This document shows positions 1 through 64,000 of a stretch of DNA of 64,000 nucleotides, one piece after another. How positions within the stretch are numbered: the stretch's first letter is position 1; every line of letters begins with the position of its first letter. This stretch comes from Pyxidicoccus sp. MSG2. GTDB lineage: Bacteria; Myxococcota; Myxococcia; Myxococcales; Myxococcaceae. Under the pieces are notes generated by a model. That model was given only the letters and a program-made list of their open reading frames with translations, did no database searches and was not told the origin of the DNA. The DNA lies in contig NZ_JAPNKC010000001.1 in assembly GCF_026626705.1 (NCBI RefSeq), positions 11,060,001 through 11,124,000 of the forward strand, written 5' to 3'. The translations under genes and the position numbers were made by a program.

Positions 1-2
1 TC

Positions 3-746
3 GACGGCATCATCGGGACCGAATGTCTGGTCGACGTCTCGACGAGCGAGGACTTCGCGTGCGGTCCGGGAAGCGTGCCGTACTGCCCACCGCAAGGGAG
101 TGGGAAGAAGAAGACCTGGGGTTGGTCTGGCTCGAAGCTCTTCGTGATGCTCGCCACCATGCCCCACGCGGGTTCGCTGGGCCATGCCTGCTCGCAGGGC
201 TCGGGCGGAAACTGGTTCGATGCCCCCTGGGTGGGCCTCAGTCATGGAGAGCTCGTGCGCGCTGGCGCCTTCGGCAGCTGCCACTGTTATGCCAAGGAGC
301 CTGACAAGTGGTACCTGGGTGACGGCTGCGGTCAGTTCAACGTCCTCGAGGTCGTGAACGACAACAACGACTTCCGGAACTTCGACGTCTTCAGCACCAA
401 CATGTTCGGCTATGCGGGCTACGTCGGCGAGGGCCCCTGTGGCTCGAAGTGCAAAGTCGACTCGCTGGGCAGTGCAGCCGACCTGATCGACAAATCGACG
501 AGCACCGAAGCGGCGCGGGGCGCGGTCGCCAGCCCCACCCGTGGGCCTGGTGCGGCGCTCCGCCGTCCGGTGTCTGGCTATCGCTACTTCTTGATCCTCC
601 TCGACGTTCCGAGTCGGACCGTCCAGTTGGCGATCATCCATCCGCTCAACGTTCCCACCTCGGTCGGCGCGCTGCTCCCCGGATTGCCGGCCCGGATGGA
701 GGCGTCGACCGTCGAAGCGGTCCGGACCTTGCGGCTGCCCAGGTGA
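3..746 (+). CDS. TOS1-like (DUF2401) secreted protein, C-terminal part
   Basis: The gene enters from the left edge; 247 residues in frame are visible and no start is present. The segment resembles the C-terminal domain of fungal TOS1-type cell-wall proteins (DUF2401, related to beta-glucan-active glycosidases), which myxobacteria also carry. Seen directly: GWSGSKLFVMLATMPHAG near residue 40, then a Cys-rich stretch with CHCYAKEP and GDGCGQFNVLEVV. The latter is the acidic CGEFDxxEV-type block of the family, here with Q in place of the first E. A beta-rich tail (YFLILLDV...VQLAIIHPL) ends the protein. Eight cysteines and no membrane segment fit an exported protein. Activity on beta-glucan is inferred from the family only. 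A secreted protein of unknown function and a GH-A glycosidase follow on the same strand. Confidence 0.6.
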   Translation, partial: DGIIGTECLVDVSTSEDFACGPGSVPYCPPQGSGKKKTWGWSGSKLFVMLATMPHAGSLGHACSQGSGGNWFDAPWVGLSHGELVRAGAFGSCHCYAKEPDKWYLGDGCGQFNVLEVVNDNNDFRNFDVFSTNMFGYAGYVGEGPCGSKCKVDSLGSAADLIDKSTSTEAARGAVASPTRGPGAALRRPVSGYRYFLILLDVPSRTVQLAIIHPLNVPTSVGALLPGLPARMEASTVEAVRTLRLPR

Positions 747-789
747 TGGACGAGTTCGGTGCACTTTTGACGGCGACGAGGCAGAGGGT

Positions 790-2229
790 ATGGGACGAGT
801 GACTCTTCACGGCCAGCGGTTGAATGCAGTGATTTCGCTATGCGTTCTCTTGATGTCCTTCTGGGCTCGTGCGGAGCAGGGGGTCACGGTTCTCGAGCTC
901 GTCGGGGACCGCCGGGACGCGGTTCGGAAACAGCTCGAACGCTCGTTGCAGGCCAAGGGCTCCGAGGTCGTCAAGGGCAAGCTGTATGAGACCCGTGCAC
1001 GACGGTTGGGGTTCCGAGGGCGCGAGGCCTACACGGATGCGGCCATCGCCGCGCTCTCGCGGGAACTGGGACTCGCGGCGACCGTCCGGGGAGCCGTGTC
1101 GGGACCCAAGCTCACCGTGAAAGTGGTGAGCACCTCGGGAAGGCTGCTCGAAACCGAGACATACCCGCTCAAGAAGGGAAGGCTTTCACCGAAGGACGCC
1201 TTGCGCGCCGCGGAAGCGATCTTGACGACGTTGCGCGGAGCCGCGGCGGAGGTCGTCCCCCAGGAGCCTTTGGAGGCGGCAGAGCCGGCCGCTTCGAAGC
1301 CTCAGGACGTCCCTCCCCAGTCCTCGGCCACGGCAGCCGCACTCGTTTCGAGTGGTGCCGGCACCGCCGAACCCACGGCCAGGGTCGAGGCAGTTCCAGC
1401 AGCTCCAGGGGAGGACGTGCCGCCGGTGAAGGCCCCTGCGCCGATGATGGGGCCTCGAAGAGTCTCCGTGAGGCTCGGTGGAGCCACCACCTTTCGCTCC
1501 TATTGTGCGGCCCCCGGCATCGCGTCGTGCGGTCAACTGGAATCGCAGCCGGAGGAGGAGAGGCCGGGGAACTACCTGTTGTTCGGAACGCCGAGTCCGT
1601 ACTCGGGCTTCAGCGCCGAGCTCGCTGTGTTTCCGCTGGCGCTCCAGGGAGAAACGGCGCTGAAGGGCCTGGGCTTGACCGCCGAGCTGTCGCGTCGCTG
1701 GCCCCAGGTCAGTGTCAAGGAAGGCGGACGTGGGGGAACCGTGAGCGCCGCGGACATGTATTGGTCGCTCTTCGGCACCTATCGTCTGTACTTTCCGCTA
1801 TCGCTTACGGCCACGCCCCTCCCCGCGTTCGTGGGGCTTCGGGGAGGTGTGATTTCCCACTCGTTCGAGGTGGCCGAGGAGTACCAGGCGCTGTTTCCCA
1901 AGACGGGTCGCACCCATGCGTCGTTGGGCCTGGATGTGTCGGTGCCCCTGGCCCGTCTGGCTCGGGTCGAGGCGGGCTTCCTGTACTTCATCCGGCCGCA
2001 GCCGGGCCATGAGCAGAGGGACCGCTATGGTCCCGAGGTGTCGAGCAGTGGCTTCGGGATCGAGGTGGGAGTCAGCGGCGATCTCTTCGGGCCACTGGAC
2101 TACAGCGTTCGCTACCGCTTCCAGAAATACGCGGACACATTCTCCGGAGTGGGAACGGACTGGACTGGGGGAGGCATCTCCCAGGAGCGCTATTCCGGCC
2201 TCACCTGGACGTTGGGCGCATCCTTTTGA
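790..2229 (+). CDS. Secreted protein of unknown function, possible outer-membrane beta-barrel
   Basis: The product is 479 aa with a signal peptide (hydrophobic NAVISLCVLLMSFW, likely cleavage after ARA near residue 28). Residues about 30-150 form a mixed alpha/beta domain. A Pro/Ala-rich linker covers about 155-225. Residues 225-479 are rich in alternating aromatic/small beta strands (SVRLGGATTF, YRLYFPLSL, DYSVRYRFQKY) and end in the aromatic F of GASF, as outer-membrane proteins often do. I do not recognise the family; the barrel assignment is inference from the strand pattern. The start follows CAGAGGG closely, and a GTG four codons later is an alternative. It lies 9 bp upstream of the glycosidase gene and is probably cotranscribed with it. 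Confidence 0.7.
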   Translation: MGRVTLHGQRLNAVISLCVLLMSFWARAEQGVTVLELVGDRRDAVRKQLERSLQAKGSEVVKGKLYETRARRLGFRGREAYTDAAIAALSRELGLAATVRGAVSGPKLTVKVVSTSGRLLETETYPLKKGRLSPKDALRAAEAILTTLRGAAAEVVPQEPLEAAEPAASKPQDVPPQSSATAAALVSSGAGTAEPTARVEAVPAAPGEDVPPVKAPAPMMGPRRVSVRLGGATTFRSYCAAPGIASCGQLESQPEEERPGNYLLFGTPSPYSGFSAELAVFPLALQGETALKGLGLTAELSRRWPQVSVKEGGRGGTVSAADMYWSLFGTYRLYFPLSLTATPLPAFVGLRGGVISHSFEVAEEYQALFPKTGRTHASLGLDVSVPLARLARVEAGFLYFIRPQPGHEQRDRYGPEVSSSGFGIEVGVSGDLFGPLDYSVRYRFQKYADTFSGVGTDWTGGGISQERYSGLTWTLGASF

Positions 2230-2238
2230 AAGGCGCTT

Positions 2239-3303
2239 ATGATACTTCGTGGCCTTGGTTTGAGCCTTCTGCTGGTTGCAATCCAGTCCTGCGCAGTCGC
2301 TCCCGGCGCGCCGGACGATGACATCGGGGATGGCGGGAGCCCGCGTGCTGATGGTGGCACAGGCGACGGGGGCAACGGTGCGATCTCGGTGGATGGGCGA
2401 GCCATCAAGGCAGATGGGAAGGCCCTCCAGTTGAAGGGCGTCTGCTGGAATCCTGTCGGAAAGGGTCACAACCACCCGCCCAGGGATGACTACGCCGCCT
2501 TCGCCGATAGGGATATCGCGCTGATGAAGGCCGCGGGCATCAACGTGGTCCGCACCTACGACACAATCCGCGACACCGCGGTGCTGGACAAGCTGCACGC
2601 CGCGGGCATCCGCGTGATCATGAGCGTGTACGCCTACGGCGGCGAGCCCGCTTCTCGCGCCTCCGAGCACGTCACGGCGCTCAAGGATCACCCCTCCATC
2701 CTCATGTGGTCCCTTGGTAATGAATGGAACTACAACGGCCTGTATACCGATTTGCCCTTCAGTGACTCGATGGCTCGCTTGAACCAGATCGCCGCCGCGA
2801 TCAAGAGGCTCGATTCCAAGCACCCCATCGCGACCATCTATGGCGAAATGCCCTCCAAGGCCACCATCGAAGCAATGCCGGACATCGACGTCTGGGGCCT
2901 GAACATGTATCGCGGAATCACGTTCGGAGACGCCTTCAACAAGTGGACGGCCCTCAGCCAGAAGCCCATGTTCGTCGCCGAGTACGGTGCGGATGCCTTC
3001 AATGCGAAGATCCCCGGATACGATCCCGAAAGCCAGGGCAGGGCGACCCGCGAGCTGACCCGGGAGATTCTCGAACACTCGACCGCGAACAAAGGCGGCG
3101 TGTGCTCCGGCGGCACCATCTTCGAGTGGTCGGACGAGTGGTGGAAGTCCGGGGAGCCCTCCCAGCACGACAACGGTGGCACCGCCCCCGGCGGTGGTCC
3201 CTACCCGGACAGCACCTTCAATGAGGAGTGGTGGGGAATCGTCGACGTCGACCGGAACACGCGGCCCGCGTACGAGGCGCTCAAGAGCCTCTACGCGCCT
3301 TGA
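2239..3303 (+). CDS. Clan GH-A (GH2/GH72-like) glycoside hydrolase lipoprotein
   Basis: This 354-aa protein is a probable secreted glycosidase anchored as a lipoprotein: MILRGLGLSLLLVAIQSC places a lipobox cysteine at residue 18, followed by a Gly/Asp-rich spacer. The rest is a TIM barrel with clan GH-A landmarks: LKGVCWNP at the first strand, INVVRTYD, the acid/base glutamate in GNEWNYN, WGLNMYRG, and the nucleophile glutamate in VAEYGADAF. The AEYGADAF motif resembles GH2 TIM barrels, while the single-domain layout and the NE...EYG pair also fit beta-1,3-glucanosyltransferase-like (GH72) enzymes; substrate is therefore open. The Shine-Dalgarno GAAAGG sits 5 nt before the ATG. The TOS1-like neighbour hints at beta-1,3-glucan, possibly fungal cell wall, but that is inference. 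Confidence 0.75.
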   Translation: MILRGLGLSLLLVAIQSCAVAPGAPDDDIGDGGSPRADGGTGDGGNGAISVDGRAIKADGKALQLKGVCWNPVGKGHNHPPRDDYAAFADRDIALMKAAGINVVRTYDTIRDTAVLDKLHAAGIRVIMSVYAYGGEPASRASEHVTALKDHPSILMWSLGNEWNYNGLYTDLPFSDSMARLNQIAAAIKRLDSKHPIATIYGEMPSKATIEAMPDIDVWGLNMYRGITFGDAFNKWTALSQKPMFVAEYGADAFNAKIPGYDPESQGRATRELTREILEHSTANKGGVCSGGTIFEWSDEWWKSGEPSQHDNGGTAPGGGPYPDSTFNEEWWGIVDVDRNTRPAYEALKSLYAP

Positions 3304-3464
3304 GTTGATGCGGCGTCGACGAGGATTGGCATACGCACAACCACACCGCGGAACCGCTCCACATTCATGAGTGTTTGTCTTTATTCCGAGCCGGCGTGCG
3401 CCTGATATCCGTGCTCGGTCGTCTTCTTGTTTTGGCGGCACGTTGTCTTGAAAGGAGTCGGAAT

Positions 3465-5903
3465 GTGAGCTGCGTTCCTGAAATGTTCGCCCCCGCGGGT
3501 CGTTCTTCGCAGGTGGCCATCTCTTGTCGGAATCCGGGGCAGGGCGTGAGCATCCGGCCCGCACTGTTCGCGGCGGTTTCCTGGGTATGTCTGGCGGTTG
3601 CCGCCTGCAGCCCTGGCACCGCGCAGATCGGCGACGGGCCACCGCCGGACAATGAACCTGTCGTCAATGGACCTGACGGCTATGCCGAGCTGACCTGGCC
3701 CGAGCAGCAGCCCACGACCCATTACACGCTCCCCAGTGGCACGCTCGTGACGAAGGTCGGCGGACGTACGCGCGACCGCCACGCACGCGAGATGCCCCCG
3801 AAGGGCGATCCGATGGGCGGGGACAACTACATGACCTTCGCGGCGCACTATTTCGAGCGCCGCACCCACGACATCACCATCTACGACAATCCCAATCCCG
3901 ACCCCAAGAAGCCCGGTACCCGCATCCTGACGCTCGTCGTGCGTCCGCAGTGGTGGTTGTACGGGACGAACTTTCGGGGCGGGTACATCGGGCGGCGCGG
4001 AGAAGAGCCCTACCTGCCGATGTCGGTGGCGCTCTACGGCGACAACGGTGGCATGAAGCAGCTGCCCCCTGGGACCCTTCTGAAGGACCAGGAGCTGAAG
4101 ACTCCGATCTCGAACTACGACGCCCTGCCGGATAACAACAGCCCAAGCACCTATCGGGATCTCAATAGGCCTCTCGCGGACGGCGAGTTCGTGTTGGTGA
4201 AGCAGATCACGCGCTCTCCCGCACTCAATCGGGAGCTGCGAGTGGGCGACCTGTATGAATTCGAGCTCGGCATCTTCCTGGACGGCACCAAGGGCGACGA
4301 GCTCGGTCGCTTCAACTACTACTCGGATGCGCTCGTCTACCGCGTCGGCTCGCCCGGCATCGTGCCCTGGTACCGTGGCCCCTGCTGTGATGCCCCCGCG
4401 ATTCCCTGGGACTCGACTCCCATCCCGGACAGCGCTCTGGCTGGCGGCAAGCTGATGACCCTGCAGGAGAACACCTCGGGGTTCCCTCACATCAGTTTCA
4501 TGCAGGCGAGCCTCAATATCACGGGTCGCAACATCCAGGCCTTCACCGAAGGGCGACGTCTGATCCATACCTCCTTCTTCACCGGTGGCCACCACGAGCC
4601 TGGCAATCCGCCTGTCACGGCTGCCATGAACAAGGCGGGCCCCAGGTTCCAGCAGGCCTCATGCATCGACTGCCATGTGAACAACGGCAAGAGCTCTCCT
4701 GCGCTCAACACGCCATTGTCGACGATGGTGGTGCTCACCGCGGACGTGGACGCCACCGGCAAGCTCGTGCCGGACAGCCGCTTCGGCGGGCACCTCTGGC
4801 AGGGAGTGGTGAACGATGGCCGGACCCAGTACGACGGGCGCAACGCGGTACTGAAGGTCACCTCGTATCGCGAGATCCCGGGGAAGTATCCGGATGGCAC
4901 TGCGTACACGCTGCAAGAGCCCATCTATTCGCTGACGGATCGGATGGGCCAGGCGCTGGAGCTGCCTGCTCGCATGTCGGTGCACACGGCTCCGCACATG
5001 GTGGGGATGGGCCTCCTGGAGGCAGTGCCGGAGAAGCAGTTGAAGGCTCTCGCCGAAGCGAGCCAACACGATCCCGATGGTGCGGTCGGCAAGCTTCAGT
5101 TGATTCCGGATCCACGTTCCCCGTCGGCCACCCGCGTGGGTCGCTTCGGCTGGCGCGGCACGGCTTCGACCGTGGAGGAGCAGGTCTCAGGCGCCCTGAA
5201 CAACGACATGGGCGTGACGACGTCGATGTTCCCCACCCACAACTGCAGCCTGGCCAAGGACGACGTGGATTGCCGCAATGCGAATTCCACCACTCCGGAG
5301 ATCAGCAACGAGAACGTGCGCCTCATCGTGGATTACACGAGCCTCCTGGCGGTCCCGCCCCAGCGCCACTTCCCAGGTCAGCAGCCTCTCCGGAATTATG
5401 CCGTGGACTTCGGAGAGCTGGTCCAGGATCCGGATCAGTCCAGGCTCGAGGCCGAGCTGGCGAAGATGCGGGAGGACGAAGCGGCCGAGCGTCAGCTGCA
5501 GGAGCGCGTCGCTGCCGGCTCTGTGTTGTTCACGCAGGCGCGCTGCAATGCGTGCCACGTGGCGACGCTGACCACTGGAACCGCACACCGCTATGCCGAG
5601 CTGCGGGAGCAGAGCATTCATCCGTACACGGACCTGCTGCTGCACGACATGGGGCCCGAGCTTGGAGACAACTACCCTCAAGGTGTCGCCACCGGGCAGG
5701 AGTGGCGCACGGCGCCGCTGTGGAGCCTGGGCCTGCTCGAGCACACCAATCCCGGTGCGCGTTTCCTCCACGATGGTCGTGCCCGCACCATCGAAGAGGC
5801 CATCTTGTGGCACGGAGGGCAGGGCCGCGCGAGCCGGGACCGCTTCAAGGCCATGTCGAAGGAAGAGCGCGGCAAGCTGATCGACTTCGTGAACTCGCTC
5901 TGA
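3465..5903 (+). CDS. Di-haem oxidoreductase (DHOR, DUF1111-type) lipoprotein
   Basis: The product is about 812 aa and resembles the di-haem oxidoreductase/putative peroxidase family. Two covalent haem sites are visible: CIDCH at about residue 400 and CNACH at about residue 694. Between them lie the typical RVGRFGWRG, VEEQVSGALNNDMGVT and PTHNC segments. The C-terminal part has APLWSLGLLEHTNPGARFLHDGRARTIEEAILWHGGQ, split here only by description, as in other DHOR proteins. A lipobox (LAVAAC) follows a hydrophobic stretch beginning near base 3560. The start is uncertain: GTG at 3465 has the best Shine-Dalgarno (AAAGGAG, 7 nt), but GTG at 3546 gives a more ordinary 20-residue signal peptide. 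The roughly 400-residue N-terminal region is beta-rich and unrecognised. It probably works in the envelope as an electron-transfer or thiol/peroxide enzyme. Confidence 0.8.
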   Translation: MSCVPEMFAPAGRSSQVAISCRNPGQGVSIRPALFAAVSWVCLAVAACSPGTAQIGDGPPPDNEPVVNGPDGYAELTWPEQQPTTHYTLPSGTLVTKVGGRTRDRHAREMPPKGDPMGGDNYMTFAAHYFERRTHDITIYDNPNPDPKKPGTRILTLVVRPQWWLYGTNFRGGYIGRRGEEPYLPMSVALYGDNGGMKQLPPGTLLKDQELKTPISNYDALPDNNSPSTYRDLNRPLADGEFVLVKQITRSPALNRELRVGDLYEFELGIFLDGTKGDELGRFNYYSDALVYRVGSPGIVPWYRGPCCDAPAIPWDSTPIPDSALAGGKLMTLQENTSGFPHISFMQASLNITGRNIQAFTEGRRLIHTSFFTGGHHEPGNPPVTAAMNKAGPRFQQASCIDCHVNNGKSSPALNTPLSTMVVLTADVDATGKLVPDSRFGGHLWQGVVNDGRTQYDGRNAVLKVTSYREIPGKYPDGTAYTLQEPIYSLTDRMGQALELPARMSVHTAPHMVGMGLLEAVPEKQLKALAEASQHDPDGAVGKLQLIPDPRSPSATRVGRFGWRGTASTVEEQVSGALNNDMGVTTSMFPTHNCSLAKDDVDCRNANSTTPEISNENVRLIVDYTSLLAVPPQRHFPGQQPLRNYAVDFGELVQDPDQSRLEAELAKMREDEAAERQLQERVAAGSVLFTQARCNACHVATLTTGTAHRYAELREQSIHPYTDLLLHDMGPELGDNYPQGVATGQEWRTAPLWSLGLLEHTNPGARFLHDGRARTIEEAILWHGGQGRASRDRFKAMSKEERGKLIDFVNSL

Positions 5904-5935
5904 GCCCTGGTGCGTTCCGGGGTGGAATCGTTCGA

Positions 5936-5967
5936 AGCGTTCACATCCGTGGCCGGGCGTGAACGCT
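5936..5967 (+). other. Perfect inverted repeat between DHOR and symporter genes
   Basis: AGCGTTCAC (5936-5944) pairs perfectly with GTGAACGCT (5959-5967) around a 14-nt loop, 33 bp after the DHOR stop. There is no T tract, so it could be a weak terminator, an mRNA-end stabiliser or an operator in front of the symporter gene. Confidence 0.35.
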
Positions 5968-6010
5968 CCCCAAGAGCTATAGTCCGCGGCCTCCCGAGAG
6001 AGGTGTGCGG

Positions 6011-7300
6011 ATGCGGTGGGTGAAGAATCTCTACGTCCAGGTGCTGCTGGCCATCGCGGTGGGTGTCCTCCTCGGATGGCTGCGGCCGGACCTGGGCGAG
6101 TCGATGAAGCCCCTGGGTGACGGCTTCATCAAGCTGGTGAAGATGGTCATCGCACCGGTCATCTTCCTCACCATCGTCGCGGGCATCGCGAAGATGGGCG
6201 ACCTCAAGCACGTGGGTCGCATTGGCCTCAAGGCGCTCATCTACTTCGAAGTCCTGACGACGGTGGCGCTCGTCGTGGGGCTGGTGGTGGTGAACACCCT
6301 GAAGCCCGGCGCGGGGATGAACATCGACCCGGCGCAAATCGACACCTCCGGCATCACCCAGTACCGCGCGTCCGCGTCTCAGCAGGGCACCATCCCCTTC
6401 CTCCTGGACATCATCCCGCATGACTTCCTGTCGGCCTTCTCCGAAGGGAAGCTGCTCCAGGTGCTGCTCGTCGCGGTGCTGACGGGCGTGGCGCTCACCC
6501 GCCTGGGGCCCATGGGCCATCGTGTGCTCGCTTTGTCGGACGACCTGGCCCAGGTCTTCTTCGGCATCGTCGGGATGATCATGAAGCTGGCGCCGCTGGG
6601 CGCATTCGGCGCCATGGCCTTCACCGTGGGCAAGTTCGGCGTCGAATCGCTCAGCTCGCTGGGACGGCTGCTCATCGCCGTCTATGTCACCTGCGCCCTC
6701 TTCGTCTTCCTGGTGCTGGGGCTGGTGGCGCGGCTGTCCGGCTTCTCGCTGTGGAAGCTCTTGCGCTACATGCGCAGCGAGCTGCTGCTCGTGTTGGGGA
6801 CGTCGTCATCGGAGTCCGCGCTGCCTCGGCTGCTCAAGCGCCTGGAGGCGCTGGGCTGCGACCGGGGCGCCGTGGGGCTGGTGCTGCCCACCGGGTACTC
6901 GTTCAACCTGGACGGGACGTGCATCTACCTGACGATGGCGGCCATCTTCATCGCCCAGGCGGTGAACATCGACCTCACGCTGGGCGAGGAGCTCACCCTG
7001 CTGGGCGTGCTGCTGCTGACGTCCAAGGGGGCCGCGGGCGTGACGGGCTCGGGCTTCATCACGCTGATGGCCACGCTGGCGGCGCTCCATGGCAAGGTGC
7101 CCGTCGAAGGCGTGGCGCTGCTGCTGGGCGTGGACCGCTTCATGTCCGAGGCCCGGGCCATCACCAACGTCATCGGAAACGCCGTGGCGACGCTCGTGGT
7201 GTCCAAGTGGGAGGGTGTGCGTGACGACACCGTCATGCACGCCGAGCTCGACAGCGGGCCCAGCCCCCTGGAAGGGATGAGCCTGGGCCACGGCACCTGA
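6011..7300 (+). CDS. Dicarboxylate/amino acid:cation symporter (DAACS family)
   Basis: This 429-aa inner-membrane carrier imports C4-dicarboxylates or acidic amino acids with Na+ or H+. The DAACS fold is evident from repeated hydrophobic helices ([42 protein letters not shown]). The family signatures are the serine-rich hairpin [14 protein letters not shown], then [41 protein letters not shown] and [24 protein letters not shown] with GYSFNLDGT is closest to DctA-type carriers. ATG at 6011 is chosen because GAGAGAGG lies 7 nt upstream; a GTG two codons earlier is too close. Length matches the family. It is read alone, about 100 bp after the DHOR gene. Confidence 0.92.
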
Positions 7301-7413
7301 GCGAAGAATTCAGGTGTCATCAGAAACACGGTTACAGGTGGGTTTGCCTGTGGAAGAACAGGTCCGCTACCGTGCGCATCGGTACCCAACCCGAGAAGGA
7401 CTCCGGAGGCCGC

Positions 7414-7728
7414 ATGCGAAGACGCGTTCTCGTTGTCGGTTCGATGCTTGTCGCGGGAGTGTTGACCGGTTGTGGCGGTATGGAGCCGAGCGGTGAGGCC
7501 CCAGAAACCCCTCTCACCGAGCAGGATCAATCGCTGGCGCCCACATGTCCCGCGGGGTACACCCCCGACTACGTCTGGCAATGCAGGATGCTCGCCCGGT
7601 GGCAGGCCCCCTGTTACTACTCGGGAGGCCCCGGGGCCTACAACGTGGAGCACCTCTATTGTCAGTCCGGCTCGACTGTCATCGACGCGGGGCCGACAGG
7701 GCTCTACGCCTGCGGCGATTGCTGGTGA
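7414..7728 (+). CDS. Small Cys-rich lipoprotein, unknown function
   Basis: The product is 104 aa. MRRRVLVVGSMLVAGVLTGC is a textbook lipoprotein signal with the lipid-modified cysteine at residue 20. The mature part is short and contains six further cysteines (TCPAGYTPDY, WQCRML, APCYYSGG, LYCQSG, YACGDCW), which suggests disulfides outside the cytoplasm. GGAGG lies 6 nt before the ATG and decides the start. I do not recognise a family. It is probably monocistronic, between the symporter and the convergent deacetylase gene. Confidence 0.7.
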   Translation: MRRRVLVVGSMLVAGVLTGCGGMEPSGEAPETPLTEQDQSLAPTCPAGYTPDYVWQCRMLARWQAPCYYSGGPGAYNVEHLYCQSGSTVIDAGPTGLYACGDCW

Positions 7729-7778
7729 TTGCGATTGGCTCGGCGGTCGCACGGACCTTCGAGCGATGAAGTCGTGGC

Positions 7779-7802
7779 GCGCGTCCTGGAAGCGGGACGC
7801 GC
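7779..7802. terminator. GC hairpin between convergent genes
   Basis: GCGCGTCC (7779-7786) and GGACGCGC (7795-7802) form an 8-bp perfect stem with an 8-nt loop. It lies in the 178-bp gap between the convergent small lipoprotein and deacetylase genes, where a shared terminator is expected. No T run follows on either strand, so the call is tentative. Confidence 0.35.
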
Positions 7803-7906
7803 CGCCGCTCCGGGTGCTGCACCCTGTACCGCACCGGGCGGAATTGACTCGCGAAAAACCGAGCGAGCAGGGGTAACGCTTCCCTCCTGGATGTGGCCTC
7901 GTTGCC

Positions 7907-9226
7907 TCAGGGGCTCGGTGAGACCGTGGCGGTGCCGGCCGCCTTCTCCCAGTGCTGGATGCGCTCTGCCAGCTCGCGGAAGGAGGGGAACTCCACGTCC
8001 TGGCACTGGCGCTGGCCCTGGTCGTCCGGGCATCCCGCCGCGGCGAAGGCCAGCGTCCGCTGGAGCGCCTGCCAGTAGATGCCACCTCTCAGCAGGCCGA
8101 AGTGCTGTGCCACGTTCCAGGGGACCCGGCCCTGCTTCTCGTAGGACAGGAGGATGGCGGCCCGCGAGTCGGCCTCCATGCGCTCACCGGTGCCGTCCTT
8201 GCCCTGGTACGCATCATCGATGGCGTAGGTGAGCGAGTCGTCGTGCCACATCAGGGGGAACTGCAACAGCCCCGTCCCCACCGCGCCCGTCATGCGACGC
8301 GGCGGACCGAGCGGCTGCATCGTGCTGGTGTCGTAGACGTAGCCTCTCTGCGCGAGCACCCGGTAGAGCGCGAAGTTGAGGTGGAGGAACGGCGCCCGGA
8401 AACCCACCACGTTGTAGGGCCGGAGGTTCTGCACCTGCGGCCGTCCCTCCGCGTCAAAGAGCTGCCGCCCCTCGTGTTCGACGGGGAAGGCCGGCATGGG
8501 CAGGCACACGTCCGTCACGCGCTCCCACCGTGGGCTGCCGCACACCGTTCCTTCCGGGCAGGCCGCGTGGGCATTGCACTCGGAGGTGCAGACCCCCACC
8601 TCCGGTGTCAGCGAGAGGCAGCGGCCGGAGTGGCAATCCGCCGCGGACCGGCAGCCGGCCCCCACCTCGCCCTGCGCCGCCGTCTTCAGCGGCTCCCATT
8701 TCGGGAACACGGCCTTGCCGGCGGCGTCGCGCACGGGCTCGAAGAGGTTGGCCTCCAGCAACTGCTCGAACTCGTCGAACTCCGCGCGCCAGGCGTCCTC
8801 GCTCCACGTCTGGCCGGAGGCATGGCGGACCGAGTGGTTGGCAATCTCATGTCCCTCGTTGAGGGCCTGCTGCGTCAGCGCCCAGCGCACGAGCGCTTCT
8901 TCCCGCGTCGTCGGCACATCGAGCGGATCCACCGCGAAGCCCTGGACCGCGGGGTCGTAGTACGCGGTGGTGATGAAGTAGGTGAAGTGGACGCTTCGGC
9001 CTGTCTCCCTCTGGGTTCGCCGGGCAAGCTCCAGCGTGTCGAGCCACATCTGGAAGCGCTTGCTCCCGTCGTAGGCGATGGTGAGCTGCAGCGGGTGGGG
9101 ACGGAAGTCCAGGGTGAGTGGCTCCCCGCTCGGCCGCTCCGACCCAGCCCCGCACCTGCAGGACGAGGCCAGGACGGCGAGCGACACCAGGAGCAGGAGC
9201 GGCGCGACGGAGGTGCGAGCGGGCAT
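7907..9226 (-). CDS. Polysaccharide deacetylase-like (NodB/CE4) lipoprotein with Cys-rich insert
   Basis: The product is about 439 aa from ATG 9226, which gives MPARTSVAPLLLLVSLAVLASSC with a lipobox cysteine at residue 23; an upstream in-frame start at 9259 adds 11 residues. The NodB fold is recognised by the metal-binding helix HEIANHSVRH (H-S-x-x-H, CE4 motif 2), by VGFRAPF (motif 3), and by the strand LTIAYDG where motif 1 would lie. That motif reads AYDG rather than TFDD, so activity is uncertain. Between motifs 2 and 3 sits an unusual Cys-rich insertion of about 60 residues (about 205-265) containing CRSAADC, CTSEC, CPEGTVC and DVC. Substrate is unknown. It is transcribed towards the small lipoprotein gene and stands alone. 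Confidence 0.75.
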   Translation of the reverse strand: MPARTSVAPLLLLVSLAVLASSCRCGAGSERPSGEPLTLDFRPHPLQLTIAYDGSKRFQMWLDTLELARRTQRETGRSVHFTYFITTAYYDPAVQGFAVDPLDVPTTREEALVRWALTQQALNEGHEIANHSVRHASGQTWSEDAWRAEFDEFEQLLEANLFEPVRDAAGKAVFPKWEPLKTAAQGEVGAGCRSAADCHSGRCLSLTPEVGVCTSECNAHAACPEGTVCGSPRWERVTDVCLPMPAFPVEHEGRQLFDAEGRPQVQNLRPYNVVGFRAPFLHLNFALYRVLAQRGYVYDTSTMQPLGPPRRMTGAVGTGLLQFPLMWHDDSLTYAIDDAYQGKDGTGERMEADSRAAILLSYEKQGRVPWNVAQHFGLLRGGIYWQALQRTLAFAAAGCPDDQGQRQCQDVEFPSFRELAERIQHWEKAAGTATVSPSP

Positions 9227-9276
9227 GTGGGGACCTGCGAAGAGGGGCTGCCGCTCCATTCCGAGCGCGGCCGACG

Positions 9277-9459
9277 CTACATTTCCGTATACCCGTCGAG
9301 GATGTCAAAGCGCGCGAAGCGGCCCGCCCCCACCAGCAGCTCCACCTCCTCCTCGAGCAGCGTGGTGAGCGTCATCCGGATGGCCTGGCGGAAGAGCGCG
9401 CGCAGGTCCGCGCCCACCTCCTCTTGGGTGGGAGGGACAAACTCGGTAGCCTTCTTCAC
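9277..9459 (-). pseudogene. Truncated IS256-type transposase (N-terminal remnant)
   Basis: These 60 codons match the N-terminus of IS256-family (mutator-type) transposases: VKKATEFVPPTQEEVG, LFRQAIRMTLTTLLEEE and ELLVGAGRF are the usual order. The frame then ends at GYTEM* where intact members continue with an RNG-containing segment and a catalytic domain of more than 300 residues. A good Shine-Dalgarno (AAAGGAG, 6 nt before GTG) survives. The DDE catalytic region is absent, so this is a dead remnant. It lies between the deacetylase gene and drmC, at the downstream end of the DISARM operon. Confidence 0.65.
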
Positions 9460-9560
9460 GGGGAACTCCTTTGGGCCTCCCCTGGCCGGGAGGTTTCGGT
9501 GGTTGGGTTCACCGAGGAGCTTCCCCGCTCCTTGCTGGCTCTTCGAATACTCCGAGCCGG

Positions 9561-9588
9561 CCTGCTACACACTTATAGGGACACTTCC
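9561..9588 (-). repeat. Possible terminal end of the IS256-like remnant
   Basis: On the minus strand, 102-129 bp upstream of the transposase start, the sequence begins GGAAGTGTCCCTATAAG, of the general form seen at the tips of IS256-group elements (G-rich start then TGTCC). No matching opposite end was found, and the call rests on position and resemblance only. Confidence 0.25.
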
Positions 9589-9641
9589 GAGACTCTCGTC
9601 ACGGGACGCATTCACTGGACTCCATCCGGCGCCATGCCGAA

Positions 9642-10328
9642 TCAGGCGACCCGTGAGAACCACTCCCCCGTGGAGAACTGGGCCTCCAGCACCGCGGCCA
9701 GGTGCGTGTCCTCCAGCAGCACGCCCACTTCGATGTTCCGTGTCTGTCCCCGGTTCGTGAAGTTCGCGGACGTCACGAAGACCCATCGTGCGTCCACCAC
9801 GACGCATTTCGCATGCAGGCTGGCGAAGACACCCCTCCTGGGTGAGAAGCCGTGGCACTCCGGACAGGGCGGACCGAAGGGCCAGTGCTCCCGCAGGAAC
9901 GCCGAGGCCACCGGTGCGCTCGTATAGAGTCTGCAACTCACGCCTCGCTGGAGGGCTTCGTGCAGCGGCCCCAACACGTCCGCCGCGTGGTCGAACGCGA
10001 ACCCGGCCACCAGCACCGTGCTCGTGGCCTTGTGGAACAGGTCCGCCAGCACCACCGCCGTGTCGCGAGCGCCGCTCCAGCGGGTCTCCGGCCCCGTCCA
10101 GACCAGCTCCGGCCGCCGGGCACCCGCGCGCCGCTCCACGAGCACCGTGTCCAGCAGCACCAGCGTTCCCTCCCGTCCCAGCGCGTTCAACGCCGCGACC
10201 TCCCCCGTCAGCCGCTCCAGCCCCTCTCCCTGGAGCGCCAGTCGGGACAACGGAAACCCGAGCCGCCGCGTGCCCACCACGGCCTTCAGTCGCTCCAGGT
10301 CCAGCGTCGCCACGCCGCTCAGGTCCAC
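9642..10328 (-). CDS. drmC: DISARM protein DrmC (PLD-like)
   Basis: This is the phospholipase D-like component of DISARM, about 228 aa. One HKD-type site is present: HAKCVVVD (H-x-K-x4-D) at about residue 171, followed by FVTSANFTNRGQTRNIEVGV, the usual second half of a PLD nuclease-like motif. A Cys pair (CPEC) lies before it. GTG at 10328 is chosen because it overlaps the drmB stop (GTGGACCTGA), the usual coupling within this operon; the open frame extends to 10445 without support. DrmC is dispensable for protection in characterised DISARM systems (family knowledge). It is the last gene of the operon and lies 54 bp from the IS-end-like sequence. Confidence 0.85.
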   Translation of the reverse strand: MDLSGVATLDLERLKAVVGTRRLGFPLSRLALQGEGLERLTGEVAALNALGREGTLVLLDTVLVERRAGARRPELVWTGPETRWSGARDTAVVLADLFHKATSTVLVAGFAFDHAADVLGPLHEALQRGVSCRLYTSAPVASAFLREHWPFGPPCPECHGFSPRRGVFASLHAKCVVVDARWVFVTSANFTNRGQTRNIEVGVLLEDTHLAAVLEAQFSTGEWFSRVA

Positions 10329-12166
10329 GGCGTCTTCAGGAAGGCGACGTCCTCGTGGCCCAGCGTGGGCACGACGAGCGCGCGATCGAGGTACTGGTTG
10401 AAGCGCTCGCAGGAGCACTCGGGGAGGAAGAGGCACCCGTGGCACGCGGCGCCCTCCAGGTCGCGGTCGTCACGGCCCGTGGGTTCGTGATGCGCGCAGA
10501 CGGGGTCGTTGGAGCAGAGGCGCGCGTCCTCCAGCGCCCGGGCAAGGTGTTGCCCCAGTCGCCGGCCCTCCTCCACCAGGCCGCCCAGCGTGCCTTCCGC
10601 GCCCGTGGTGCCCGTCATCAACAGGATGCCCGCCATTGGGACGGCGTCGCTGTGCGGCGCGCAGTAGAGCCGCTCGCGGATGGAGCTCGCGGGGTAGCCA
10701 CACTCCAGCGCAACCTCCGTCATCAACAGGTGCGCCAGCGAATGGAGCAGGTAGAGCCGCACGCCCGGGAAGGGGAGCTTCGAGCCGGAGCCCTGCTTCC
10801 AGCGCTCATATCCAGCCCTGAGCACGTCCTCGCGCCGCAGCACGGGCTCGGACATCTCCCAGGCATGCACCTGCTGCTCGTCGAGCACCAGCAGCATGCC
10901 CTCGCCCTGCATCTCCGTGACGGGTACCCAGTCCCGGTGGAGCGACATCGGCGCGAGCGCCACGTCCAGGTCGTAGCGGCCCTGGAGGTCCTTCGACAGG
11001 GGCTCCAGCCGCGTGAAGCCGACCTGGGCCTGGACCTCCCGCAGCCGTCGCGCCAGCACCACGCGTTCGACCAGCGAGGGCAGTCCCTGGGGCCGAGCGA
11101 TGCGCCGGGCCCAGAAGACCTCGGTGCGGTCCCGGGGCATCTCGCCAGGCTTCTCCCGTGGCTGCGCGAGGAACTGGAGCCACTCCGCAGTGCGGATCTC
11201 CGGGACGGCTTCGGGCGTGTGCTCGCGCTCCGCCGTGATGGCCGCCAGCACCTCCGCGTTGGAGGCGGAGCCGAGCGCCGCCTGCACCTGGGCAATGGTC
11301 CGGAAGGCCGGCAGGGTCTCCGCGGTGGCTGACTGGAGGATGCTCCACGCGGACTGCACCTTGCGCCGGAGCGACTCCGGTTCAGGGATGGTGATGGCAC
11401 TGGTGGTTTGCGCGAAGTAGCCGTTGCTGGCGGTGCGGACCAGCAGCCGCCGCTTCTCGTCGCAGCGCTCCCGCGCCTCCAATCCCAGCCAGGGCCGCTC
11501 CCCGTCGCAGTGGTCCTGCTGCTCCTTGTGTGTCATGTCGATGAGGCGCCTGCGCTTGCCGCACGTCGAGCACGCGACCTCGATGTCACTGAAGTCACCG
11601 CTCACACCCTCCTCGAGCTTGAGCTGGGGGGCGTCGCAAGGCTTGCGCTCGTGCATCCACCAGGTCCAGTCGATGTCCGACAGGTGCCCCCGTGGACAGG
11701 CCGCGACGAAGCGCACCGGCACGCAGCGCTCGGGCTTCGCGTCCACGCCCGCGCAGCGGTGGCGGTACTCCTGGTTCACGCGCTCCAAGCTGTTGGCCCG
11801 CACCAGCGTGCGGCAGTGGGGGTTCTGGCAGACGAACCAGCGCGGAAACTCATACACCTGGATGCCGCAGGACTCCGTCGGCTCTCGCTCATCCCCAGCG
11901 GGGGGCTTGCGGAAGGGGGCCTCCTTGCTGAGCGGCCACTTGTTGCGGTGGTAGAGCGGCTCGACGATCTCCAGCAGCCGTGGCTCGTTGACCACCTCGC
12001 CCTGGCCCTTGAGACGCCAGAAGTCCAGGCCGCCCACGAGGACTGCGTCGTTCAGCAGGTCCAGCATGCTGCCCGGACCGAAGGTGGAGACCACCTGGCT
12101 CTGGCGCACGCGCCCAGCCGGCGGCCGCGTCGGGCGGGCCCTGGTCCACTTCCTACGGTTCGTCAT
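10319..12166 (-). CDS. drmB: DISARM protein DrmB (DUF1998)
   Basis: The product is 615 aa, the DUF1998-domain partner of the DrmA helicase; the DrmA-DrmB pair forms the core that recognises and blocks incoming DNA. The N-terminus carries VRQSQVVSTFGPGSMLDLLNDAVLVGG, described here as the typical DrmB opening. Cys clusters suitable for zinc occur as CPRGHLSDIDW with CSTCGKRRR, and near the end as CSNDPVC, CHGCLFLPECSCERFN, the DUF1998 hallmark. ATG at 12166 overlaps the end of drmA by 14 nt and is preferred to a GTG at 12256 that lies deep inside drmA. Translational coupling to drmA is likely. Confidence 0.88.
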   Translation of the reverse strand: MTNRRKWTRARPTRPPAGRVRQSQVVSTFGPGSMLDLLNDAVLVGGLDFWRLKGQGEVVNEPRLLEIVEPLYHRNKWPLSKEAPFRKPPAGDEREPTESCGIQVYEFPRWFVCQNPHCRTLVRANSLERVNQEYRHRCAGVDAKPERCVPVRFVAACPRGHLSDIDWTWWMHERKPCDAPQLKLEEGVSGDFSDIEVACSTCGKRRRLIDMTHKEQQDHCDGERPWLGLEARERCDEKRRLLVRTASNGYFAQTTSAITIPEPESLRRKVQSAWSILQSATAETLPAFRTIAQVQAALGSASNAEVLAAITAEREHTPEAVPEIRTAEWLQFLAQPREKPGEMPRDRTEVFWARRIARPQGLPSLVERVVLARRLREVQAQVGFTRLEPLSKDLQGRYDLDVALAPMSLHRDWVPVTEMQGEGMLLVLDEQQVHAWEMSEPVLRREDVLRAGYERWKQGSGSKLPFPGVRLYLLHSLAHLLMTEVALECGYPASSIRERLYCAPHSDAVPMAGILLMTGTTGAEGTLGGLVEEGRRLGQHLARALEDARLCSNDPVCAHHEPTGRDDRDLEGAACHGCLFLPECSCERFNQYLDRALVVPTLGHEDVAFLKTPWT

Positions 12167-15100
12167 GCGCCACCTCCTCCGTCGCTGCCTTCGGGGCGCG
12201 GTAGCCGCCCAGCGGTTGACGTGAAATCCACAGGTGCACCGAGGACTCCACGTCACGCATGGACGTGGGCGCCTCGAACTTGAGCTCGTCCTGGGTGAGG
12301 TTGTCGGTGGGGTCCAGGAAGCCGCGCAGCAGGGGCTTGAGCCCCTTTCCCTCCGGGTCGTAGGGAGAGTACGCGCGCTGGGCGGCGTCCTTCTTCGCCT
12401 GCTCGATGATGTTGCGCCACGAGTCGAGCAGGCTTCGCGCGCGCTGCATCACGATGCCGCTGGCGCGCTCCGACTCCTCCTTGGGCAGCCCTCGGCCAGC
12501 GCGCTTCGCCAGGGTTTCGAGCGCCTGCTCCAGCGCGTCCCGGTGCGTCTGCAGCGACTTCCACTCCAGGGGCGCGGTCATGGCGGTGTCCAGCAGCCGG
12601 CCCAGCGCCACCACCACGCCCGCGAGCCCCCGGTCGAGCGCTGGTGCCGAGAAGGGTGTCACCGAGGTGGCTTCGACGAAGCGATAGAACGACTCGTGGT
12701 ACGTCCCGAAGCGCTCGTAGTGGCTGCGGTCGCGGGGCTTGGCCGCGTTGAGGCACGTCACCACGAGGCCGGGCTTGTTCATCTTGCGGCCCACGCGGCT
12801 GGATGCCTGGATGTACTCGCTGGTCGTCTTGGGCTGTCCCGCCACGACCATGAGTCCCAACCGGTCGATGTCCACGCCGACGGAGATCATGTTGCTGGCG
12901 AGCACGACGTCGATGCTCTGGGGCTGACCGTGCGTGAGCTCCAGGCGGCTCTTCGACGCCTTGATGTCAGCGGTCTTCTCCCGGCTGGTCAACTCGATGG
13001 GCTCGCCGCGGATGGTCCTGCCCCGGTACCAGGGATGCTCGGCCTTCTTGTCGAAGTCCTCCGGATGACGGCGGACGCGGTCCATCACCCGTCGGCGCAC
13101 CTCGTCCTCGACCAGCCGGCGCATACCGCCCAGTTCGCGCAAGCTGTTGAAGTAGCCGACGAGCGTCAGGTACGGGTCTGCGCTCACGGCGCCATGAAGG
13201 TGTTCGCCGCACGCGGCGGCGGCGAGCAGGCTGACATAGACGCGCAGCAGGATGGCCTTCATGGGCCGCCCGGGTGCCGCCACGCCCACGTATTGGCGCG
13301 CGCCCTTCTTGCCCACGGACGCGAAGAACGTCTCGGAGGCATCCACGCCTGGTGGAGGGAAGAGCGCGACGTCCCGTCCATAGAGGCGACTCACCTGTTG
13401 CCGGGAGCGGCGGACGGTGGCGGTGGAGGCCACCAACTTCGCCCGGGGCGCGAGCGTCAGGACGGCGCCTTCGTAGAGGCCCACCATGGAGCCCAGCGGG
13501 CCGGAGATGAGGTGCAGCTCGTCCTGCACGATGAGCTCCGGGGGAGGCAGCCCCTTCGGGAGCGTCACGAGCGCCGCCTTCACGTCCGCGGCATCGTTGC
13601 ACGGGCCGACGAAGCGCTTCCCGGTGCGACCCAGGACGCGGCCGAAGAGCAATCCCGTCTCTCCGCGCCACGGCAGCATGGCGAACTTGTCCACGGTGGC
13701 GACGAGGAAGCAGGGCAGCTCGCGGTAGATCTGCTCGTCGACGAAGAGGACGGGGAGCCCTTCCGGGTTGCGGCCCAGGTTGAAGGCGCATGCGATGTTC
13801 GCGCAGCCGACGAGCACTTCCTGGGGTTTGGATTTGGACGGCCGGAGGATGAAGCACTCCCGTTCGAACGGCGTGGTGCACCAGGGGCAGGTGGCGAGCG
13901 GGAAGGGAGATTGCGCGCGGGCGCCGTTGTCGTTCTTGTACTCGGTGATCTGCGTGGATGCCTGCTCCAGCGTGTTGGCGGTCGCGGAGCGGCCGACCCA
14001 CAGTCCGATGGAGAAGCGCACGGCTCCCAGGCGTTTCGGCTCTTGCTGGCGGAGCACTTCGAGCGCGCAGATGAGTGTCGCGGCGCGACCGAGTTGGTCG
14101 AGTGTGAGCAGCCGCAGCGTGTAGCGCAGCAGCACGGCCACGCCCAGGCCGCCGTGGAGGTGGGCCTGGCCCCGGAGGCGGCGCAGGAGCAGGGTGAAGG
14201 CGATGAGGCCCAGGTAGGCCTGCGTCTTTCCGCCGCCGGTGGGGAAGAAGATGAGCTCCACGAGCTCACGGTCCGCGTGGCCTTCGTGCTCGACGGAGGG
14301 GAGGTTGAGCAGGATGAAGGCGAGCTGGAAGAGACGCCATTTCGGCGCTTCGTCCTGCCGTACCTTGCGTTCCGCCTGGGCCATGACGCTGTTCATCCAG
14401 CGGAAGGCGTCGAAGGCGAGAGGTTCCCGTGCCAGGAGTTGGATGCCCTCCTCGATGCGCTCTGCCGCGCGTCGAGCCCTGCGGATGAGCTCATCCCGTG
14501 TCTCCTCGCGGCGTTCGCTGCCGACAGCGACAGTGGCCTGGGTGGCCACCCATTCACGGTAGGTCCGGACCAGGGGGAGCAGGGCCGCTACGGCCTCCGC
14601 GGGGGTCGTGAACGCGGCGAGCTGCTCCATGCCCACCGTGACTTCGTCAATCTGACGCGCTTCGACAGGGAGCACCTCGACGCGAGGCAGCCAGTCCGTT
14701 TCCACGCGGGTGACGGGCACGGAGGTGGATGGGACACGCACGGAGATGCCATGGCCCACGGCCCACCGCTGGCGGTCGCGGAACTGGAGGTCGTTGACGC
14801 GGTCGTCGTCGTCCTCGCTCCTGACGTCGCTGGAGTCCTGTCGGCTGACGAAGCCCTGCGCGCATTCCAGGGCGAGGTGGGTCTGGAAGGCATAGGCCTC
14901 GTCGCGGTCGACAGCGGTGCTGGTGGGCGGGCGCGCGTTGACGAGGAAGATGGCGACCGCGAGCTCGCCTTCGCGCGTCTTCTCCACGTGGCCTTCCAGG
15001 CGCAGGCCCTGGCTGTCATGGAGGTACAGGCCTTCGCGCAGCACCGAGTCTTTCAGCAACAGGGTGACGGTGCGTTGGTGGAAGGTACGGCTCCACTGTT

Positions 15101-15491
15101 TGCGACCCTCTGCTTCGATGCGCTGGTAGTCGGCCCAGCAGACATGGGCGGTGATCTGGGTCGTGCCCGAGGGGACGAAAACGGACAGGCCCATGGAGGC
15201 GGGCAGGCGGCGCACCTTCTTGGCGCTCGGGTCGGGGCGGGAGGCTTCCTCGTTGTCCTCGTCATTGCCTGCAGCCAGGTCGTCTTCCTCGTCGTCGGGG
15301 TCATCCTCGATGACGCCCTGGTCGAGCGGGACGAGGAAGCCGGTCAGGTACCAACGGGACGGTGGTGTGCGGAGCACTTCGGGTGCGTCCGAGACAGGAG
15401 CGCCAGGAGGCTTGTGGAACGGACCGACGAGGTCCGCTTCGAGCGCATCGATGAGGTGGGAGCGGACCGCTCCCGTGTCAGGGCCAGTCAT
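12153..15491 (-). CDS. drmA: DISARM helicase DrmA
   Basis: The product is 1112 aa. It is the DISARM superfamily 2 helicase that, with DrmB, engages unmethylated or partly single-stranded foreign DNA. Walker A is FFPTGGGKT at about residue 418; the Walker B position reads QDELH (about 657) instead of DEAH. The C-terminal helicase lobe has ASNMISVGVDIDRLGLMVV and QASSRVGRK near residues 860-900, the arginine finger motif VI. An acidic stretch (DDPDDEEDDLAAGNDEDNEE) sits at about residues 62-81. The gene starts 8 nt after the drmMI stop and overlaps drmB. Length and order match class 1 DISARM. Confidence 0.9.
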   Translation of the reverse strand: MTGPDTGAVRSHLIDALEADLVGPFHKPPGAPVSDAPEVLRTPPSRWYLTGFLVPLDQGVIEDDPDDEEDDLAAGNDEDNEEASRPDPSAKKVRRLPASMGLSVFVPSGTTQITAHVCWADYQRIEAEGRKQWSRTFHQRTVTLLLKDSVLREGLYLHDSQGLRLEGHVEKTREGELAVAIFLVNARPPTSTAVDRDEAYAFQTHLALECAQGFVSRQDSSDVRSEDDDDRVNDLQFRDRQRWAVGHGISVRVPSTSVPVTRVETDWLPRVEVLPVEARQIDEVTVGMEQLAAFTTPAEAVAALLPLVRTYREWVATQATVAVGSERREETRDELIRRARRAAERIEEGIQLLAREPLAFDAFRWMNSVMAQAERKVRQDEAPKWRLFQLAFILLNLPSVEHEGHADRELVELIFFPTGGGKTQAYLGLIAFTLLLRRLRGQAHLHGGLGVAVLLRYTLRLLTLDQLGRAATLICALEVLRQQEPKRLGAVRFSIGLWVGRSATANTLEQASTQITEYKNDNGARAQSPFPLATCPWCTTPFERECFILRPSKSKPQEVLVGCANIACAFNLGRNPEGLPVLFVDEQIYRELPCFLVATVDKFAMLPWRGETGLLFGRVLGRTGKRFVGPCNDAADVKAALVTLPKGLPPPELIVQDELHLISGPLGSMVGLYEGAVLTLAPRAKLVASTATVRRSRQQVSRLYGRDVALFPPPGVDASETFFASVGKKGARQYVGVAAPGRPMKAILLRVYVSLLAAAACGEHLHGAVSADPYLTLVGYFNSLRELGGMRRLVEDEVRRRVMDRVRRHPEDFDKKAEHPWYRGRTIRGEPIELTSREKTADIKASKSRLELTHGQPQSIDVVLASNMISVGVDIDRLGLMVVAGQPKTTSEYIQASSRVGRKMNKPGLVVTCLNAAKPRDRSHYERFGTYHESFYRFVEATSVTPFSAPALDRGLAGVVVALGRLLDTAMTAPLEWKSLQTHRDALEQALETLAKRAGRGLPKEESERASGIVMQRARSLLDSWRNIIEQAKKDAAQRAYSPYDPEGKGLKPLLRGFLDPTDNLTQDELKFEAPTSMRDVESSVHLWISRQPLGGYRAPKAATEEVAHDEP

Positions 15492-15499
15492 GGGAGGGC

Positions 15500-18400
15500 T
15501 CAGGCGGTCTGGGCGCGGGACTTCGCGGGACGGCGGGCGATGGGGTTGGCTTCCTCGTAGGCGCGGTGCGCGTTCAGGTCGAAGAGGCGGTCGAGAACTT
15601 CGTCCTCGAAGGCTTCGAACTGTTTGGGAGTGGCGCCGCAGTACGGAGGGGCGTGGATGTCATTCCAGCCGTAGGCCTCCAGGACGGCCTGATCCACGGC
15701 CACGTGCAGGTCGCGCAGGTGCTGCGTCGCTGTGTCGGTGACGGACTTGTCCTTGAGCCGGTTGTACGTGGTTGTCAGGCCGATGTTGTGGGCCTGCATG
15801 TACTGGCTGCGCTCGAAGTGGAGCCGTTCGCCGATGCGGTCGAGAGCTGATGCGTTCCCGAAGTCAGGACAGGGGAAGGTCTCGAAGCAATCGCTAGGGG
15901 CATAACGAAGGCGGTCCTCGAGAGATGACGACAGAAGCCGGGCCCAGACTTCGTGCACTCGCGCTTGCAGCACCGTCAGCCAGCAGTCCTGCTCTACGGG
16001 AACGACAATGACTTGTTCGCTGAATACAACAGACGACGGTTGCCACGAGAATATCAAGTGCTTCGAGACTCGAGAGGTCGTGAGGCAACGACTTAGCGGG
16101 CGGAGCGCTTGATAGAGCTCGGGACGCGGTCGGATGAATTGCCACCAGAACTGCTTCGCTCCTCTGTCCTTGACCTTGTCTCGCTCAGGCTTCACCAACT
16201 CCCGTACGATGCGAATGAGTTCCGGCCAGCGCTCCGCCTCCTGTAGTTCCATCTGCCCGAAGTTGATGACGTGCCTTTCGAGTTCGGGACTCGGGTCGGA
16301 GTTGAGTTCCTCGCCACCCACGTAGCGAAAGATGCGCGCCGCGTTCTTTGATGATTTCGAAACAAGAGTGGAGCGCTGCTCAGGACTGAGTACGAACCCC
16401 ATTCCCAAGACGTACGCCCCAACGAAGCTCTTGCCAGCATTGGCACCAATCGCCACGGGATCCGGGCGTTCAGGTTTGCCACGTAGCCGAGAGTTGATGC
16501 ACTTCACGGGCAGGCGATCCAGGCGAGGATCCAGTTTCAAGTCTGAGACGTGGCCCTTCGCCAGATGCACCACGGACACCGAGACGTTGGCGCCAGCCAC
16601 CGGCCACTTCATGGAGCGCACGGCGTCGTAGAGGTGGCCGCCGTGGTCCACCAGGTACTTCAGTCCCGTGGCTCTCGTGTCCCCCTGCGCGATGGTGTTG
16701 GTGGCGATGAATCCGAAGCTGCCGTGTTCGCCCAGCAGATGGAACGCACGGCGGAAGAAGTGAGCGGAGAGATCCGCGTTGCCGTGCGCACCCTCATGAA
16801 CCGCCTGGAGCCACGGAAGGTAGTTCTCTCCGCCCGTCTCGATGATGGCGTTCTTCCCCGCGAACGGTGGGTTCCCCACGAACCCATCGATCCAGGCCGC
16901 CTTGTTGGGTTGCTCGTTGTCGAGCGGATCCGGTCGGCTCCCATGAAATACCTCCGGGAACTCCAGCGGCCAGTGAAACGTCCATGACGGCGCGGAGAAC
17001 GCCGCGATGTCCGCCGGCATGGGAGGCGGAACCCCATTCTTCGCCTTGGACAGCCACGCCCCAATTAGCTCCAACCGGCGGACGCGCTCCTTCTCCCGCT
17101 CCTTGTCCGAGCCATGGGCGAAGAACGCCCCGACGCACGCATTGGCGATCCGCTTGATGTCCTCCAACGCCTCGTCCGCGTCGCGGAGAAGCCCCTCCTT
17201 CACCCGGCCGGGATCCAGGTCCAGTTGCAGCGGCTTGCGCTCCGGCCCTTCCAGGTCGAGCGCGAGCTGGAGGATCTTCTCGCGCTTCTCCAGCGAGCTT
17301 TTCAGCGCCTTCGCGATGAACGCCCAGGACAGTTCCGACTGCTTCTTGCTGGTCGGGTCCCAGTGGAACGCTTGAAGCTGATCCAGGTCGAGCCCGACCA
17401 GCGAATCACCACACTTGAGCGCATGGTCCAGGAAGGTGAAGGGCTCCGTCTTCGCCAACGTCACGAGCCACAGTGACAGCTTTGCGAGCTTCACGGCCCA
17501 CGGATTCTTGTCCACGCCGTACAGGCATCGCTGGGCCACCAGCCGGCGTGCCCGCATCACCTCGTCCTCGTGCTTGTCACGCTTCAGCACGCCCTCACGT
17601 GTCCAGGCTGCGACAACCTGGTCCGCGAGAAAGCGGCAGGACTCCACCAGGAACGCACCCGACCCCATGGCCGGGTCGCAGATCTTCAGGTTGAGGAGTC
17701 TTTCTGAAGACGGCTGCGGCCCCATCGTCTTGAGCAAAGGCTCCAGAGCCCGGCGGACGATGGGCGCTGACAGACTTCGAGGCGTGTAGTGGCTGCTGGT
17801 CCGTCGCCGCTCGTCGCCAGGCTGGAGTACCAACTGGGATGCTCGCCGTGTCTCGGTCCCCTTCACGCGGTACGGCTCCAGCGCGGTCAGGACCATCTGC
17901 TGTGTCGAAGCCTGTTCCAACGCCTTCGACAGGGCTTTCACCGCCTTCGCGTCGAGGCCCGCTTCCTCTTCCACCCACGTCGCGCGCCGCTTCGCGGGCT
18001 GGGCCAGCACCTCGTTCACGGAGACCCATACCCTTGAAGGCTTGAGGCAGATTCCAGCACCGGTCAGGCGCTTCACGTGGAAGCCCATCAGTCCCTCGTA
18101 CACGGAGCCAATCTGCTCCACGTCGAGCGACTTGAAGCTCAGTCGCTGTCCCTTGAGGAAGATGAGCCGTTCCAGGACCTGGAGGACCGTCTCGTCATCA
18201 ATGGGAGGCACCCGCACATCGGCGGAACTCGCGCTTCCCAGGAAGGGGAACGTGTCAGGGTCGAAGAGCTGTCCTCGCCGTGCCGGCATTCGCAGCTTGT
18301 CGTGCGAGGCTCCCAGGTAGATGCACCGGAAGAGCGCCAGCAACCGTGGCCACGCACCGAAGCGCCGGTTCATCGAATCGGGGTATTGGCTGGAGTCCTC

Positions 18401-19405
18401 GACGAGTTGCGCGTGAAGTGCCTTCACCGACAGGTCATCGCGGTATGGCTCCTGGCCCACGGGAAGCAGACCCTGGTCCTCCGCGTAGAGGATGAAGACG
18501 AGCCGCAAGAGCGTGGAGAGGAGCCCGCCGTAGACATGGTCCTCACCTTGTGAGAACGCCTCGTCCAGGGCCCGGGAGCCATCCCGTTCAGCGGCCGTCT
18601 CGAAACCCGTGAGGAGGATGCCAAGCGCTTCCAGGACCTGGTCGGCCAGTTCGTCGGTGACATCCGCCTGCCGGCGGCGCGACTGCTCCAGGAGCGCGGG
18701 AAGCTGATGCTCGGGCAGCACGCCGAAGAAGCGGCGCGCGTGCAGGAGCATCACCATCGCGTCGAACAGCGGACGACCGCTGGCGGTGACGATGTCCTTG
18801 AACCGGAAGGTGATGTGCCCTGACGTCTCTCCGTGGGGCGCATAGACCAGGCGCACGGAGTCCCCGTTGAACAGCAGACCAATGGGGACACGGGCCGCGC
18901 GCAGCAGGCGGTCGAACTTGGCGGTTGGTTCGTAGAACCACGCGCCCGTGGTGTCTTCCTTCTTGTCCAGGTCCAACCCGGCCGGCAGCTCCCAGGTCAG
19001 GAGCGCGAAGCCTTCCGCGGCGCGGCTGATGGGCGTGGAATCATCCGGCAACCCTTCCGGCTTCGCGGGAGGAGGCCCTCGTCGCAACAGCCCCCGCGTG
19101 GGCTTGATCGTCTGTTGCCCCTCAGCGATGTCGAGCTGGAGGTCCTCCGGAAACCTCGTGGTGAAATCATCCTCGGCGTAGCCCAGCACCTCCCGGAGGA
19201 AGCGCGGGACATCCGTCACGCGAGGTGACTCCCGGCCCGCCAGCAGGACGAACCGCGACTGCGCGGACACCGGCAGGCGCTGCATGCACTGCGCGTCCTC
19301 GAGGACTGGGATGGAGACCACCAGTCCTTCGATGGGCTGCGCCATCCCCATCCATGTCTGGTGATAGCGACGCTCGACGTCCCCGCCAAGGTTCTGGCCG
19401 TTCAT
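15500..19405 (-). CDS. drmMI: DISARM N6-adenine methyltransferase DrmMI
   Basis: The product is 1301 aa, the class 1 DISARM methylase that marks host DNA as self. SAM-binding motif I is CDPAMGSGAF at about residue 580, and the catalytic motif IV is NPPF (GNPPFAGKN) at about residue 846, the adenine-N6 form. The part after about residue 975 resembles the target-recognition domain of Eco57I/PglX-type enzymes (RYVGGEELNSDP, HVINFGQMELQ, WWQFIRPRPE). Its DNA (about 15,880-16,480) is clearly less GC-rich than the flanks. ATG at 19405 uses the TGATG overlap with drmD, so the 51 codons open upstream of it are not used. Absence of pglZ and brxC neighbours argues against BREX. Confidence 0.9.
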   Translation of the reverse strand: MNGQNLGGDVERRYHQTWMGMAQPIEGLVVSIPVLEDAQCMQRLPVSAQSRFVLLAGRESPRVTDVPRFLREVLGYAEDDFTTRFPEDLQLDIAEGQQTIKPTRGLLRRGPPPAKPEGLPDDSTPISRAAEGFALLTWELPAGLDLDKKEDTTGAWFYEPTAKFDRLLRAARVPIGLLFNGDSVRLVYAPHGETSGHITFRFKDIVTASGRPLFDAMVMLLHARRFFGVLPEHQLPALLEQSRRRQADVTDELADQVLEALGILLTGFETAAERDGSRALDEAFSQGEDHVYGGLLSTLLRLVFILYAEDQGLLPVGQEPYRDDLSVKALHAQLVEDSSQYPDSMNRRFGAWPRLLALFRCIYLGASHDKLRMPARRGQLFDPDTFPFLGSASSADVRVPPIDDETVLQVLERLIFLKGQRLSFKSLDVEQIGSVYEGLMGFHVKRLTGAGICLKPSRVWVSVNEVLAQPAKRRATWVEEEAGLDAKAVKALSKALEQASTQQMVLTALEPYRVKGTETRRASQLVLQPGDERRRTSSHYTPRSLSAPIVRRALEPLLKTMGPQPSSERLLNLKICDPAMGSGAFLVESCRFLADQVVAAWTREGVLKRDKHEDEVMRARRLVAQRCLYGVDKNPWAVKLAKLSLWLVTLAKTEPFTFLDHALKCGDSLVGLDLDQLQAFHWDPTSKKQSELSWAFIAKALKSSLEKREKILQLALDLEGPERKPLQLDLDPGRVKEGLLRDADEALEDIKRIANACVGAFFAHGSDKEREKERVRRLELIGAWLSKAKNGVPPPMPADIAAFSAPSWTFHWPLEFPEVFHGSRPDPLDNEQPNKAAWIDGFVGNPPFAGKNAIIETGGENYLPWLQAVHEGAHGNADLSAHFFRRAFHLLGEHGSFGFIATNTIAQGDTRATGLKYLVDHGGHLYDAVRSMKWPVAGANVSVSVVHLAKGHVSDLKLDPRLDRLPVKCINSRLRGKPERPDPVAIGANAGKSFVGAYVLGMGFVLSPEQRSTLVSKSSKNAARIFRYVGGEELNSDPSPELERHVINFGQMELQEAERWPELIRIVRELVKPERDKVKDRGAKQFWWQFIRPRPELYQALRPLSRCLTTSRVSKHLIFSWQPSSVVFSEQVIVVPVEQDCWLTVLQARVHEVWARLLSSSLEDRLRYAPSDCFETFPCPDFGNASALDRIGERLHFERSQYMQAHNIGLTTTYNRLKDKSVTDTATQHLRDLHVAVDQAVLEAYGWNDIHAPPYCGATPKQFEAFEDEVLDRLFDLNAHRAYEEANPIARRPAKSRAQTA

Positions 19406-22400
19406 CAGCGCGCCCCCGGCCACAGGTAGACCATGCCCACGGGCACCAGACGGGCGACCCGCACGGCGTAGGTGGCCTTCAAGGATTCGGGTTGTTCGAC
19501 GAGCTCCCTTCCGAGCGCGGTCAATCGCTGCTCGAGGTGGACCTTGTCCCTCCTCCACTGGTCCTGCTCCGCCCGGGCGTCGAGTTTGAGCTCGAGCTGC
19601 TCGCCCAGGGCATCCTGGATGGCCTCCTGCTGTGTCAGGAGAATCTGTGTCAGCGCCTTGGCTTCGGACGCCCCCCGCGCCGCCAGCTTCTTGCGAGCAT
19701 CCTGCTCCCGCACCGAGGCCTGTTCCTCGATGGCGGACCAGAGCTTCGAGAAATCGGACTCGACACGGGCCAACAGCCGTTTCTGGACGGCCTTCGGTGT
19801 CGCGGAGAGCGCGGGCGCTTCCGCCAGCGTGGTCTCCAGTTGGTCGATCGCCTTGCGGTCCGCCTCGTCCGCGAAGGGCTTCAGGTGCCCGCGGCCGCCG
19901 CCGTCAAGCCACCTTGCCGAGACAGAGACCACCTCGTCATGGAGCCGCGCGGCGCCCTCGCCAAAGAGCGACAACCGGCCGAAGACGATGACGCGCGCCA
20001 CTGCGTCGCGTTGGGTCTGGACCACCGTGACACGGCTCAGGTCGTTCGCGGAGAACCCCTGCGCCAGGAACCGCTGGAGCACCCGCTGGACGAGCGGATG
20101 GGACAGGTGCAGGTGGACGAGCTTGCTGGAGACGCCCGGAGGTGCCTCGAAGACGACGGGAGACAGGGGGCGCTTGCGCCACTCCCATGTTGCCTCGTCG
20201 CGCTCCCGGCGCGGACGAATGGAATCCAGGGTCGTGTTCCACGAAGCGGGAAGGGCGGGGACCTTCCAGGCTTCCATCGTTCGGCCCTCTTCCGTGATGG
20301 CCTCTCGCTCCAACCGGCCCGCGCCGGCCAGCTCGAACCCCACGTCCAGCGCATCGCGCAGCAGGACGGGATTGAAGTCCATCACCTTGCCGCTGCGCTC
20401 GCGGAGCTCTCCAATCGCATCCAGCTCCTTGCGCAGGGATTGGAGCGTGCGCTGGGACTCCAGTTCTCGCTTCGTCACCTCCGTGCGAGTCGAGGTCGCG
20501 GCGCGGGAAAGGCTTTGCAGCGTGCCCTTCGTGATGCCCGAGGCGAGGGCCTCGTGCATCTGGTCCATCAGCACGCAGCCCAGGCTGCCCAGCTCACGCG
20601 TGATGGTCTCTACCTTGCGCGCGAGGGTGTCGAGCACCGCGTCCTCGGCGCGCTGGCCGTAGACGAAGTAGCCGCAGCGGACGGAGGGCGCGGGTTGCAG
20701 GGCCCGGTCGATGCGACCGTTGCGCTGCTCCATGCGCGAGGGATTCCACGGAACGTCGATGTGGAAGAGGTCCGCGCAGTGTCCTTGCAGATTGATGCCT
20801 TCGCGTGCGGCGTCAGTCGCGAGGAGGACCCGCACGGGGAACTCCTCTATCGAGCCGTTGAAGGCGGCCTGCACCTCCGCGCGCTTCACGTCATCGATGC
20901 CGCCCGTCAGCGTGAGGATGCGCTCATCGCCCCGTTGGGTACCCTCGAAGGCGGCGGTGAGCTGCTCCTTGAGGTAGCGGAGCGTGTCGCCATACTCGGT
21001 AAAAACGATGACCCGGCGGGGCTTCCATGCGGCGCCTCGGGTGAGCGGGCATTGGTGCTCGCGAATCCAGTGGAGCAGGGCCCGTAGCTTCGCGTCCCGG
21101 GCAGCGCGGTGCCGGGCGCTCAACTTGAGCATGTCATCCAGGAGCTTGCGCGCCTGGACGGTGGCGGACAGATCCTGACTGTCCTCGCGGATGGTCTCCG
21201 CGAACGACAGCTCGAGTGCGTCGTCCGTCTCGCCGTGCTCCTCGGACTCAGGAGCTGTGTCGCCGGTGAGCGCTCCGCCGTCGGGAGCCATCGCTCCCGC
21301 ACCGAAAGCCGCCGCGTGGACGGAGAGGGTGCGGTGGAACGCCTCGATGCTGGAGAGGAGGCGCTTCTGGAGGTTGATGAAGACCAGGCGCCCCTGCTTC
21401 GTTCCGGGCGCCATGAGCTCCGTGTAGAGCGCGAGCTTCTGGGACAGCTCCAGTTCCGGAGCAGAGGCTTCGCCCAGGTCGACACGCTGCTCGACGGTCT
21501 TTCCGTCCGGGGCGAGCCACTCGGCGTGCCAGCGTCCCGAGTCATGCGTCAGCCGCACGCCCACCACGTGCCGCTCGGGGTAGCGCTGTGAGCTGCCCAG
21601 GGCGCGAAGGTCGCCCTTGAGCCGGCGCACCATGACGGGAGCCAGCTGCGATTCGCGGACGCGGGTGCCCCGCGTGAAGCGCTGTGGGTCCAACATCTCC
21701 AGCAGCGCGGAGAAGCTGTTGGAGTGGCCGTTGTGGGGCGTAGCGGAGAGGAAGAGCCGGTGCTCGAAGCGCTCCGCCAGTGAGCGGATGCTGCGAGTGG
21801 TCTCCGTGTCGATGGCGTATCGGCTGGCCGAGGCGGGCGCGACGACGTGCGCCTCGTCGAGCACCAACAGGGACTTGTGGTGACCCTTCTCCTCCAGGAG
21901 GGTCTTCAGCGGCTCGAAGTACTCGCTGCGCCGCAGCGTCTGGTACGACACGATGAAGCGTGAGTGCGTGGCCCAGACTGGGACCTGGAAGCCGCGCTCC
22001 TGACGGCGGCGGGAGACGAACTCGCTGTTGAAGATTTCGAAGCGCAGACCGAAGCGCTTCTCCATCTCATCGCGCCACTGGAGCGTCACCGACGCCGGGC
22101 AGACGATGAGGACGCGGTCCACGCGCTGGCGGAGGATGAGTTCCTGCAACACCAGCCCAGCCTCGATGGTCTTTCCGAGACCTACGTCATCGGCGATGAA
22201 GAGGTTCACCCGGGGCAGCTCAAGCGCCTTCTTGAGAGGCGTGAGCTGGTGATTCATCAAGTGGATGCCCGCGCGGAACGGCGCCTGGAAGAGCCGGGCG
22301 TCGGTGGCGGTGACGGAACTCCACTTGAGCGCGTGCAGATACGCGGCGAAGTGACGGGGCTCGTCGAAACGCTCAGGCGTTCCCAATCCACCCTGTTCGG

Positions 22401-22599
22401 GTCGGATGACCCGAGCGGCGAGCTCACGCTCCCACAAGACAGACAGGGGGCGCCCCTGTGCGTCATCATCGAGACACGTGAGACGAACGAGGGTGTGTTG
22501 CTCCCGGACATCCGAAGGAGCGATGACCTCGTTGACCAGATACTGACGGTGTCGGACCTGCGCGATATCACCCGCGCACGGCATGGGAGCGATGGGCAC
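19405..22599 (-). CDS. drmD: DISARM SNF2-family helicase DrmD
   Basis: The product is 1064 aa, the SNF2/SWI2-like ATPase diagnostic of class 1 DISARM. Seen: ADDVGLGKTIEAGLVLQE (Walker A, about residue 137), VLDEAHVV (about 250), LSATPHNGHSNSF (motif III), then in the second lobe LLATDAAREGINLQG and VPWNPSRMEQRNGRIDR (motifs V and VI). A charged, helical region of about 350 residues follows. It is the first gene of the operon. The start at 22599 is GTG with a poor Shine-Dalgarno; ATG at 22584 is the alternative. A perfect 10-bp inverted repeat lies directly upstream and may control the whole operon. Confidence 0.9.
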   Translation of the reverse strand: MPIAPMPCAGDIAQVRHRQYLVNEVIAPSDVREQHTLVRLTCLDDDAQGRPLSVLWERELAARVIRPEQGGLGTPERFDEPRHFAAYLHALKWSSVTATDARLFQAPFRAGIHLMNHQLTPLKKALELPRVNLFIADDVGLGKTIEAGLVLQELILRQRVDRVLIVCPASVTLQWRDEMEKRFGLRFEIFNSEFVSRRRQERGFQVPVWATHSRFIVSYQTLRRSEYFEPLKTLLEEKGHHKSLLVLDEAHVVAPASASRYAIDTETTRSIRSLAERFEHRLFLSATPHNGHSNSFSALLEMLDPQRFTRGTRVRESQLAPVMVRRLKGDLRALGSSQRYPERHVVGVRLTHDSGRWHAEWLAPDGKTVEQRVDLGEASAPELELSQKLALYTELMAPGTKQGRLVFINLQKRLLSSIEAFHRTLSVHAAAFGAGAMAPDGGALTGDTAPESEEHGETDDALELSFAETIREDSQDLSATVQARKLLDDMLKLSARHRAARDAKLRALLHWIREHQCPLTRGAAWKPRRVIVFTEYGDTLRYLKEQLTAAFEGTQRGDERILTLTGGIDDVKRAEVQAAFNGSIEEFPVRVLLATDAAREGINLQGHCADLFHIDVPWNPSRMEQRNGRIDRALQPAPSVRCGYFVYGQRAEDAVLDTLARKVETITRELGSLGCVLMDQMHEALASGITKGTLQSLSRAATSTRTEVTKRELESQRTLQSLRKELDAIGELRERSGKVMDFNPVLLRDALDVGFELAGAGRLEREAITEEGRTMEAWKVPALPASWNTTLDSIRPRRERDEATWEWRKRPLSPVVFEAPPGVSSKLVHLHLSHPLVQRVLQRFLAQGFSANDLSRVTVVQTQRDAVARVIVFGRLSLFGEGAARLHDEVVSVSARWLDGGGRGHLKPFADEADRKAIDQLETTLAEAPALSATPKAVQKRLLARVESDFSKLWSAIEEQASVREQDARKKLAARGASEAKALTQILLTQQEAIQDALGEQLELKLDARAEQDQWRRDKVHLEQRLTALGRELVEQPESLKATYAVRVARLVPVGMVYLWPGAR

Positions 22600-22603
22600 G
22601 GGA

Positions 22604-22629
22604 GCAACATTCCGCTACAGGAATGTTGC
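22604..22629 (-). promoter_or_regulatory. Perfect inverted repeat in front of drmD (operator candidate)
   Basis: GCAACATTCC (22604-22613) and GGAATGTTGC (22620-22629) are perfect inverted repeats with a 6-nt spacer, ending 5 nt from the drmD start. The size and symmetry fit a dimeric repressor site. Upstream on the minus strand there is a TTGATA, and a TATGGT 20 nt further on, a promoter-like pair with over-long spacing. No regulator gene is present in the island, so the binding protein is unknown. An mRNA hairpin that hides the start region is another possibility. Confidence 0.55.
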
Positions 22630-22826
22630 GGACCATACCCCTCCGCGGGGATTGCGTTATCAATCGAGTTATGCGAAGGGCGCCGATACTTCTATCCGCT
22701 CAGCGCAGAAACCTTCGTAGCCACCGGTTCATGTCGGTCTCATCGAGGGTGAGTCCTTCTCCTTCGTATTGGAAAAAGAAGGGAATGAGATCCCGAAAAG
22801 CTGAATCCTTTCCGGGAGATGCTCAG

Positions 22827-22858
22827 TGGAGGCGGCGGGAATCGAACCCGCCGCTGCC
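22827..22858 (-). tRNA. Detached 3' end of a tRNA or tmRNA gene (att-site remnant)
   Basis: Read on the minus strand this is GGCAGCG, then GCGGG-TTCGATT-CCCGC, then CGCCTCCA: a perfect 5-bp T stem, a canonical TTCRANY T loop, a 7-nt acceptor 3' strand and an A discriminator. The 5' acceptor strand, D arm and anticodon are missing, because the sequence 11 bp away is the end of the efflux permease gene. It therefore cannot be functional. The acceptor strand would pair with GGAGGCG (serine tRNA-like) or, with one G-T pair, GGGGGCG (tmRNA-like). Such 3' fragments are typical crossover copies left by tyrosine-integrase islands, which fits its place at the edge of the DISARM region. Confidence 0.55.
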
Positions 22859-22868
22859 GGTGCCACCC

Positions 22869-24074
22869 TCACTCGTACCGCAGCGACTCGATGGGAGCGA
22901 GGCTCGCCGCGCGCCGGGCGGGCCAGATTCCGAAGAACACGCCCACCGTCGCGGAGAAGGCGATGGCCACGACGATGGCTTCTGGCGCGACCACCACCGT
23001 CCAGCCCGCCACCTTCTGCAACACCGTGGCGCCGCCCACGCCCAGCAGCAGCCCGAGCGTGCCACCCGCGAGACACAGCACCAGCGACTCCACGAGGAAC
23101 TGGAGCATGATGTCCATGCCCGTGGCGCCCAATGCCTTTCTCAGGCCAATTTCACGCGTCCGCTCCGTCACGGACACCAGCATGATGTTCATGATGCCAA
23201 TGCCTCCCACCAGCAGGGAGATGGCGGCGATGCCGGCCAGGAGCAGGGAGAATGTCTCCGTCGTCTCCTGCATGGTGGTGAGCAGCGAGGCCTGGTCGCG
23301 GATGTTGAAGTCCGCCTGCGCCTCCGGCCGCAGCCGGTGCTCGCGCCGGAGCGTCGAATCAATCTCAATCATCGCATCGTCCATGGACTTGTCGTCCGTC
23401 GCCTGCACGGCGATGGAGCGGATGCGGTCGCTGCCCATCACCCGGAACTGCGCGGTGGCCAGCGGGATGTAGAGGCTCTCATCCGGGTTCGAGAAGCCCT
23501 GGGCTCCCTTCTCCGCCAGCACGCCGATGACCTCGAAGGGGATGCCGCGGATGCGGACGCTCTCGCCCACCAGCGACGAGGAGTCCTTCAGGCCGAGCTG
23601 CGCACCCGCCAGCGCGCCCAGCACCACCACGCGCCGGCGGCCCCGGTCCTCCGCGTCCGTGAAGAGGCGGCCCGTCACCACCCGGCCCTGGTTGATGTCG
23701 AAGTAGGCCGGCCAGGTGCCCACGACGGACAGGTTGGCGTTGGCGGCGCCGTACTCCACCTGGAAGCGCGACTCGATTTCGGGGGCCACGGCCTGGATGT
23801 GCTTCGGGTTCGCCCGCAGCGCCTCCGCGTCGTCGATGGTCATCGACGCCTGTCCCCGGCCGAGGCCGCCCGCGAAGGACTGGCCGGGGCGCACCGTGAG
23901 GACGTTGGTGCCGAGCGTCTGCAGCCGCTGCGCCACCGAGCGCTGCGCGCCTTCGCCCAGCGCCACCATGGTGATGACCGCGGCGATGCCGATGACGATG
24001 CCCAGCATCGTCAAGAGCGACCGCAGCTTGTTGGCGAGGACCGCGTCGAACGCGACCCGAATGATTTCACCCAT
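22869..24074 (-). CDS. MacB-like ABC transporter permease
   Basis: The product is 401 aa. It has the MacB/FtsX layout: an N-terminal helix (LRSLLTMLGIVIGIAAVITMVAL), a periplasmic domain of about 230 residues, then three C-terminal helices (LLAGIAAISLLVGGIGIMNIMLVSV, FLVESLVLCLAGGTLGLLLG, AIVVAIAFSATVGVFFGIWPARRAA), ending in ESLRYE as these permeases usually do. The motif SVTERTREIGLRKALGA is the coupling-helix signature that meets the ATPase. Unlike E. coli MacB the ATPase is a separate protein, encoded two genes upstream. It lies 18 bp after the adaptor gene and is the last gene of the four-gene efflux operon. Confidence 0.92.
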   Translation of the reverse strand: MGEIIRVAFDAVLANKLRSLLTMLGIVIGIAAVITMVALGEGAQRSVAQRLQTLGTNVLTVRPGQSFAGGLGRGQASMTIDDAEALRANPKHIQAVAPEIESRFQVEYGAANANLSVVGTWPAYFDINQGRVVTGRLFTDAEDRGRRRVVVLGALAGAQLGLKDSSSLVGESVRIRGIPFEVIGVLAEKGAQGFSNPDESLYIPLATAQFRVMGSDRIRSIAVQATDDKSMDDAMIEIDSTLRREHRLRPEAQADFNIRDQASLLTTMQETTETFSLLLAGIAAISLLVGGIGIMNIMLVSVTERTREIGLRKALGATGMDIMLQFLVESLVLCLAGGTLGLLLGVGGATVLQKVAGWTVVVAPEAIVVAIAFSATVGVFFGIWPARRAASLAPIESLRYE

Positions 24075-24092
24075 GACCTGGCCTCCTCCTGA

Positions 24093-25685
24093 CTACCGCG
24101 CTCCACCACCGCCGCGTCCGCCGGCGCCGCCCGCGCCGGGAACGATTCCGCCGGCCATCTGGCGCATCCGCTCCGTGCTCCGCTGCTGCTGTGCCTTGAG
24201 CTGCGCGACGGAGATGAGCAGCACCTTCTCACCGGGCTCCAGCCCGCTGACCACCTCCGAGCTCTCCCAGTCACTCATGCCGAGCACCACCCGCCGAGGC
24301 TCCGTTCCCTTCGCGCCCTGCACGAAGACGATGGCCGGCCGTGTGTCGCCCGTGGCCTGACTGCCGGCTCGTGCACCCCGGCCACCACGGCCTCCGCCCT
24401 GGCCCGCCGCCGGCACCACAGTCGCTCCGCCGGCACCCGCCACGGCTCCTGCCGCGCCCGCGTTGGCGCCCGCCGCCGCTGCGGCAGCGCCGCCCGTGGT
24501 GGCGGTGGTCGTCGCACCACCCGGCGTCCCGGCGCCGCCCGCGTTCGCGTCGCCATTGCCCGCGCCGTCACCCATGCCCCGGCCGCGCGCGCCGCCACCC
24601 CTGGAGACGGTTCCATTGCCTTCCGCCGCGTTCCCATTGCCGGTGTTGTCAGCGCCGCTCGCACCGCCCGCGCCAGGGGCCCCGCCCGCCGGACGCATCA
24701 CCGCGCGCACGGCCTCCTCGGAGACTCCCACCGCGGTCGCGGCGGAGCGGGCATCCTTCATGCTCGCGACCGCCGCGTTCGGCACGGTGACCGCATCACG
24801 CCGACGCGAAATCTCGATGGACACCTCCGCATTCATCCCCGGCCGCAGCAGCCCCTCCGGGTTGTCCAGCCGGACAATCACCGGGAAGAGGGTGACGTTC
24901 TGCTCGACGAGGGCCTGCGGCTCCACCTTGACGACGTCGCCCATGAAGACGCGGCCCGGGTAGGCCTCCATCGTCACGCGGGCCTTCTGGCCGGCCTTGA
25001 TCTGCCCCACGTCCGTCTCGTCCACCTTGGCGCGTACCTGCATCACCGACAGGTCCGCCATCTTGAACAGCGTGGTGCCGCCCGACACGTTCGACGTCGC
25101 CGAGGCGATGATGAGGCCGGGCTGAATCGTCCGCTCCAGCAGCGTGCCCGCAATCGGCGCGCGGAGGGTGACGTCCCGACTGCGCTCCTTCGCGAGCTGC
25201 AGGTTCGTCTCCGCCCGCACCTTCGTCGCCCGCGCCGTGGCGGACGCGTCCACCGCGGCCTCGTACTCCTGCTGGGTGACGTAGCCGGACTTGCGCAACT
25301 CCTCCAGGCGCAGCCGCTGGGCCTCCGTGGTGCTCATGCGCACCCGCGCGGACTCCACGTCCGCCTGCGCCTGGGCCAGCGCGTTCTGCACGTCGCGCGG
25401 GTCCACCTCCGCGAGCAGCGCGTCCTTCTCCACCGTGTCGCCGGTGTCGAAGTGCACGCGCAGCACCTCGCCCGAGGCCTTCGACTTCACCTCCACCACG
25501 CGCAGCGGCTCCACCAGGCCGGAGGCCTCGGCGACCACCTCCATGTCCTTGCGCTCCACCACCGCCACCGACGTGGACTGCTCCTGCGCCTGCGGCTCGG
25601 CGGTGCGCGTCTTGATGACGTAGCCGCCCGCACCGAGCAGGAGCGCCGCGGCGCCCGTGATGACCCACTTCTTCGTCTTGCTCAC
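24093..25685 (-). CDS. MacA/HlyD-type periplasmic adaptor
   Basis: The product is about 530 aa; it bridges the inner-membrane ABC transporter and the TolC-type channel. An N-terminal anchor helix (VITGAAALLLGAGGYVI) is followed by the lipoyl half-motifs (VVEVKSKASGEVLRVHFDTGDTV and VTLRAPIAGTLLERTIQPG) around an alpha-hairpin (about residues 95-165), then a beta-barrel domain with VDETDVGQIKAGQKARVTMEAYPG. GTG at 25685 is chosen because GGAGG lies 5-6 nt upstream; a TTG four codons earlier is poorly placed. A Gly/Ala-rich stretch of about 120 residues (bases about 24,345-24,705) interrupts the C-terminal domain and is unusual for the family. Confidence 0.9.
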   Translation of the reverse strand: MSKTKKWVITGAAALLLGAGGYVIKTRTAEPQAQEQSTSVAVVERKDMEVVAEASGLVEPLRVVEVKSKASGEVLRVHFDTGDTVEKDALLAEVDPRDVQNALAQAQADVESARVRMSTTEAQRLRLEELRKSGYVTQQEYEAAVDASATARATKVRAETNLQLAKERSRDVTLRAPIAGTLLERTIQPGLIIASATSNVSGGTTLFKMADLSVMQVRAKVDETDVGQIKAGQKARVTMEAYPGRVFMGDVVKVEPQALVEQNVTLFPVIVRLDNPEGLLRPGMNAEVSIEISRRRDAVTVPNAAVASMKDARSAATAVGVSEEAVRAVMRPAGGAPGAGGASGADNTGNGNAAEGNGTVSRGGGARGRGMGDGAGNGDANAGGAGTPGGATTTATTGGAAAAAAGANAGAAGAVAGAGGATVVPAAGQGGGRGGRGARAGSQATGDTRPAIVFVQGAKGTEPRRVVLGMSDWESSEVVSGLEPGEKVLLISVAQLKAQQQRSTERMRQMAGGIVPGAGGAGGRGGGGAR

Positions 25686-25731
25686 GACGTCCTCCAAGGT
25701 CCATGTCGCCGCGCACGAGGCACGGCGCTGC

Positions 25732-26490
25732 TCAGTCCCGCTTCCGCTCGTCCCGCTCGATGACGCCGTCCTTCAGGAACAGCACCCGCTGCGCGTGCGC
25801 CGCGATGTCCGACTCGTGCGTGACGAGCATCAACGTCTGGCCCTGCGAATGAAGCTCGCCGAAGAGGGCCATGATTTCTTCTCCCGTGCGGCTGTCGAGC
25901 GCGCCCGTGGGCTCGTCCGCCAGCAGCAGCGCCGGGTGCGTCACCAGCGCGCGGGCAATGGCCACGCGCTGACGCTGACCACCGGACAGCTCGTTGGGCC
26001 GGTGGTCCTTGCGCGCTCCCAGGCCCACCTTCTCCAGCATCGCCGCCGCGCGCTCGCGCCGGACCTTCTTGGGCACGCGCGCGTAGATGAGCGGCAGCGC
26101 CACGTTGTCCAACGCGGAGGCGCGGGGCAGCAGGTTGAAGCTCTGGAAGACGAAGCCCAGCTCCCGGTTGCGGATGCGCGCCAGGTCGTTCTCGGACATG
26201 CCCGCCACCGGCTGCCCGTTGAGCCAGTACTGCCCGCCGCTGGGCACGTCCAGGCAGCCGATGAGGTTCATGAAGGTGGACTTGCCCGAGCCGGACGGGC
26301 CCATCACCGCCACGTACTCGTTGCGGCGGATGGTGAGGTCCACGCCGCGCAGCGCGCGCACCACCTCCGAGCCCATCTTGTAGTCCTTGCGCAGCCCCTC
26401 GACGCGGATGACCACGTCCGAGATGTCCCGCCCGCCCGTGGGCACCGGCCCCGTCTCCGGCTGCGGCTGCGTGCTCGTGGTGGGATTCAC
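25732..26490 (-). CDS. ABC transporter ATP-binding protein (MacB/LolD group)
   Basis: The product is 252 aa. All ABC ATPase landmarks are present: Walker [10 protein letters not shown]-loop FQSFNLLP, signature [15 protein letters not shown], Walker [13 protein letters not shown], and H-loop VTHE. The spacing and the [10 protein letters not shown] insert place it with MacB/LolD-type exporters that power lipoprotein, peptide or drug efflux. The first 25 residues are an unstructured Pro/Thr-rich extension. The GTG start overlaps the outer-membrane channel gene by 4 nt (GTGA), indicating coupled translation. The matching permease is the last gene of the operon. Confidence 0.94.
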
Positions 26491-27875
26491 AGCCGCCTCC
26501 CGGCCAGCGCCTCCAGCTCGGCGCGGGCAATCTGGTAGTCGAAGCGCGCGGCCACCAGGTTGATCTGCGCCTGGACCAGGCTCTCCTGGGACGTCAGCAG
26601 CTCCAGGATGGTGGTGGCCCCCAGGCGGTAGCGCTCCTGCTGGACCTTGACGTCCTCCTGGGCCACCTCGACGGACTGCTTCGCGAAGTTGATGCGCTCC
26701 GACGTGAGGCGCAGCTGGCTCAGCGACTGCCCCACACCCGAGCGCACCGCGCGCCGCGTGTCCGCGAGCTGCGCCTGCGACACCGACTCCTGCGTCCGCG
26801 CGCGCACCACGCGCTCCTCGCGGAGGAAGCCGTCGAAGATGGGGTAGGAGAGGCCCAGCCGCACGGACCAGCTCGTCCGGCCGCCCGTGAAGGCCAGGTC
26901 CTGGTTGAACCAGTCGTAGCCCGCGGACAGCCGCACCGAGGGCAGGTACTCCGACTTCGCCGCGCCAACGCCCGCCTCCGAGGAGCGCAGGTTCGCCTCC
27001 GCCGCGAGCACCGACGGCGCCCGCGCCGCGATTTCATTCACCAGCGCATCCTCGGTGAGCGGCAGGGGCTTCGGGTCCAGGTTGTCGAGCGGCTTCGCGT
27101 CCACCGCACCGTCCTCTCCGATGAGCCGCCCCAGTGCCAGGGACGCCGAGTCGCGCTGCGTCTGGGCGGTGAGCAGGGCCTCGCGCGCCGTGGTCAGCTC
27201 GAGCTGCGAGCGCAGCACGTCCGAGCGCGTCGCCGAGCCCACCGCCAGCCGCCGGTCCGCGGCCTCCGCGTTTCCCTTCGCCCGTTCGATTCGCGAGCGG
27301 GCCACCTCTTCCAGGCCCTGCGCGCGGAGCACCTCGTAGAAGGAGCGCTCCACGTCGAGCACCGCGCTGGATTGCTGCGCGGTGAGCTGCGCCTCGGCCG
27401 CGCTCGACTGCGCCTTCGCCTGGCGACTGTTGGCTCCACGCTGGCCGCCCGTGAAGACGTCCCACCCGGCCGACAGGCCCGCGCTGTACGTGTCGTTGGA
27501 GCCCGACGTCACCGCGCCCGTCTCCGGGTCCAACCGGTTGCTGCTCGCCAGCGAGCTGCTCGCGTTCGCCGACAGGCTCGGCAGGTACGCACCGAAGGCG
27601 CTGCGCTCGGCCGCCTCGGAGGTCGTCACGGTGCCGGCGGCCTGCGCCACCTGCGGGCTCGTCTTCAGCGCCCGGGCAATGGCCTCTTCCAGGGTGACAC
27701 TCACCGCCGGGCGCGGCTGCGGCGTCTCCTCCGGGCGCTGCTGTTGCGGCTGCGCCTCCGCGGGGGCCTGCGCCAGACCCACGCCCGGCGCCGACACCAG
27801 CCCCAGGAAGCCCAGGGCCAGGGCCGTCATCCGGTGGGGCCGCTTCTTCGACCACGCTGTCTGGGGCGTCTTCAT
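26487..27875 (-). CDS. TolC-family outer-membrane efflux protein
   Basis: The product is about 462 aa. A Sec signal with a long basic n-region ([14 protein letters not shown]), hydrophobic core [17 protein letters not shown] and cleavage after AQA leads to a Gln/Pro-rich linker. Two repeated long alpha-helical hairpins follow, as in OEP proteins: [22 protein letters not shown] begins repeat 1 and [27 protein letters not shown] begins repeat 2. The C-terminus has [25 protein letters not shown], the TolC-family end signature. Start is uncertain: ATG 27875 is used here; ATG 27893 is in frame but would overlap the sigma-54-like element. It is the first gene of the efflux operon. Confidence 0.88.
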
Positions 27876-27889
27876 CGCGAGAGGGGACT

Positions 27890-27904
27890 GCATACCGCTT
27901 GCCA
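27890..27904 (-). promoter_or_regulatory. Sigma-54-like promoter for the efflux operon
   Basis: On the minus strand TGGCAAGCGGTATGC matches the -24/-12 consensus TGGCACG-N4-TTGC at the invariant GG and GC with the required 10-nt spacing; two other positions differ. It would place the start of transcription near 27878, only a few bases before the ATG at 27875, which is the main weakness. The divergent gene for an NtrC-family activator and a palindrome centred near -96 support it. Confidence 0.4.
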
Positions 27905-27967
27905 GCCCTCAACCCCTTGAAACCACAGTTGAATTCGCCCAGGCCCCTGCGGAAACCGCGCCCCGAC

Positions 27968-27980
27968 TGCGGATTCCGCA
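27968..27980. promoter_or_regulatory. Palindrome copy 1, candidate activator site
   Basis: TGCGGA-T-TCCGCA, a perfect 6-bp dyad with a 1-nt centre, is identical to the core of the copy at 28235-28253. Its centre lies about 96 bp upstream of the start implied by the sigma-54-like element, a normal distance for an NtrC-type enhancer site. Confidence 0.5.
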
Positions 27981-28234
27981 TGTCCGCCCGGCGGCCCTCC
28001 TCGCGGAGGTGGCACCCGAGTCGCCCGTGTCCCTCGGGAGCGCCCGTGAAAGGCGTGTGGGCCTCCTGATTGCAGTGGAACAGGCGGCGGCGAGGACGTG
28101 CTGGCACCCCGTGCCTGCCCGTCCTCCCAGCCTGCGGCCTCCGGGTCGCGCTCCGTTCCCCTGGGGAGGTGCCCATGACGTTGGAGACAGCCGAGCGAGG
28201 TGGTGCCCGCGGGACGGGGTGCCCGGCTGGAAGG

Positions 28235-28253
28235 GAGTGCGGATTCCGCACTC
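28235..28253. promoter_or_regulatory. Palindrome copy 2, extended dyad
   Basis: GAGTGCGGATTCCGCACTC is a perfect 9-bp dyad with a 1-nt centre, 68 bp before the histidine kinase start. It contains the same 13-nt core as copy 1, so one protein probably binds both. Confidence 0.55.
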
Positions 28254-28320
28254 CGCATGCAGAGTTCGCAGTGTGGAAGGCGAGCCCCTGGACCTGGAGT
28301 CCCCGCAGCGGAGGTCGACG

Positions 28321-29601
<1,281 letters not shown>

Positions 29602-29605
29602 AGCC

Positions 29606-30964
<1,359 letters not shown>

Positions 30965-30974
30965 GCCAGGCGGC

Positions 30975-31556
30975 TCACGGGGGGCCGTAGTTCTGCACGC
31001 GCGAGTTCAGCTCCACCGCGGTGGCGTAGATCTGCGCCCACGTCCGGAACTTCCAGCGGTCCCCGAAGCCCTTCTGGTCATTGGCGTAGTCGAACAGGTC
31101 CTTGCGGAACTGCGCGTCCGCGGCCTTGCGCGCCTCGGGGGCAAGCGGGGTGCCCTTCTTCGCGTAGTAGCGGAGGATGTCGTAGCCGTAGTCGTGCGTC
31201 TTGGCGGCCGGGTCGAACTCCTTGTCCGGGCCAATCTTTCCGGGAGCCGACGCGTCGCCGAACGGGTCCTGCATCCGCTGGCCGTGCTTCGTCTGGATGG
31301 CGTAGGGCTTGTAGCCCATGACCTTCTCGAAGTCGGCCGGGGGCGGGCGGGCGCCGGTGAGGTACTCGCTCATCAGCTTGCCGTGGTCACCCGCCGGGGC
31401 GGCCGCCACCTTCGCGGTGCGCTGCGCCGCCGTGGGGGCGCCGGTGAACGTATCCTTCGGCTGGGGACGCGCCGGAGCGGCGGTGTTGGGCCGGGCGGCG
31501 GCGGGCTCGGAGGACACGGTGCGGCGGGCAGGGACTGACGGGGGGCGGACGATCAT
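30975..31556 (-). CDS. Phospholipase A2-like protein
   Basis: The product is 193 aa. The first 75 residues are Ala/Pro/Arg-rich and probably disordered, with no signal peptide. The C-terminal part carries DPAAKTHDYGYDILRYY at about residue 117, in which HD-x-G-Y resembles the catalytic His-Asp dyad of PLA2 enzymes. It is preceded by GKIGPDKEFD in the place of the calcium-binding loop, and followed by a helix (AADAQFRKDLFDYAND) that supplies the second Asp. The arrangement recalls prokaryotic and parvoviral PLA2 domains. ATG 31556 is the only start that leaves the antisense-looking upstream frame out. Its stop is 10 bp from the end of the response-regulator gene, in convergent orientation. Function as a lipase is inferred. 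Confidence 0.6.
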   Translation of the reverse strand: MIVRPPSVPARRTVSSEPAAARPNTAAPARPQPKDTFTGAPTAAQRTAKVAAAPAGDHGKLMSEYLTGARPPPADFEKVMGYKPYAIQTKHGQRMQDPFGDASAPGKIGPDKEFDPAAKTHDYGYDILRYYAKKGTPLAPEARKAADAQFRKDLFDYANDQKGFGDRWKFRTWAQIYATAVELNSRVQNYGPP

Positions 31557-31659
31557 GGGAACCCTGGGGGAGAAGTTTCCTATGCGCTCATTGTCGGAGA
31601 TTGTAGGCCTCAAGTTGCGTGAAAGTGACTGACGCACCGCGTGGTGCGAGGAGACCCTG

Positions 31660-32124
31660 GTGGCAGCGGACCTGTATCGCGACGGAATGGCCCGGCTGGA
31701 GGCCGGAAACGTGGGGGAGGGGCGCCGCCTGTTGGAGGAGGCGCTCCTGCTGTCACCCGGCTCCGTGGAGGTGATGCACGGCCTGGCGCGCGCCCTGGAC
31801 CTGGCTGGAGAGCGGGCCCGGGCGGAGGAGCTCCTGGAGCTCGCCCATGCCCGCGCGCCGGACGCGCCGGAGCCCGCGTGCGACCTGGCCATGTTCCTGA
31901 TGGAGAAGGGGGACGACGCCGGGGCGGCGCGGGTGCTGGCGCCCGTGCTGGTGGCCCGGCCGGACCACCCCCGGGCGAATCTGCACCTGGCCATGGCCCT
32001 GGCGAAGACGGACCCGGGCCGGGCGCGGGCCCACGTGGAGAAGGCGCTCCGGGGGCCCGACCCGGAGATTCAGCAGCAGGCGGCGGCCCTGGAGCGTGCG
32101 CTCGTGGCCACATCCCCGCGCTGA
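31660..32124 (+). CDS. TPR-repeat protein
   Basis: The product is 154 aa and consists almost entirely of tetratricopeptide-like helical pairs: ADLYRDGMARLEAGNVGEGRRLLEEALLLSP, then a pair starting VEVMHGLARALDLAGERARAEELLELAHARAP, and further degenerate copies. AGGAG lies 7 nt before the GTG start. It has no signal or membrane segment, so it is likely a cytoplasmic scaffold or part of a regulatory complex. It diverges from the PLA2-like gene across about 100 bp and ends at a strong bidirectional terminator. Confidence 0.75.
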   Translation: MAADLYRDGMARLEAGNVGEGRRLLEEALLLSPGSVEVMHGLARALDLAGERARAEELLELAHARAPDAPEPACDLAMFLMEKGDDAGAARVLAPVLVARPDHPRANLHLAMALAKTDPGRARAHVEKALRGPDPEIQQQAAALERALVATSPR

Positions 32125-32133
32125 AAAGCACGA

Positions 32134-32164
32134 CGGGCGGCCTCCCCCTGGGGGAAGCCGCCCG
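32134..32164. terminator. Bidirectional terminator between TPR and M4 protease genes
   Basis: CGGGCGGC (32134-32141) pairs with GCCGCCCG (32157-32164), extended inward by CCCC/GGGG around a 3-nt loop with one mismatch. It lies between the convergent TPR and protease stops; on the minus strand the stem is followed by a T-containing run (CTTTTC). Confidence 0.75.
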
Positions 32165-32191
32165 CCTTGCTTCATCGACTGCGCGGTGTGA

Positions 32192-34414
32192 CTACGGCCG
32201 CGTGTAGTTGATGGTCAGGTTGTACGAGGCCGTACCCGAGCCGGCGCCGCGCACCATGATGTGCGCCGCCGTCTGGCCGGCGGGCACCGTCAGCGAGCAC
32301 GTCTCCGACGCGCCGGACGTGTTCGGCCGGCAGTCGTAGGCGTTCTGGGTGGGCTGCGTGCCGAAGCGGACGTACAGGTTGGGGTTGAGCGTGCCCGTCA
32401 TCACCACGCTGAAGGTGGTCCCGGGCACCACGGAATACGGGCCGTAGCGGTCGTTCTCGTTCTTCGTCACCGTGCCGGACGCCGTCGTCGTCGTCGGAGT
32501 CCCGCCCGTGCCACCGCCGCCGTACGTGCCCGTGAGTGTCAGGCCGGAGTAGGAGCTGTAGCCGTTCACCATGACGTACCAGGTGCCGGCCTGCGGGTTG
32601 GTGAAGTTGCACGTCTCCGCGTTGCCACCGGTGTACGGCCGGCAGTCGTAGGTGCCGGTGTTCGGCGCGCTGCCGAAGCGCACGTACAGGTCCGCGTCAC
32701 CCGTGCCACCGGCGGTCTCGAACTTCAGGCTCGTCTGACCGGCGGGCACCTCGAGCGTGTAGTACTTCTTGCTGTTGGCGCTGCCGGACAGGCCCGTCAC
32801 CGGCACGCCGTTGGTCAGCGGGTTCGTCACCGGCGGCGGGGGCGGCACGCCGACGGCGAGCCACGCGTCCGTCACGGCCTGCACCGTGGCCGCGTCGTAG
32901 CCGAGCGCCTGTGCGGCCTGGATGGTGTACGTCTTCGCCTGCTCGAAGGTGGTGCTCGGCGTGAAGAGGTCCGTGTTGGCCTTGTAGAAGATGCGGCCGG
33001 CCTTCTCCGGGCCAATCGCCGTCACGTTGATGCTCGTCTTGCCGCGCGGGTGCGTGCCGCCCTTGGAGAGCAGCGCGAAGACGAGGTTGCTGATGCCGGA
33101 GCTGTAGTGCACGTCCACGCCGGACGAGTAGTCGCCGTAGAAGTCCAGCGAGGCGTCGTCCGCCGCCGGGTCGTCCATGTAGCGCAGGGCGTCTCCGGAG
33201 ATGCCGGGCGTCCAGATGTCCTCGCCCACCTTGAAGACGTCCGCGTCCGTGGCCCAGCCGCGCGTCCAGCTCTCGCACACGCCGGAGAAGATGTCGGACA
33301 TGGACTCGTTGAGGCCGCCGGACTCACCCGAGTAGATGAGGTCCGACTCGGTGTCCGTCACCGCGTGGGTCAGCTCGTGGACGGTGACGTCCAGGTCCTT
33401 GCCCAGCTCGATGGAGTCCACGCCGTTGCCGTCGCCGTACACCATCTGCGTGCCGTCCCAGTAGGCGTTCACGTAGTTGGTGCTGTAGTGCACGGTGCTG
33501 GTCAGCGTCGCGCCCGCGTTGTCATACGAGTTGCGGCCGAACAGCGTCTGGTAGCAGTTGTACGTGGTGCCGAGCTGGTCGTAGTTCATGTCCACGTGCG
33601 CGTCGCCAATGGCGGCCTGGCCCTCGCTGCGCTTCAGCGTGCCCGGCGTGGTGGACGTGTTGTTGGCGCTGTAGACGCGGCGGTTGAGGGCCGAGTGGAT
33701 CTGCGGGTGCACGGCCAGCACGCCGCCGCGCTGCGCGTCCACGTAGACGAGGTCATCGGCGGGCATGCCGTCGCGCTCGCCCACGGTGCGCACCTGCCAG
33801 GCCAGCCGCGCCTCGCCGGAACCGTCGGTGTGGATGAAGACGAGGGTGGCGGGGCCGCGCGCGGTGGAGCCGCTCGCGCCGGAGCCCAGCTCCGCGGCCT
33901 TCAGCGCCGCGGCGGAGGCCACCGTCGGCTCCGCGGAGACCTTGCCGCTGCCGTGGGCCGTGCCGTTGGCCGCGTAGATCTGGCCCTTCGAGTCCGCGTG
34001 GATGACGAGCTCGGCGCCCACCACGGGGAGGCCCTGGAGGAGCTGCCGGAAGCGCAGGTGCTTGTGGCCCTGGGCGTCCACGGTGGAACGACGGAAGACC
34101 AGGTCGTCGTTGCGCAGGCGGAAGGCCGCGGAGATGCCGGCCAGCGCCTCGCGCGCCTCGCCACCGGCGTCCAGGCGCGCCTTCTGCGCGGAGTCCGTGG
34201 CCAGCTGGCCCAGCTCGCCGCGGATGAAGTAGGGCACCTCGCCCTCACGGCCCAGCACCTCGGCACCCGGGAGGCGGGCCAGCGCGGCCTGGATGTCGGC
34301 GTCCTTCGCCGCACCCGCCGCCGGCTGTTCCGACTCCGGCTGTGCAGAGCCACAAGCCGCCAGCCCCGCGCCCAGCCACGCCGCCCAGAACGTCCTCGAG
34401 AATCGATTGCTCAC
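32192..34414 (-). CDS. Thermolysin-family (M4) metalloprotease with two PPC domains
   Basis: The product is about 740 aa, a secreted zinc endopeptidase. SRTFWAAWLGAGLAAC suggests a lipoprotein-type signal. An FTP/PepSY propeptide (about residues 40-215) precedes the catalytic domain with VHELTHAVTD (HExxH, about residue 346) and the third ligand in GGLNESMSDIF, and also VDVHYSSGISNLVF with the acid/base histidine. Two beta-sandwich pre-peptidase C-terminal domains follow (about 545-640 and 650-740), each with a SLKFETAGGTGDADLYVRFG-like or similar strand set and a CRPxTxG...ETC pair. GTG 34414 is preferred to GTG 34420 because of GGAAAGG 8 nt upstream. It is likely a predation or nutrient-scavenging exoenzyme. 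Confidence 0.93.
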   Translation of the reverse strand: MSNRFSRTFWAAWLGAGLAACGSAQPESEQPAAGAAKDADIQAALARLPGAEVLGREGEVPYFIRGELGQLATDSAQKARLDAGGEAREALAGISAAFRLRNDDLVFRRSTVDAQGHKHLRFRQLLQGLPVVGAELVIHADSKGQIYAANGTAHGSGKVSAEPTVASAAALKAAELGSGASGSTARGPATLVFIHTDGSGEARLAWQVRTVGERDGMPADDLVYVDAQRGGVLAVHPQIHSALNRRVYSANNTSTTPGTLKRSEGQAAIGDAHVDMNYDQLGTTYNCYQTLFGRNSYDNAGATLTSTVHYSTNYVNAYWDGTQMVYGDGNGVDSIELGKDLDVTVHELTHAVTDTESDLIYSGESGGLNESMSDIFSGVCESWTRGWATDADVFKVGEDIWTPGISGDALRYMDDPAADDASLDFYGDYSSGVDVHYSSGISNLVFALLSKGGTHPRGKTSINVTAIGPEKAGRIFYKANTDLFTPSTTFEQAKTYTIQAAQALGYDAATVQAVTDAWLAVGVPPPPPVTNPLTNGVPVTGLSGSANSKKYYTLEVPAGQTSLKFETAGGTGDADLYVRFGSAPNTGTYDCRPYTGGNAETCNFTNPQAGTWYVMVNGYSSYSGLTLTGTYGGGGTGGTPTTTTASGTVTKNENDRYGPYSVVPGTTFSVVMTGTLNPNLYVRFGTQPTQNAYDCRPNTSGASETCSLTVPAGQTAAHIMVRGAGSGTASYNLTINYTRP

Positions 34415-34514
34415 GCGCACGACCTTTCCAAAGAAGGAAGGATTTCATGACACATGAGCAATTCTGAATTCAAGCGGATATTATGTGTTCATCGTATTTT
34501 GAGCTTCCCGGGGG

Positions 34515-35282
34515 TTACCAGGGCATCGCCTCGATGGCGGCCACCATCTTCGCGACGTCGTACGCGTAGAAGCCGGCCGAGTTGAGGTTGTTGATTTCAC
34601 CGACGTACAGCCCGCCGTCGTGCATGAAGACGTCCAGCGCGTAGGCGCGGTCCGGCGCCCAGCGGTCGGCCATGGCCTGCGCGAAGGCGTACACCTCCGG
34701 CTCCACCTCGGCCGAGGCGACGACGCGGTCCCCGAGCTTGTAGCGCGTGCCGGTGATGACGCGGCCGTCCACGATGACCATGCGGTACTCGCGCTGGATG
34801 GACTTCGGCGCGCCGACGGCCACCCAGGTGTCCGCGGAGACGGTGGTGTCCTCGCCGAGCACCAGGACGCTGTCGCGCCACGCGGTGAACTCTTCCCAGG
34901 TGGTGACCATCCCCGAGAACGACTTGTCGTCCAGGCACGGGCGGATGAAGAAGGGCCCGTCCACCGGCGTGACGTCCGCGAAGCGGCAGACGCGGGCTCC
35001 GGCGTTGAGCAGGTGCTCACCCAGGTGCTCGCGCCAGACGCGGAAGTCGAAGTGGTCGTTGAGGAACGCGCCCGGCACCCAGCCGCGCTCCCGTGCATAC
35101 CGGGTCAGCGTCAGCGAGCCCATGACGATGACGGGGCCAGCGACGTCCACGGCCGGCTCCACACCGCCGCCGAAGGGGATGACCTTCACCAGGGTGTGGG
35201 GGAGGCCACCGTGCTCCAGCACCTGCATCAGGGTGTGGAAGCCGCGCTCGTTGAACAGGTTGTTCTGGACGACCCAGTGCAT
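34515..35282 (-). CDS. ATP-grasp domain protein (DUF4343-like)
   Basis: The product is 255 aa. The N-terminal part (NLFNERGFHTLMQVLEHGGLPHTLVKVIPFGG) and the middle (FIRPCLDDKSFSGMVTTWEEF) resemble small ATP-grasp proteins of the DUF4343 group. The ATP-grasp metal site near the end is ALDVFMHDGGLYVGEINNLNSAGFYAYD, where D, E and N of VGEINN bind Mg-ATP. Members form carboxylate-amine bonds, but the substrate is unknown here. ATG 35282 has GAGG 8 nt upstream; the open frame continues upstream without a credible start. Genes on either side are unrelated (protease, haem lipoprotein). Confidence 0.72.
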   Translation of the reverse strand: MHWVVQNNLFNERGFHTLMQVLEHGGLPHTLVKVIPFGGGVEPAVDVAGPVIVMGSLTLTRYARERGWVPGAFLNDHFDFRVWREHLGEHLLNAGARVCRFADVTPVDGPFFIRPCLDDKSFSGMVTTWEEFTAWRDSVLVLGEDTTVSADTWVAVGAPKSIQREYRMVIVDGRVITGTRYKLGDRVVASAEVEPEVYAFAQAMADRWAPDRAYALDVFMHDGGLYVGEINNLNSAGFYAYDVAKMVAAIEAMPW

Positions 35283-35373
35283 GTGCCACGCCTCGGTGAC
35301 AGGGGTGCCGCCTGGACGACGGTACCCCTGGACACCTGACGCCAGGCAGGGCCTGGGCCCACCCGTCGCACGA

Positions 35374-36900
35374 CTAGCAATCCGCGGGGCAGAAGCTCGT
35401 GGACTCCCAGGGGTTGCACACCCCGTCGCCGCACGCGGCGTTGAGGAAGGTCTCGAAGACGGCCTTGCGGTGGGGGATGAAGACGTTGGTGAGCGCCGGG
35501 GAGATGCGGTGGCGCAGGCCGTCCGGACCGGTCTCCGTCCCCTCGGAGACGTGGGTGAAGCGCTGCGAGGAGGGCCAGATGAGGCCGCCGCCCAGGTTGG
35601 CGTTGTTGCTGAGCTGGTGGCAGCCGGCACATGACTGCGACTGCGCACGGGCCACGATGTTGTCCGGCGTGAGCGTGCTGCCGATGGCCGTCAGCTGCGT
35701 CTGGATGTTCGTGCGGAAGGTGCTGGCCGCGCCGCCGAACTGGTTGACGTAGTGGTTCTCCGTCGAGCTCTGCGCGTCGCTCTGGCCGCTGTTGTGGAGG
35801 TCCGAGGTGAACATCGTGAAGGTGTTGAGGTCATTCACGGCCAGCCGGGATACCTGCCCGGGGAAGGAGACGTTCTGGAAGTTCGCGGCCTCGGGGTGGG
35901 CGGAGGCGGGGTTGAAGAGGGTGCCGCCAGGGTTGGTCTTCACCGTCACGGGCAGGAAGCGCAGCGTGCACGGGGAGAGGCTGCGGCACTCCTTGCGCAG
36001 CTTGAACTCGCGCAGCGTCCAGTTGGACTGCATGAACTGGTTGGAGCGGACCTGCCCGGTAGCGCCCGTGGTCCGGTTGCCGTAGTTGTCGATGTGCACC
36101 ACCGGCATGAAGCCCGGCAGGCCGATGAAGTAGAACGTCCGCAGCTTCGAGGCGCGCGAAACCGGGTCCGCGTCGTTCGACAGGTCGGCCCAGAAGTTGG
36201 CGACGGGACGGCAGCCCTCGAGCCCCTTGGAGGGCGTGGGGTTGGGTAGCACCGCCTCGAAGATGACGAGGTTGCGGTCTCCGCCGTTCGTCTGGCCCGA
36301 GCGCTTCGCGTAGGCGATGCGGTACTCGCCGCAGTCGGTGCCGCGCGTGGACGCCAGGTCGAAGCGGTTGAAGAGGCCGATGGGGATGTAGCCGCTCGGG
36401 TTGGACGTGGGGTTGACGAAGGGGTCCACCAGCGCCTGGTCTCCCTCCTTGCGCGGGCAGGTGTACGGGAAGCCATTCATGTTGGCGATGCCCGTGGTGT
36501 CGCAGTGGGCGATTCCGAGCCCGAGCCCTGGGGAGGGCCGCGCCGTGTCCCACCACCGCTGGAACAGGTCCAGCTCCGTCGTCGCGACCCCGCTGCTGGC
36601 GACGAGCTCGCTCATCAGCAGCGAGAAGGAGAAGCCGCTGAGGACGGCCTGGTCCGTCACCACCAGCGAGCGCCGCGCGTCCACGGTGACGACCGAGGCC
36701 GTGGGCCCCGAAGGCACCATCTCCGGCAGGGCGCCGATGCCGCGCCGCTCGGGGTTGAGGCTCTCCCCCGTCACCTCCGCCGGGTCGGTGACGGGGGCTG
36801 GCGCGCCAGGCTCCACCGCTTCGGTGCCACATCCGCTCGCCAGGGTCAGGGCTGTGGCCACCAGCAGGGCCATCCACTTTCGCTCGTGTCGGGTCTTCAC
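35374..36900 (-). CDS. Single-haem secreted lipoprotein with terminal CGDGVC...CPADC motif
   Basis: The product is about 508 aa. KTRHERKWMALLVATALTLASGC is a lipoprotein signal (cysteine about residue 24). One c-type haem site, CAGCH, lies at about residue 418 and is followed by QLSNNANLGGG. The large N-terminal region is beta-rich and unrecognised, with paired cysteines (HCDTTG, PYTCPR, KECRSLSPC). The protein ends with ACGDGVCNPWESTSFCPADC, a Cys-rich tail seen on many myxobacterial exported proteins. GTG 36900 has GGAG 7 nt upstream; ATG 36873 is the alternative. A role in periplasmic or surface electron transfer is plausible but unproven. Confidence 0.7.
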   Translation of the reverse strand: MKTRHERKWMALLVATALTLASGCGTEAVEPGAPAPVTDPAEVTGESLNPERRGIGALPEMVPSGPTASVVTVDARRSLVVTDQAVLSGFSFSLLMSELVASSGVATTELDLFQRWWDTARPSPGLGLGIAHCDTTGIANMNGFPYTCPRKEGDQALVDPFVNPTSNPSGYIPIGLFNRFDLASTRGTDCGEYRIAYAKRSGQTNGGDRNLVIFEAVLPNPTPSKGLEGCRPVANFWADLSNDADPVSRASKLRTFYFIGLPGFMPVVHIDNYGNRTTGATGQVRSNQFMQSNWTLREFKLRKECRSLSPCTLRFLPVTVKTNPGGTLFNPASAHPEAANFQNVSFPGQVSRLAVNDLNTFTMFTSDLHNSGQSDAQSSTENHYVNQFGGAASTFRTNIQTQLTAIGSTLTPDNIVARAQSQSCAGCHQLSNNANLGGGLIWPSSQRFTHVSEGTETGPDGLRHRISPALTNVFIPHRKAVFETFLNAACGDGVCNPWESTSFCPADC

Positions 36901-37037
36901 GCGTCGTCTCCAGTGCGGCCCCTGGGGTGGGGAGTCGCCATGGGTCCAACGATGTCCGCGAAAAATCTTCCCCACCGGACGGGGAGCTGGACGCGAGGGC
37001 GGCGCAAGGCCCTGAAGCCGCGGGTGATTCCCGGCCT

Positions 37038-37685
37038 TCAGCGGGGCCAGGCGGACCAGCGGCTCACGCACTCGGCGACGTCCCTCGGGTGCTCGGCGAT
37101 GGCGTCCGGTCCGGCCTGACGCAGCACCTCCAGGGCGTCGGCGCCCCAGCGCACGGCGATGACCTTCACCCCGACCTCCCGGCACGCCGCGATGTCGCGC
37201 ACTTCGTCGCCCACGTAGACGACCTGCTCCCGCTGGAGCCCGGCCCGCTTCATCATCGCCCGCATCAGCCGGGCCTTGCCGAAGAGGTTGCTGCTGCAGT
37301 GGATGCCCTCCACCAGGTCCTCGGCGGCGTGGTGCCGCAGGAAGGCGCGGATGTTCTCCTCGCGGTTGCTGGACAGGATGAGGACGTGGAGCCCGCGGCT
37401 CCTCAGGTCCTTCAGCAGCTCGGGAATGCCCTCGTGGAACTCAATCGAGGACATGGCGCTCCGGAGGCCGCGGCCCACCTGCACCACCAGCCAGGGCAGG
37501 CGGTAGGGGGGCACCTTGAGCCGGCGGCACCGCTCCAGCATGGAGAGCCGCCGCAACTCCTCCAGGTTGTCGTCGGTCAGCTTGCCGTAGTGGTGCTTCT
37601 CGGCGAGCTCGTTGTACAGCCGGATGACGACCTCCTTCGAGTCCGCCAGCGTTCCGTCAAAGTCGAAGACGACGTGGGTAATCAC
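37038..37685 (-). CDS. HAD-superfamily hydrolase (phosphoglycolate phosphatase-like)
   Basis: The product is 215 aa. All four HAD motifs are visible: nucleophile FDFDGTLADS (Asp9 and Asp11), motif II LILSSN, the motif III lysine in NLFGKARLM, and motif IV VYVGDEVRDI. A helical cap lies between motifs I and II. This is the HAD subfamily IA layout of phosphoglycolate phosphatases and beta-phosphoglucomutases; the substrate cannot be read from sequence. The start is GTG. It lies 57 bp downstream of the PKS AT-ER gene on the same strand and could be cotranscribed, but nothing links it to the pathway. Confidence 0.88.
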   Translation of the reverse strand: MITHVVFDFDGTLADSKEVVIRLYNELAEKHHYGKLTDDNLEELRRLSMLERCRRLKVPPYRLPWLVVQVGRGLRSAMSSIEFHEGIPELLKDLRSRGLHVLILSSNREENIRAFLRHHAAEDLVEGIHCSSNLFGKARLMRAMMKRAGLQREQVVYVGDEVRDIAACREVGVKVIAVRWGADALEVLRQAGPDAIAEHPRDVAECVSRWSAWPR

Positions 37686-37742
37686 GGGGGCGCATCCTGC
37701 CGCAGGATGAGGCAGGGCGGGGGACGGTCGCGTTGCCGCCGC

Positions 37743-40172
37743 CTATGCCACCCGCTCCACCGAGGCGCTGGCGGTGAACCGATGCCAGCGCTCCTCGAGC
37801 ACCCGCGCGGCGCCCCGCATCATGAACCACGCCAGCTCGTCCACGTGGCGGTTGCGCCAGCTCTCCAGGGGCGTTCCCTTCACCGCGCGGTTGAAGGAGC
37901 CGAGCGCCGGGCCGCCGTGGACCTGGAAGTTCACCCGATCCGACGCATCGCCGCGCTGGGCTCGTCGCATGGTGTCGACGAAGTACCAGCGGAACACGAG
38001 CGCCATCTTGTGCCGGGAGTTCTTCTCGGCGCGCTCGACCTGAGCCGGGTCCGTGCGCAGGTAGTACGCCTGCGTCTCCGCCCAGACCTCGCCAATGCTC
38101 TTCTTGAAGTACTGCTTCTCGAGCTGCTCGCGCGTCTTGTCGTCGATGGCGTCGAGCGACTCGTGCCGCTGGTACAGCTCGTAGAGCTTGTTGCCCCGGG
38201 CCGGGAAGAAGACGCCCTTGCGGAACACCTGGATGCGGGCGCCCAGCTCGAACATGTCGCCGGCAGGGGCCATGGCGAAGTCCTGGATGTCCGCGTCGGC
38301 GAGCATGTCCTTGACCAGGTCGCTCGTCCCGGCCTCGGGGGTGCACTGGTTGATGGACCCGGTGAGGATGAAGTCCGCGCCCATCGTGAAGGCGGCCGCG
38401 GCGGCCTCGGGCGTGCCGATGCCGCCCGCCGCGCCGACGCGGAGGCGCACGGGGTAGCGGTGCTCGGCCATGGCCTCGTCGCGCAGCTGCATCATCGCGG
38501 GGAGCAGGCTGAAGGCGACGCCCTTGTCGGTGTGGCCTCCCGAGTCCGCTTCGGCGCATATGTCATCGGCCATGGGCAGCCGGGCCGCGGCGCGGGCCTC
38601 CTCGTCGCTGATGAGGCCCTTCTCGTGGAGCATGCGGACGATGCGCTCGGGCGGCGGTGAGACGAACTGGCGCGCCACTTCCGGGCGAGACAGCTTCGCC
38701 ATCAGCCGGTTCGCCGGGCGCGCGCGGTCTCCGGACAGCCGGGCTCCCTTGAGCCGGTAGCGCACCACGGCGGGGGTGAGCACGGTGTACGCGGACGCCT
38801 CCACGCAGCGGACGCCCATGCGCAGGAGGAGGTCGACGGTGCGGTCCTCGACCTCGGGGTGGTTGATGTTGTGGAGGAGGTTGACGCCCCACGGGGTGCC
38901 AGGCGGCAGGGCGGCCTGGATGCGGCGGATGCCGTCCTCGATGCGCTCCAGGCCGAGCCCGCCCGAGCCCAGGAAGCTCAGCAGCCCCGCGCGGCCCATG
39001 CGGATGACCAGCTCGGGGGAGGCGATTCCCTTCACCATCGCGCCCGCGACATAGGCGAGGCGGACGTTGTAGTCCCTCCGGAACTCCGCGTCGCCCAGCC
39101 GCTCCGCGTCGATGCGCGGCCGCGCGCCGGACGAGACGATGGTGCGGTTCGCGATGGGGGCCGGCACCGCGGCGGGAGCGGGCGCCTGGGGAGGCACATA
39201 GTCCCGGAGCGCCGCCTCGGCGTCCGCGACCTTCGTCATCGGCGTCACGGACCTGCCGAGCGTCTGGAAGAACTTCGCGAGCGGCGCGCCGGGGCCAATC
39301 TCGTAGATGCGCTTCGCACGCGCACCCATCGCGCGCATGTTGTCGAGCCACCGCACCGACCCGGCAATCTGCTGGACGAGGTTCTCCGTGAGCGAGCGCG
39401 CCTCGTAGAAGTCACCCGTGAAGTTCGAGGTGACCCGCGTGGCCAGCTCCGGACGGAAGCCCCGCGCGAACGACTCCAGATACGCACGGAACTCCACCTC
39501 GATGGACCGCATGAGGCTGGAGTGGAACGGCGCGCTCACCTGGAGCTGGATGAAGTTCAGCGTGGGCAGGGCCTCGGCCAGCTCGCGCTTCGCCCGGTCG
39601 ATGCTCTCGGCGGTTCCGCTGATGACCACCTGGGCCAGCGAGTTGTGATTCGCCACTTCGGCGCCCGCGGCCCTGGCAATCCGCAGCGCGCCGGACTTCT
39701 CGATGTCGTCGGTGAGGAGCGCCGCCATCGCGCCCCTCCCCTGGGGCACCGCCTGCTGCATCAGCGCCCCCCGCTTCCGGACGATTCGTACCGCGTCCGC
39801 GAACGGGAGCGCCCCCGCGGCGACCAGCGCGGTGTACTCGCCGAGGCTGTGCCCGCCGAAGACGGTGGCCTGGAAGCCGAACGCCTCCACGACGGCACGC
39901 CACGCGGCAATCTCCATCGTGAGGATGCACGGCTGCGTGAACTCGGTGAGGTGGAGCCGTGGGTCCTTCTCGAAGCAGAGCTGGACCAGGTTCTCTCCCA
40001 CCGCGTCGCACGCCTCCTCGAAGGTGCGACGGGCGATGGGCCACTGCTTGTAGAAGTCGGCCCCCATCCCGGGCCGCTGTGAGCCCTGGCCGGGGAAGAC
40101 GACCGCATCCTGGGTACCGGGTAACATGTCCGCGCGAGGCATCATGGTGGGTGGCTCTTGCAGTAGGGACAC
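37743..40172 (-). CDS. Trans-acting malonyltransferase-enoylreductase (AT-ER)
   Basis: The product is 809 aa, a stand-alone AT fused to a PfaD-type ER, a common arrangement in trans-AT polyketide clusters. The AT (about 20-310) has VVFPGQGSQRPGMG, the catalytic serine in GHSLGEYTA (about residue 108) and AEVANHNSLAQVVISG. The ER (about 345-800) is an FMN-dependent barrel (GSGGLGLERIEDGI, GTPWGVNLLHNINHPEVE, RVGAAGGIGTPEAAAAAF, GADFILTGSINQC). It should load malonyl units onto all the AT-less modules upstream and reduce enoyl intermediates in trans. The GTG start directly abuts the TGA of the big PKS gene; ATG 40145 is an alternative. Confidence 0.92.
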   Translation of the reverse strand: MSLLQEPPTMMPRADMLPGTQDAVVFPGQGSQRPGMGADFYKQWPIARRTFEEACDAVGENLVQLCFEKDPRLHLTEFTQPCILTMEIAAWRAVVEAFGFQATVFGGHSLGEYTALVAAGALPFADAVRIVRKRGALMQQAVPQGRGAMAALLTDDIEKSGALRIARAAGAEVANHNSLAQVVISGTAESIDRAKRELAEALPTLNFIQLQVSAPFHSSLMRSIEVEFRAYLESFARGFRPELATRVTSNFTGDFYEARSLTENLVQQIAGSVRWLDNMRAMGARAKRIYEIGPGAPLAKFFQTLGRSVTPMTKVADAEAALRDYVPPQAPAPAAVPAPIANRTIVSSGARPRIDAERLGDAEFRRDYNVRLAYVAGAMVKGIASPELVIRMGRAGLLSFLGSGGLGLERIEDGIRRIQAALPPGTPWGVNLLHNINHPEVEDRTVDLLLRMGVRCVEASAYTVLTPAVVRYRLKGARLSGDRARPANRLMAKLSRPEVARQFVSPPPERIVRMLHEKGLISDEEARAAARLPMADDICAEADSGGHTDKGVAFSLLPAMMQLRDEAMAEHRYPVRLRVGAAGGIGTPEAAAAAFTMGADFILTGSINQCTPEAGTSDLVKDMLADADIQDFAMAPAGDMFELGARIQVFRKGVFFPARGNKLYELYQRHESLDAIDDKTREQLEKQYFKKSIGEVWAETQAYYLRTDPAQVERAEKNSRHKMALVFRWYFVDTMRRAQRGDASDRVNFQVHGGPALGSFNRAVKGTPLESWRNRHVDELAWFMMRGAARVLEERWHRFTASASVERVA

Positions 40173-43100
40173 TCAGCCGGCACGGGCGCGAGCGCCGTTG
40201 ACGCGGCTCTCGGGCGTGACGGGCAAACGCGTGTCGGGTGGCGGGAGGTAGCCCGCCGCGATGCAGTGCTCCAGGTACACGGGGATGAGCTGCGCAATGG
40301 TCGGACAGTCGATTCCCGCCGGCCCGAGGATGCTCCGCGTATAGGCGCAGTTGGCGTACGAGCTCTCTTCGTAGTGAATCTTCCCGAAGATCTCGACGCC
40401 GTACTTGAACATCTCGAGCGTCTGGCTGTCGTACGGCGTGTTCGTCCCCTTGCGCAGGATCTGCCGCTCGTTGGCGAGGCGGAAGAAGTCGTCGATGGAG
40501 GTGAACTGGATGTCGTAGCCGAAGTCGCGGAGATGGTTCACCACGTCGTAGTAGCGCCGGATGTCGGGGTTGGTCAGGTGGTACGTCTCCCGATAGGTCG
40601 GCTGGCGGAGCGACAGGTGGATCATCGCGGCGCTCACGTAGTCGACCGGGGTGATGTCCCAGTGGACGGGGGACATCATCGACAGCCCTGACTCGATGAC
40701 GGTCTTGAAGATGTCGTAGTAGACGCCCTTGACGCTGACTTCGGCGAACGGATACCGGCCCGTGTGCCCGTCGCCCATGATGTTGCCCGGGCGGAAGATG
40801 TTCCAGACGAGCCCCCGCTCCGTCGCCGCGCGGATGAGCTTCTCCGCCTGGTACTTGGTCTCCTGGTAGGGCAGGTGGTCGTAGCCCTGGCCCAGCTCCA
40901 GGTCGCGCTCGGTGAACGGCGGGTTGTTGAAGTTCAGGCGGTCGCCCAGCGCGCTGAAGCTCGAGACGTAGACCATGTAGCGGTGCTTCGTCAGCAGCGC
41001 GAAGTCGATGACCCGGCGCGTGCCCTCGACGTTGATGGGCGCGAGCGCCTCGTAGAAGGTGACGAGCGTGGTCTTCCCCGCGGCGTGGAGCGTGACGTCC
41101 GTCTCCGCCGCGAGGCGCGCGTACGCCGCCGTGTCGAGGCCGAAGCGGTCGAACGTGACGTCGCCGAGGACCGGAGTGACGCGCTGGTGGAACGCCTCGG
41201 TGAGGCGGCCCTGCGGGTCGTACGTCTCCAGGAAGTACTGGATGCGCTTCTTCGCCTGCTCCAGGGACTCGCCTCGCACGAGGCAGGCGATGCGCGCGCT
41301 CGTGGTGGTGAGGAGGTCATGCAGCAGCTTGCCGCCGAGCACGCCCGTCACGCCGGTGATGAAGATGTTCTCCACCGGGAACGGCTCCGTCCGCGTGAGC
41401 TTCTCCGCGGCGGGGGTCGAGGCTGGTACGCCCGCGGTCGCGGCCGGAGCGCTGGCGTGCGCGGCCGGTGCCGCCACGGGAGCGGAGTCCTCCTTGATGT
41501 AGCCGGCGTCCACCACGTGGCTCACGAAGGAGCGGATGGTGTTGTACTCCTGCATCGCCGTCGCCGGGACGCGGGCGCCGTAGACCTTCATCAGCCGGTT
41601 GAGCATCCGCACCGACGCCACGGAGTCGAAGCCGAAGTCGAAGAAGTCGGCGTCCACGTCGAGCTCCGACTCGGGGAGCTTCGTCAGCTCCGCGAAGATG
41701 CTCTTCACCTGGGCCTGGAGCCGGGCCCGGAAGTCCCCGTCACCGGGCGACGGCGCGGCAGGTGCTGCCGCTACAGGGACGGGCTGCACCACCGGGACGG
41801 ACGGCACGACTGGGACGGGCCGCGTCGCGACCGGAGCAGGAGCCACCTTCGCCGGTTCGACCCGGGCCTGCACGGGCTCCACGACCGCGGGCGCTCCTGC
41901 CACGGGGGCCGTCGTGCTCGGCGCGACACCCTGGCGGCGGAACTCCTCGGGCGCAATCCAGTACCGCTCGCGCGCGAACGGGTAGGCCGGCAGGCTGACG
42001 ACACGCCCGCGCCGGGCGCCACGGAGGTCCTCCCAGTCGATGACCCAGCCCTGGCTCCAGAACTCCGCGAGGCGCGTCAGGTAGCCGCGCTCGAAGAGGT
42101 TGCGCAGGTAGTCCCGGTCCGGCTCCGCCTCGCCGGGGATGTCGTCGGTGTCGCGATGTGTGCGCGCCACACCGGCGAAGGACCCCTGCGCCTTCCGGCC
42201 GCCCACGAAGTCCTCGAGTCGGGCCACCAGGTCCTCGTGTGACGACGTCACCACGGCGAGCCGGTGCTCGAAGGCCTCGCGGCCAACCATCAGCGTCCAG
42301 GCGATGTCCGCGAGCGGCGTCTTCATTCCCCGTTCGGAGCGGAGGAACCGGAGCAGGTTGCGCGCGGCCTCCTGGAGCCGCTCCTCGCGCCGCGCCGAGA
42401 GGAGGATGAGCTGCGGCCCCCCGCTCGTCACCGCCGGGCTCGGGGGCTCGGGGTGCTCTTCGATGATGACGTGGGCATTCGAGCCACCCGCGCCGAACGA
42501 GCTCACCGACGCGAGGCGCGGCTGGCCCGCGTCGCCGCCCGCACCGCGCGGCCAGGGCCGGACGTCGCGGACGACGTAGAAGGGGCTGGCGTCGAAGTCG
42601 ATGTTCGGATTCAGCGTCTCGGAGTGCAGCGAGGGGACGAGCGTCTCGTGCTGGAGCTGGAGCAGCGTCTTCACGATGCCGGTGGCGCCCGCGGCGGCCT
42701 CCAGGTGGCCGATGCTCGACTTGGCCGAGCCGATGGCGCAGTAGCGCCGGTCCTGCGTGAAGCGCCGGTAGGCCTTCGTCAGCGCCGCGATCTCGATGGG
42801 GTCTCCGAGCGCGGTGCCCGTGCCGTGGGCCTCCACGTAGCTCAGCTTGCGCGGGTCGACGCCCGCCTCGTCGAGCGCCTCGGTGATGAGCTCCGCCTGC
42901 GCGTTCGGGCTCGGCACGGTGAAGCCGTTGGTGCGGCCGCCGTGGTTGATGGTGCTCGAGCGGATGACGCCGTAGATGCGGTCGCCGTCCTCCCGTGCCT
43001 CCTGGAGGGGCTTGAGGAGCAGCGAGACGACGCCTTCGCCGGGGACGTAGCCGTCACCGCCCGCGCCGAACGAGCGGCAGCGGCCGTCGCTGGACGCGAA

Positions 43101-46100
43101 GCGGCCGTAGGACATGAGCAGGTACTTGCCCGGGTGGATGGACACATTCACCCCTCCTGCGATGGCGTACGCACACTCGCCGCGCCGCAGGCTCTCGCAG
43201 GCCAGGTGGATGGCGGTGAGCGACGCCGAGCATGCGGTGTCCACCGCGAAGCTCGGGCCGTTGAAGCCGAAGTGGTACGAGACGCGATTCGGCACGGCCC
43301 AGTAGCCCGCGATGGGGATGTCGACGAAGAAGCTGTACTCGCCGTAGATGACGCCGGCGAACACGCCCGCGTCCTTCTTGCCCCGGGCGCGCGCGCTCGC
43401 GGAGATGCGCTTCGGCGTGTACCCCGCGTCCTCCAGCGCCGCCCACGAGGTCTCCAGGAAGAGGCGCTGCTGCGGGTCCATCACCTCCGCTTCCTTCGGA
43501 GTGATGTTGAAGAAGCGCGGGTCGAACTTGTCGACGTCGGAGAGGAAGCCTCCCCACTTCGCGTAGGTGGCGCCGGCCTCGTCCTTGTCCTCGCTGAAGT
43601 ACTGGCTGTGGTCCCAGCGGTCCTTCGGTATCTCGACGATGCCGTCCCGGCCGGCGAGGAGGTTCGCCCAGAGCTCGTCATTGTCGCGGGCCATGGGATA
43701 GCGCCCGGCCATTCCAATCACGGCGATGTCCTGGAGGTGCGGCTTCATGGCGTCTCGTCCTGGTGGAGGGCGTGACGCCGGCTGAGGCTCGCGCGCGGGG
43801 GGAGGGGGCGGGGGAGTCGCCGCGGTGGAAGGAACGTTCATTCCACCCGGCGGCCCGTCGAGCACCGCGACGAGCCGCTCCCCGTGGTGCTGCACGAGGT
43901 AGCCGGCCAGGTCGTGGATGGTCTGGTACTCGAAGAACAGCGTCTTGGGCAGCTCGCCGAAGGTGGCTTCGAGCTGCTTGTTGAACTTGTTGATGAGGAC
44001 GGAGTCGATTCCGTAGTCCTGGAGGAGCGCGCGCGTCCGCAGCCGCTCGGGTGGGAGCCGGAAGGCGTCGGCGAGCGCCCGCTTCATGTAGTCCTCTGCC
44101 CGGCGGAGCAGCTCGCCGTCGATGACCTTCGCCTCGGGAGTGGAACGGGGTCCAACCATGACGGCCTCTGTCTGTCGCGGCTTCGGAGGGATGGGCGCGC
44201 TCGCGAGGCGCTCGGACAATTCGGTGAGGGAAGTTCCAACGGAGAAGACGTCGGCCCGGAGGTCGGTGCCCAGCTCGCAGTTCAGGCGCTCGACGAGCGC
44301 TGCGCGTGTCACGTCGTCGAACCCGAGCTCCTCGGAAGGGGCGTGGAAGTCGAGCTCGCCGGCCGCGATGCTGAGCTGCTCGGAGGCGGCCAGCCCTACC
44401 GCTGCGGCGACCGGGGTGCCCACCTCGGGCGCGGCGGGCACCGGGCGGGAGGTCACGACTGCGCTGTCCCCGGGCAGCCAGCACCGGTCGGACTCGAAGG
44501 AGTACGTCGGGAGCGGGATGCGCCTCGGGGCCGTTCCGGCGTAGAGGCCGGTGAAGTCGAACGCGGCACCCGACGCCCACGCCGTGGCCGTCGCATGCGG
44601 GTCGGCATCCGGCGAGAGGCGCACGCGGTCGGGCTGCGCGTCGGGGTCCGTGGTTCCCCCGTACACTCCCGGCGCGCTGGCACCCGAGGCCACGGCGGCG
44701 AGCTTCGTCCGGAGCTCTTCGACCGAGCCCGCCACGAGCACCATCCGGTGCTCGAAGGTGGCACGCCCCAACTGAAGGGTGGCCGCGATATCCGGGAGGT
44801 CGGTGCCCGGATGCTCCGCGAGGAAGCGCCCGAGCTCCTTCGCGTAGCGCCGCACGGACTCCTCCGTGCGCGCCGACAGCGGGACGAGCACCTGACGGGA
44901 CGGGCCGCTCGTGCGCGGCCGCGAGTCCACGTGCTCCTCCACGACCAGGTGGCAGTTCGTGCCGCTGAAGCCGAACGAGCTCAGCGCCGCGCGGCGAGGC
45001 CCGGTGCTCTCCCAGTCCCTCGGCTCCGTGTTGACGTAGAACGGCGTCGAGTCGAAGTCGATGAGGCGGTTGGGCGTGTGGAAGTGGAGCGACGGAGGCA
45101 GCCGCCGCTCGCGCAGCGCGAGCAGGACCTTGATGAGGCTCGCGACGCCCGCGGCATGTGACGGATGGCCGATGTTCGACTTGATGGAGCCAATCGCACA
45201 GAACCGGCGCTGGTCGGTGTACCGGCGGAACGCCGCCGTGAGCGCTTCGATTTCGATGGGGTCGCCCAGCTTCGTCCCGGTGCCGTGGGCCTCGATGTAG
45301 CCGAGCGTCTCAGGGCGGATGCCGAAGCGCTCGTAGACCTCGACCTCCAGCTCCGTCTGCGACAGGGAGCTGGGCGCGGTGATGCCGTTCGTCCGCCCGT
45401 CCTGGTTCACCGCGATGCCCTTGATGACCCCGTGGATGGAGTCGCCGTCGGCCAGAGCCCGCGCGAGCGGCTTGAGGACGACGACGCCCGCGCCCTCGCC
45501 AATCACGAACCCGTCGCCGGAGTCATCGAACGACTTGCAGCGGCCACCCGGCGAGAGCATCCCGAGCGATGACGCGAGCAGGTGGTACTCGGGCGTCACG
45601 AAGACGGACACGCCACCGGCGAGCGCGAGGTCGCACTCGCCTCTCGCGAGGCTCTGACAGGCCTGGTGGAGCGCGACGAGGGATGACGAGCACGCCGTGT
45701 CGACGGCGAAGCACGGCCCCTTGAGGTTCAGGTAGTAGGAGACCCGCGCCGGCAGGATGGCCAGGCTGTTCCCCGTGAACACGTGATTCGAGCCGAACAG
45801 CCCGCGCTCACGGATGCGCGTCGCGTAGTCGGACGTGGTGGCCCCGACGAAGACGCCACAGCGCGCGCGTGCGAGCCTGCTCGCGTCCAGCCCCGCGTCC
45901 TCGAGCGCCTTCCAGCTCTCCTGGAGGAAGATGCGCTGCTGCGGGTCCATGAAGTCCGCTTCCGCGGGGACGATGTTGAAGAAGAGCGGGTCGAACCGGT
46001 CGACGTCGGAGAGATAGCCGCCCCACTTCGAGTACGTCTTCCCCAGGACGGGCGGCCACGGTTGGTAGTGGTCGGCGACGTTCCATCGCTCGGGCGGAAC

Positions 46101-49100
46101 CTCCGTCACCGAGTCACGGCCGGCGGCGAGGTTCGCCCACAGCTCGCGGTAGTCGCGCGCCCCCGGGAACCGGCCCGACATGCCGATGACGGCGATGTCC
46201 AGCGGCTGGCCGGGGAGGGGACTCGGTGCACTCGACACGACGGGCAGTGGTGCCTCGATTGGTGCGGGGGGCACTGGAGTCGTGGGTGCCTCGGCCTGAA
46301 GCCGTGCTCCCTGCGCCGCCGCGTGACGGGCCAGGGCTCGCACGGAGGGGTGGTCGAACAGCACCGTGGACTTGAGGCTCAGCCCGAAGCGCGTGTTGAG
46401 GCGCTCGACAATCTTCACCGCGAGGATGGAGTCGACGCCGTACTCGGAGAAGGACCGCTCGGGCCGGATGTCGTCCTGGCTGGCCCCCAGCCCCTCGGCC
46501 ACGAGCACGGCGATGGCGCGCTCCAGCGCCTCGGGTCGCTCCCGGGCTGGGGCCGCGACGGCACTCGCTTCGGTCCTCGCCGCCGACGGAACCGTGGCGG
46601 CAGCTGGTACGGCGGTGCTCGTCGCAGCCGCTTCGGACCTCATCGCGGACTGCACCGCGCCGACACCATCACTCCCGGCGACAATGACCCGCTGGCTCAG
46701 GTCGGCGTCCGCGGACAAGCCCGGACCGTAGGCGGTGAAGCCCTTGAAGCCCGTGCGGGTGAGCGTCTCACGCCAGCCGTCGACGGAGAGGAGGGGAGAA
46801 TTGCGGATGCGTCGCTCCGGGTCGCGGTAGCGGTGCCAGCCGTCGAGCAGCCCGAAGGTCAGGGCCAGGGCCTCGGTGTTCGTGGTCGCCTCGCTCAGCA
46901 CGAGGAGGCCGTCGGGCACGAGCAGTTGCTTGATTCGCGTCAGGGCCTCGCCGATGTCCGCCACCGCGTGCACGGCGTTCGCGGAGAACACCGCGTCGAA
47001 GGTCCCCGGTGAAAACCCCTGGGCGACGGGGTCCTTCTCGAGGTCGAGGATGCGGAACCGCGTGAAGGGGTACGCCTTGCCGAACGTCTCCCGGCCGTGC
47101 GCGACGAACCCGCCGGAGATGTCGGTGTAGTGGACCTCGACATCGGCACCGAGACGGGCGAGGGCCTCCAGCACCGTCCTCGACGTGCCTCCCGTGCCGG
47201 CGCCAATCTCCAGGATGCGGAACGGGCGCCGCTCCGACGTGGCGCGGACCTGGACGGCGGAGGTGAGAATCCGGGCCACCAGGTCGTTGGTGAAGCTGTA
47301 CGCGCGGCTGTCGCGGTAGATGGCGCTGGTGAGCTCCAGGCTCGCGTTGGGGAAGAGGACCGCCGTCGCCGCGCGCCCGCCCCTCAGCGTCTCCGGGTAC
47401 GCGTCCAGGCAGGTGTCGAGCAGGCGCAGGTAGGGTGTCAGCTCCGGGAAGCGGGTCAGCAATTCCTCGCGGAGCCGCGCCGGGTCCTCGGCCGCTCCGA
47501 GGACACGCACGTGCTCGCCCTCGCGGGCAATCGCACCATGCCGCTCGAGAATCTCCAGACACGCGTCGAAGAAGCGGCCGAAGGTCTCCCGGACACCGAG
47601 CTGCTCCTTCAGCGTCCGGACGTCGCGCGTCTCGCCCTCGCTGGGGAGGCCCATCGTCCGGAATCGCCGGTAGAGCGCCGCCGCCGCGTAGTGGCCGAGC
47701 TTTCGCTGGCCCCGCTCCAGCTCCTCGGTCGTCGGGGTGAGGTGCTGCTCGAAGGCGCTGCGAACCTGGGCTGCGAAGCCCGTGTCGGCCACGGGTGCGG
47801 CGGTGGGGACGTCGATCCAGAACCGCTTCCGCTCCAGCGGCTGACCCGGGAGCGGGACGCGCTTCCGGGGACCGCCATTGAGCGCGCTCCAGTCCGCGGC
47901 TCCGCCTCGGACCCACAGCGCTGCGACGCCTTCCAGGTCTCCGGACCGGTAGCGGTCCGCGAGCGTCTCGGCGGCTCCGCCTGTCTCCGCGGTCCCGGTG
48001 AACACGCCGCTCCCGCTTCCGGCGAGGTGCCGTTCGAGGCGGTCCGCGGCCTCGGCGACGCTCTCCGCGACCAGCGCGAGGCGGGCGTCCATCGCGGGGC
48101 GGCCGACCTGCAGCGTGCGCGCGATGTTGGCGAAGTCCATCCGGTCGGTGGTGCGAAGGTACCGGGCAAGCCGCGCCGCGTAGACGCGGAGCCGCTCCGG
48201 CGACCGTGCCGACAGGACGAACACCTCTCGCTCCCGTGACGGAGCGGCGGCGGGCGAGTCGACATATTCCTCGACGACGACGTGGGCGTTCGAGCCTCCC
48301 GCGCCGAACGAGCTCACCCCCGCGCGGCGAGGCAGCTCGCCCTCGGGCCCCACCGGGCGCGGCCACGGCTCGGCGACCTGGGGCACGCGGAACGGCGTCG
48401 ATGCGAAGTCGATGGCGGGGTTGAGCGTCTGCGAGTGGAGCGAGGGGGCAATCCGTCCGTGCCGCAATTGCAGGAGCGCGCGAGTCACCGCCGCGACGCC
48501 CGCCGCTGCCTCCAGGTGGCCGATGTTCGACTTCACCGAGCCCACCGCCAGCGGGCGCGTGCGTCCCGTGAAGGCGCGGCTGAGCCCCACGATCTCGACA
48601 GGGTCTCCGAGTGACGTGCCCGTGCCGTGCGCCTCGATGTACCCGATGCTGTCGGGCTCGACTTCCGACGCCTCCAGCGCGCGGCGGACGGCCTCCGCCT
48701 GCGCAACGGGGTGGGGCACGGTGTAGCCGGCCGCGCGCCCTCCGTGGTTGACCGCCGTCCCACGGATGACGCCGTGGATGGTGTCGCCATCCGCGAGCGC
48801 GCGCTCCAGCGGCTTGAGGAAGAGCGCCCCGACGCCCTCACCGGGAACATAGCCGTCGCCCCCGGCGCCGAAGGAGCGGCACCGTCCGTCCGAGGACGTC
48901 ATGTTCATCCGGCGCAGGAGCAGGTACTTGTCCGGATGGAGCAGGAGGTTGACGCCACCGGCAATCGCGGCGTCGCACTCGCCCCGCGTGATGCTGGCGC
49001 ATGCGAGGTGGAGCGCGGTCAGCGACGAGGAGCAGGCGGTGTCGACGGCCATGCTAGGCCCGACGAAGTCGAAGAAGTAGGAGACGCGGTTCGCCGTCGA

Positions 49101-52100
49101 CGAGAACAGCGACGACGTCGCGACGGGTGCCCCCTGGCGCGCGGCGTCCGCGCCGATGAGGCGGTAGTCGCCCCACATCACGCCCACGAACACGCCGACC
49201 CGGTTCCTCGGGGCCGTGAAGTCCTCTGGCTTGTAGCCGGCGTTCTCGACGGCGCCATAGGCGGTCTCCAGGAAGAGCCGCTCCTGCGGGTCGAGGAACG
49301 CCGCCGTCCCGGGAGGGATGCGGAAGAACAGCGGGTCGAACTTGTCCACGTCAGCGAGGAACCCGCCGAAGCGGCACAGCGGCGCCCCGTCCGTCGGGTA
49401 CGCGCCAGCGGGCCAGCGGTCCGAGGGGACCTCCGTCACCGAGTCGCGCCCCGCCTCCAGGTTCCGCCAGAACTCCTCGAGGTCCGTGGCCCCCGGGTAG
49501 CGGCCGCTCATCCCCACCACCGCGATGTCGACGCGTCCGTGCGAGCGCGCGGCGGTGGTTCGCTCCTCGCGGCGGAACTCGGGACGGGCGCGGACCTTCT
49601 CCGGCTCGCCCCAGACGACCGCGACCTGTGCCCTGTCTCCGGCGAGGCACGCTTCGAGGAGGTCCAGCCCTTCCTCGTCGGGGAGGAGGCCGAGTCCCGC
49701 CCCCTGTCGCAGCGCCTCCGCCTGGGCGGCGGACACGCCCATGCCGCCTCCCCGCCACAGTGGCAGGTTGATGCTGACCGTCCGGTGCCGGTGCTCTCCC
49801 CGGAGCCGCTGCGCTTCCTGCTCCTCCGCGAGCGCGTCGAGGAAGCGGTTCGCGGCCCCATAGTCGCTCTGGCCCGGGTTCCCCGTCACCGCCGCCAGGG
49901 CGGAGTAGAACGCGATGAGCTCCAGGTCGTCGCCCGCGGCCGCACGAGCGAGGTTCAGCGCACCCGCGACCTTGGGACGCACGACTTCCTCCGCCGACTC
50001 GCGGCGTGCCCCGCGCATGAACCCGTCCCTGAGCACCCCTGCCGCATGGAGGACCGCATGGAGCGCCCCGAAGCGCTCGCGCGCCAGGCGCACCGCACGT
50101 GCGGCGTCTTCCGCTGACGAGACATCCGCGCGGACATAGAGCGCGTCACCGCCCAGCGCCCGCAGCTCCGCGCAGAACGCGTCCGCCTCGGCATCGCGCT
50201 CGCGGCGTCCGGTGAGGACGAGACGGGCCCCCAGCTTCGCCGCGAGCCGGCGCGCCGTCAGGCGCCCGAGGCCGCCCAGTCCTCCGGTGATGAGGACGAC
50301 GCTCCCCTGACGGAGCGCACGCCCGGGCCGTGGCGGGGCCAGGGGCGCGAGCCTGCGCACCTCCCGTGCCCCGCGGGCATGGCGCACCTCGGTCTCCGGG
50401 CCATCGAGCGCGGCCTCCCGTGCGGCGACGGAGAGCAGGTCCCGCTCCGCCACCGCATCCACGAGGATGGAGCGGAGACCCGGGCGTGGAACCTCCAGTC
50501 GCGCGCTGCGCGCAAATCCGCCGAGCGCGGCGGCACAGGCTCGCGAGTGCGCGCCAGTGTCCGGCTGGAACGCATACAGCCGCTCGCTCACCGCTCCCGC
50601 TTCGGCGAGCGCCCGCGCGAGGTCGCGGAAGGGGAGGAACACGTCATCCAGGAAGCGCTCGTCGGCGGACCTGTAGCCCCACAGGTAGAGCACGGCGGAG
50701 AACGATCGGCGCTCCGACTGGAGCTGCTGGAGGAGGATGCGGAAATCGTCCGGCGAGGTCGGGTTCAGGGTGAATGCGTCGCCCGAGCCCTCGAAGCGCG
50801 CGCCCCGGCGCACGCGGACCACGCGCATCCCGGTGGGGACCGGGAGCCGAAGTCCCTCGTCCTCGAACACGAGGACCGAATCCAGGGGACGCGGAGTGCC
50901 TTCGTGAATGGAGGAGGGTTCCCAGTCGAAGCCGAAGAACATCGCCTGGTCGTCCGGATGTGCCGCTGGTGCATCCGCCACCGGGGCGGTGGGGCGTTCC
51001 TCGCGAGCACTTCCCGGGAGTGGAAGCTGGTACTGCTCGCCGAAGTGGGCGTCGAGGTATCCAGCGAGCGCGTCGATGGTCTGGTACTCGAACAGGAGCG
51101 TGGGGTAGAGCGCCTTCCCGACGCGCCCTTCGAGCGTCTTCGCGACGCTGAGCAGGTGGGACGATTCGAGGCCGAGGTCGTAGAAGCCAACGCCCGCCGT
51201 GACCTCCCCGCGCGGGAGGTGGCCAATCGCCGCCACCATCTCCATCAGGTCTTCGACGATTCGCGCGCGCCGCGTCTGGGCCGGAGCTGTAGCGATGACG
51301 TTCGTCACCCTGGCATGCGTCGGACGGGGTGCCGCGACGGCGGGTCGCGCCGCTGACGCAGTCAACCGCTGGATGAGGTCATTGCCGCGGACGCGCTTCA
51401 CCGTGAGCCGCTCGTACTCGGCGATGAGCCGCCCGTCGGCGTCGTAGAGCCGCAGGTCTGTCTCCAGCACGTCGCGCTCACGCGCCGCCGCGTCGGCACG
51501 CGTCTCCACGTACACCGTGTCGCCCGACCGTCCCCACGCCCGGAACGCGTGGATGAACATCGGGATGTAGGCGCTCCCGGCCTCCACCTCGGAGTGCGGG
51601 TCGATGAACGGGATGATGGTGGACGTGTCCAGGAACGCGGGATGGAGGAAGAAGTCCTCCTTCCGGCTCAAGGCGGACTCACCCAGCGACAGCTCCGCGA
51701 CGACGCGGTCTCCCGCACGGTGGACCGTGCCACGGGTCCGCATGAAGTCGCGGTGCTGGATGCCGAGCCGCTCGGTCCGCTCGTAGATGGCCTCGAGCGA
51801 CACGCCCGACCGGACGGCGCCTCGGAGCGCGGCGAGGTCGAGCGGCTGCGCCAGCCGGTTCACGGCCTTCGCATGGAGGGTGCAGGACGCAATGTCCTCT
51901 TCCCCGGCGCCCAGCGCCTGGCCGTCCTTCTCCCGCCGCGAGCTGATGCGGACGCGAATGCCCTCACCCTCCCGCTCCGTGCGGAAGAAGAGGCGCTGGT
52001 CGAAGCCCTCCGACAGCGCGGCTGGCGTCTCGAAGAGGATGTCGCGCATTTCCAGCCGCTCCGGCTCGATGCCAGCGGCCCGGGCGATGCGACAGAGCCC

Positions 52101-52214
52101 GTCGAGGTAGACGACGCCTGGAAGGATGCGCACCCCGTGCACGCGGTGGTCTCGCACCACCGGGTCGTCGTAGCGGAGGAGCGTCTGGACACTGGGAATC
52201 ACGATGCTCGTCAT
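40173..52214 (-). CDS. Trans-AT polyketide synthase, terminal subunit with thioester reductase
   Basis: The product is 4013 aa, the last synthase subunit. Domains with rough residues are: DH 1-275 (HRVHGVRILP, HPAFLD); ACP 305-385 (LGLESSHLL); KR 430-870 (GGLGGLG, DYGAANRF); KS 893-1315 (DTACSSSL about 1060); cMT 1530-1840 (LEIGAGTGGTS); ACP about 1928 (YGVDSILA); KS 2005-2427 (DTACSSSL); degenerate ACP about 2590-2660 (ELGFDDVT, no serine); ACP about 2738 (YGIDSVLI); KS 2828-3258 (DTACSASL); ACP about 3532 (FGFDSVAS); thioester reductase 3612-4013 (GVTGVLGGKLL, YQETKYQAEKL). No AT is present. The start overlaps the preceding PKS stop by 4 nt. The leading DH completes the KS that ends the upstream subunit. 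Release is expected to be reductive. Confidence 0.95.
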   Translation of the reverse strand: MTSIVIPSVQTLLRYDDPVVRDHRVHGVRILPGVVYLDGLCRIARAAGIEPERLEMRDILFETPAALSEGFDQRLFFRTEREGEGIRVRISSRREKDGQALGAGEEDIASCTLHAKAVNRLAQPLDLAALRGAVRSGVSLEAIYERTERLGIQHRDFMRTRGTVHRAGDRVVAELSLGESALSRKEDFFLHPAFLDTSTIIPFIDPHSEVEAGSAYIPMFIHAFRAWGRSGDTVYVETRADAAARERDVLETDLRLYDADGRLIAEYERLTVKRVRGNDLIQRLTASAARPAVAAPRPTHARVTNVIATAPAQTRRARIVEDLMEMVAAIGHLPRGEVTAGVGFYDLGLESSHLLSVAKTLEGRVGKALYPTLLFEYQTIDALAGYLDAHFGEQYQLPLPGSAREERPTAPVADAPAAHPDDQAMFFGFDWEPSSIHEGTPRPLDSVLVFEDEGLRLPVPTGMRVVRVRRGARFEGSGDAFTLNPTSPDDFRILLQQLQSERRSFSAVLYLWGYRSADERFLDDVFLPFRDLARALAEAGAVSERLYAFQPDTGAHSRACAAALGGFARSARLEVPRPGLRSILVDAVAERDLLSVAAREAALDGPETEVRHARGAREVRRLAPLAPPRPGRALRQGSVVLITGGLGGLGRLTARRLAAKLGARLVLTGRRERDAEADAFCAELRALGGDALYVRADVSSAEDAARAVRLARERFGALHAVLHAAGVLRDGFMRGARRESAEEVVRPKVAGALNLARAAAGDDLELIAFYSALAAVTGNPGQSDYGAANRFLDALAEEQEAQRLRGEHRHRTVSINLPLWRGGGMGVSAAQAEALRQGAGLGLLPDEEGLDLLEACLAGDRAQVAVVWGEPEKVRARPEFRREERTTAARSHGRVDIAVVGMSGRYPGATDLEEFWRNLEAGRDSVTEVPSDRWPAGAYPTDGAPLCRFGGFLADVDKFDPLFFRIPPGTAAFLDPQERLFLETAYGAVENAGYKPEDFTAPRNRVGVFVGVMWGDYRLIGADAARQGAPVATSSLFSSTANRVSYFFDFVGPSMAVDTACSSSLTALHLACASITRGECDAAIAGGVNLLLHPDKYLLLRRMNMTSSDGRCRSFGAGGDGYVPGEGVGALFLKPLERALADGDTIHGVIRGTAVNHGGRAAGYTVPHPVAQAEAVRRALEASEVEPDSIGYIEAHGTGTSLGDPVEIVGLSRAFTGRTRPLAVGSVKSNIGHLEAAAGVAAVTRALLQLRHGRIAPSLHSQTLNPAIDFASTPFRVPQVAEPWPRPVGPEGELPRRAGVSSFGAGGSNAHVVVEEYVDSPAAAPSREREVFVLSARSPERLRVYAARLARYLRTTDRMDFANIARTLQVGRPAMDARLALVAESVAEAADRLERHLAGSGSGVFTGTAETGGAAETLADRYRSGDLEGVAALWVRGGAADWSALNGGPRKRVPLPGQPLERKRFWIDVPTAAPVADTGFAAQVRSAFEQHLTPTTEELERGQRKLGHYAAAALYRRFRTMGLPSEGETRDVRTLKEQLGVRETFGRFFDACLEILERHGAIAREGEHVRVLGAAEDPARLREELLTRFPELTPYLRLLDTCLDAYPETLRGGRAATAVLFPNASLELTSAIYRDSRAYSFTNDLVARILTSAVQVRATSERRPFRILEIGAGTGGTSRTVLEALARLGADVEVHYTDISGGFVAHGRETFGKAYPFTRFRILDLEKDPVAQGFSPGTFDAVFSANAVHAVADIGEALTRIKQLLVPDGLLVLSEATTNTEALALTFGLLDGWHRYRDPERRIRNSPLLSVDGWRETLTRTGFKGFTAYGPGLSADADLSQRVIVAGSDGVGAVQSAMRSEAAATSTAVPAAATVPSAARTEASAVAAPARERPEALERAIAVLVAEGLGASQDDIRPERSFSEYGVDSILAVKIVERLNTRFGLSLKSTVLFDHPSVRALARHAAAQGARLQAEAPTTPVPPAPIEAPLPVVSSAPSPLPGQPLDIAVIGMSGRFPGARDYRELWANLAAGRDSVTEVPPERWNVADHYQPWPPVLGKTYSKWGGYLSDVDRFDPLFFNIVPAEADFMDPQQRIFLQESWKALEDAGLDASRLARARCGVFVGATTSDYATRIRERGLFGSNHVFTGNSLAILPARVSYYLNLKGPCFAVDTACSSSLVALHQACQSLARGECDLALAGGVSVFVTPEYHLLASSLGMLSPGGRCKSFDDSGDGFVIGEGAGVVVLKPLARALADGDSIHGVIKGIAVNQDGRTNGITAPSSLSQTELEVEVYERFGIRPETLGYIEAHGTGTKLGDPIEIEALTAAFRRYTDQRRFCAIGSIKSNIGHPSHAAGVASLIKVLLALRERRLPPSLHFHTPNRLIDFDSTPFYVNTEPRDWESTGPRRAALSSFGFSGTNCHLVVEEHVDSRPRTSGPSRQVLVPLSARTEESVRRYAKELGRFLAEHPGTDLPDIAATLQLGRATFEHRMVLVAGSVEELRTKLAAVASGASAPGVYGGTTDPDAQPDRVRLSPDADPHATATAWASGAAFDFTGLYAGTAPRRIPLPTYSFESDRCWLPGDSAVVTSRPVPAAPEVGTPVAAAVGLAASEQLSIAAGELDFHAPSEELGFDDVTRAALVERLNCELGTDLRADVFSVGTSLTELSERLASAPIPPKPRQTEAVMVGPRSTPEAKVIDGELLRRAEDYMKRALADAFRLPPERLRTRALLQDYGIDSVLINKFNKQLEATFGELPKTLFFEYQTIHDLAGYLVQHHGERLVAVLDGPPGGMNVPSTAATPPPPPPAREPQPASRPPPGRDAMKPHLQDIAVIGMAGRYPMARDNDELWANLLAGRDGIVEIPKDRWDHSQYFSEDKDEAGATYAKWGGFLSDVDKFDPRFFNITPKEAEVMDPQQRLFLETSWAALEDAGYTPKRISASARARGKKDAGVFAGVIYGEYSFFVDIPIAGYWAVPNRVSYHFGFNGPSFAVDTACSASLTAIHLACESLRRGECAYAIAGGVNVSIHPGKYLLMSYGRFASSDGRCRSFGAGGDGYVPGEGVVSLLLKPLQEAREDGDRIYGVIRSSTINHGGRTNGFTVPSPNAQAELITEALDEAGVDPRKLSYVEAHGTGTALGDPIEIAALTKAYRRFTQDRRYCAIGSAKSSIGHLEAAAGATGIVKTLLQLQHETLVPSLHSETLNPNIDFDASPFYVVRDVRPWPRGAGGDAGQPRLASVSSFGAGGSNAHVIIEEHPEPPSPAVTSGGPQLILLSARREERLQEAARNLLRFLRSERGMKTPLADIAWTLMVGREAFEHRLAVVTSSHEDLVARLEDFVGGRKAQGSFAGVARTHRDTDDIPGEAEPDRDYLRNLFERGYLTRLAEFWSQGWVIDWEDLRGARRGRVVSLPAYPFARERYWIAPEEFRRQGVAPSTTAPVAGAPAVVEPVQARVEPAKVAPAPVATRPVPVVPSVPVVQPVPVAAAPAAPSPGDGDFRARLQAQVKSIFAELTKLPESELDVDADFFDFGFDSVASVRMLNRLMKVYGARVPATAMQEYNTIRSFVSHVVDAGYIKEDSAPVAAPAAHASAPAATAGVPASTPAAEKLTRTEPFPVENIFITGVTGVLGGKLLHDLLTTTSARIACLVRGESLEQAKKRIQYFLETYDPQGRLTEAFHQRVTPVLGDVTFDRFGLDTAAYARLAAETDVTLHAAGKTTLVTFYEALAPINVEGTRRVIDFALLTKHRYMVYVSSFSALGDRLNFNNPPFTERDLELGQGYDHLPYQETKYQAEKLIRAATERGLVWNIFRPGNIMGDGHTGRYPFAEVSVKGVYYDIFKTVIESGLSMMSPVHWDITPVDYVSAAMIHLSLRQPTYRETYHLTNPDIRRYYDVVNHLRDFGYDIQFTSIDDFFRLANERQILRKGTNTPYDSQTLEMFKYGVEIFGKIHYEESSYANCAYTRSILGPAGIDCPTIAQLIPVYLEHCIAAGYLPPPDTRLPVTPESRVNGARARAG

Positions 52215-55200
52215 GGCGCTTTTGCACCCGTCGAAGGCAAACGGCCCGGCCGCTCGGTGACGAGCGGCTCGAAGCGAAGGACTGGCGCGGCGTCGCCCGG
52301 CGCGCTCGAGAGCGGCTCGAAGCGCAGGAGTGGCGCCTCGTGGCTCGGAGCCGGCGCGGCCGCGAGAGGCACACCGGCATCATTCCGTCGGCGTGCAGGG
52401 AGGAGGAAGCTGCGCTTGTTGAAAGCGGGAGGCGGGAGCGGCGTGCGGCGCGGCTCGTACGGGGCCACGTGCTCCTCGAGGACCATGTGGCAGTTCGTGC
52501 CGCCGAATCCGAACGCGCTGATTCCCGCCCGCCGGAGCTGCCCGGTGGGGAGGGTCCACGGGCGAAGCTCGCGGTTGACGTAGAAGGGCGACTGGTCGAA
52601 CGCGAAGCGCGGGTTCGGCCGGTCGCAGTGCAGCGTTGGCGGGAGCTGCTTCCGGTCGAGCGAGAGCGCCGTCTTCACCAGCCCCGCGATGCCCGCGGCC
52701 GACAGCAGGTGCCCGAGGTTCGTCTTGACGCTGCCGACCGCGCAGAACCCACGAGCCTCGGTCGCCCGCCGGAACACCGTGGCCAGCGCCTTCAGCTCGA
52801 TGGGGTCGCCAATCATCGTCCCTGTCCCGTGCGCCTCCACATACGAGACGTCCGCCGCCGAGAGGCCGCTCTTCGCCAGTGCGGCCTCGATGACCTCGAC
52901 CTGCGCCTCCATGTTCGGCGTGGTGATGCCCATGGTGCGTCCGTCGTTGTTCACCGCCGACCCACGGATGACGGCTTGGATGCGGTCGCCGTCACGGAGC
53001 GCATCGTCCAGGCGCTTCAGCATCAGCGCGCCCACGCCTTCTCCGGGGACGAAGCCGTTGGCGCGCTCGTCGAAGGTGTAGCAGCGACCGTCTGGGGAGA
53101 GCGCTCCCGCCGCGCTCAGCGTCAGATAGGTGAGCTCGTCGAGCATCACGTCGACGCCGCCCGCGACGGCCGCGTCGATCTCCCGCTCGCGGAGCGCCTG
53201 GCAGGCGAGGTGGACACTGACCAGCGAGGACGAGCAGGCGCTGTCGATGACGACGTTGTTGCCGCGCCAGTTGAAGTAGTCGGAGATTCGCGCGCCGATG
53301 AAGTTCTGACCGACACCGACGATGGTGCCCTTCTCCGGCTGCTCGATGCGGCTCATGTAGTTGCCGACGCGCGTGCCGACATAGACGCCGACCCGGCGGT
53401 TCGACAGTTCATCGCGCGTGTAGCCCGCGTCCAACGTGGCGAGGAGCGAGGTCTCGAGCATCAGCCGTTGCAGGGGGTCCATCTGCAACGCGAGCGATTC
53501 GTTGATGCGGAAGTACGCCGGGTCGAACAGGTCGATACCGTCGACGAAGCCGCCCCACTTGCTGTTCGTGCGTCCGGGCCCCGGCTCCGCCGAATAGAAC
53601 AGGGCAGGGTCCCAGCGCTCGCGGGGAACCTCCCGGATGGCGCATTCGCCACGCGCGAGGTTGTCCCAGAAGCGCTCCTTGTCTGGTGCACCGGGGAAGC
53701 GGCAGGCCATGCCGACGATGGCAATCGGCACCGTCCGGTCGGGCGACGCGGACGGGCTCGGGGCGGGGGACTCCACCGCGCGAACAGGAACCTGCGCGGG
53801 AGCCGGGCGGGGCGCGGAGACAGGAACCGTCCGAGGCGGCTCCTCCGGAGGCGCATGGGGCGCAGCCGTGAAGCGCTCCGGGTGGCGCTCGACGAGCAGT
53901 GCGGAGAGCGAGTCGAGCGTCGGATGTTCCAGCAGGAACCCGGGCTCGAACGCCGCGCCGATGACCTTCTCGATCTGCTTCACCGCTGACGCGATGAGCA
54001 CCGAGTCCGCGCCGTACTCCTCGAAGCGGACATCGCCCCGGAAGCGCTCGGGAGCGAGCTTGAGCTCGGCCGAGAAGATTCGCACGAGCGCCTCGTACGC
54101 CGCCGCGCGACTACCACCGGTTCCCGAGGCCACCGTTGCCGAGCGCGCAGGCGGTGCTGCCGCGACGGCCCTGGGCGGCGCTTCCGACGTGAGCACGGGC
54201 GTGCCGATGCTGGGAAGGACGACGGGCTCGCCCGTGATGCCCAGCGCGCCATCGAGGAGCGCGAAGCCCTGCTCGACGCTGAGCGCGGCGAGCCCGGCGC
54301 TCCGGTACGCGTCGGTGGTCGTCTCGCCAAAGCCCGTGTCGCGGAACGAGGGCCAGTTGAACGAGCGGAACCACGTCCGGCCGTGGCGATGCTGGTACTC
54401 GGCGAAGCGGTCGAGGAAGGAGTTCGCGAGCGCGTAGTCCGAGAGCCCCACCGCGAGGCTGGGGACGACGGCGGACACGGAGGAGAAGAGGACGAAGAAG
54501 TCGGGGCGCTCGTCCTCGAGCAGGTCTGCCAGGACGTGGGTGCCCTCCAGCTTTGGCTCCAACACACGCTCGAAGCCCCTGCGCGTCTTGTGGAGGAAGG
54601 CCGGGCTTTCGTCGGAAACGGCCCCCGCGCAATGGAGGACTCCGGCGATGGGCCCGAGGGACGTGCGCACCTCGGCGAAGTAGCGCCGGAGCGCGGCGCG
54701 GTCCGTGATGCGCCCCGTGTAGAGGAGCACCGTCGCGCCTCGCGCTTCCAGTTCCTGGATGGCGCGCACCTTCTGCCCGTCGGACGAGTCCTCTCCTGCG
54801 ACGCGAGCCCACTCCGAGCGGGGAGGAAGCGCCTGCGCACCGAGGAGCGCGAGCCTCCGTGCGCCACGCTCGATGAGGAAGCGGGCGAAGGCCGCACCCA
54901 GCCCGCGAGTCCCACCGGAGATGACATAGGCACGGTCAGCCGCGACCGACAGCCCTGGCTTCAGAGTGACTTCCCGCAGCGCGGGAACCTGTCGCTGTCC
55001 GCTGCGGTAGCGGACCTGACGCTCGTCGGTCGGTGAGGCCGCGGTGGTGGCGGCTCGGGCTGCATTGGTGGCGATATGCCGCTCGTCGCTCAGTGAGCCC
55101 TTGGCGGTGGCGGACGGGTCTGCCCCGGTGGTGACCTGGCGCCCGGCGGTCGCCAGGCCAGTGGCACCGGGCGCAATCCGCTCCGCCTCGGAGGCGAGCA

Positions 55201-58147
55201 ATGCGAACAGGGACTCGGGTGCGATGTCGCCGCGCTCCACATCGATGCTTCGCGCGGTGACGCCGCGATACTCGCCCGCGATGGCCGTCACGAGCCCATG
55301 GAGCGGCGCCCCGGCCAGGGTCTCTCCGGAGAGGAGTCCCGCCGTGACGTGAAGCAGGAGGAAGGGCGCGGCCCCGCGCTCCGCCAGAGCTCCCTGGTAG
55401 AAGCCGATTCGCCCGTACTCGACGCGCCCGCCGTCGTCTGCGCGGGTGAGGTCGCAAAGGTCCAGCACGCCCGCGACGTCGCGGACGCTGGTCAGGACCT
55501 CGCGAGCCAGCGCGGCGCCCGCATCGAGGTCATCCCTGTCCAGAGCCGGGCGGCCGGAGGCGGCGGCGCGGTTGATTCGGCCGACCTCGATGATGCGCAG
55601 CCGGTCGGGGACGAGCGTCGCAATCGCGTGACGAAGCGACTCGGGCGCGGAAGCGTCATGGAGGATGACGAGGCGCCGGGCCGAGAGGGGGGGGGATGCG
55701 CCTGGGAGCGGCGCGGCACGCCAGTCCCTGGCGTGGCAGCTCGGGCGAGCAATGGGGACATCCGCCTCGGGCCGTGGCGCAGGTCGCACCTGGCTCTCGT
55801 CCTTCTCGACCTCTTCGATCCAGTAGCGCTCCCGCGCGAAGGGGTACGTCGGGAGGGGCACCCTCCGCCCGTCGTTCGCACGGAGCTGGCCCCAGTCAAT
55901 CTCGGAGCCCGACGTCCAGAAGGACGCGAGCCGGTCCAGCTTCCCGCCCTCGAACAGCATGCGGACATACGCCTGGTCCTCGGCGTCGGACCCTCGCAGG
56001 CGCGGGGAGTTGCTCGTCTCCGACCCCGCATGCACGCCTTCCCCGAGCTCGCCCCGCTCGACGAAGGCCGTGAGCTTCGCGCGCAGCTCGTCAGCGTCCC
56101 GGACGAGGAGCGCGAGCCGCTCCGGCATCGCCTCACGGGCGACCTGGAGCGTGTACGCCACATCCCCGAGCGGCGGCGGGTTCTCGGACAGCCGTTCCAG
56201 GTGGTGGGCCGCGTGCTCTCGCAGCCGCTCACGGTTCTTCGCCGACAGGAGCACGAGCTCCCTCCGGGCGGATGCGGGGGCCACGCTCCGGGCCTCCACG
56301 TACTCCTCGAGGATGACGTGCCCGTTCGAACCGCCCGCGCCGAAGGAGCTCACCGCGGCGCGGCGCGGAACCTCTTCGCCGTCCGCACGGACGGGCCGGC
56401 GCCACTCCATGGGCTCGCGCACGACGTGGAACGGCGTGCTGGCGAAGTCGATGTGCGGGTTGGCGGGCGTGCTGTGAAGGGACGGGACGAGCGTCCGGTG
56501 CTCCAGTTGCAGCAGCACCTTCGTCAGCGCGGCAATCCCGGCCGCCGACTCCAGGTGCCCGATGTTCGACTTCACCGACCCGATGGGGCAGACGCCAGTC
56601 CCGGGCATGTGCTCGCGGAATGCCTGCGCGAGTCCGGCAATCTCGATGGGGTCGCCGAGCGCCGTCCCCGTCCCGTGGGCCTCGATGTAGCTGATGGTCG
56701 AGGGCTCGATTCCGGAGCGCTCCAGCGCGCGGCGGATGAGCGCGGCCTGGGCGTTCGGGTTCGGTACGGTGAAGCCGTTCGCGTGGCCGCCATGGTTGAT
56801 GGCAGTCCCCTTGATGACCGCATAGATGTGGTCTCCGTCGCGCTCCGCGTCCTCCAGCGTGCGCAGCACCACGGCGCCCACGCCTTCACCAGGGACGTAG
56901 CCGTCGCCGCCCTCGCCGAAGCTCCGGCACCGCCCGTCGCTCGAAACGAACCGCCCCTGGCTGAGCGCCAGGTACTTGTACGGATGCGTGGACAGATTCA
57001 CGCCGCCCGCGAGGGCCAACCGACAGTCGCCGCTGCGCAGACTCTCGCAGGCGAGGTGGAGCGCGGTCAGCGAGGACGAGCACGCCGTGTCCACCGCGAG
57101 GCTCGGGCCCTGGAGGTCGAAGAAGTAGGAGACGCGGTTCGCGATGCTCCAGTGCGCGGAGACCGGCAGCGGTCCGCGGCCGAGGCGCGCCTCCTCGGCG
57201 CCGTAGAGCTGGTAGTTGCTCCACATCACGCCCACGAAGACGCCGGCCTCCTCGGGGCGGAGCCCTCCCCGGCGCATGCCCACGCGCGTGTAGCCCGCGT
57301 CCTCGAGGGCTCCCCAGGCGGTCTCCAGGAAGAGCCGCTCCTGTGGGTCCAGCAGCTCGGCTTCTCGTGGCGAGATGTTGAAGAAGAGCGCGTCGAACTT
57401 GTCGACGTCGTCGAGGAAGCCGCCCCACTTGCTGTAGGCGCCGCCCGGCTTCTCCCGGTCGGGGTCGAAGTAGCGGGAGTGGTCCCAGCGGTCCCGGGGA
57501 ATCTCCGTGATGCAGTCGCGCCCCTCGGCCAGCACCCGCCAGAAGTCCCGGAGGTTGCGCGCGCTGGGATATCGGCCACTCACGCCGACGATGGCGATGT
57601 CGGCCGGGCCGGAGGACCGGCTGGCCCGCTCACGGGATGGCGCGGGCGCCGCGCGCGGAGCACGGGGAGTGGGCGCCTGCTGACGCGGCTCGGCTGGAGG
57701 TGGCGTCGGGATGGCCCGCTCGGCGGGGGCTGGCATCGACACGGGCCGCGCGTCGAGCAGCTCCCGCAGCCGGTCCGCGTGGTTCTCGGCGAAGTACGTG
57801 GCGAGCGCCTCGAGGTTGCCGTGCTCGAAGAAGATGGTTGGGAACAGCTCCACGCCCAGCTCGCGTTCGAGCTCCCGCGTCGCCCCGAGGAGCGACGCCG
57901 AGCTTGCCCCCAGGTTCATGAACCCGCGGTCCATCGGAATCTCTCCGCTGAGCTGGAGGACCCGGCGGAGTCGTCCCTCAAGGAACCCGCGGACCCGCAC
58001 CTCGAAGGGTTCTGACGCCGTATGGGCGCGGGACTCCGGAGGACTCGCTGTCCCCGTGTCGAGCTCGGCGAGCAGCTCCATGGCCTCTTCGACCGAAAGC
58101 TCCTGCCGTGCGACGCGCTCGTAGATGTCCCGTTCGGTCAGCCTCAT
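52211..58147 (-). CDS. Trans-AT polyketide synthase subunit (ACP-KS-KR-ACP-KS)
   Basis: The product is 1978 aa. The order is: N-terminal helical docking segment (1-30, LTERDIYERVARQELSVEEAM); ACP with serine near residue 80 (LGASSASLL); KS 185-617 (DTACSSSL about 356); a structural (psi) KR half about 690-1000; two 20-residue repeats about 1003-1042; catalytic KR (SGGTRGLG about 1073, LFSSVSAV, LSDYALANS about 1238); ACP (YGADSVLI about 1380); KS 1478-1895 (DSACSSSL about 1638, EAHGTGT, GHLLSAAG). A proline-rich 80-residue tail with a duplicated LRFEPL motif ends it. There is no AT. AGG-rich sequence precedes the ATG, and the gene begins 12 nt after the previous PKS stop. It accepts the chain from the right-hand subunit and passes it to the DH of the terminal one. 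Confidence 0.95.
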   Translation of the reverse strand: MRLTERDIYERVARQELSVEEAMELLAELDTGTASPPESRAHTASEPFEVRVRGFLEGRLRRVLQLSGEIPMDRGFMNLGASSASLLGATRELERELGVELFPTIFFEHGNLEALATYFAENHADRLRELLDARPVSMPAPAERAIPTPPPAEPRQQAPTPRAPRAAPAPSRERASRSSGPADIAIVGVSGRYPSARNLRDFWRVLAEGRDCITEIPRDRWDHSRYFDPDREKPGGAYSKWGGFLDDVDKFDALFFNISPREAELLDPQERLFLETAWGALEDAGYTRVGMRRGGLRPEEAGVFVGVMWSNYQLYGAEEARLGRGPLPVSAHWSIANRVSYFFDLQGPSLAVDTACSSSLTALHLACESLRSGDCRLALAGGVNLSTHPYKYLALSQGRFVSSDGRCRSFGEGGDGYVPGEGVGAVVLRTLEDAERDGDHIYAVIKGTAINHGGHANGFTVPNPNAQAALIRRALERSGIEPSTISYIEAHGTGTALGDPIEIAGLAQAFREHMPGTGVCPIGSVKSNIGHLESAAGIAALTKVLLQLEHRTLVPSLHSTPANPHIDFASTPFHVVREPMEWRRPVRADGEEVPRRAAVSSFGAGGSNGHVILEEYVEARSVAPASARRELVLLSAKNRERLREHAAHHLERLSENPPPLGDVAYTLQVAREAMPERLALLVRDADELRAKLTAFVERGELGEGVHAGSETSNSPRLRGSDAEDQAYVRMLFEGGKLDRLASFWTSGSEIDWGQLRANDGRRVPLPTYPFARERYWIEEVEKDESQVRPAPRPEADVPIARPSCHARDWRAAPLPGASPPLSARRLVILHDASAPESLRHAIATLVPDRLRIIEVGRINRAAASGRPALDRDDLDAGAALAREVLTSVRDVAGVLDLCDLTRADDGGRVEYGRIGFYQGALAERGAAPFLLLHVTAGLLSGETLAGAPLHGLVTAIAGEYRGVTARSIDVERGDIAPESLFALLASEAERIAPGATGLATAGRQVTTGADPSATAKGSLSDERHIATNAARAATTAASPTDERQVRYRSGQRQVPALREVTLKPGLSVAADRAYVISGGTRGLGAAFARFLIERGARRLALLGAQALPPRSEWARVAGEDSSDGQKVRAIQELEARGATVLLYTGRITDRAALRRYFAEVRTSLGPIAGVLHCAGAVSDESPAFLHKTRRGFERVLEPKLEGTHVLADLLEDERPDFFVLFSSVSAVVPSLAVGLSDYALANSFLDRFAEYQHRHGRTWFRSFNWPSFRDTGFGETTTDAYRSAGLAALSVEQGFALLDGALGITGEPVVLPSIGTPVLTSEAPPRAVAAAPPARSATVASGTGGSRAAAYEALVRIFSAELKLAPERFRGDVRFEEYGADSVLIASAVKQIEKVIGAAFEPGFLLEHPTLDSLSALLVERHPERFTAAPHAPPEEPPRTVPVSAPRPAPAQVPVRAVESPAPSPSASPDRTVPIAIVGMACRFPGAPDKERFWDNLARGECAIREVPRERWDPALFYSAEPGPGRTNSKWGGFVDGIDLFDPAYFRINESLALQMDPLQRLMLETSLLATLDAGYTRDELSNRRVGVYVGTRVGNYMSRIEQPEKGTIVGVGQNFIGARISDYFNWRGNNVVIDSACSSSLVSVHLACQALREREIDAAVAGGVDVMLDELTYLTLSAAGALSPDGRCYTFDERANGFVPGEGVGALMLKRLDDALRDGDRIQAVIRGSAVNNDGRTMGITTPNMEAQVEVIEAALAKSGLSAADVSYVEAHGTGTMIGDPIELKALATVFRRATEARGFCAVGSVKTNLGHLLSAAGIAGLVKTALSLDRKQLPPTLHCDRPNPRFAFDQSPFYVNRELRPWTLPTGQLRRAGISAFGFGGTNCHMVLEEHVAPYEPRRTPLPPPAFNKRSFLLPARRRNDAGVPLAAAPAPSHEAPLLRFEPLSSAPGDAAPVLRFEPLVTERPGRLPSTGAKAP
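52262..52337 (-). repeat. 48-bp-period direct repeat encoding the duplicated LRFEPL motif
   Basis: A 28-bp segment at 52262-52289 recurs at 52310-52337 with three differences, period 48 bp (16 codons). It encodes LRFEPL twice in the C-terminal tail of the 1978-aa PKS, at the split KS/DH junction. Confidence 0.8.
55021..55140 (-). repeat. 60-bp in-frame tandem repeat inside a PKS linker
   Basis: 55021-55080 and 55081-55140 are imperfect tandem copies of a 60-bp unit, encoding ERHIATNAARAATTAASPTD and GRQVTTGADPSATAKGSLSD-type 20-residue units. Partial further copies are suggested by ERQVRYRSG after them. It sits between the structural and catalytic halves of the KR region. Confidence 0.75.
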
Positions 58148-58159
58148 ACCTGTGTCCTG

Positions 58160-61100
58160 TCAGTCGACGTTCCGCGCATGGCGGCCGAGCTCGAGCGCCC
58201 GGTCCGGCGTGAGCTCTCCGCGGCTCAGCCGGAGGAGCAGCTCGTGCCGCGACAAGCGCTCTTCACCGGCCCGACCGAGCCAGTAGGAGCGCCGCCGGAA
58301 GCGCGTCGGGGGAAGGGGGCTGCGCGTCTGTGGGAGCCCGTTGCGAATGAACTGCTCCAGCACCACGTGGCAGTTCGTGCCGCCGAAGCCGAAGGAGCTG
58401 ATGCCCGCCCGACGGACGCCGCTCGGCGGAGTCCAGGGCGAGGTGGTCGTGTTCGGGCGGAACGGAGACTCCTCGAACCGGAACCGGGGATGCGGACGGT
58501 CGCAGTTCAAGGTGGCCGGAAGCACTCCGCGCTCCACCGCGAGGGCCGTCTTCAGGAACGCCGTCACCCCGGCCGCGTGCAGCGAGTGGCCGACGTTCGA
58601 CTTGACGCTCCCGAGCGCGCACCAGCGCTCTGCCCCCCGGCCGAAGGCCTTGGTCGCGGCGCGAATCTCGATGGGGTCTCCGAGCAGCGTCCCCGTGCCG
58701 TGGGCTTCGAGGTACGTCACGTCGGTGGGCGCGAGGCCGCTCGCTTCGAGCGCCGCTGTAAGGAGCTCGGTCTGGCGCTCCTGGTTCGGCGTGGTCAGCC
58801 CCATCGTGCGGCCGTCGTTGTTCACCGCCGAGCCGGCGACGAGGGCGAGGATGGGGTCTCCGTCGCGCAGCGCCGCTTCGTAGGACTTGAGGAGGACGAG
58901 CCCCGCGCCCTCGCCCAGCACGAAGCCGTTCGCCCGCTCGTCGAACACGTACGAGTTGGGACTGTCGGTGAGCACGCCCGCGCGCGCGAAGCCCGTGAAG
59001 TAGAACGGGTCGAGGATGATCTCCACCCCGCCCGCGATGGCCATCTCCGCTTCGCCGGAGAGGATGTCGCGGCAGGCCTGGTGGATGGCCACGAGCGACG
59101 AGGAGCACGCCGTGTCCACCGTCTGCGAGGAGCCGGTGAACCCGTAGTGGTCCGAGATTCGAGCGGCGAGCATGTTCTGGATGGTGCTCACCACCATCCG
59201 TCCGGCGACCTCGTCGGGGACACTGGCCCGGTGCCGCTTGAGGTAGGCGCTCTCCGCGCCGCCGATGAAGACCGCGACCCGGCGCCCGAGCAGCTCCTCG
59301 TTGCGATAGCCGGCCGCGTCGAACAGTTCGCGGCTCAGCTCCAGGAGGAACCGTTGCTGCGGGTCCATCAAGAGCGCGTCCGTGTCGGACACGCCGAACG
59401 CCGAGGCGTCGAAGAGGTCGATACCTTCGACGAACCCGCCGAAGCGGATGTGGCGCAGGTCTCCGGGAAGGCCACCTGCCGTGCGGAAGTCCTGGAGCCG
59501 GTCCTCGGGCACCTCGCGCGTGAGGCGGCGCGCGGCGGTGAGGTTGCGCCAGAACTCCTCGAGGTTCGCCGAGAGAGGCTGCCGGCCCGCCATCGCGACC
59601 ACGGCGACGCGGGGGGCGCGACCGTGCGCCGTGGGAGCGAAGCGGGATGCGGGCGACGCAATGGCGATGGACGGATGCGTCGGAGTGTCGGGCGCGAAGC
59701 GCGTGGATGGCGCGACGCTGGCCACGGAGGGAGAGGCCGAGGACTCCGGCGAGAAGCGGGCGGGCGGCTGGGCCGAAGGTGCGGGAGCGGGGCTCTCGGA
59801 AAGGAAGGCCCGAGGCTCGGGAGGGGCCACTCCGGTCGGGGCCGCCGAGGTCGCCACCCCTTCGTCGATGAGGTACGTGGCGAAGTCCCGAATCGCCGGG
59901 TGCTCGACGATGGCGTTCGGCTCGACCGCGCGGCCGAACAGCGCCTCCACGCGACTGAGGACGGTCATCATCATCACCGACTCGACCCCGTAGTTGCTGA
60001 CCGGCACCTCGGGGTCCAGCTCCGCCACGGCGACCTTCAGGAGCTCGGCGTAGACCGAGAGGAGCTCCTTCTCGACGTGCGTGCGCAGGGCTGTCGCGAG
60101 GGGCGGCGCGGACTCCGCCGGCCGGGGCGCTGCCGGACGGCTGGCCTCCTGGGGACGCCGCAGCACGAGGTCTCGCATCACGACGAGCGCCCGGCCTGCA
60201 TCGTCCAGGAGCGTCACGTCGAGCCGCTGGGCCTCGTTCCGGCGCACCCACGCCCAGCACGCGCCGGCCGGCATGCCGTACAGCTCCACCGCGCCCAGGG
60301 CGAACGGGAGTGGCGGCTGGCGTGCGTCGCCGCCTTCATCGAAGAGCACGAGCGCCGTCTGGAGTGCTCCGTCGAGGAGCGAAGGGTGGAGCTGGAGTGC
60401 CGGAGCCGCCGCGACAGCGGGAAGCTCCAGGCGTGACAGCGACTCCGCGCCGGCCCGGTACACTTCGACGATGGACTGGAACGCGGGGCCGTATTCGAAG
60501 CCGTGCAGCTGGAACCGGGCGTAGAGGGCGTTACGGCCCAGGCGCTCCGTGGCGCGCGCCTTCAGGGCCGCGAGGTCGACGGGGGAGGGCGGAGCGGTCA
60601 CCGGGGCGTCGCGCAGAACCCGGCCGCGGGCGAAGACGACGTCGCTGGCCCCACCTGCTTCGACCAGGGAGAACTCCAGGTCGCGCTCGCCCGGATTCAG
60701 GCGGACCTGGAAGCGGCACCCATCGTCACCGGCGACGAGCGGTCGCATCCAGACGAAGTCGCGAAGTGCGGCCGCGTGTTCGCCCGACAGCTCCGTGGCT
60801 GCTCTCGCCGCTTCGATGGACGCCACGGCCGGGAGGAGCTTCCGCCCCCCGACGACATGATGCGCGAGAAAGGGCTCGTCGCCGGTGAGCGCCGTGACGA
60901 AGCGCTGCTCCCGCAGCGTCGAGGTGTTCGTGTGCACCAGCGGGTGCAGCACGGCCGTGGTCGCCGCCGTGGGGGGCGCGTCGGGCGCCGTCGGAATCCA
61001 GCAGCGGCGGCGCTCGAACGGATAGGTCGGCAGCGCGACGCGGTGCCACGGTCGCTCAGCATGCAGCGCGCCCAGGTCCACCGAGACGCCGCGCACCCAG

Positions 61101-64000
61101 AGCGCCGCGAGCTTGTCGAGGTTGCGGCTCGCGACGAGGCCCGTGATGTAGTCGCGGTCCTCCTGGCTCTCGCCCAGCAGGGTGTCGCGCCGCTCCTTCG
61201 TGCTTCCCCGTGCGACTCCCGCAGCACGCGAGGGCGCGGAGAGGAACGACTCGAGCCGGCTCACCAGCTCCGCACGCGAGCCCGCGACGATGGCGAGGCG
61301 CTCGACCAGCTCGGTGCGCCCGATGGCGAGGGTCCCCGCGATGTCCCTCAGGGAATGGCGTGCCGTGTGCTCCGCGGCGAGCGCCCTGTGCAGCCGGCGG
61401 GCAGCTTCCACGAGCTGGGGTTCGCTTGCGGCGGACAGGGTGACCAGCTCCGGCCGAGCCTCGTCGGTTGCCACGCGGTCCCACTCGGCGGACCACTGGA
61501 GGATGGCGTGCGCATTCGAGCCGCCCGCGCCGAAGGAGCTGAGCCCGGCGAAGCGGGAGCCCTCGCGCTGTGGGAAGTCGAGGACCTCTTCCGCGACGAA
61601 GAATGGCCCGGCCGCGAAGTCGATGTCGGGGTTCTTGGTGCGACTGTGGAGGTTCGGAGGAATCTTCCCCCGTTGGAGGCAGAGGGCCGCCTTGATGAGC
61701 CCCGCGATGCCCGCGGCGGCTTCCAGGTGGCCGATGGCCGACTTCGCCGAGCCGATGGCGCAGACCTGCTTCTGGCCTGCCGCGCCAGCGTGCGCGAACG
61801 CCTGGGTCAGCCCCTGGATTTCGATGGGGTCACCCAGCGCGGTGCCCGTCCCGTGGCACTCGATGTAGCCGAGCTCCGTCGGAGCCACGCCCGAGCGCGC
61901 GAGCGCCGTCTCGACGAGGCGCCCCTGCTGCCGGGGGTTGGGCACCGTGAACCCGGAGGCACGCCCCCCGTGGTTGACGGACGTGCCGCGAATCACCGCG
62001 TGGATGGTGTCGCCGTCCGCGAGCGCCTGCTCCAGGGGCTTGAGCAGCACGGCGCCCACGCCTTCACCGGGCACGTAGCCCGTGCCTCCTTCGCCGAAGC
62101 TCCGGCACCGCCCGTCCGTCGACAGGAAGCGGAGCTGGCCGAGGTACAGGTACTTGTCCGGATGGAGCGAGAGGTTCACGCCGCCGGCCAGCGCCATGGA
62201 GCTCTCACCGTCGAGGATGCTCTGGCAGGCGAGGTGCACGGCGGTGAGCGACGACGAGCACGCCGTGTCGAGGGCGATGCTCGGACCGGTGAGGTCGAGG
62301 AAGTAGGAGACGCGGTTGGCAATCTGCCAGTAGAGCGAGCCGGGCCCCGCATAGCGTCCATGGAAGGTGCCCTGCTCGGCGGTGATGACCGAGTACTCGT
62401 TCCACATCGCGCCGACGAAAAGGCCGACGTTCGCCTCGCGCAGGAGCTTCCGGTTTCCGTAGCCGGCGTGCTCCAGCGTCTCCCAGGCGCACTCGAGGAA
62501 GAGGCGCTGCTGGGGATCCATCTGCTCCGCCTCGCGGACGGAGATGTTGAAGAAGAGCGGGTCGAACTTGTCGACGTCGTCGATGAAGCCGCCCCAGCGC
62601 CCATAGGTCGTGTCCGCGTGGGTCGGGTCGGCATGGAAGTAGCGGCGGTAGTCCCACCGGTCGGCGGGAATCTCGGTGATGCAGTCGCGGCCGGCGAGGA
62701 GGTTGCGCCAGTAGGTCTCGACGTCGGGCGCCTTCGGGAAGCGACCGCTCATGCCGATGACGGCGATGGCCCGCTCCGGCACGGAGGCGGCGGACCTGGT
62801 CGGGCGGGAGGGCTTCTCCGCTCGTGGCTGGGGCGCGGGCACGGGTACGGCGGGAGTGCTCGCTCGCGGTGCGCGTGACGCCAGGTAGACGGCCAGCTCG
62901 CGGAGGTTGGGTCGCTCGAAGAGGAGCGTCGGGGAGAGGCCGTCGTACCGCCGGTCCAGCTCCTTCATGATGTCCTTCACCATGATGGACTCGACGCCGA
63001 GGGCGAAGAACGACTCCTCCCGGTCGACCGCCGAGGGCTCCGCGCCAATCCGCGCGGCGATGAGCCCGGTCAGCCAGCCTTCGAGTGCGGCCGGATCGCT
63101 CGGCTGCGTGGCGGGTGTGGCGGCACGACTGTCGGCCTCGGGAGTGGGAGCAACGGGTGCGGGCGCGACGTCCGCGGCGATGAGCCGCTCCCCGAAGGGA
63201 TGACCGTCCCCAGGACCCAGGACGATGATTCGCTCCTCGGGCCCGGTCAGCGCCGCGTCGAGCGCGGCGAACGCGGGCGCGTCCTCGAGGAGGGTGATTC
63301 CCCTCGCTGCGAGCTGCTCGATGGCCCGCTCGTCGCGCCCCATCCCACCGTCCGCCCAGAGGGTCCAGTTCACGGCCAGGCTGCGCCCCGGACGGCCCCG
63401 CGCCCTGCGGAAATCCATGAACGCGTCGAGGAACGCATTGGCCGCGGCGTAGTCGACCTGACCGACGTTGCCGACCTCCGCGACGACCGACGAGTAGACG
63501 CTGAAGAAGTCGAGCGGCTCGGTCGCGGTGAGCTCGTCCAGGAGCCATGCTCCGAGGACCTTCGGGCGGAGCACACGGTCGAACGAGTCGGGCTCCTTGC
63601 TGAAGATGAGCCGGTCCGCGAGGACGCCCCCGGAGTGGATGACTCCGTGGATGGGACCCAGGCTCTCCCTCACTCGCGCGAGGGTTGCCGCGAGCGCGTC
63701 ACGTTCGGTGACGTCGGTCGGGAAGTAACGGACGTGGGCGCCGGTGCCGCTGACCTCCAGTTCCCGGATGACCTGCTCGATGTCCGGTGACAGCGGAGAG
63801 CGCCCCACGAGGGCGATGCGTGCGTTCCGCGTCCTCGCGGCGAGGTGCGCCGCGGTCTTCCGGCCAATCCCACCGGCACCTCCGACGACGACGTAGACAC
63901 CACCGTCACGATACGGAGATGCACTCCGGCCCAGTCGCGCACGTGCCACGCGGGGAACGAAGCGACGGCCCTTCCTCCAGACCACGACATGCTCGGAGCC
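58160..64000 (-). CDS. Trans-AT polyketide synthase subunit, 3' part (KR-ACP-KS-DH-ACP-KS)
   Basis: The gene runs off the right edge; about 1946 residues are visible. In order of translation: KR (VVVGGAGGIG near 63,880; VDYAAANAF near 63,450); ACP (LGVESIMV near 62,995); KS (DTACSSSL near 62,260, ECHGTGT, KSAIGHLEAA); DH (HVVGGRKLLP near 60,845; HPSLLDGALQ near 60,370); ACP (YGVESVMM near 59,980); C-terminal KS (DTACSSSL near 59,105, EAHGTGT, KSNVGHSLHAAG). A short helical segment ends the protein (LSRHELLLRLSRGELTPDRALEL) and resembles the N-terminus of the next subunit, as four-helix-bundle docking partners do. No AT is present. The DH module has no KR of its own, so it may dehydrate the hydroxyl made by the preceding KR. 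Confidence 0.93.
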   Translation of the reverse strand, partial: GSEHVVVWRKGRRFVPRVARARLGRSASPYRDGGVYVVVGGAGGIGRKTAAHLAARTRNARIALVGRSPLSPDIEQVIRELEVSGTGAHVRYFPTDVTERDALAATLARVRESLGPIHGVIHSGGVLADRLIFSKEPDSFDRVLRPKVLGAWLLDELTATEPLDFFSVYSSVVAEVGNVGQVDYAAANAFLDAFMDFRRARGRPGRSLAVNWTLWADGGMGRDERAIEQLAARGITLLEDAPAFAALDAALTGPEERIIVLGPGDGHPFGERLIAADVAPAPVAPTPEADSRAATPATQPSDPAALEGWLTGLIAARIGAEPSAVDREESFFALGVESIMVKDIMKELDRRYDGLSPTLLFERPNLRELAVYLASRAPRASTPAVPVPAPQPRAEKPSRPTRSAASVPERAIAVIGMSGRFPKAPDVETYWRNLLAGRDCITEIPADRWDYRRYFHADPTHADTTYGRWGGFIDDVDKFDPLFFNISVREAEQMDPQQRLFLECAWETLEHAGYGNRKLLREANVGLFVGAMWNEYSVITAEQGTFHGRYAGPGSLYWQIANRVSYFLDLTGPSIALDTACSSSLTAVHLACQSILDGESSMALAGGVNLSLHPDKYLYLGQLRFLSTDGRCRSFGEGGTGYVPGEGVGAVLLKPLEQALADGDTIHAVIRGTSVNHGGRASGFTVPNPRQQGRLVETALARSGVAPTELGYIECHGTGTALGDPIEIQGLTQAFAHAGAAGQKQVCAIGSAKSAIGHLEAAAGIAGLIKAALCLQRGKIPPNLHSRTKNPDIDFAAGPFFVAEEVLDFPQREGSRFAGLSSFGAGGSNAHAILQWSAEWDRVATDEARPELVTLSAASEPQLVEAARRLHRALAAEHTARHSLRDIAGTLAIGRTELVERLAIVAGSRAELVSRLESFLSAPSRAAGVARGSTKERRDTLLGESQEDRDYITGLVASRNLDKLAALWVRGVSVDLGALHAERPWHRVALPTYPFERRRCWIPTAPDAPPTAATTAVLHPLVHTNTSTLREQRFVTALTGDEPFLAHHVVGGRKLLPAVASIEAARAATELSGEHAAALRDFVWMRPLVAGDDGCRFQVRLNPGERDLEFSLVEAGGASDVVFARGRVLRDAPVTAPPSPVDLAALKARATERLGRNALYARFQLHGFEYGPAFQSIVEVYRAGAESLSRLELPAVAAAPALQLHPSLLDGALQTALVLFDEGGDARQPPLPFALGAVELYGMPAGACWAWVRRNEAQRLDVTLLDDAGRALVVMRDLVLRRPQEASRPAAPRPAESAPPLATALRTHVEKELLSVYAELLKVAVAELDPEVPVSNYGVESVMMMTVLSRVEALFGRAVEPNAIVEHPAIRDFATYLIDEGVATSAAPTGVAPPEPRAFLSESPAPAPSAQPPARFSPESSASPSVASVAPSTRFAPDTPTHPSIAIASPASRFAPTAHGRAPRVAVVAMAGRQPLSANLEEFWRNLTAARRLTREVPEDRLQDFRTAGGLPGDLRHIRFGGFVEGIDLFDASAFGVSDTDALLMDPQQRFLLELSRELFDAAGYRNEELLGRRVAVFIGGAESAYLKRHRASVPDEVAGRMVVSTIQNMLAARISDHYGFTGSSQTVDTACSSSLVAIHQACRDILSGEAEMAIAGGVEIILDPFYFTGFARAGVLTDSPNSYVFDERANGFVLGEGAGLVLLKSYEAALRDGDPILALVAGSAVNNDGRTMGLTTPNQERQTELLTAALEASGLAPTDVTYLEAHGTGTLLGDPIEIRAATKAFGRGAERWCALGSVKSNVGHSLHAAGVTAFLKTALAVERGVLPATLNCDRPHPRFRFEESPFRPNTTTSPWTPPSGVRRAGISSFGFGGTNCHVVLEQFIRNGLPQTRSPLPPTRFRRRSYWLGRAGEERLSRHELLLRLSRGELTPDRALELGRHARNVD

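Follow-up and report, generated by a model that had tools for sequence, protein, structure and literature searches.

Gene and domain content of the locus

We analyzed a window of 64,000 nucleotides, which spans positions 11060001-11124000 of a 13.19-Mb contig in the 13.34-Mb genome of a Myxococcus/Pyxidicoccus species, a predatory soil bacterium. Its right part (37743-64000, minus strand) encodes 7 KS (KS2-KS8), 3 KR, 2 DH, and 1 C-MT domains, 8 serine-bearing ACPs, an AT-ER, and a terminal TR, with no cis AT that has an active site. Apart from the activity of the KRs (see below), translation and domain scans returned exactly the counts of the first-pass annotation, although a ninth, dead ACP in module 7 had been missed. 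The window cuts PKS1, and the right flank completes this gene to 68476 (window numbering), adding KS1, a dead AT relic, and DH1. With KS1 in the flank, the earlier count of seven KS is right for the window, whereas the whole line has eight; a genome search likewise placed 8 KS at the locus. The full line comprises 8 KS, 3 DH, 3 KR, 1 MT, 8 serine-bearing ACPs plus the dead one, the terminal TR, and the discrete AT-ER.

All four biosynthetic genes lie on the minus strand. PKS1 (58160..64000, continuing past the window to 68476; 3438 aa) has the order KS1-[dead AT]-DH1-KR1-ACP1-KS2-DH2-ACP2-KS3. Within the window it contributes KR1 (63197..63916), ACP1, KS2 (61487..62779), DH2 (60167..60919; HVVGGRKLLP and DGALQ, in a module without a KR), ACP2, and the C-terminal KS3 (58337..59629), which is split from ACP3 on PKS2. 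PKS2 (52211..58147; 1978 aa) is ordered docking-ACP3-KS4-KR4-ACP4-KS5, with KS4 at 56318..57601, KR4 at 54248..54952 (GGTRGLG; the catalytic Ser, Tyr, and Asn are present), and KS5 (52508..53755) at its C-terminus, where the protein breaks. PKS3 (40173..52214; 4013 aa) reads DH5-ACP5-KR5-KS6-MT6-ACP6-KS7-dead ACP7-ACP7-KS8-ACP8-TR. DH5 (51360..52214; HRVHGVRILP, Asp present) forms its N-terminus, past the break after KS5, and is followed by KR5 (49575..50309), KS6 (48255..49538), the C-methyltransferase MT6 (46665..47717; EIGAGTG; Methyltransf_12, 7.9e-15), KS7 (44925..46205), the dead ACP of module 7 (44220..44387), and KS8 (42450..43733). In the dead ACP, Ser is replaced by Asp or Glu in all five species that carry the cluster, and its dN/dS is 0.09-0.14. 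The catalytic Cys-His-His is intact in KS7 and KS8 and, indeed, in all 8 KS of the five species, and HxxxGxxxxP is kept in DH1, DH2, and DH5.

The line ends in a C-terminal SDR-type TR (40215..41381), a release domain of predicted activity that follows an ACP and carries GxxGxxG (GVTGVLG) and YxxxK (YQETK). It matches NAD_binding_4 (3.2e-48) and TIGR01746 (1.5e-57), the latter with 195.5 bits, just below the cut-off of 213.35. The AT-ER (37743..40172; 809 aa) is a discrete malonyltransferase with GHSLG, fused to a PfaD-type enoylreductase; it matches Acyl_transf_1 (2.9e-31) and, above the cut-off, TIGR02814 (654 bits), and shares 75-89% identity across the four orthologous clusters. The PKS1-PKS2-PKS3-AT-ER genes nearly abut or overlap (gaps of 12, -4, and 0 bp). 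Ordered domains in ORFs of this length (1978-4013 aa), retained across five genomes at a dN/dS of mostly ~0.06-0.47, go far beyond what chance would produce.

As the first-pass annotation had advised, sequence to the right of the window was analyzed; besides completing PKS1, it extends the cluster to ~75.8 kb with tailoring genes. These encode (window numbering) a P450 (68740-70059), a type II thioesterase (70201-71091, plus strand), an FMO (71110-72405), an LPG-synthase-TM/methyltransferase fusion (72417-74129, plus strand), and a GT87 glycosyltransferase (74166-75722, plus strand). The P450, the FMO, the fusion protein, and the GT87 would tailor the product, and the thioesterase would serve in proofreading. 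A motif scan of the FMO found no Baeyer-Villiger FxGxxxHxxxx pattern, so we do not claim an oxygen insertion. The only significant PDB sequence match of the GT87 is the mannosyltransferase 9dm5; its AlphaFold model (pLDDT 42) was unusable.

Borders, distribution, and conservation of the island

The cluster lies on an island that runs from ~37.69 to 75.81 kb (window coordinates), with a dnaJ-like gene flanking one side and a HAD gene the other. The left border, at ~37.69 kb, is directly left of the AT-ER, and the HAD gene is already flank. The nearest relative, G095 (97% identity in mutS2), has a clean empty site in which the dnaJ-like gene is followed by 64 bases and then HAD; the island therefore measures 38.1 kb. 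The HAD gene (37038-37685), the ATP-grasp gene, and the M4 peptidase gene were considered as cluster genes and excluded, since they adjoin dnaJ/mutS2 in the empty-site genome. A 603-aa ORF at 35374-37185 of the window, which has no significant Pfam or NCBIfam match, is kept beside HAD in relatives and also belongs to the flank. No integrase gene was seen in the island annotation.

The distribution of the island was derived from four of its genes, with TR, FMO, and GT87 searched genus-wide and the membrane/methyltransferase fusion family-wide. The former three share one set of five carriers among the 27 genus genomes, and of 96 family genomes these same five have the fusion. Besides the source genome, the carriers are Pyxidicoccus fallax DSM 14698 (G098), G105, G120, and G101, all of Myxococcus/Pyxidicoccus, and the order of the PKS and AT-ER genes is the same in these four. 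P. fallax was the sole named carrier in a contig search with the AT-ER, and plasmid searches returned distant PKS/NRPS matches only. The flanking NtrC and mutS2 genes, by comparison, are present in 27/27 genus genomes. As a separate observation, what lies at the island site differs among members of the genus, and non-PKS genes fill up to ~40 kb between the mutS2 and NtrC homologues (G114, G109, G120, and G098).

Across the four other genomes, TR identity ranges from 94 to 82%, and the identity of the island drops in the same order as that of the flanks. Purifying selection acts on every gene tested. Because carriers and non-carriers are interleaved, repeated loss, or exchange through the homologous flanks, is likely. 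In the 9.49-Mb closed genome of G101 (G101:C1, ~3317976-3347946), the P450 is missing and a frameshift in KS7 splits PKS3, so the pathway is dispensable there and the G101 cluster may be decaying.

Trans-AT nature of the line and a dead AT relic

None of the modules contains an active AT, and the sole AT in the line is a relic, whose active site reads GNTAA, GSTAA, GAAAA, or GESLT across the five species; GHSxG is lost in all five, in several ways. The one discrete AT of the cluster, that of the AT-ER, is present in all five genomes. With no live AT in the line itself, the AT-ER would load malonyl units onto every module, and it could also saturate one double bond. In addition, trans-AT KS are the top-scoring PDB matches for most KS in the line (KS3 less clearly), and the RhiE-like KS linker PF22336 was found in PKS2 and PKS3. 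We also considered KS1 as a cis-AT KS and dropped this assignment; trans-AT KS score higher, although the AT relic follows.

Pfam finds no AT in residues 451-955 of PKS1. However, when solved KS-AT proteins such as CurL served as the reference, a profile of seven homologues aligned to three of their parts: the KS-AT linker, the N-terminal half of the AT up to and including the active-site elbow, and the post-AT linker. In the AlphaFold model of this region (pLDDT 55.5), KS-AT structures top the match list, with E values no better than 5e-3. The dN/dS of the dead AT is 0.21-0.32. A homologous dead-AT region recurs at ~30% identity after the first KS in a different trans-AT cluster, found in two Corallococcus-like genomes (G057:C13 and G063:C13), where the first KS together with the dead AT is ~35% identical to KS1 and the AT relic; the first-KS groups of the two clusters form a clade (support 100/99). 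The Corallococcus-like cluster shares the AT-ER and differs in its HMGS-cassette-like genes, its NRPS module, and a first module without DH and KR.

We infer that KS1 and the AT relic represent an old start-module unit whose AT has turned structural, this role being a prediction. A dead AT that is under selection beside the first KS, and common to a second trans-AT cluster, bears on the origin and the start of such lines. Further dead ATs were seen elsewhere: in PKS ORFs of ~1580 aa from Myxococcus with small genomes, GFGVG or GAGVG stands where the AT would have GHSxG.

A predicted dehydrating bimodule and the proposed product

The gene and domain content observed here, together with the active-site motifs, the borders, the distribution, and the purifying selection, points, with high probability, to a functional and conserved trans-AT type I PKS cluster with reductive release. 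The first-pass annotation had read the locus as a trans-AT line of this kind, and the domains, the AT-ER, and the TR bear this out.

We propose that a starter is taken by KS1 and followed by eight extensions; no loading module or domain was found in the line. Module 1, with DH1 and KR1, would introduce a double bond. Module 2 would leave either a keto group or an olefin (DH2 without a KR), because KR-less DHs differ among known lines: those of bryostatin and corallopyronin were deemed inactive, and an olefin is found in sorangicin (PMC8739492). The unit added by module 3 would remain unprocessed.

PKS2 and PKS3 share the layout KS4-KR4-ACP4-KS5//DH5-ACP5-KR5, which is split over two proteins, and both KS4 and KS5 keep C-H-H. 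Type B dehydrating bimodules have the order KS-KR-ACP-KS//DH-ACP-KR and install a 2E,4Z-diene, and their KRs are usually A-type (PMC8456789). By its domain order, and with elongation by both KS assumed, the pair of modules 4 and 5 is predicted to be such a bimodule, matching the described ones also in the break after the second KS and in the two C-H-H triads. The first-pass annotation had recognized the split KS|DH-ACP-KR module and assigned it one double bond; the split holds, and the bimodule layout predicts a conjugated diene instead. The KRs are known here from their sequence, and KR5 departs from the type B bimodules in that its catalytic Ser is replaced by Ala in 4/5 species (the source genome and three orthologues; Ser is kept in G101). 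KR5 is possibly impaired, and of the three KRs first described as active the number stands, while the activity of KR5 is doubtful. Furthermore, KS3 and KS5, both located at protein ends, group as a clade of their own (support 100/99).

Module 6 would add an alpha-methyl-beta-keto unit and modules 7 and 8 beta-keto units, consistent with the methylated unit, the unprocessed units (here two), and the TR release proposed earlier. The chain on the last ACP would be R-diene-CO-CHMe-CO-CH2-CO-CH2-CO-S-ACP, and the TR would reduce it off as the aldehyde R-diene-CO-CHMe-CO-CH2-CO-CH2-CHO or the corresponding alcohol. With an acetyl starter, this would be a C18 chain plus one methyl. The predicted chain end follows from co-linearity, and it could be altered by trans-acting enzymes or by the behavior of KR5, module 2, or KS3.

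Two unusual outcomes, taken jointly, appear rather unlikely. A C2-C7 aldol reaction of the tri-keto aldehyde end could give a dienyl-substituted 2,4-dihydroxy-methylbenzaldehyde. Benzaldehydes of this type are familiar from fungal non-reducing PKSs, and one would here come from a bacterial modular line. The GT87, in turn, could glycosylate the product in the membrane with the aid of the membrane-domain/methyltransferase fusion, and the result would be a membrane glycolipid and not a soluble antibiotic. More generally, the reductively released poly-keto end and the conserved GT87/membrane-protein pair lead to predictions unlike known myxobacterial products.

Comparison with known systems

The island holds a trans-AT PKS cluster that is so far an orphan and would release its product through a TR; its machinery is of a well-known kind. 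Literature searches found no matching described pathway, in keeping with the initial impression of an unrecognized product. The nearest plausible candidate among known clusters is that of pyxipyrrolone (BGC0001751, Pyxidicoccus sp. MCy9557). It comes from the same genus group, and the antiSMASH reports in PMC8636102 and PMC10731318 list it as a weak neighbor of trans-AT clusters. Nevertheless, we consider it very unlikely that the island is its cluster or a close variant and thus already known. Both belong to Pyxidicoccus, and the literature links pyxipyrrolone to trans-AT clusters. The pyxipyrrolone paper is cited, in PMC8262917, for a beta-branching (HMGS) cassette, which is absent from the island. 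The genome has a single HMG-CoA synthase gene, at 10830616, ~270 kb from the island. Moreover, scans of the island returned no NRPS domain, although an amino acid would be the expected source of the nitrogen in a pyrrolone.

P. fallax, which carries the cluster, is known for gulmirecins, disciformycins, and angiolams. All of these are macrocyclic, a structure not predicted for a line that ends in a TR. An HMGS cassette is required for myxovirescin, and the other TRs of the family, on ORFs of ~1,520-1,580 aa that we take to be myxalamid-type, are just 30-34% identical to the island TR. It is very improbable, then, that the island makes gulmirecin/disciformycin, angiolam, myxovirescin, myxalamid, or another described Myxococcus/Pyxidicoccus polyketide. 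A decaying relic whose product is no longer made could account for the dead AT, the dead ACP of module 7, the Ser-to-Ala change in KR5, the frameshift and P450 loss in G101, and the absence of the island from 22/27 genus genomes; we judge this reading to have very little chance of being correct, as 4/5 clusters are free of frameshifts and stops, all KS triads are intact, and dN/dS is low even in the dead AT and the dead ACP. The preferred reading, an orphan and probably functional pathway with exact borders, applies to P. fallax DSM 14698 and four further sequenced species, and these borders together with a natural empty-site control genome make product assignment straightforward by comparative metabolomics and one deletion.

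Individual parts of the line have known counterparts. A TR also ends the myxobacterial megasynthases of the myxalamid and myxochelin type, whereas the island TR, at the low identity given above, sits after a trans-AT PKS module. For the PKS1 KS-DH region and the KS searched, the top PDB score was that of the KS-DH-ACP-KS core of Brevibacillus brevis orphan BGC11 (7zma/7zmc/7zsk), part of the score margin arising from the two KS in the entry. This similarity is local and the module order differs; BGC11 is likewise an orphan.
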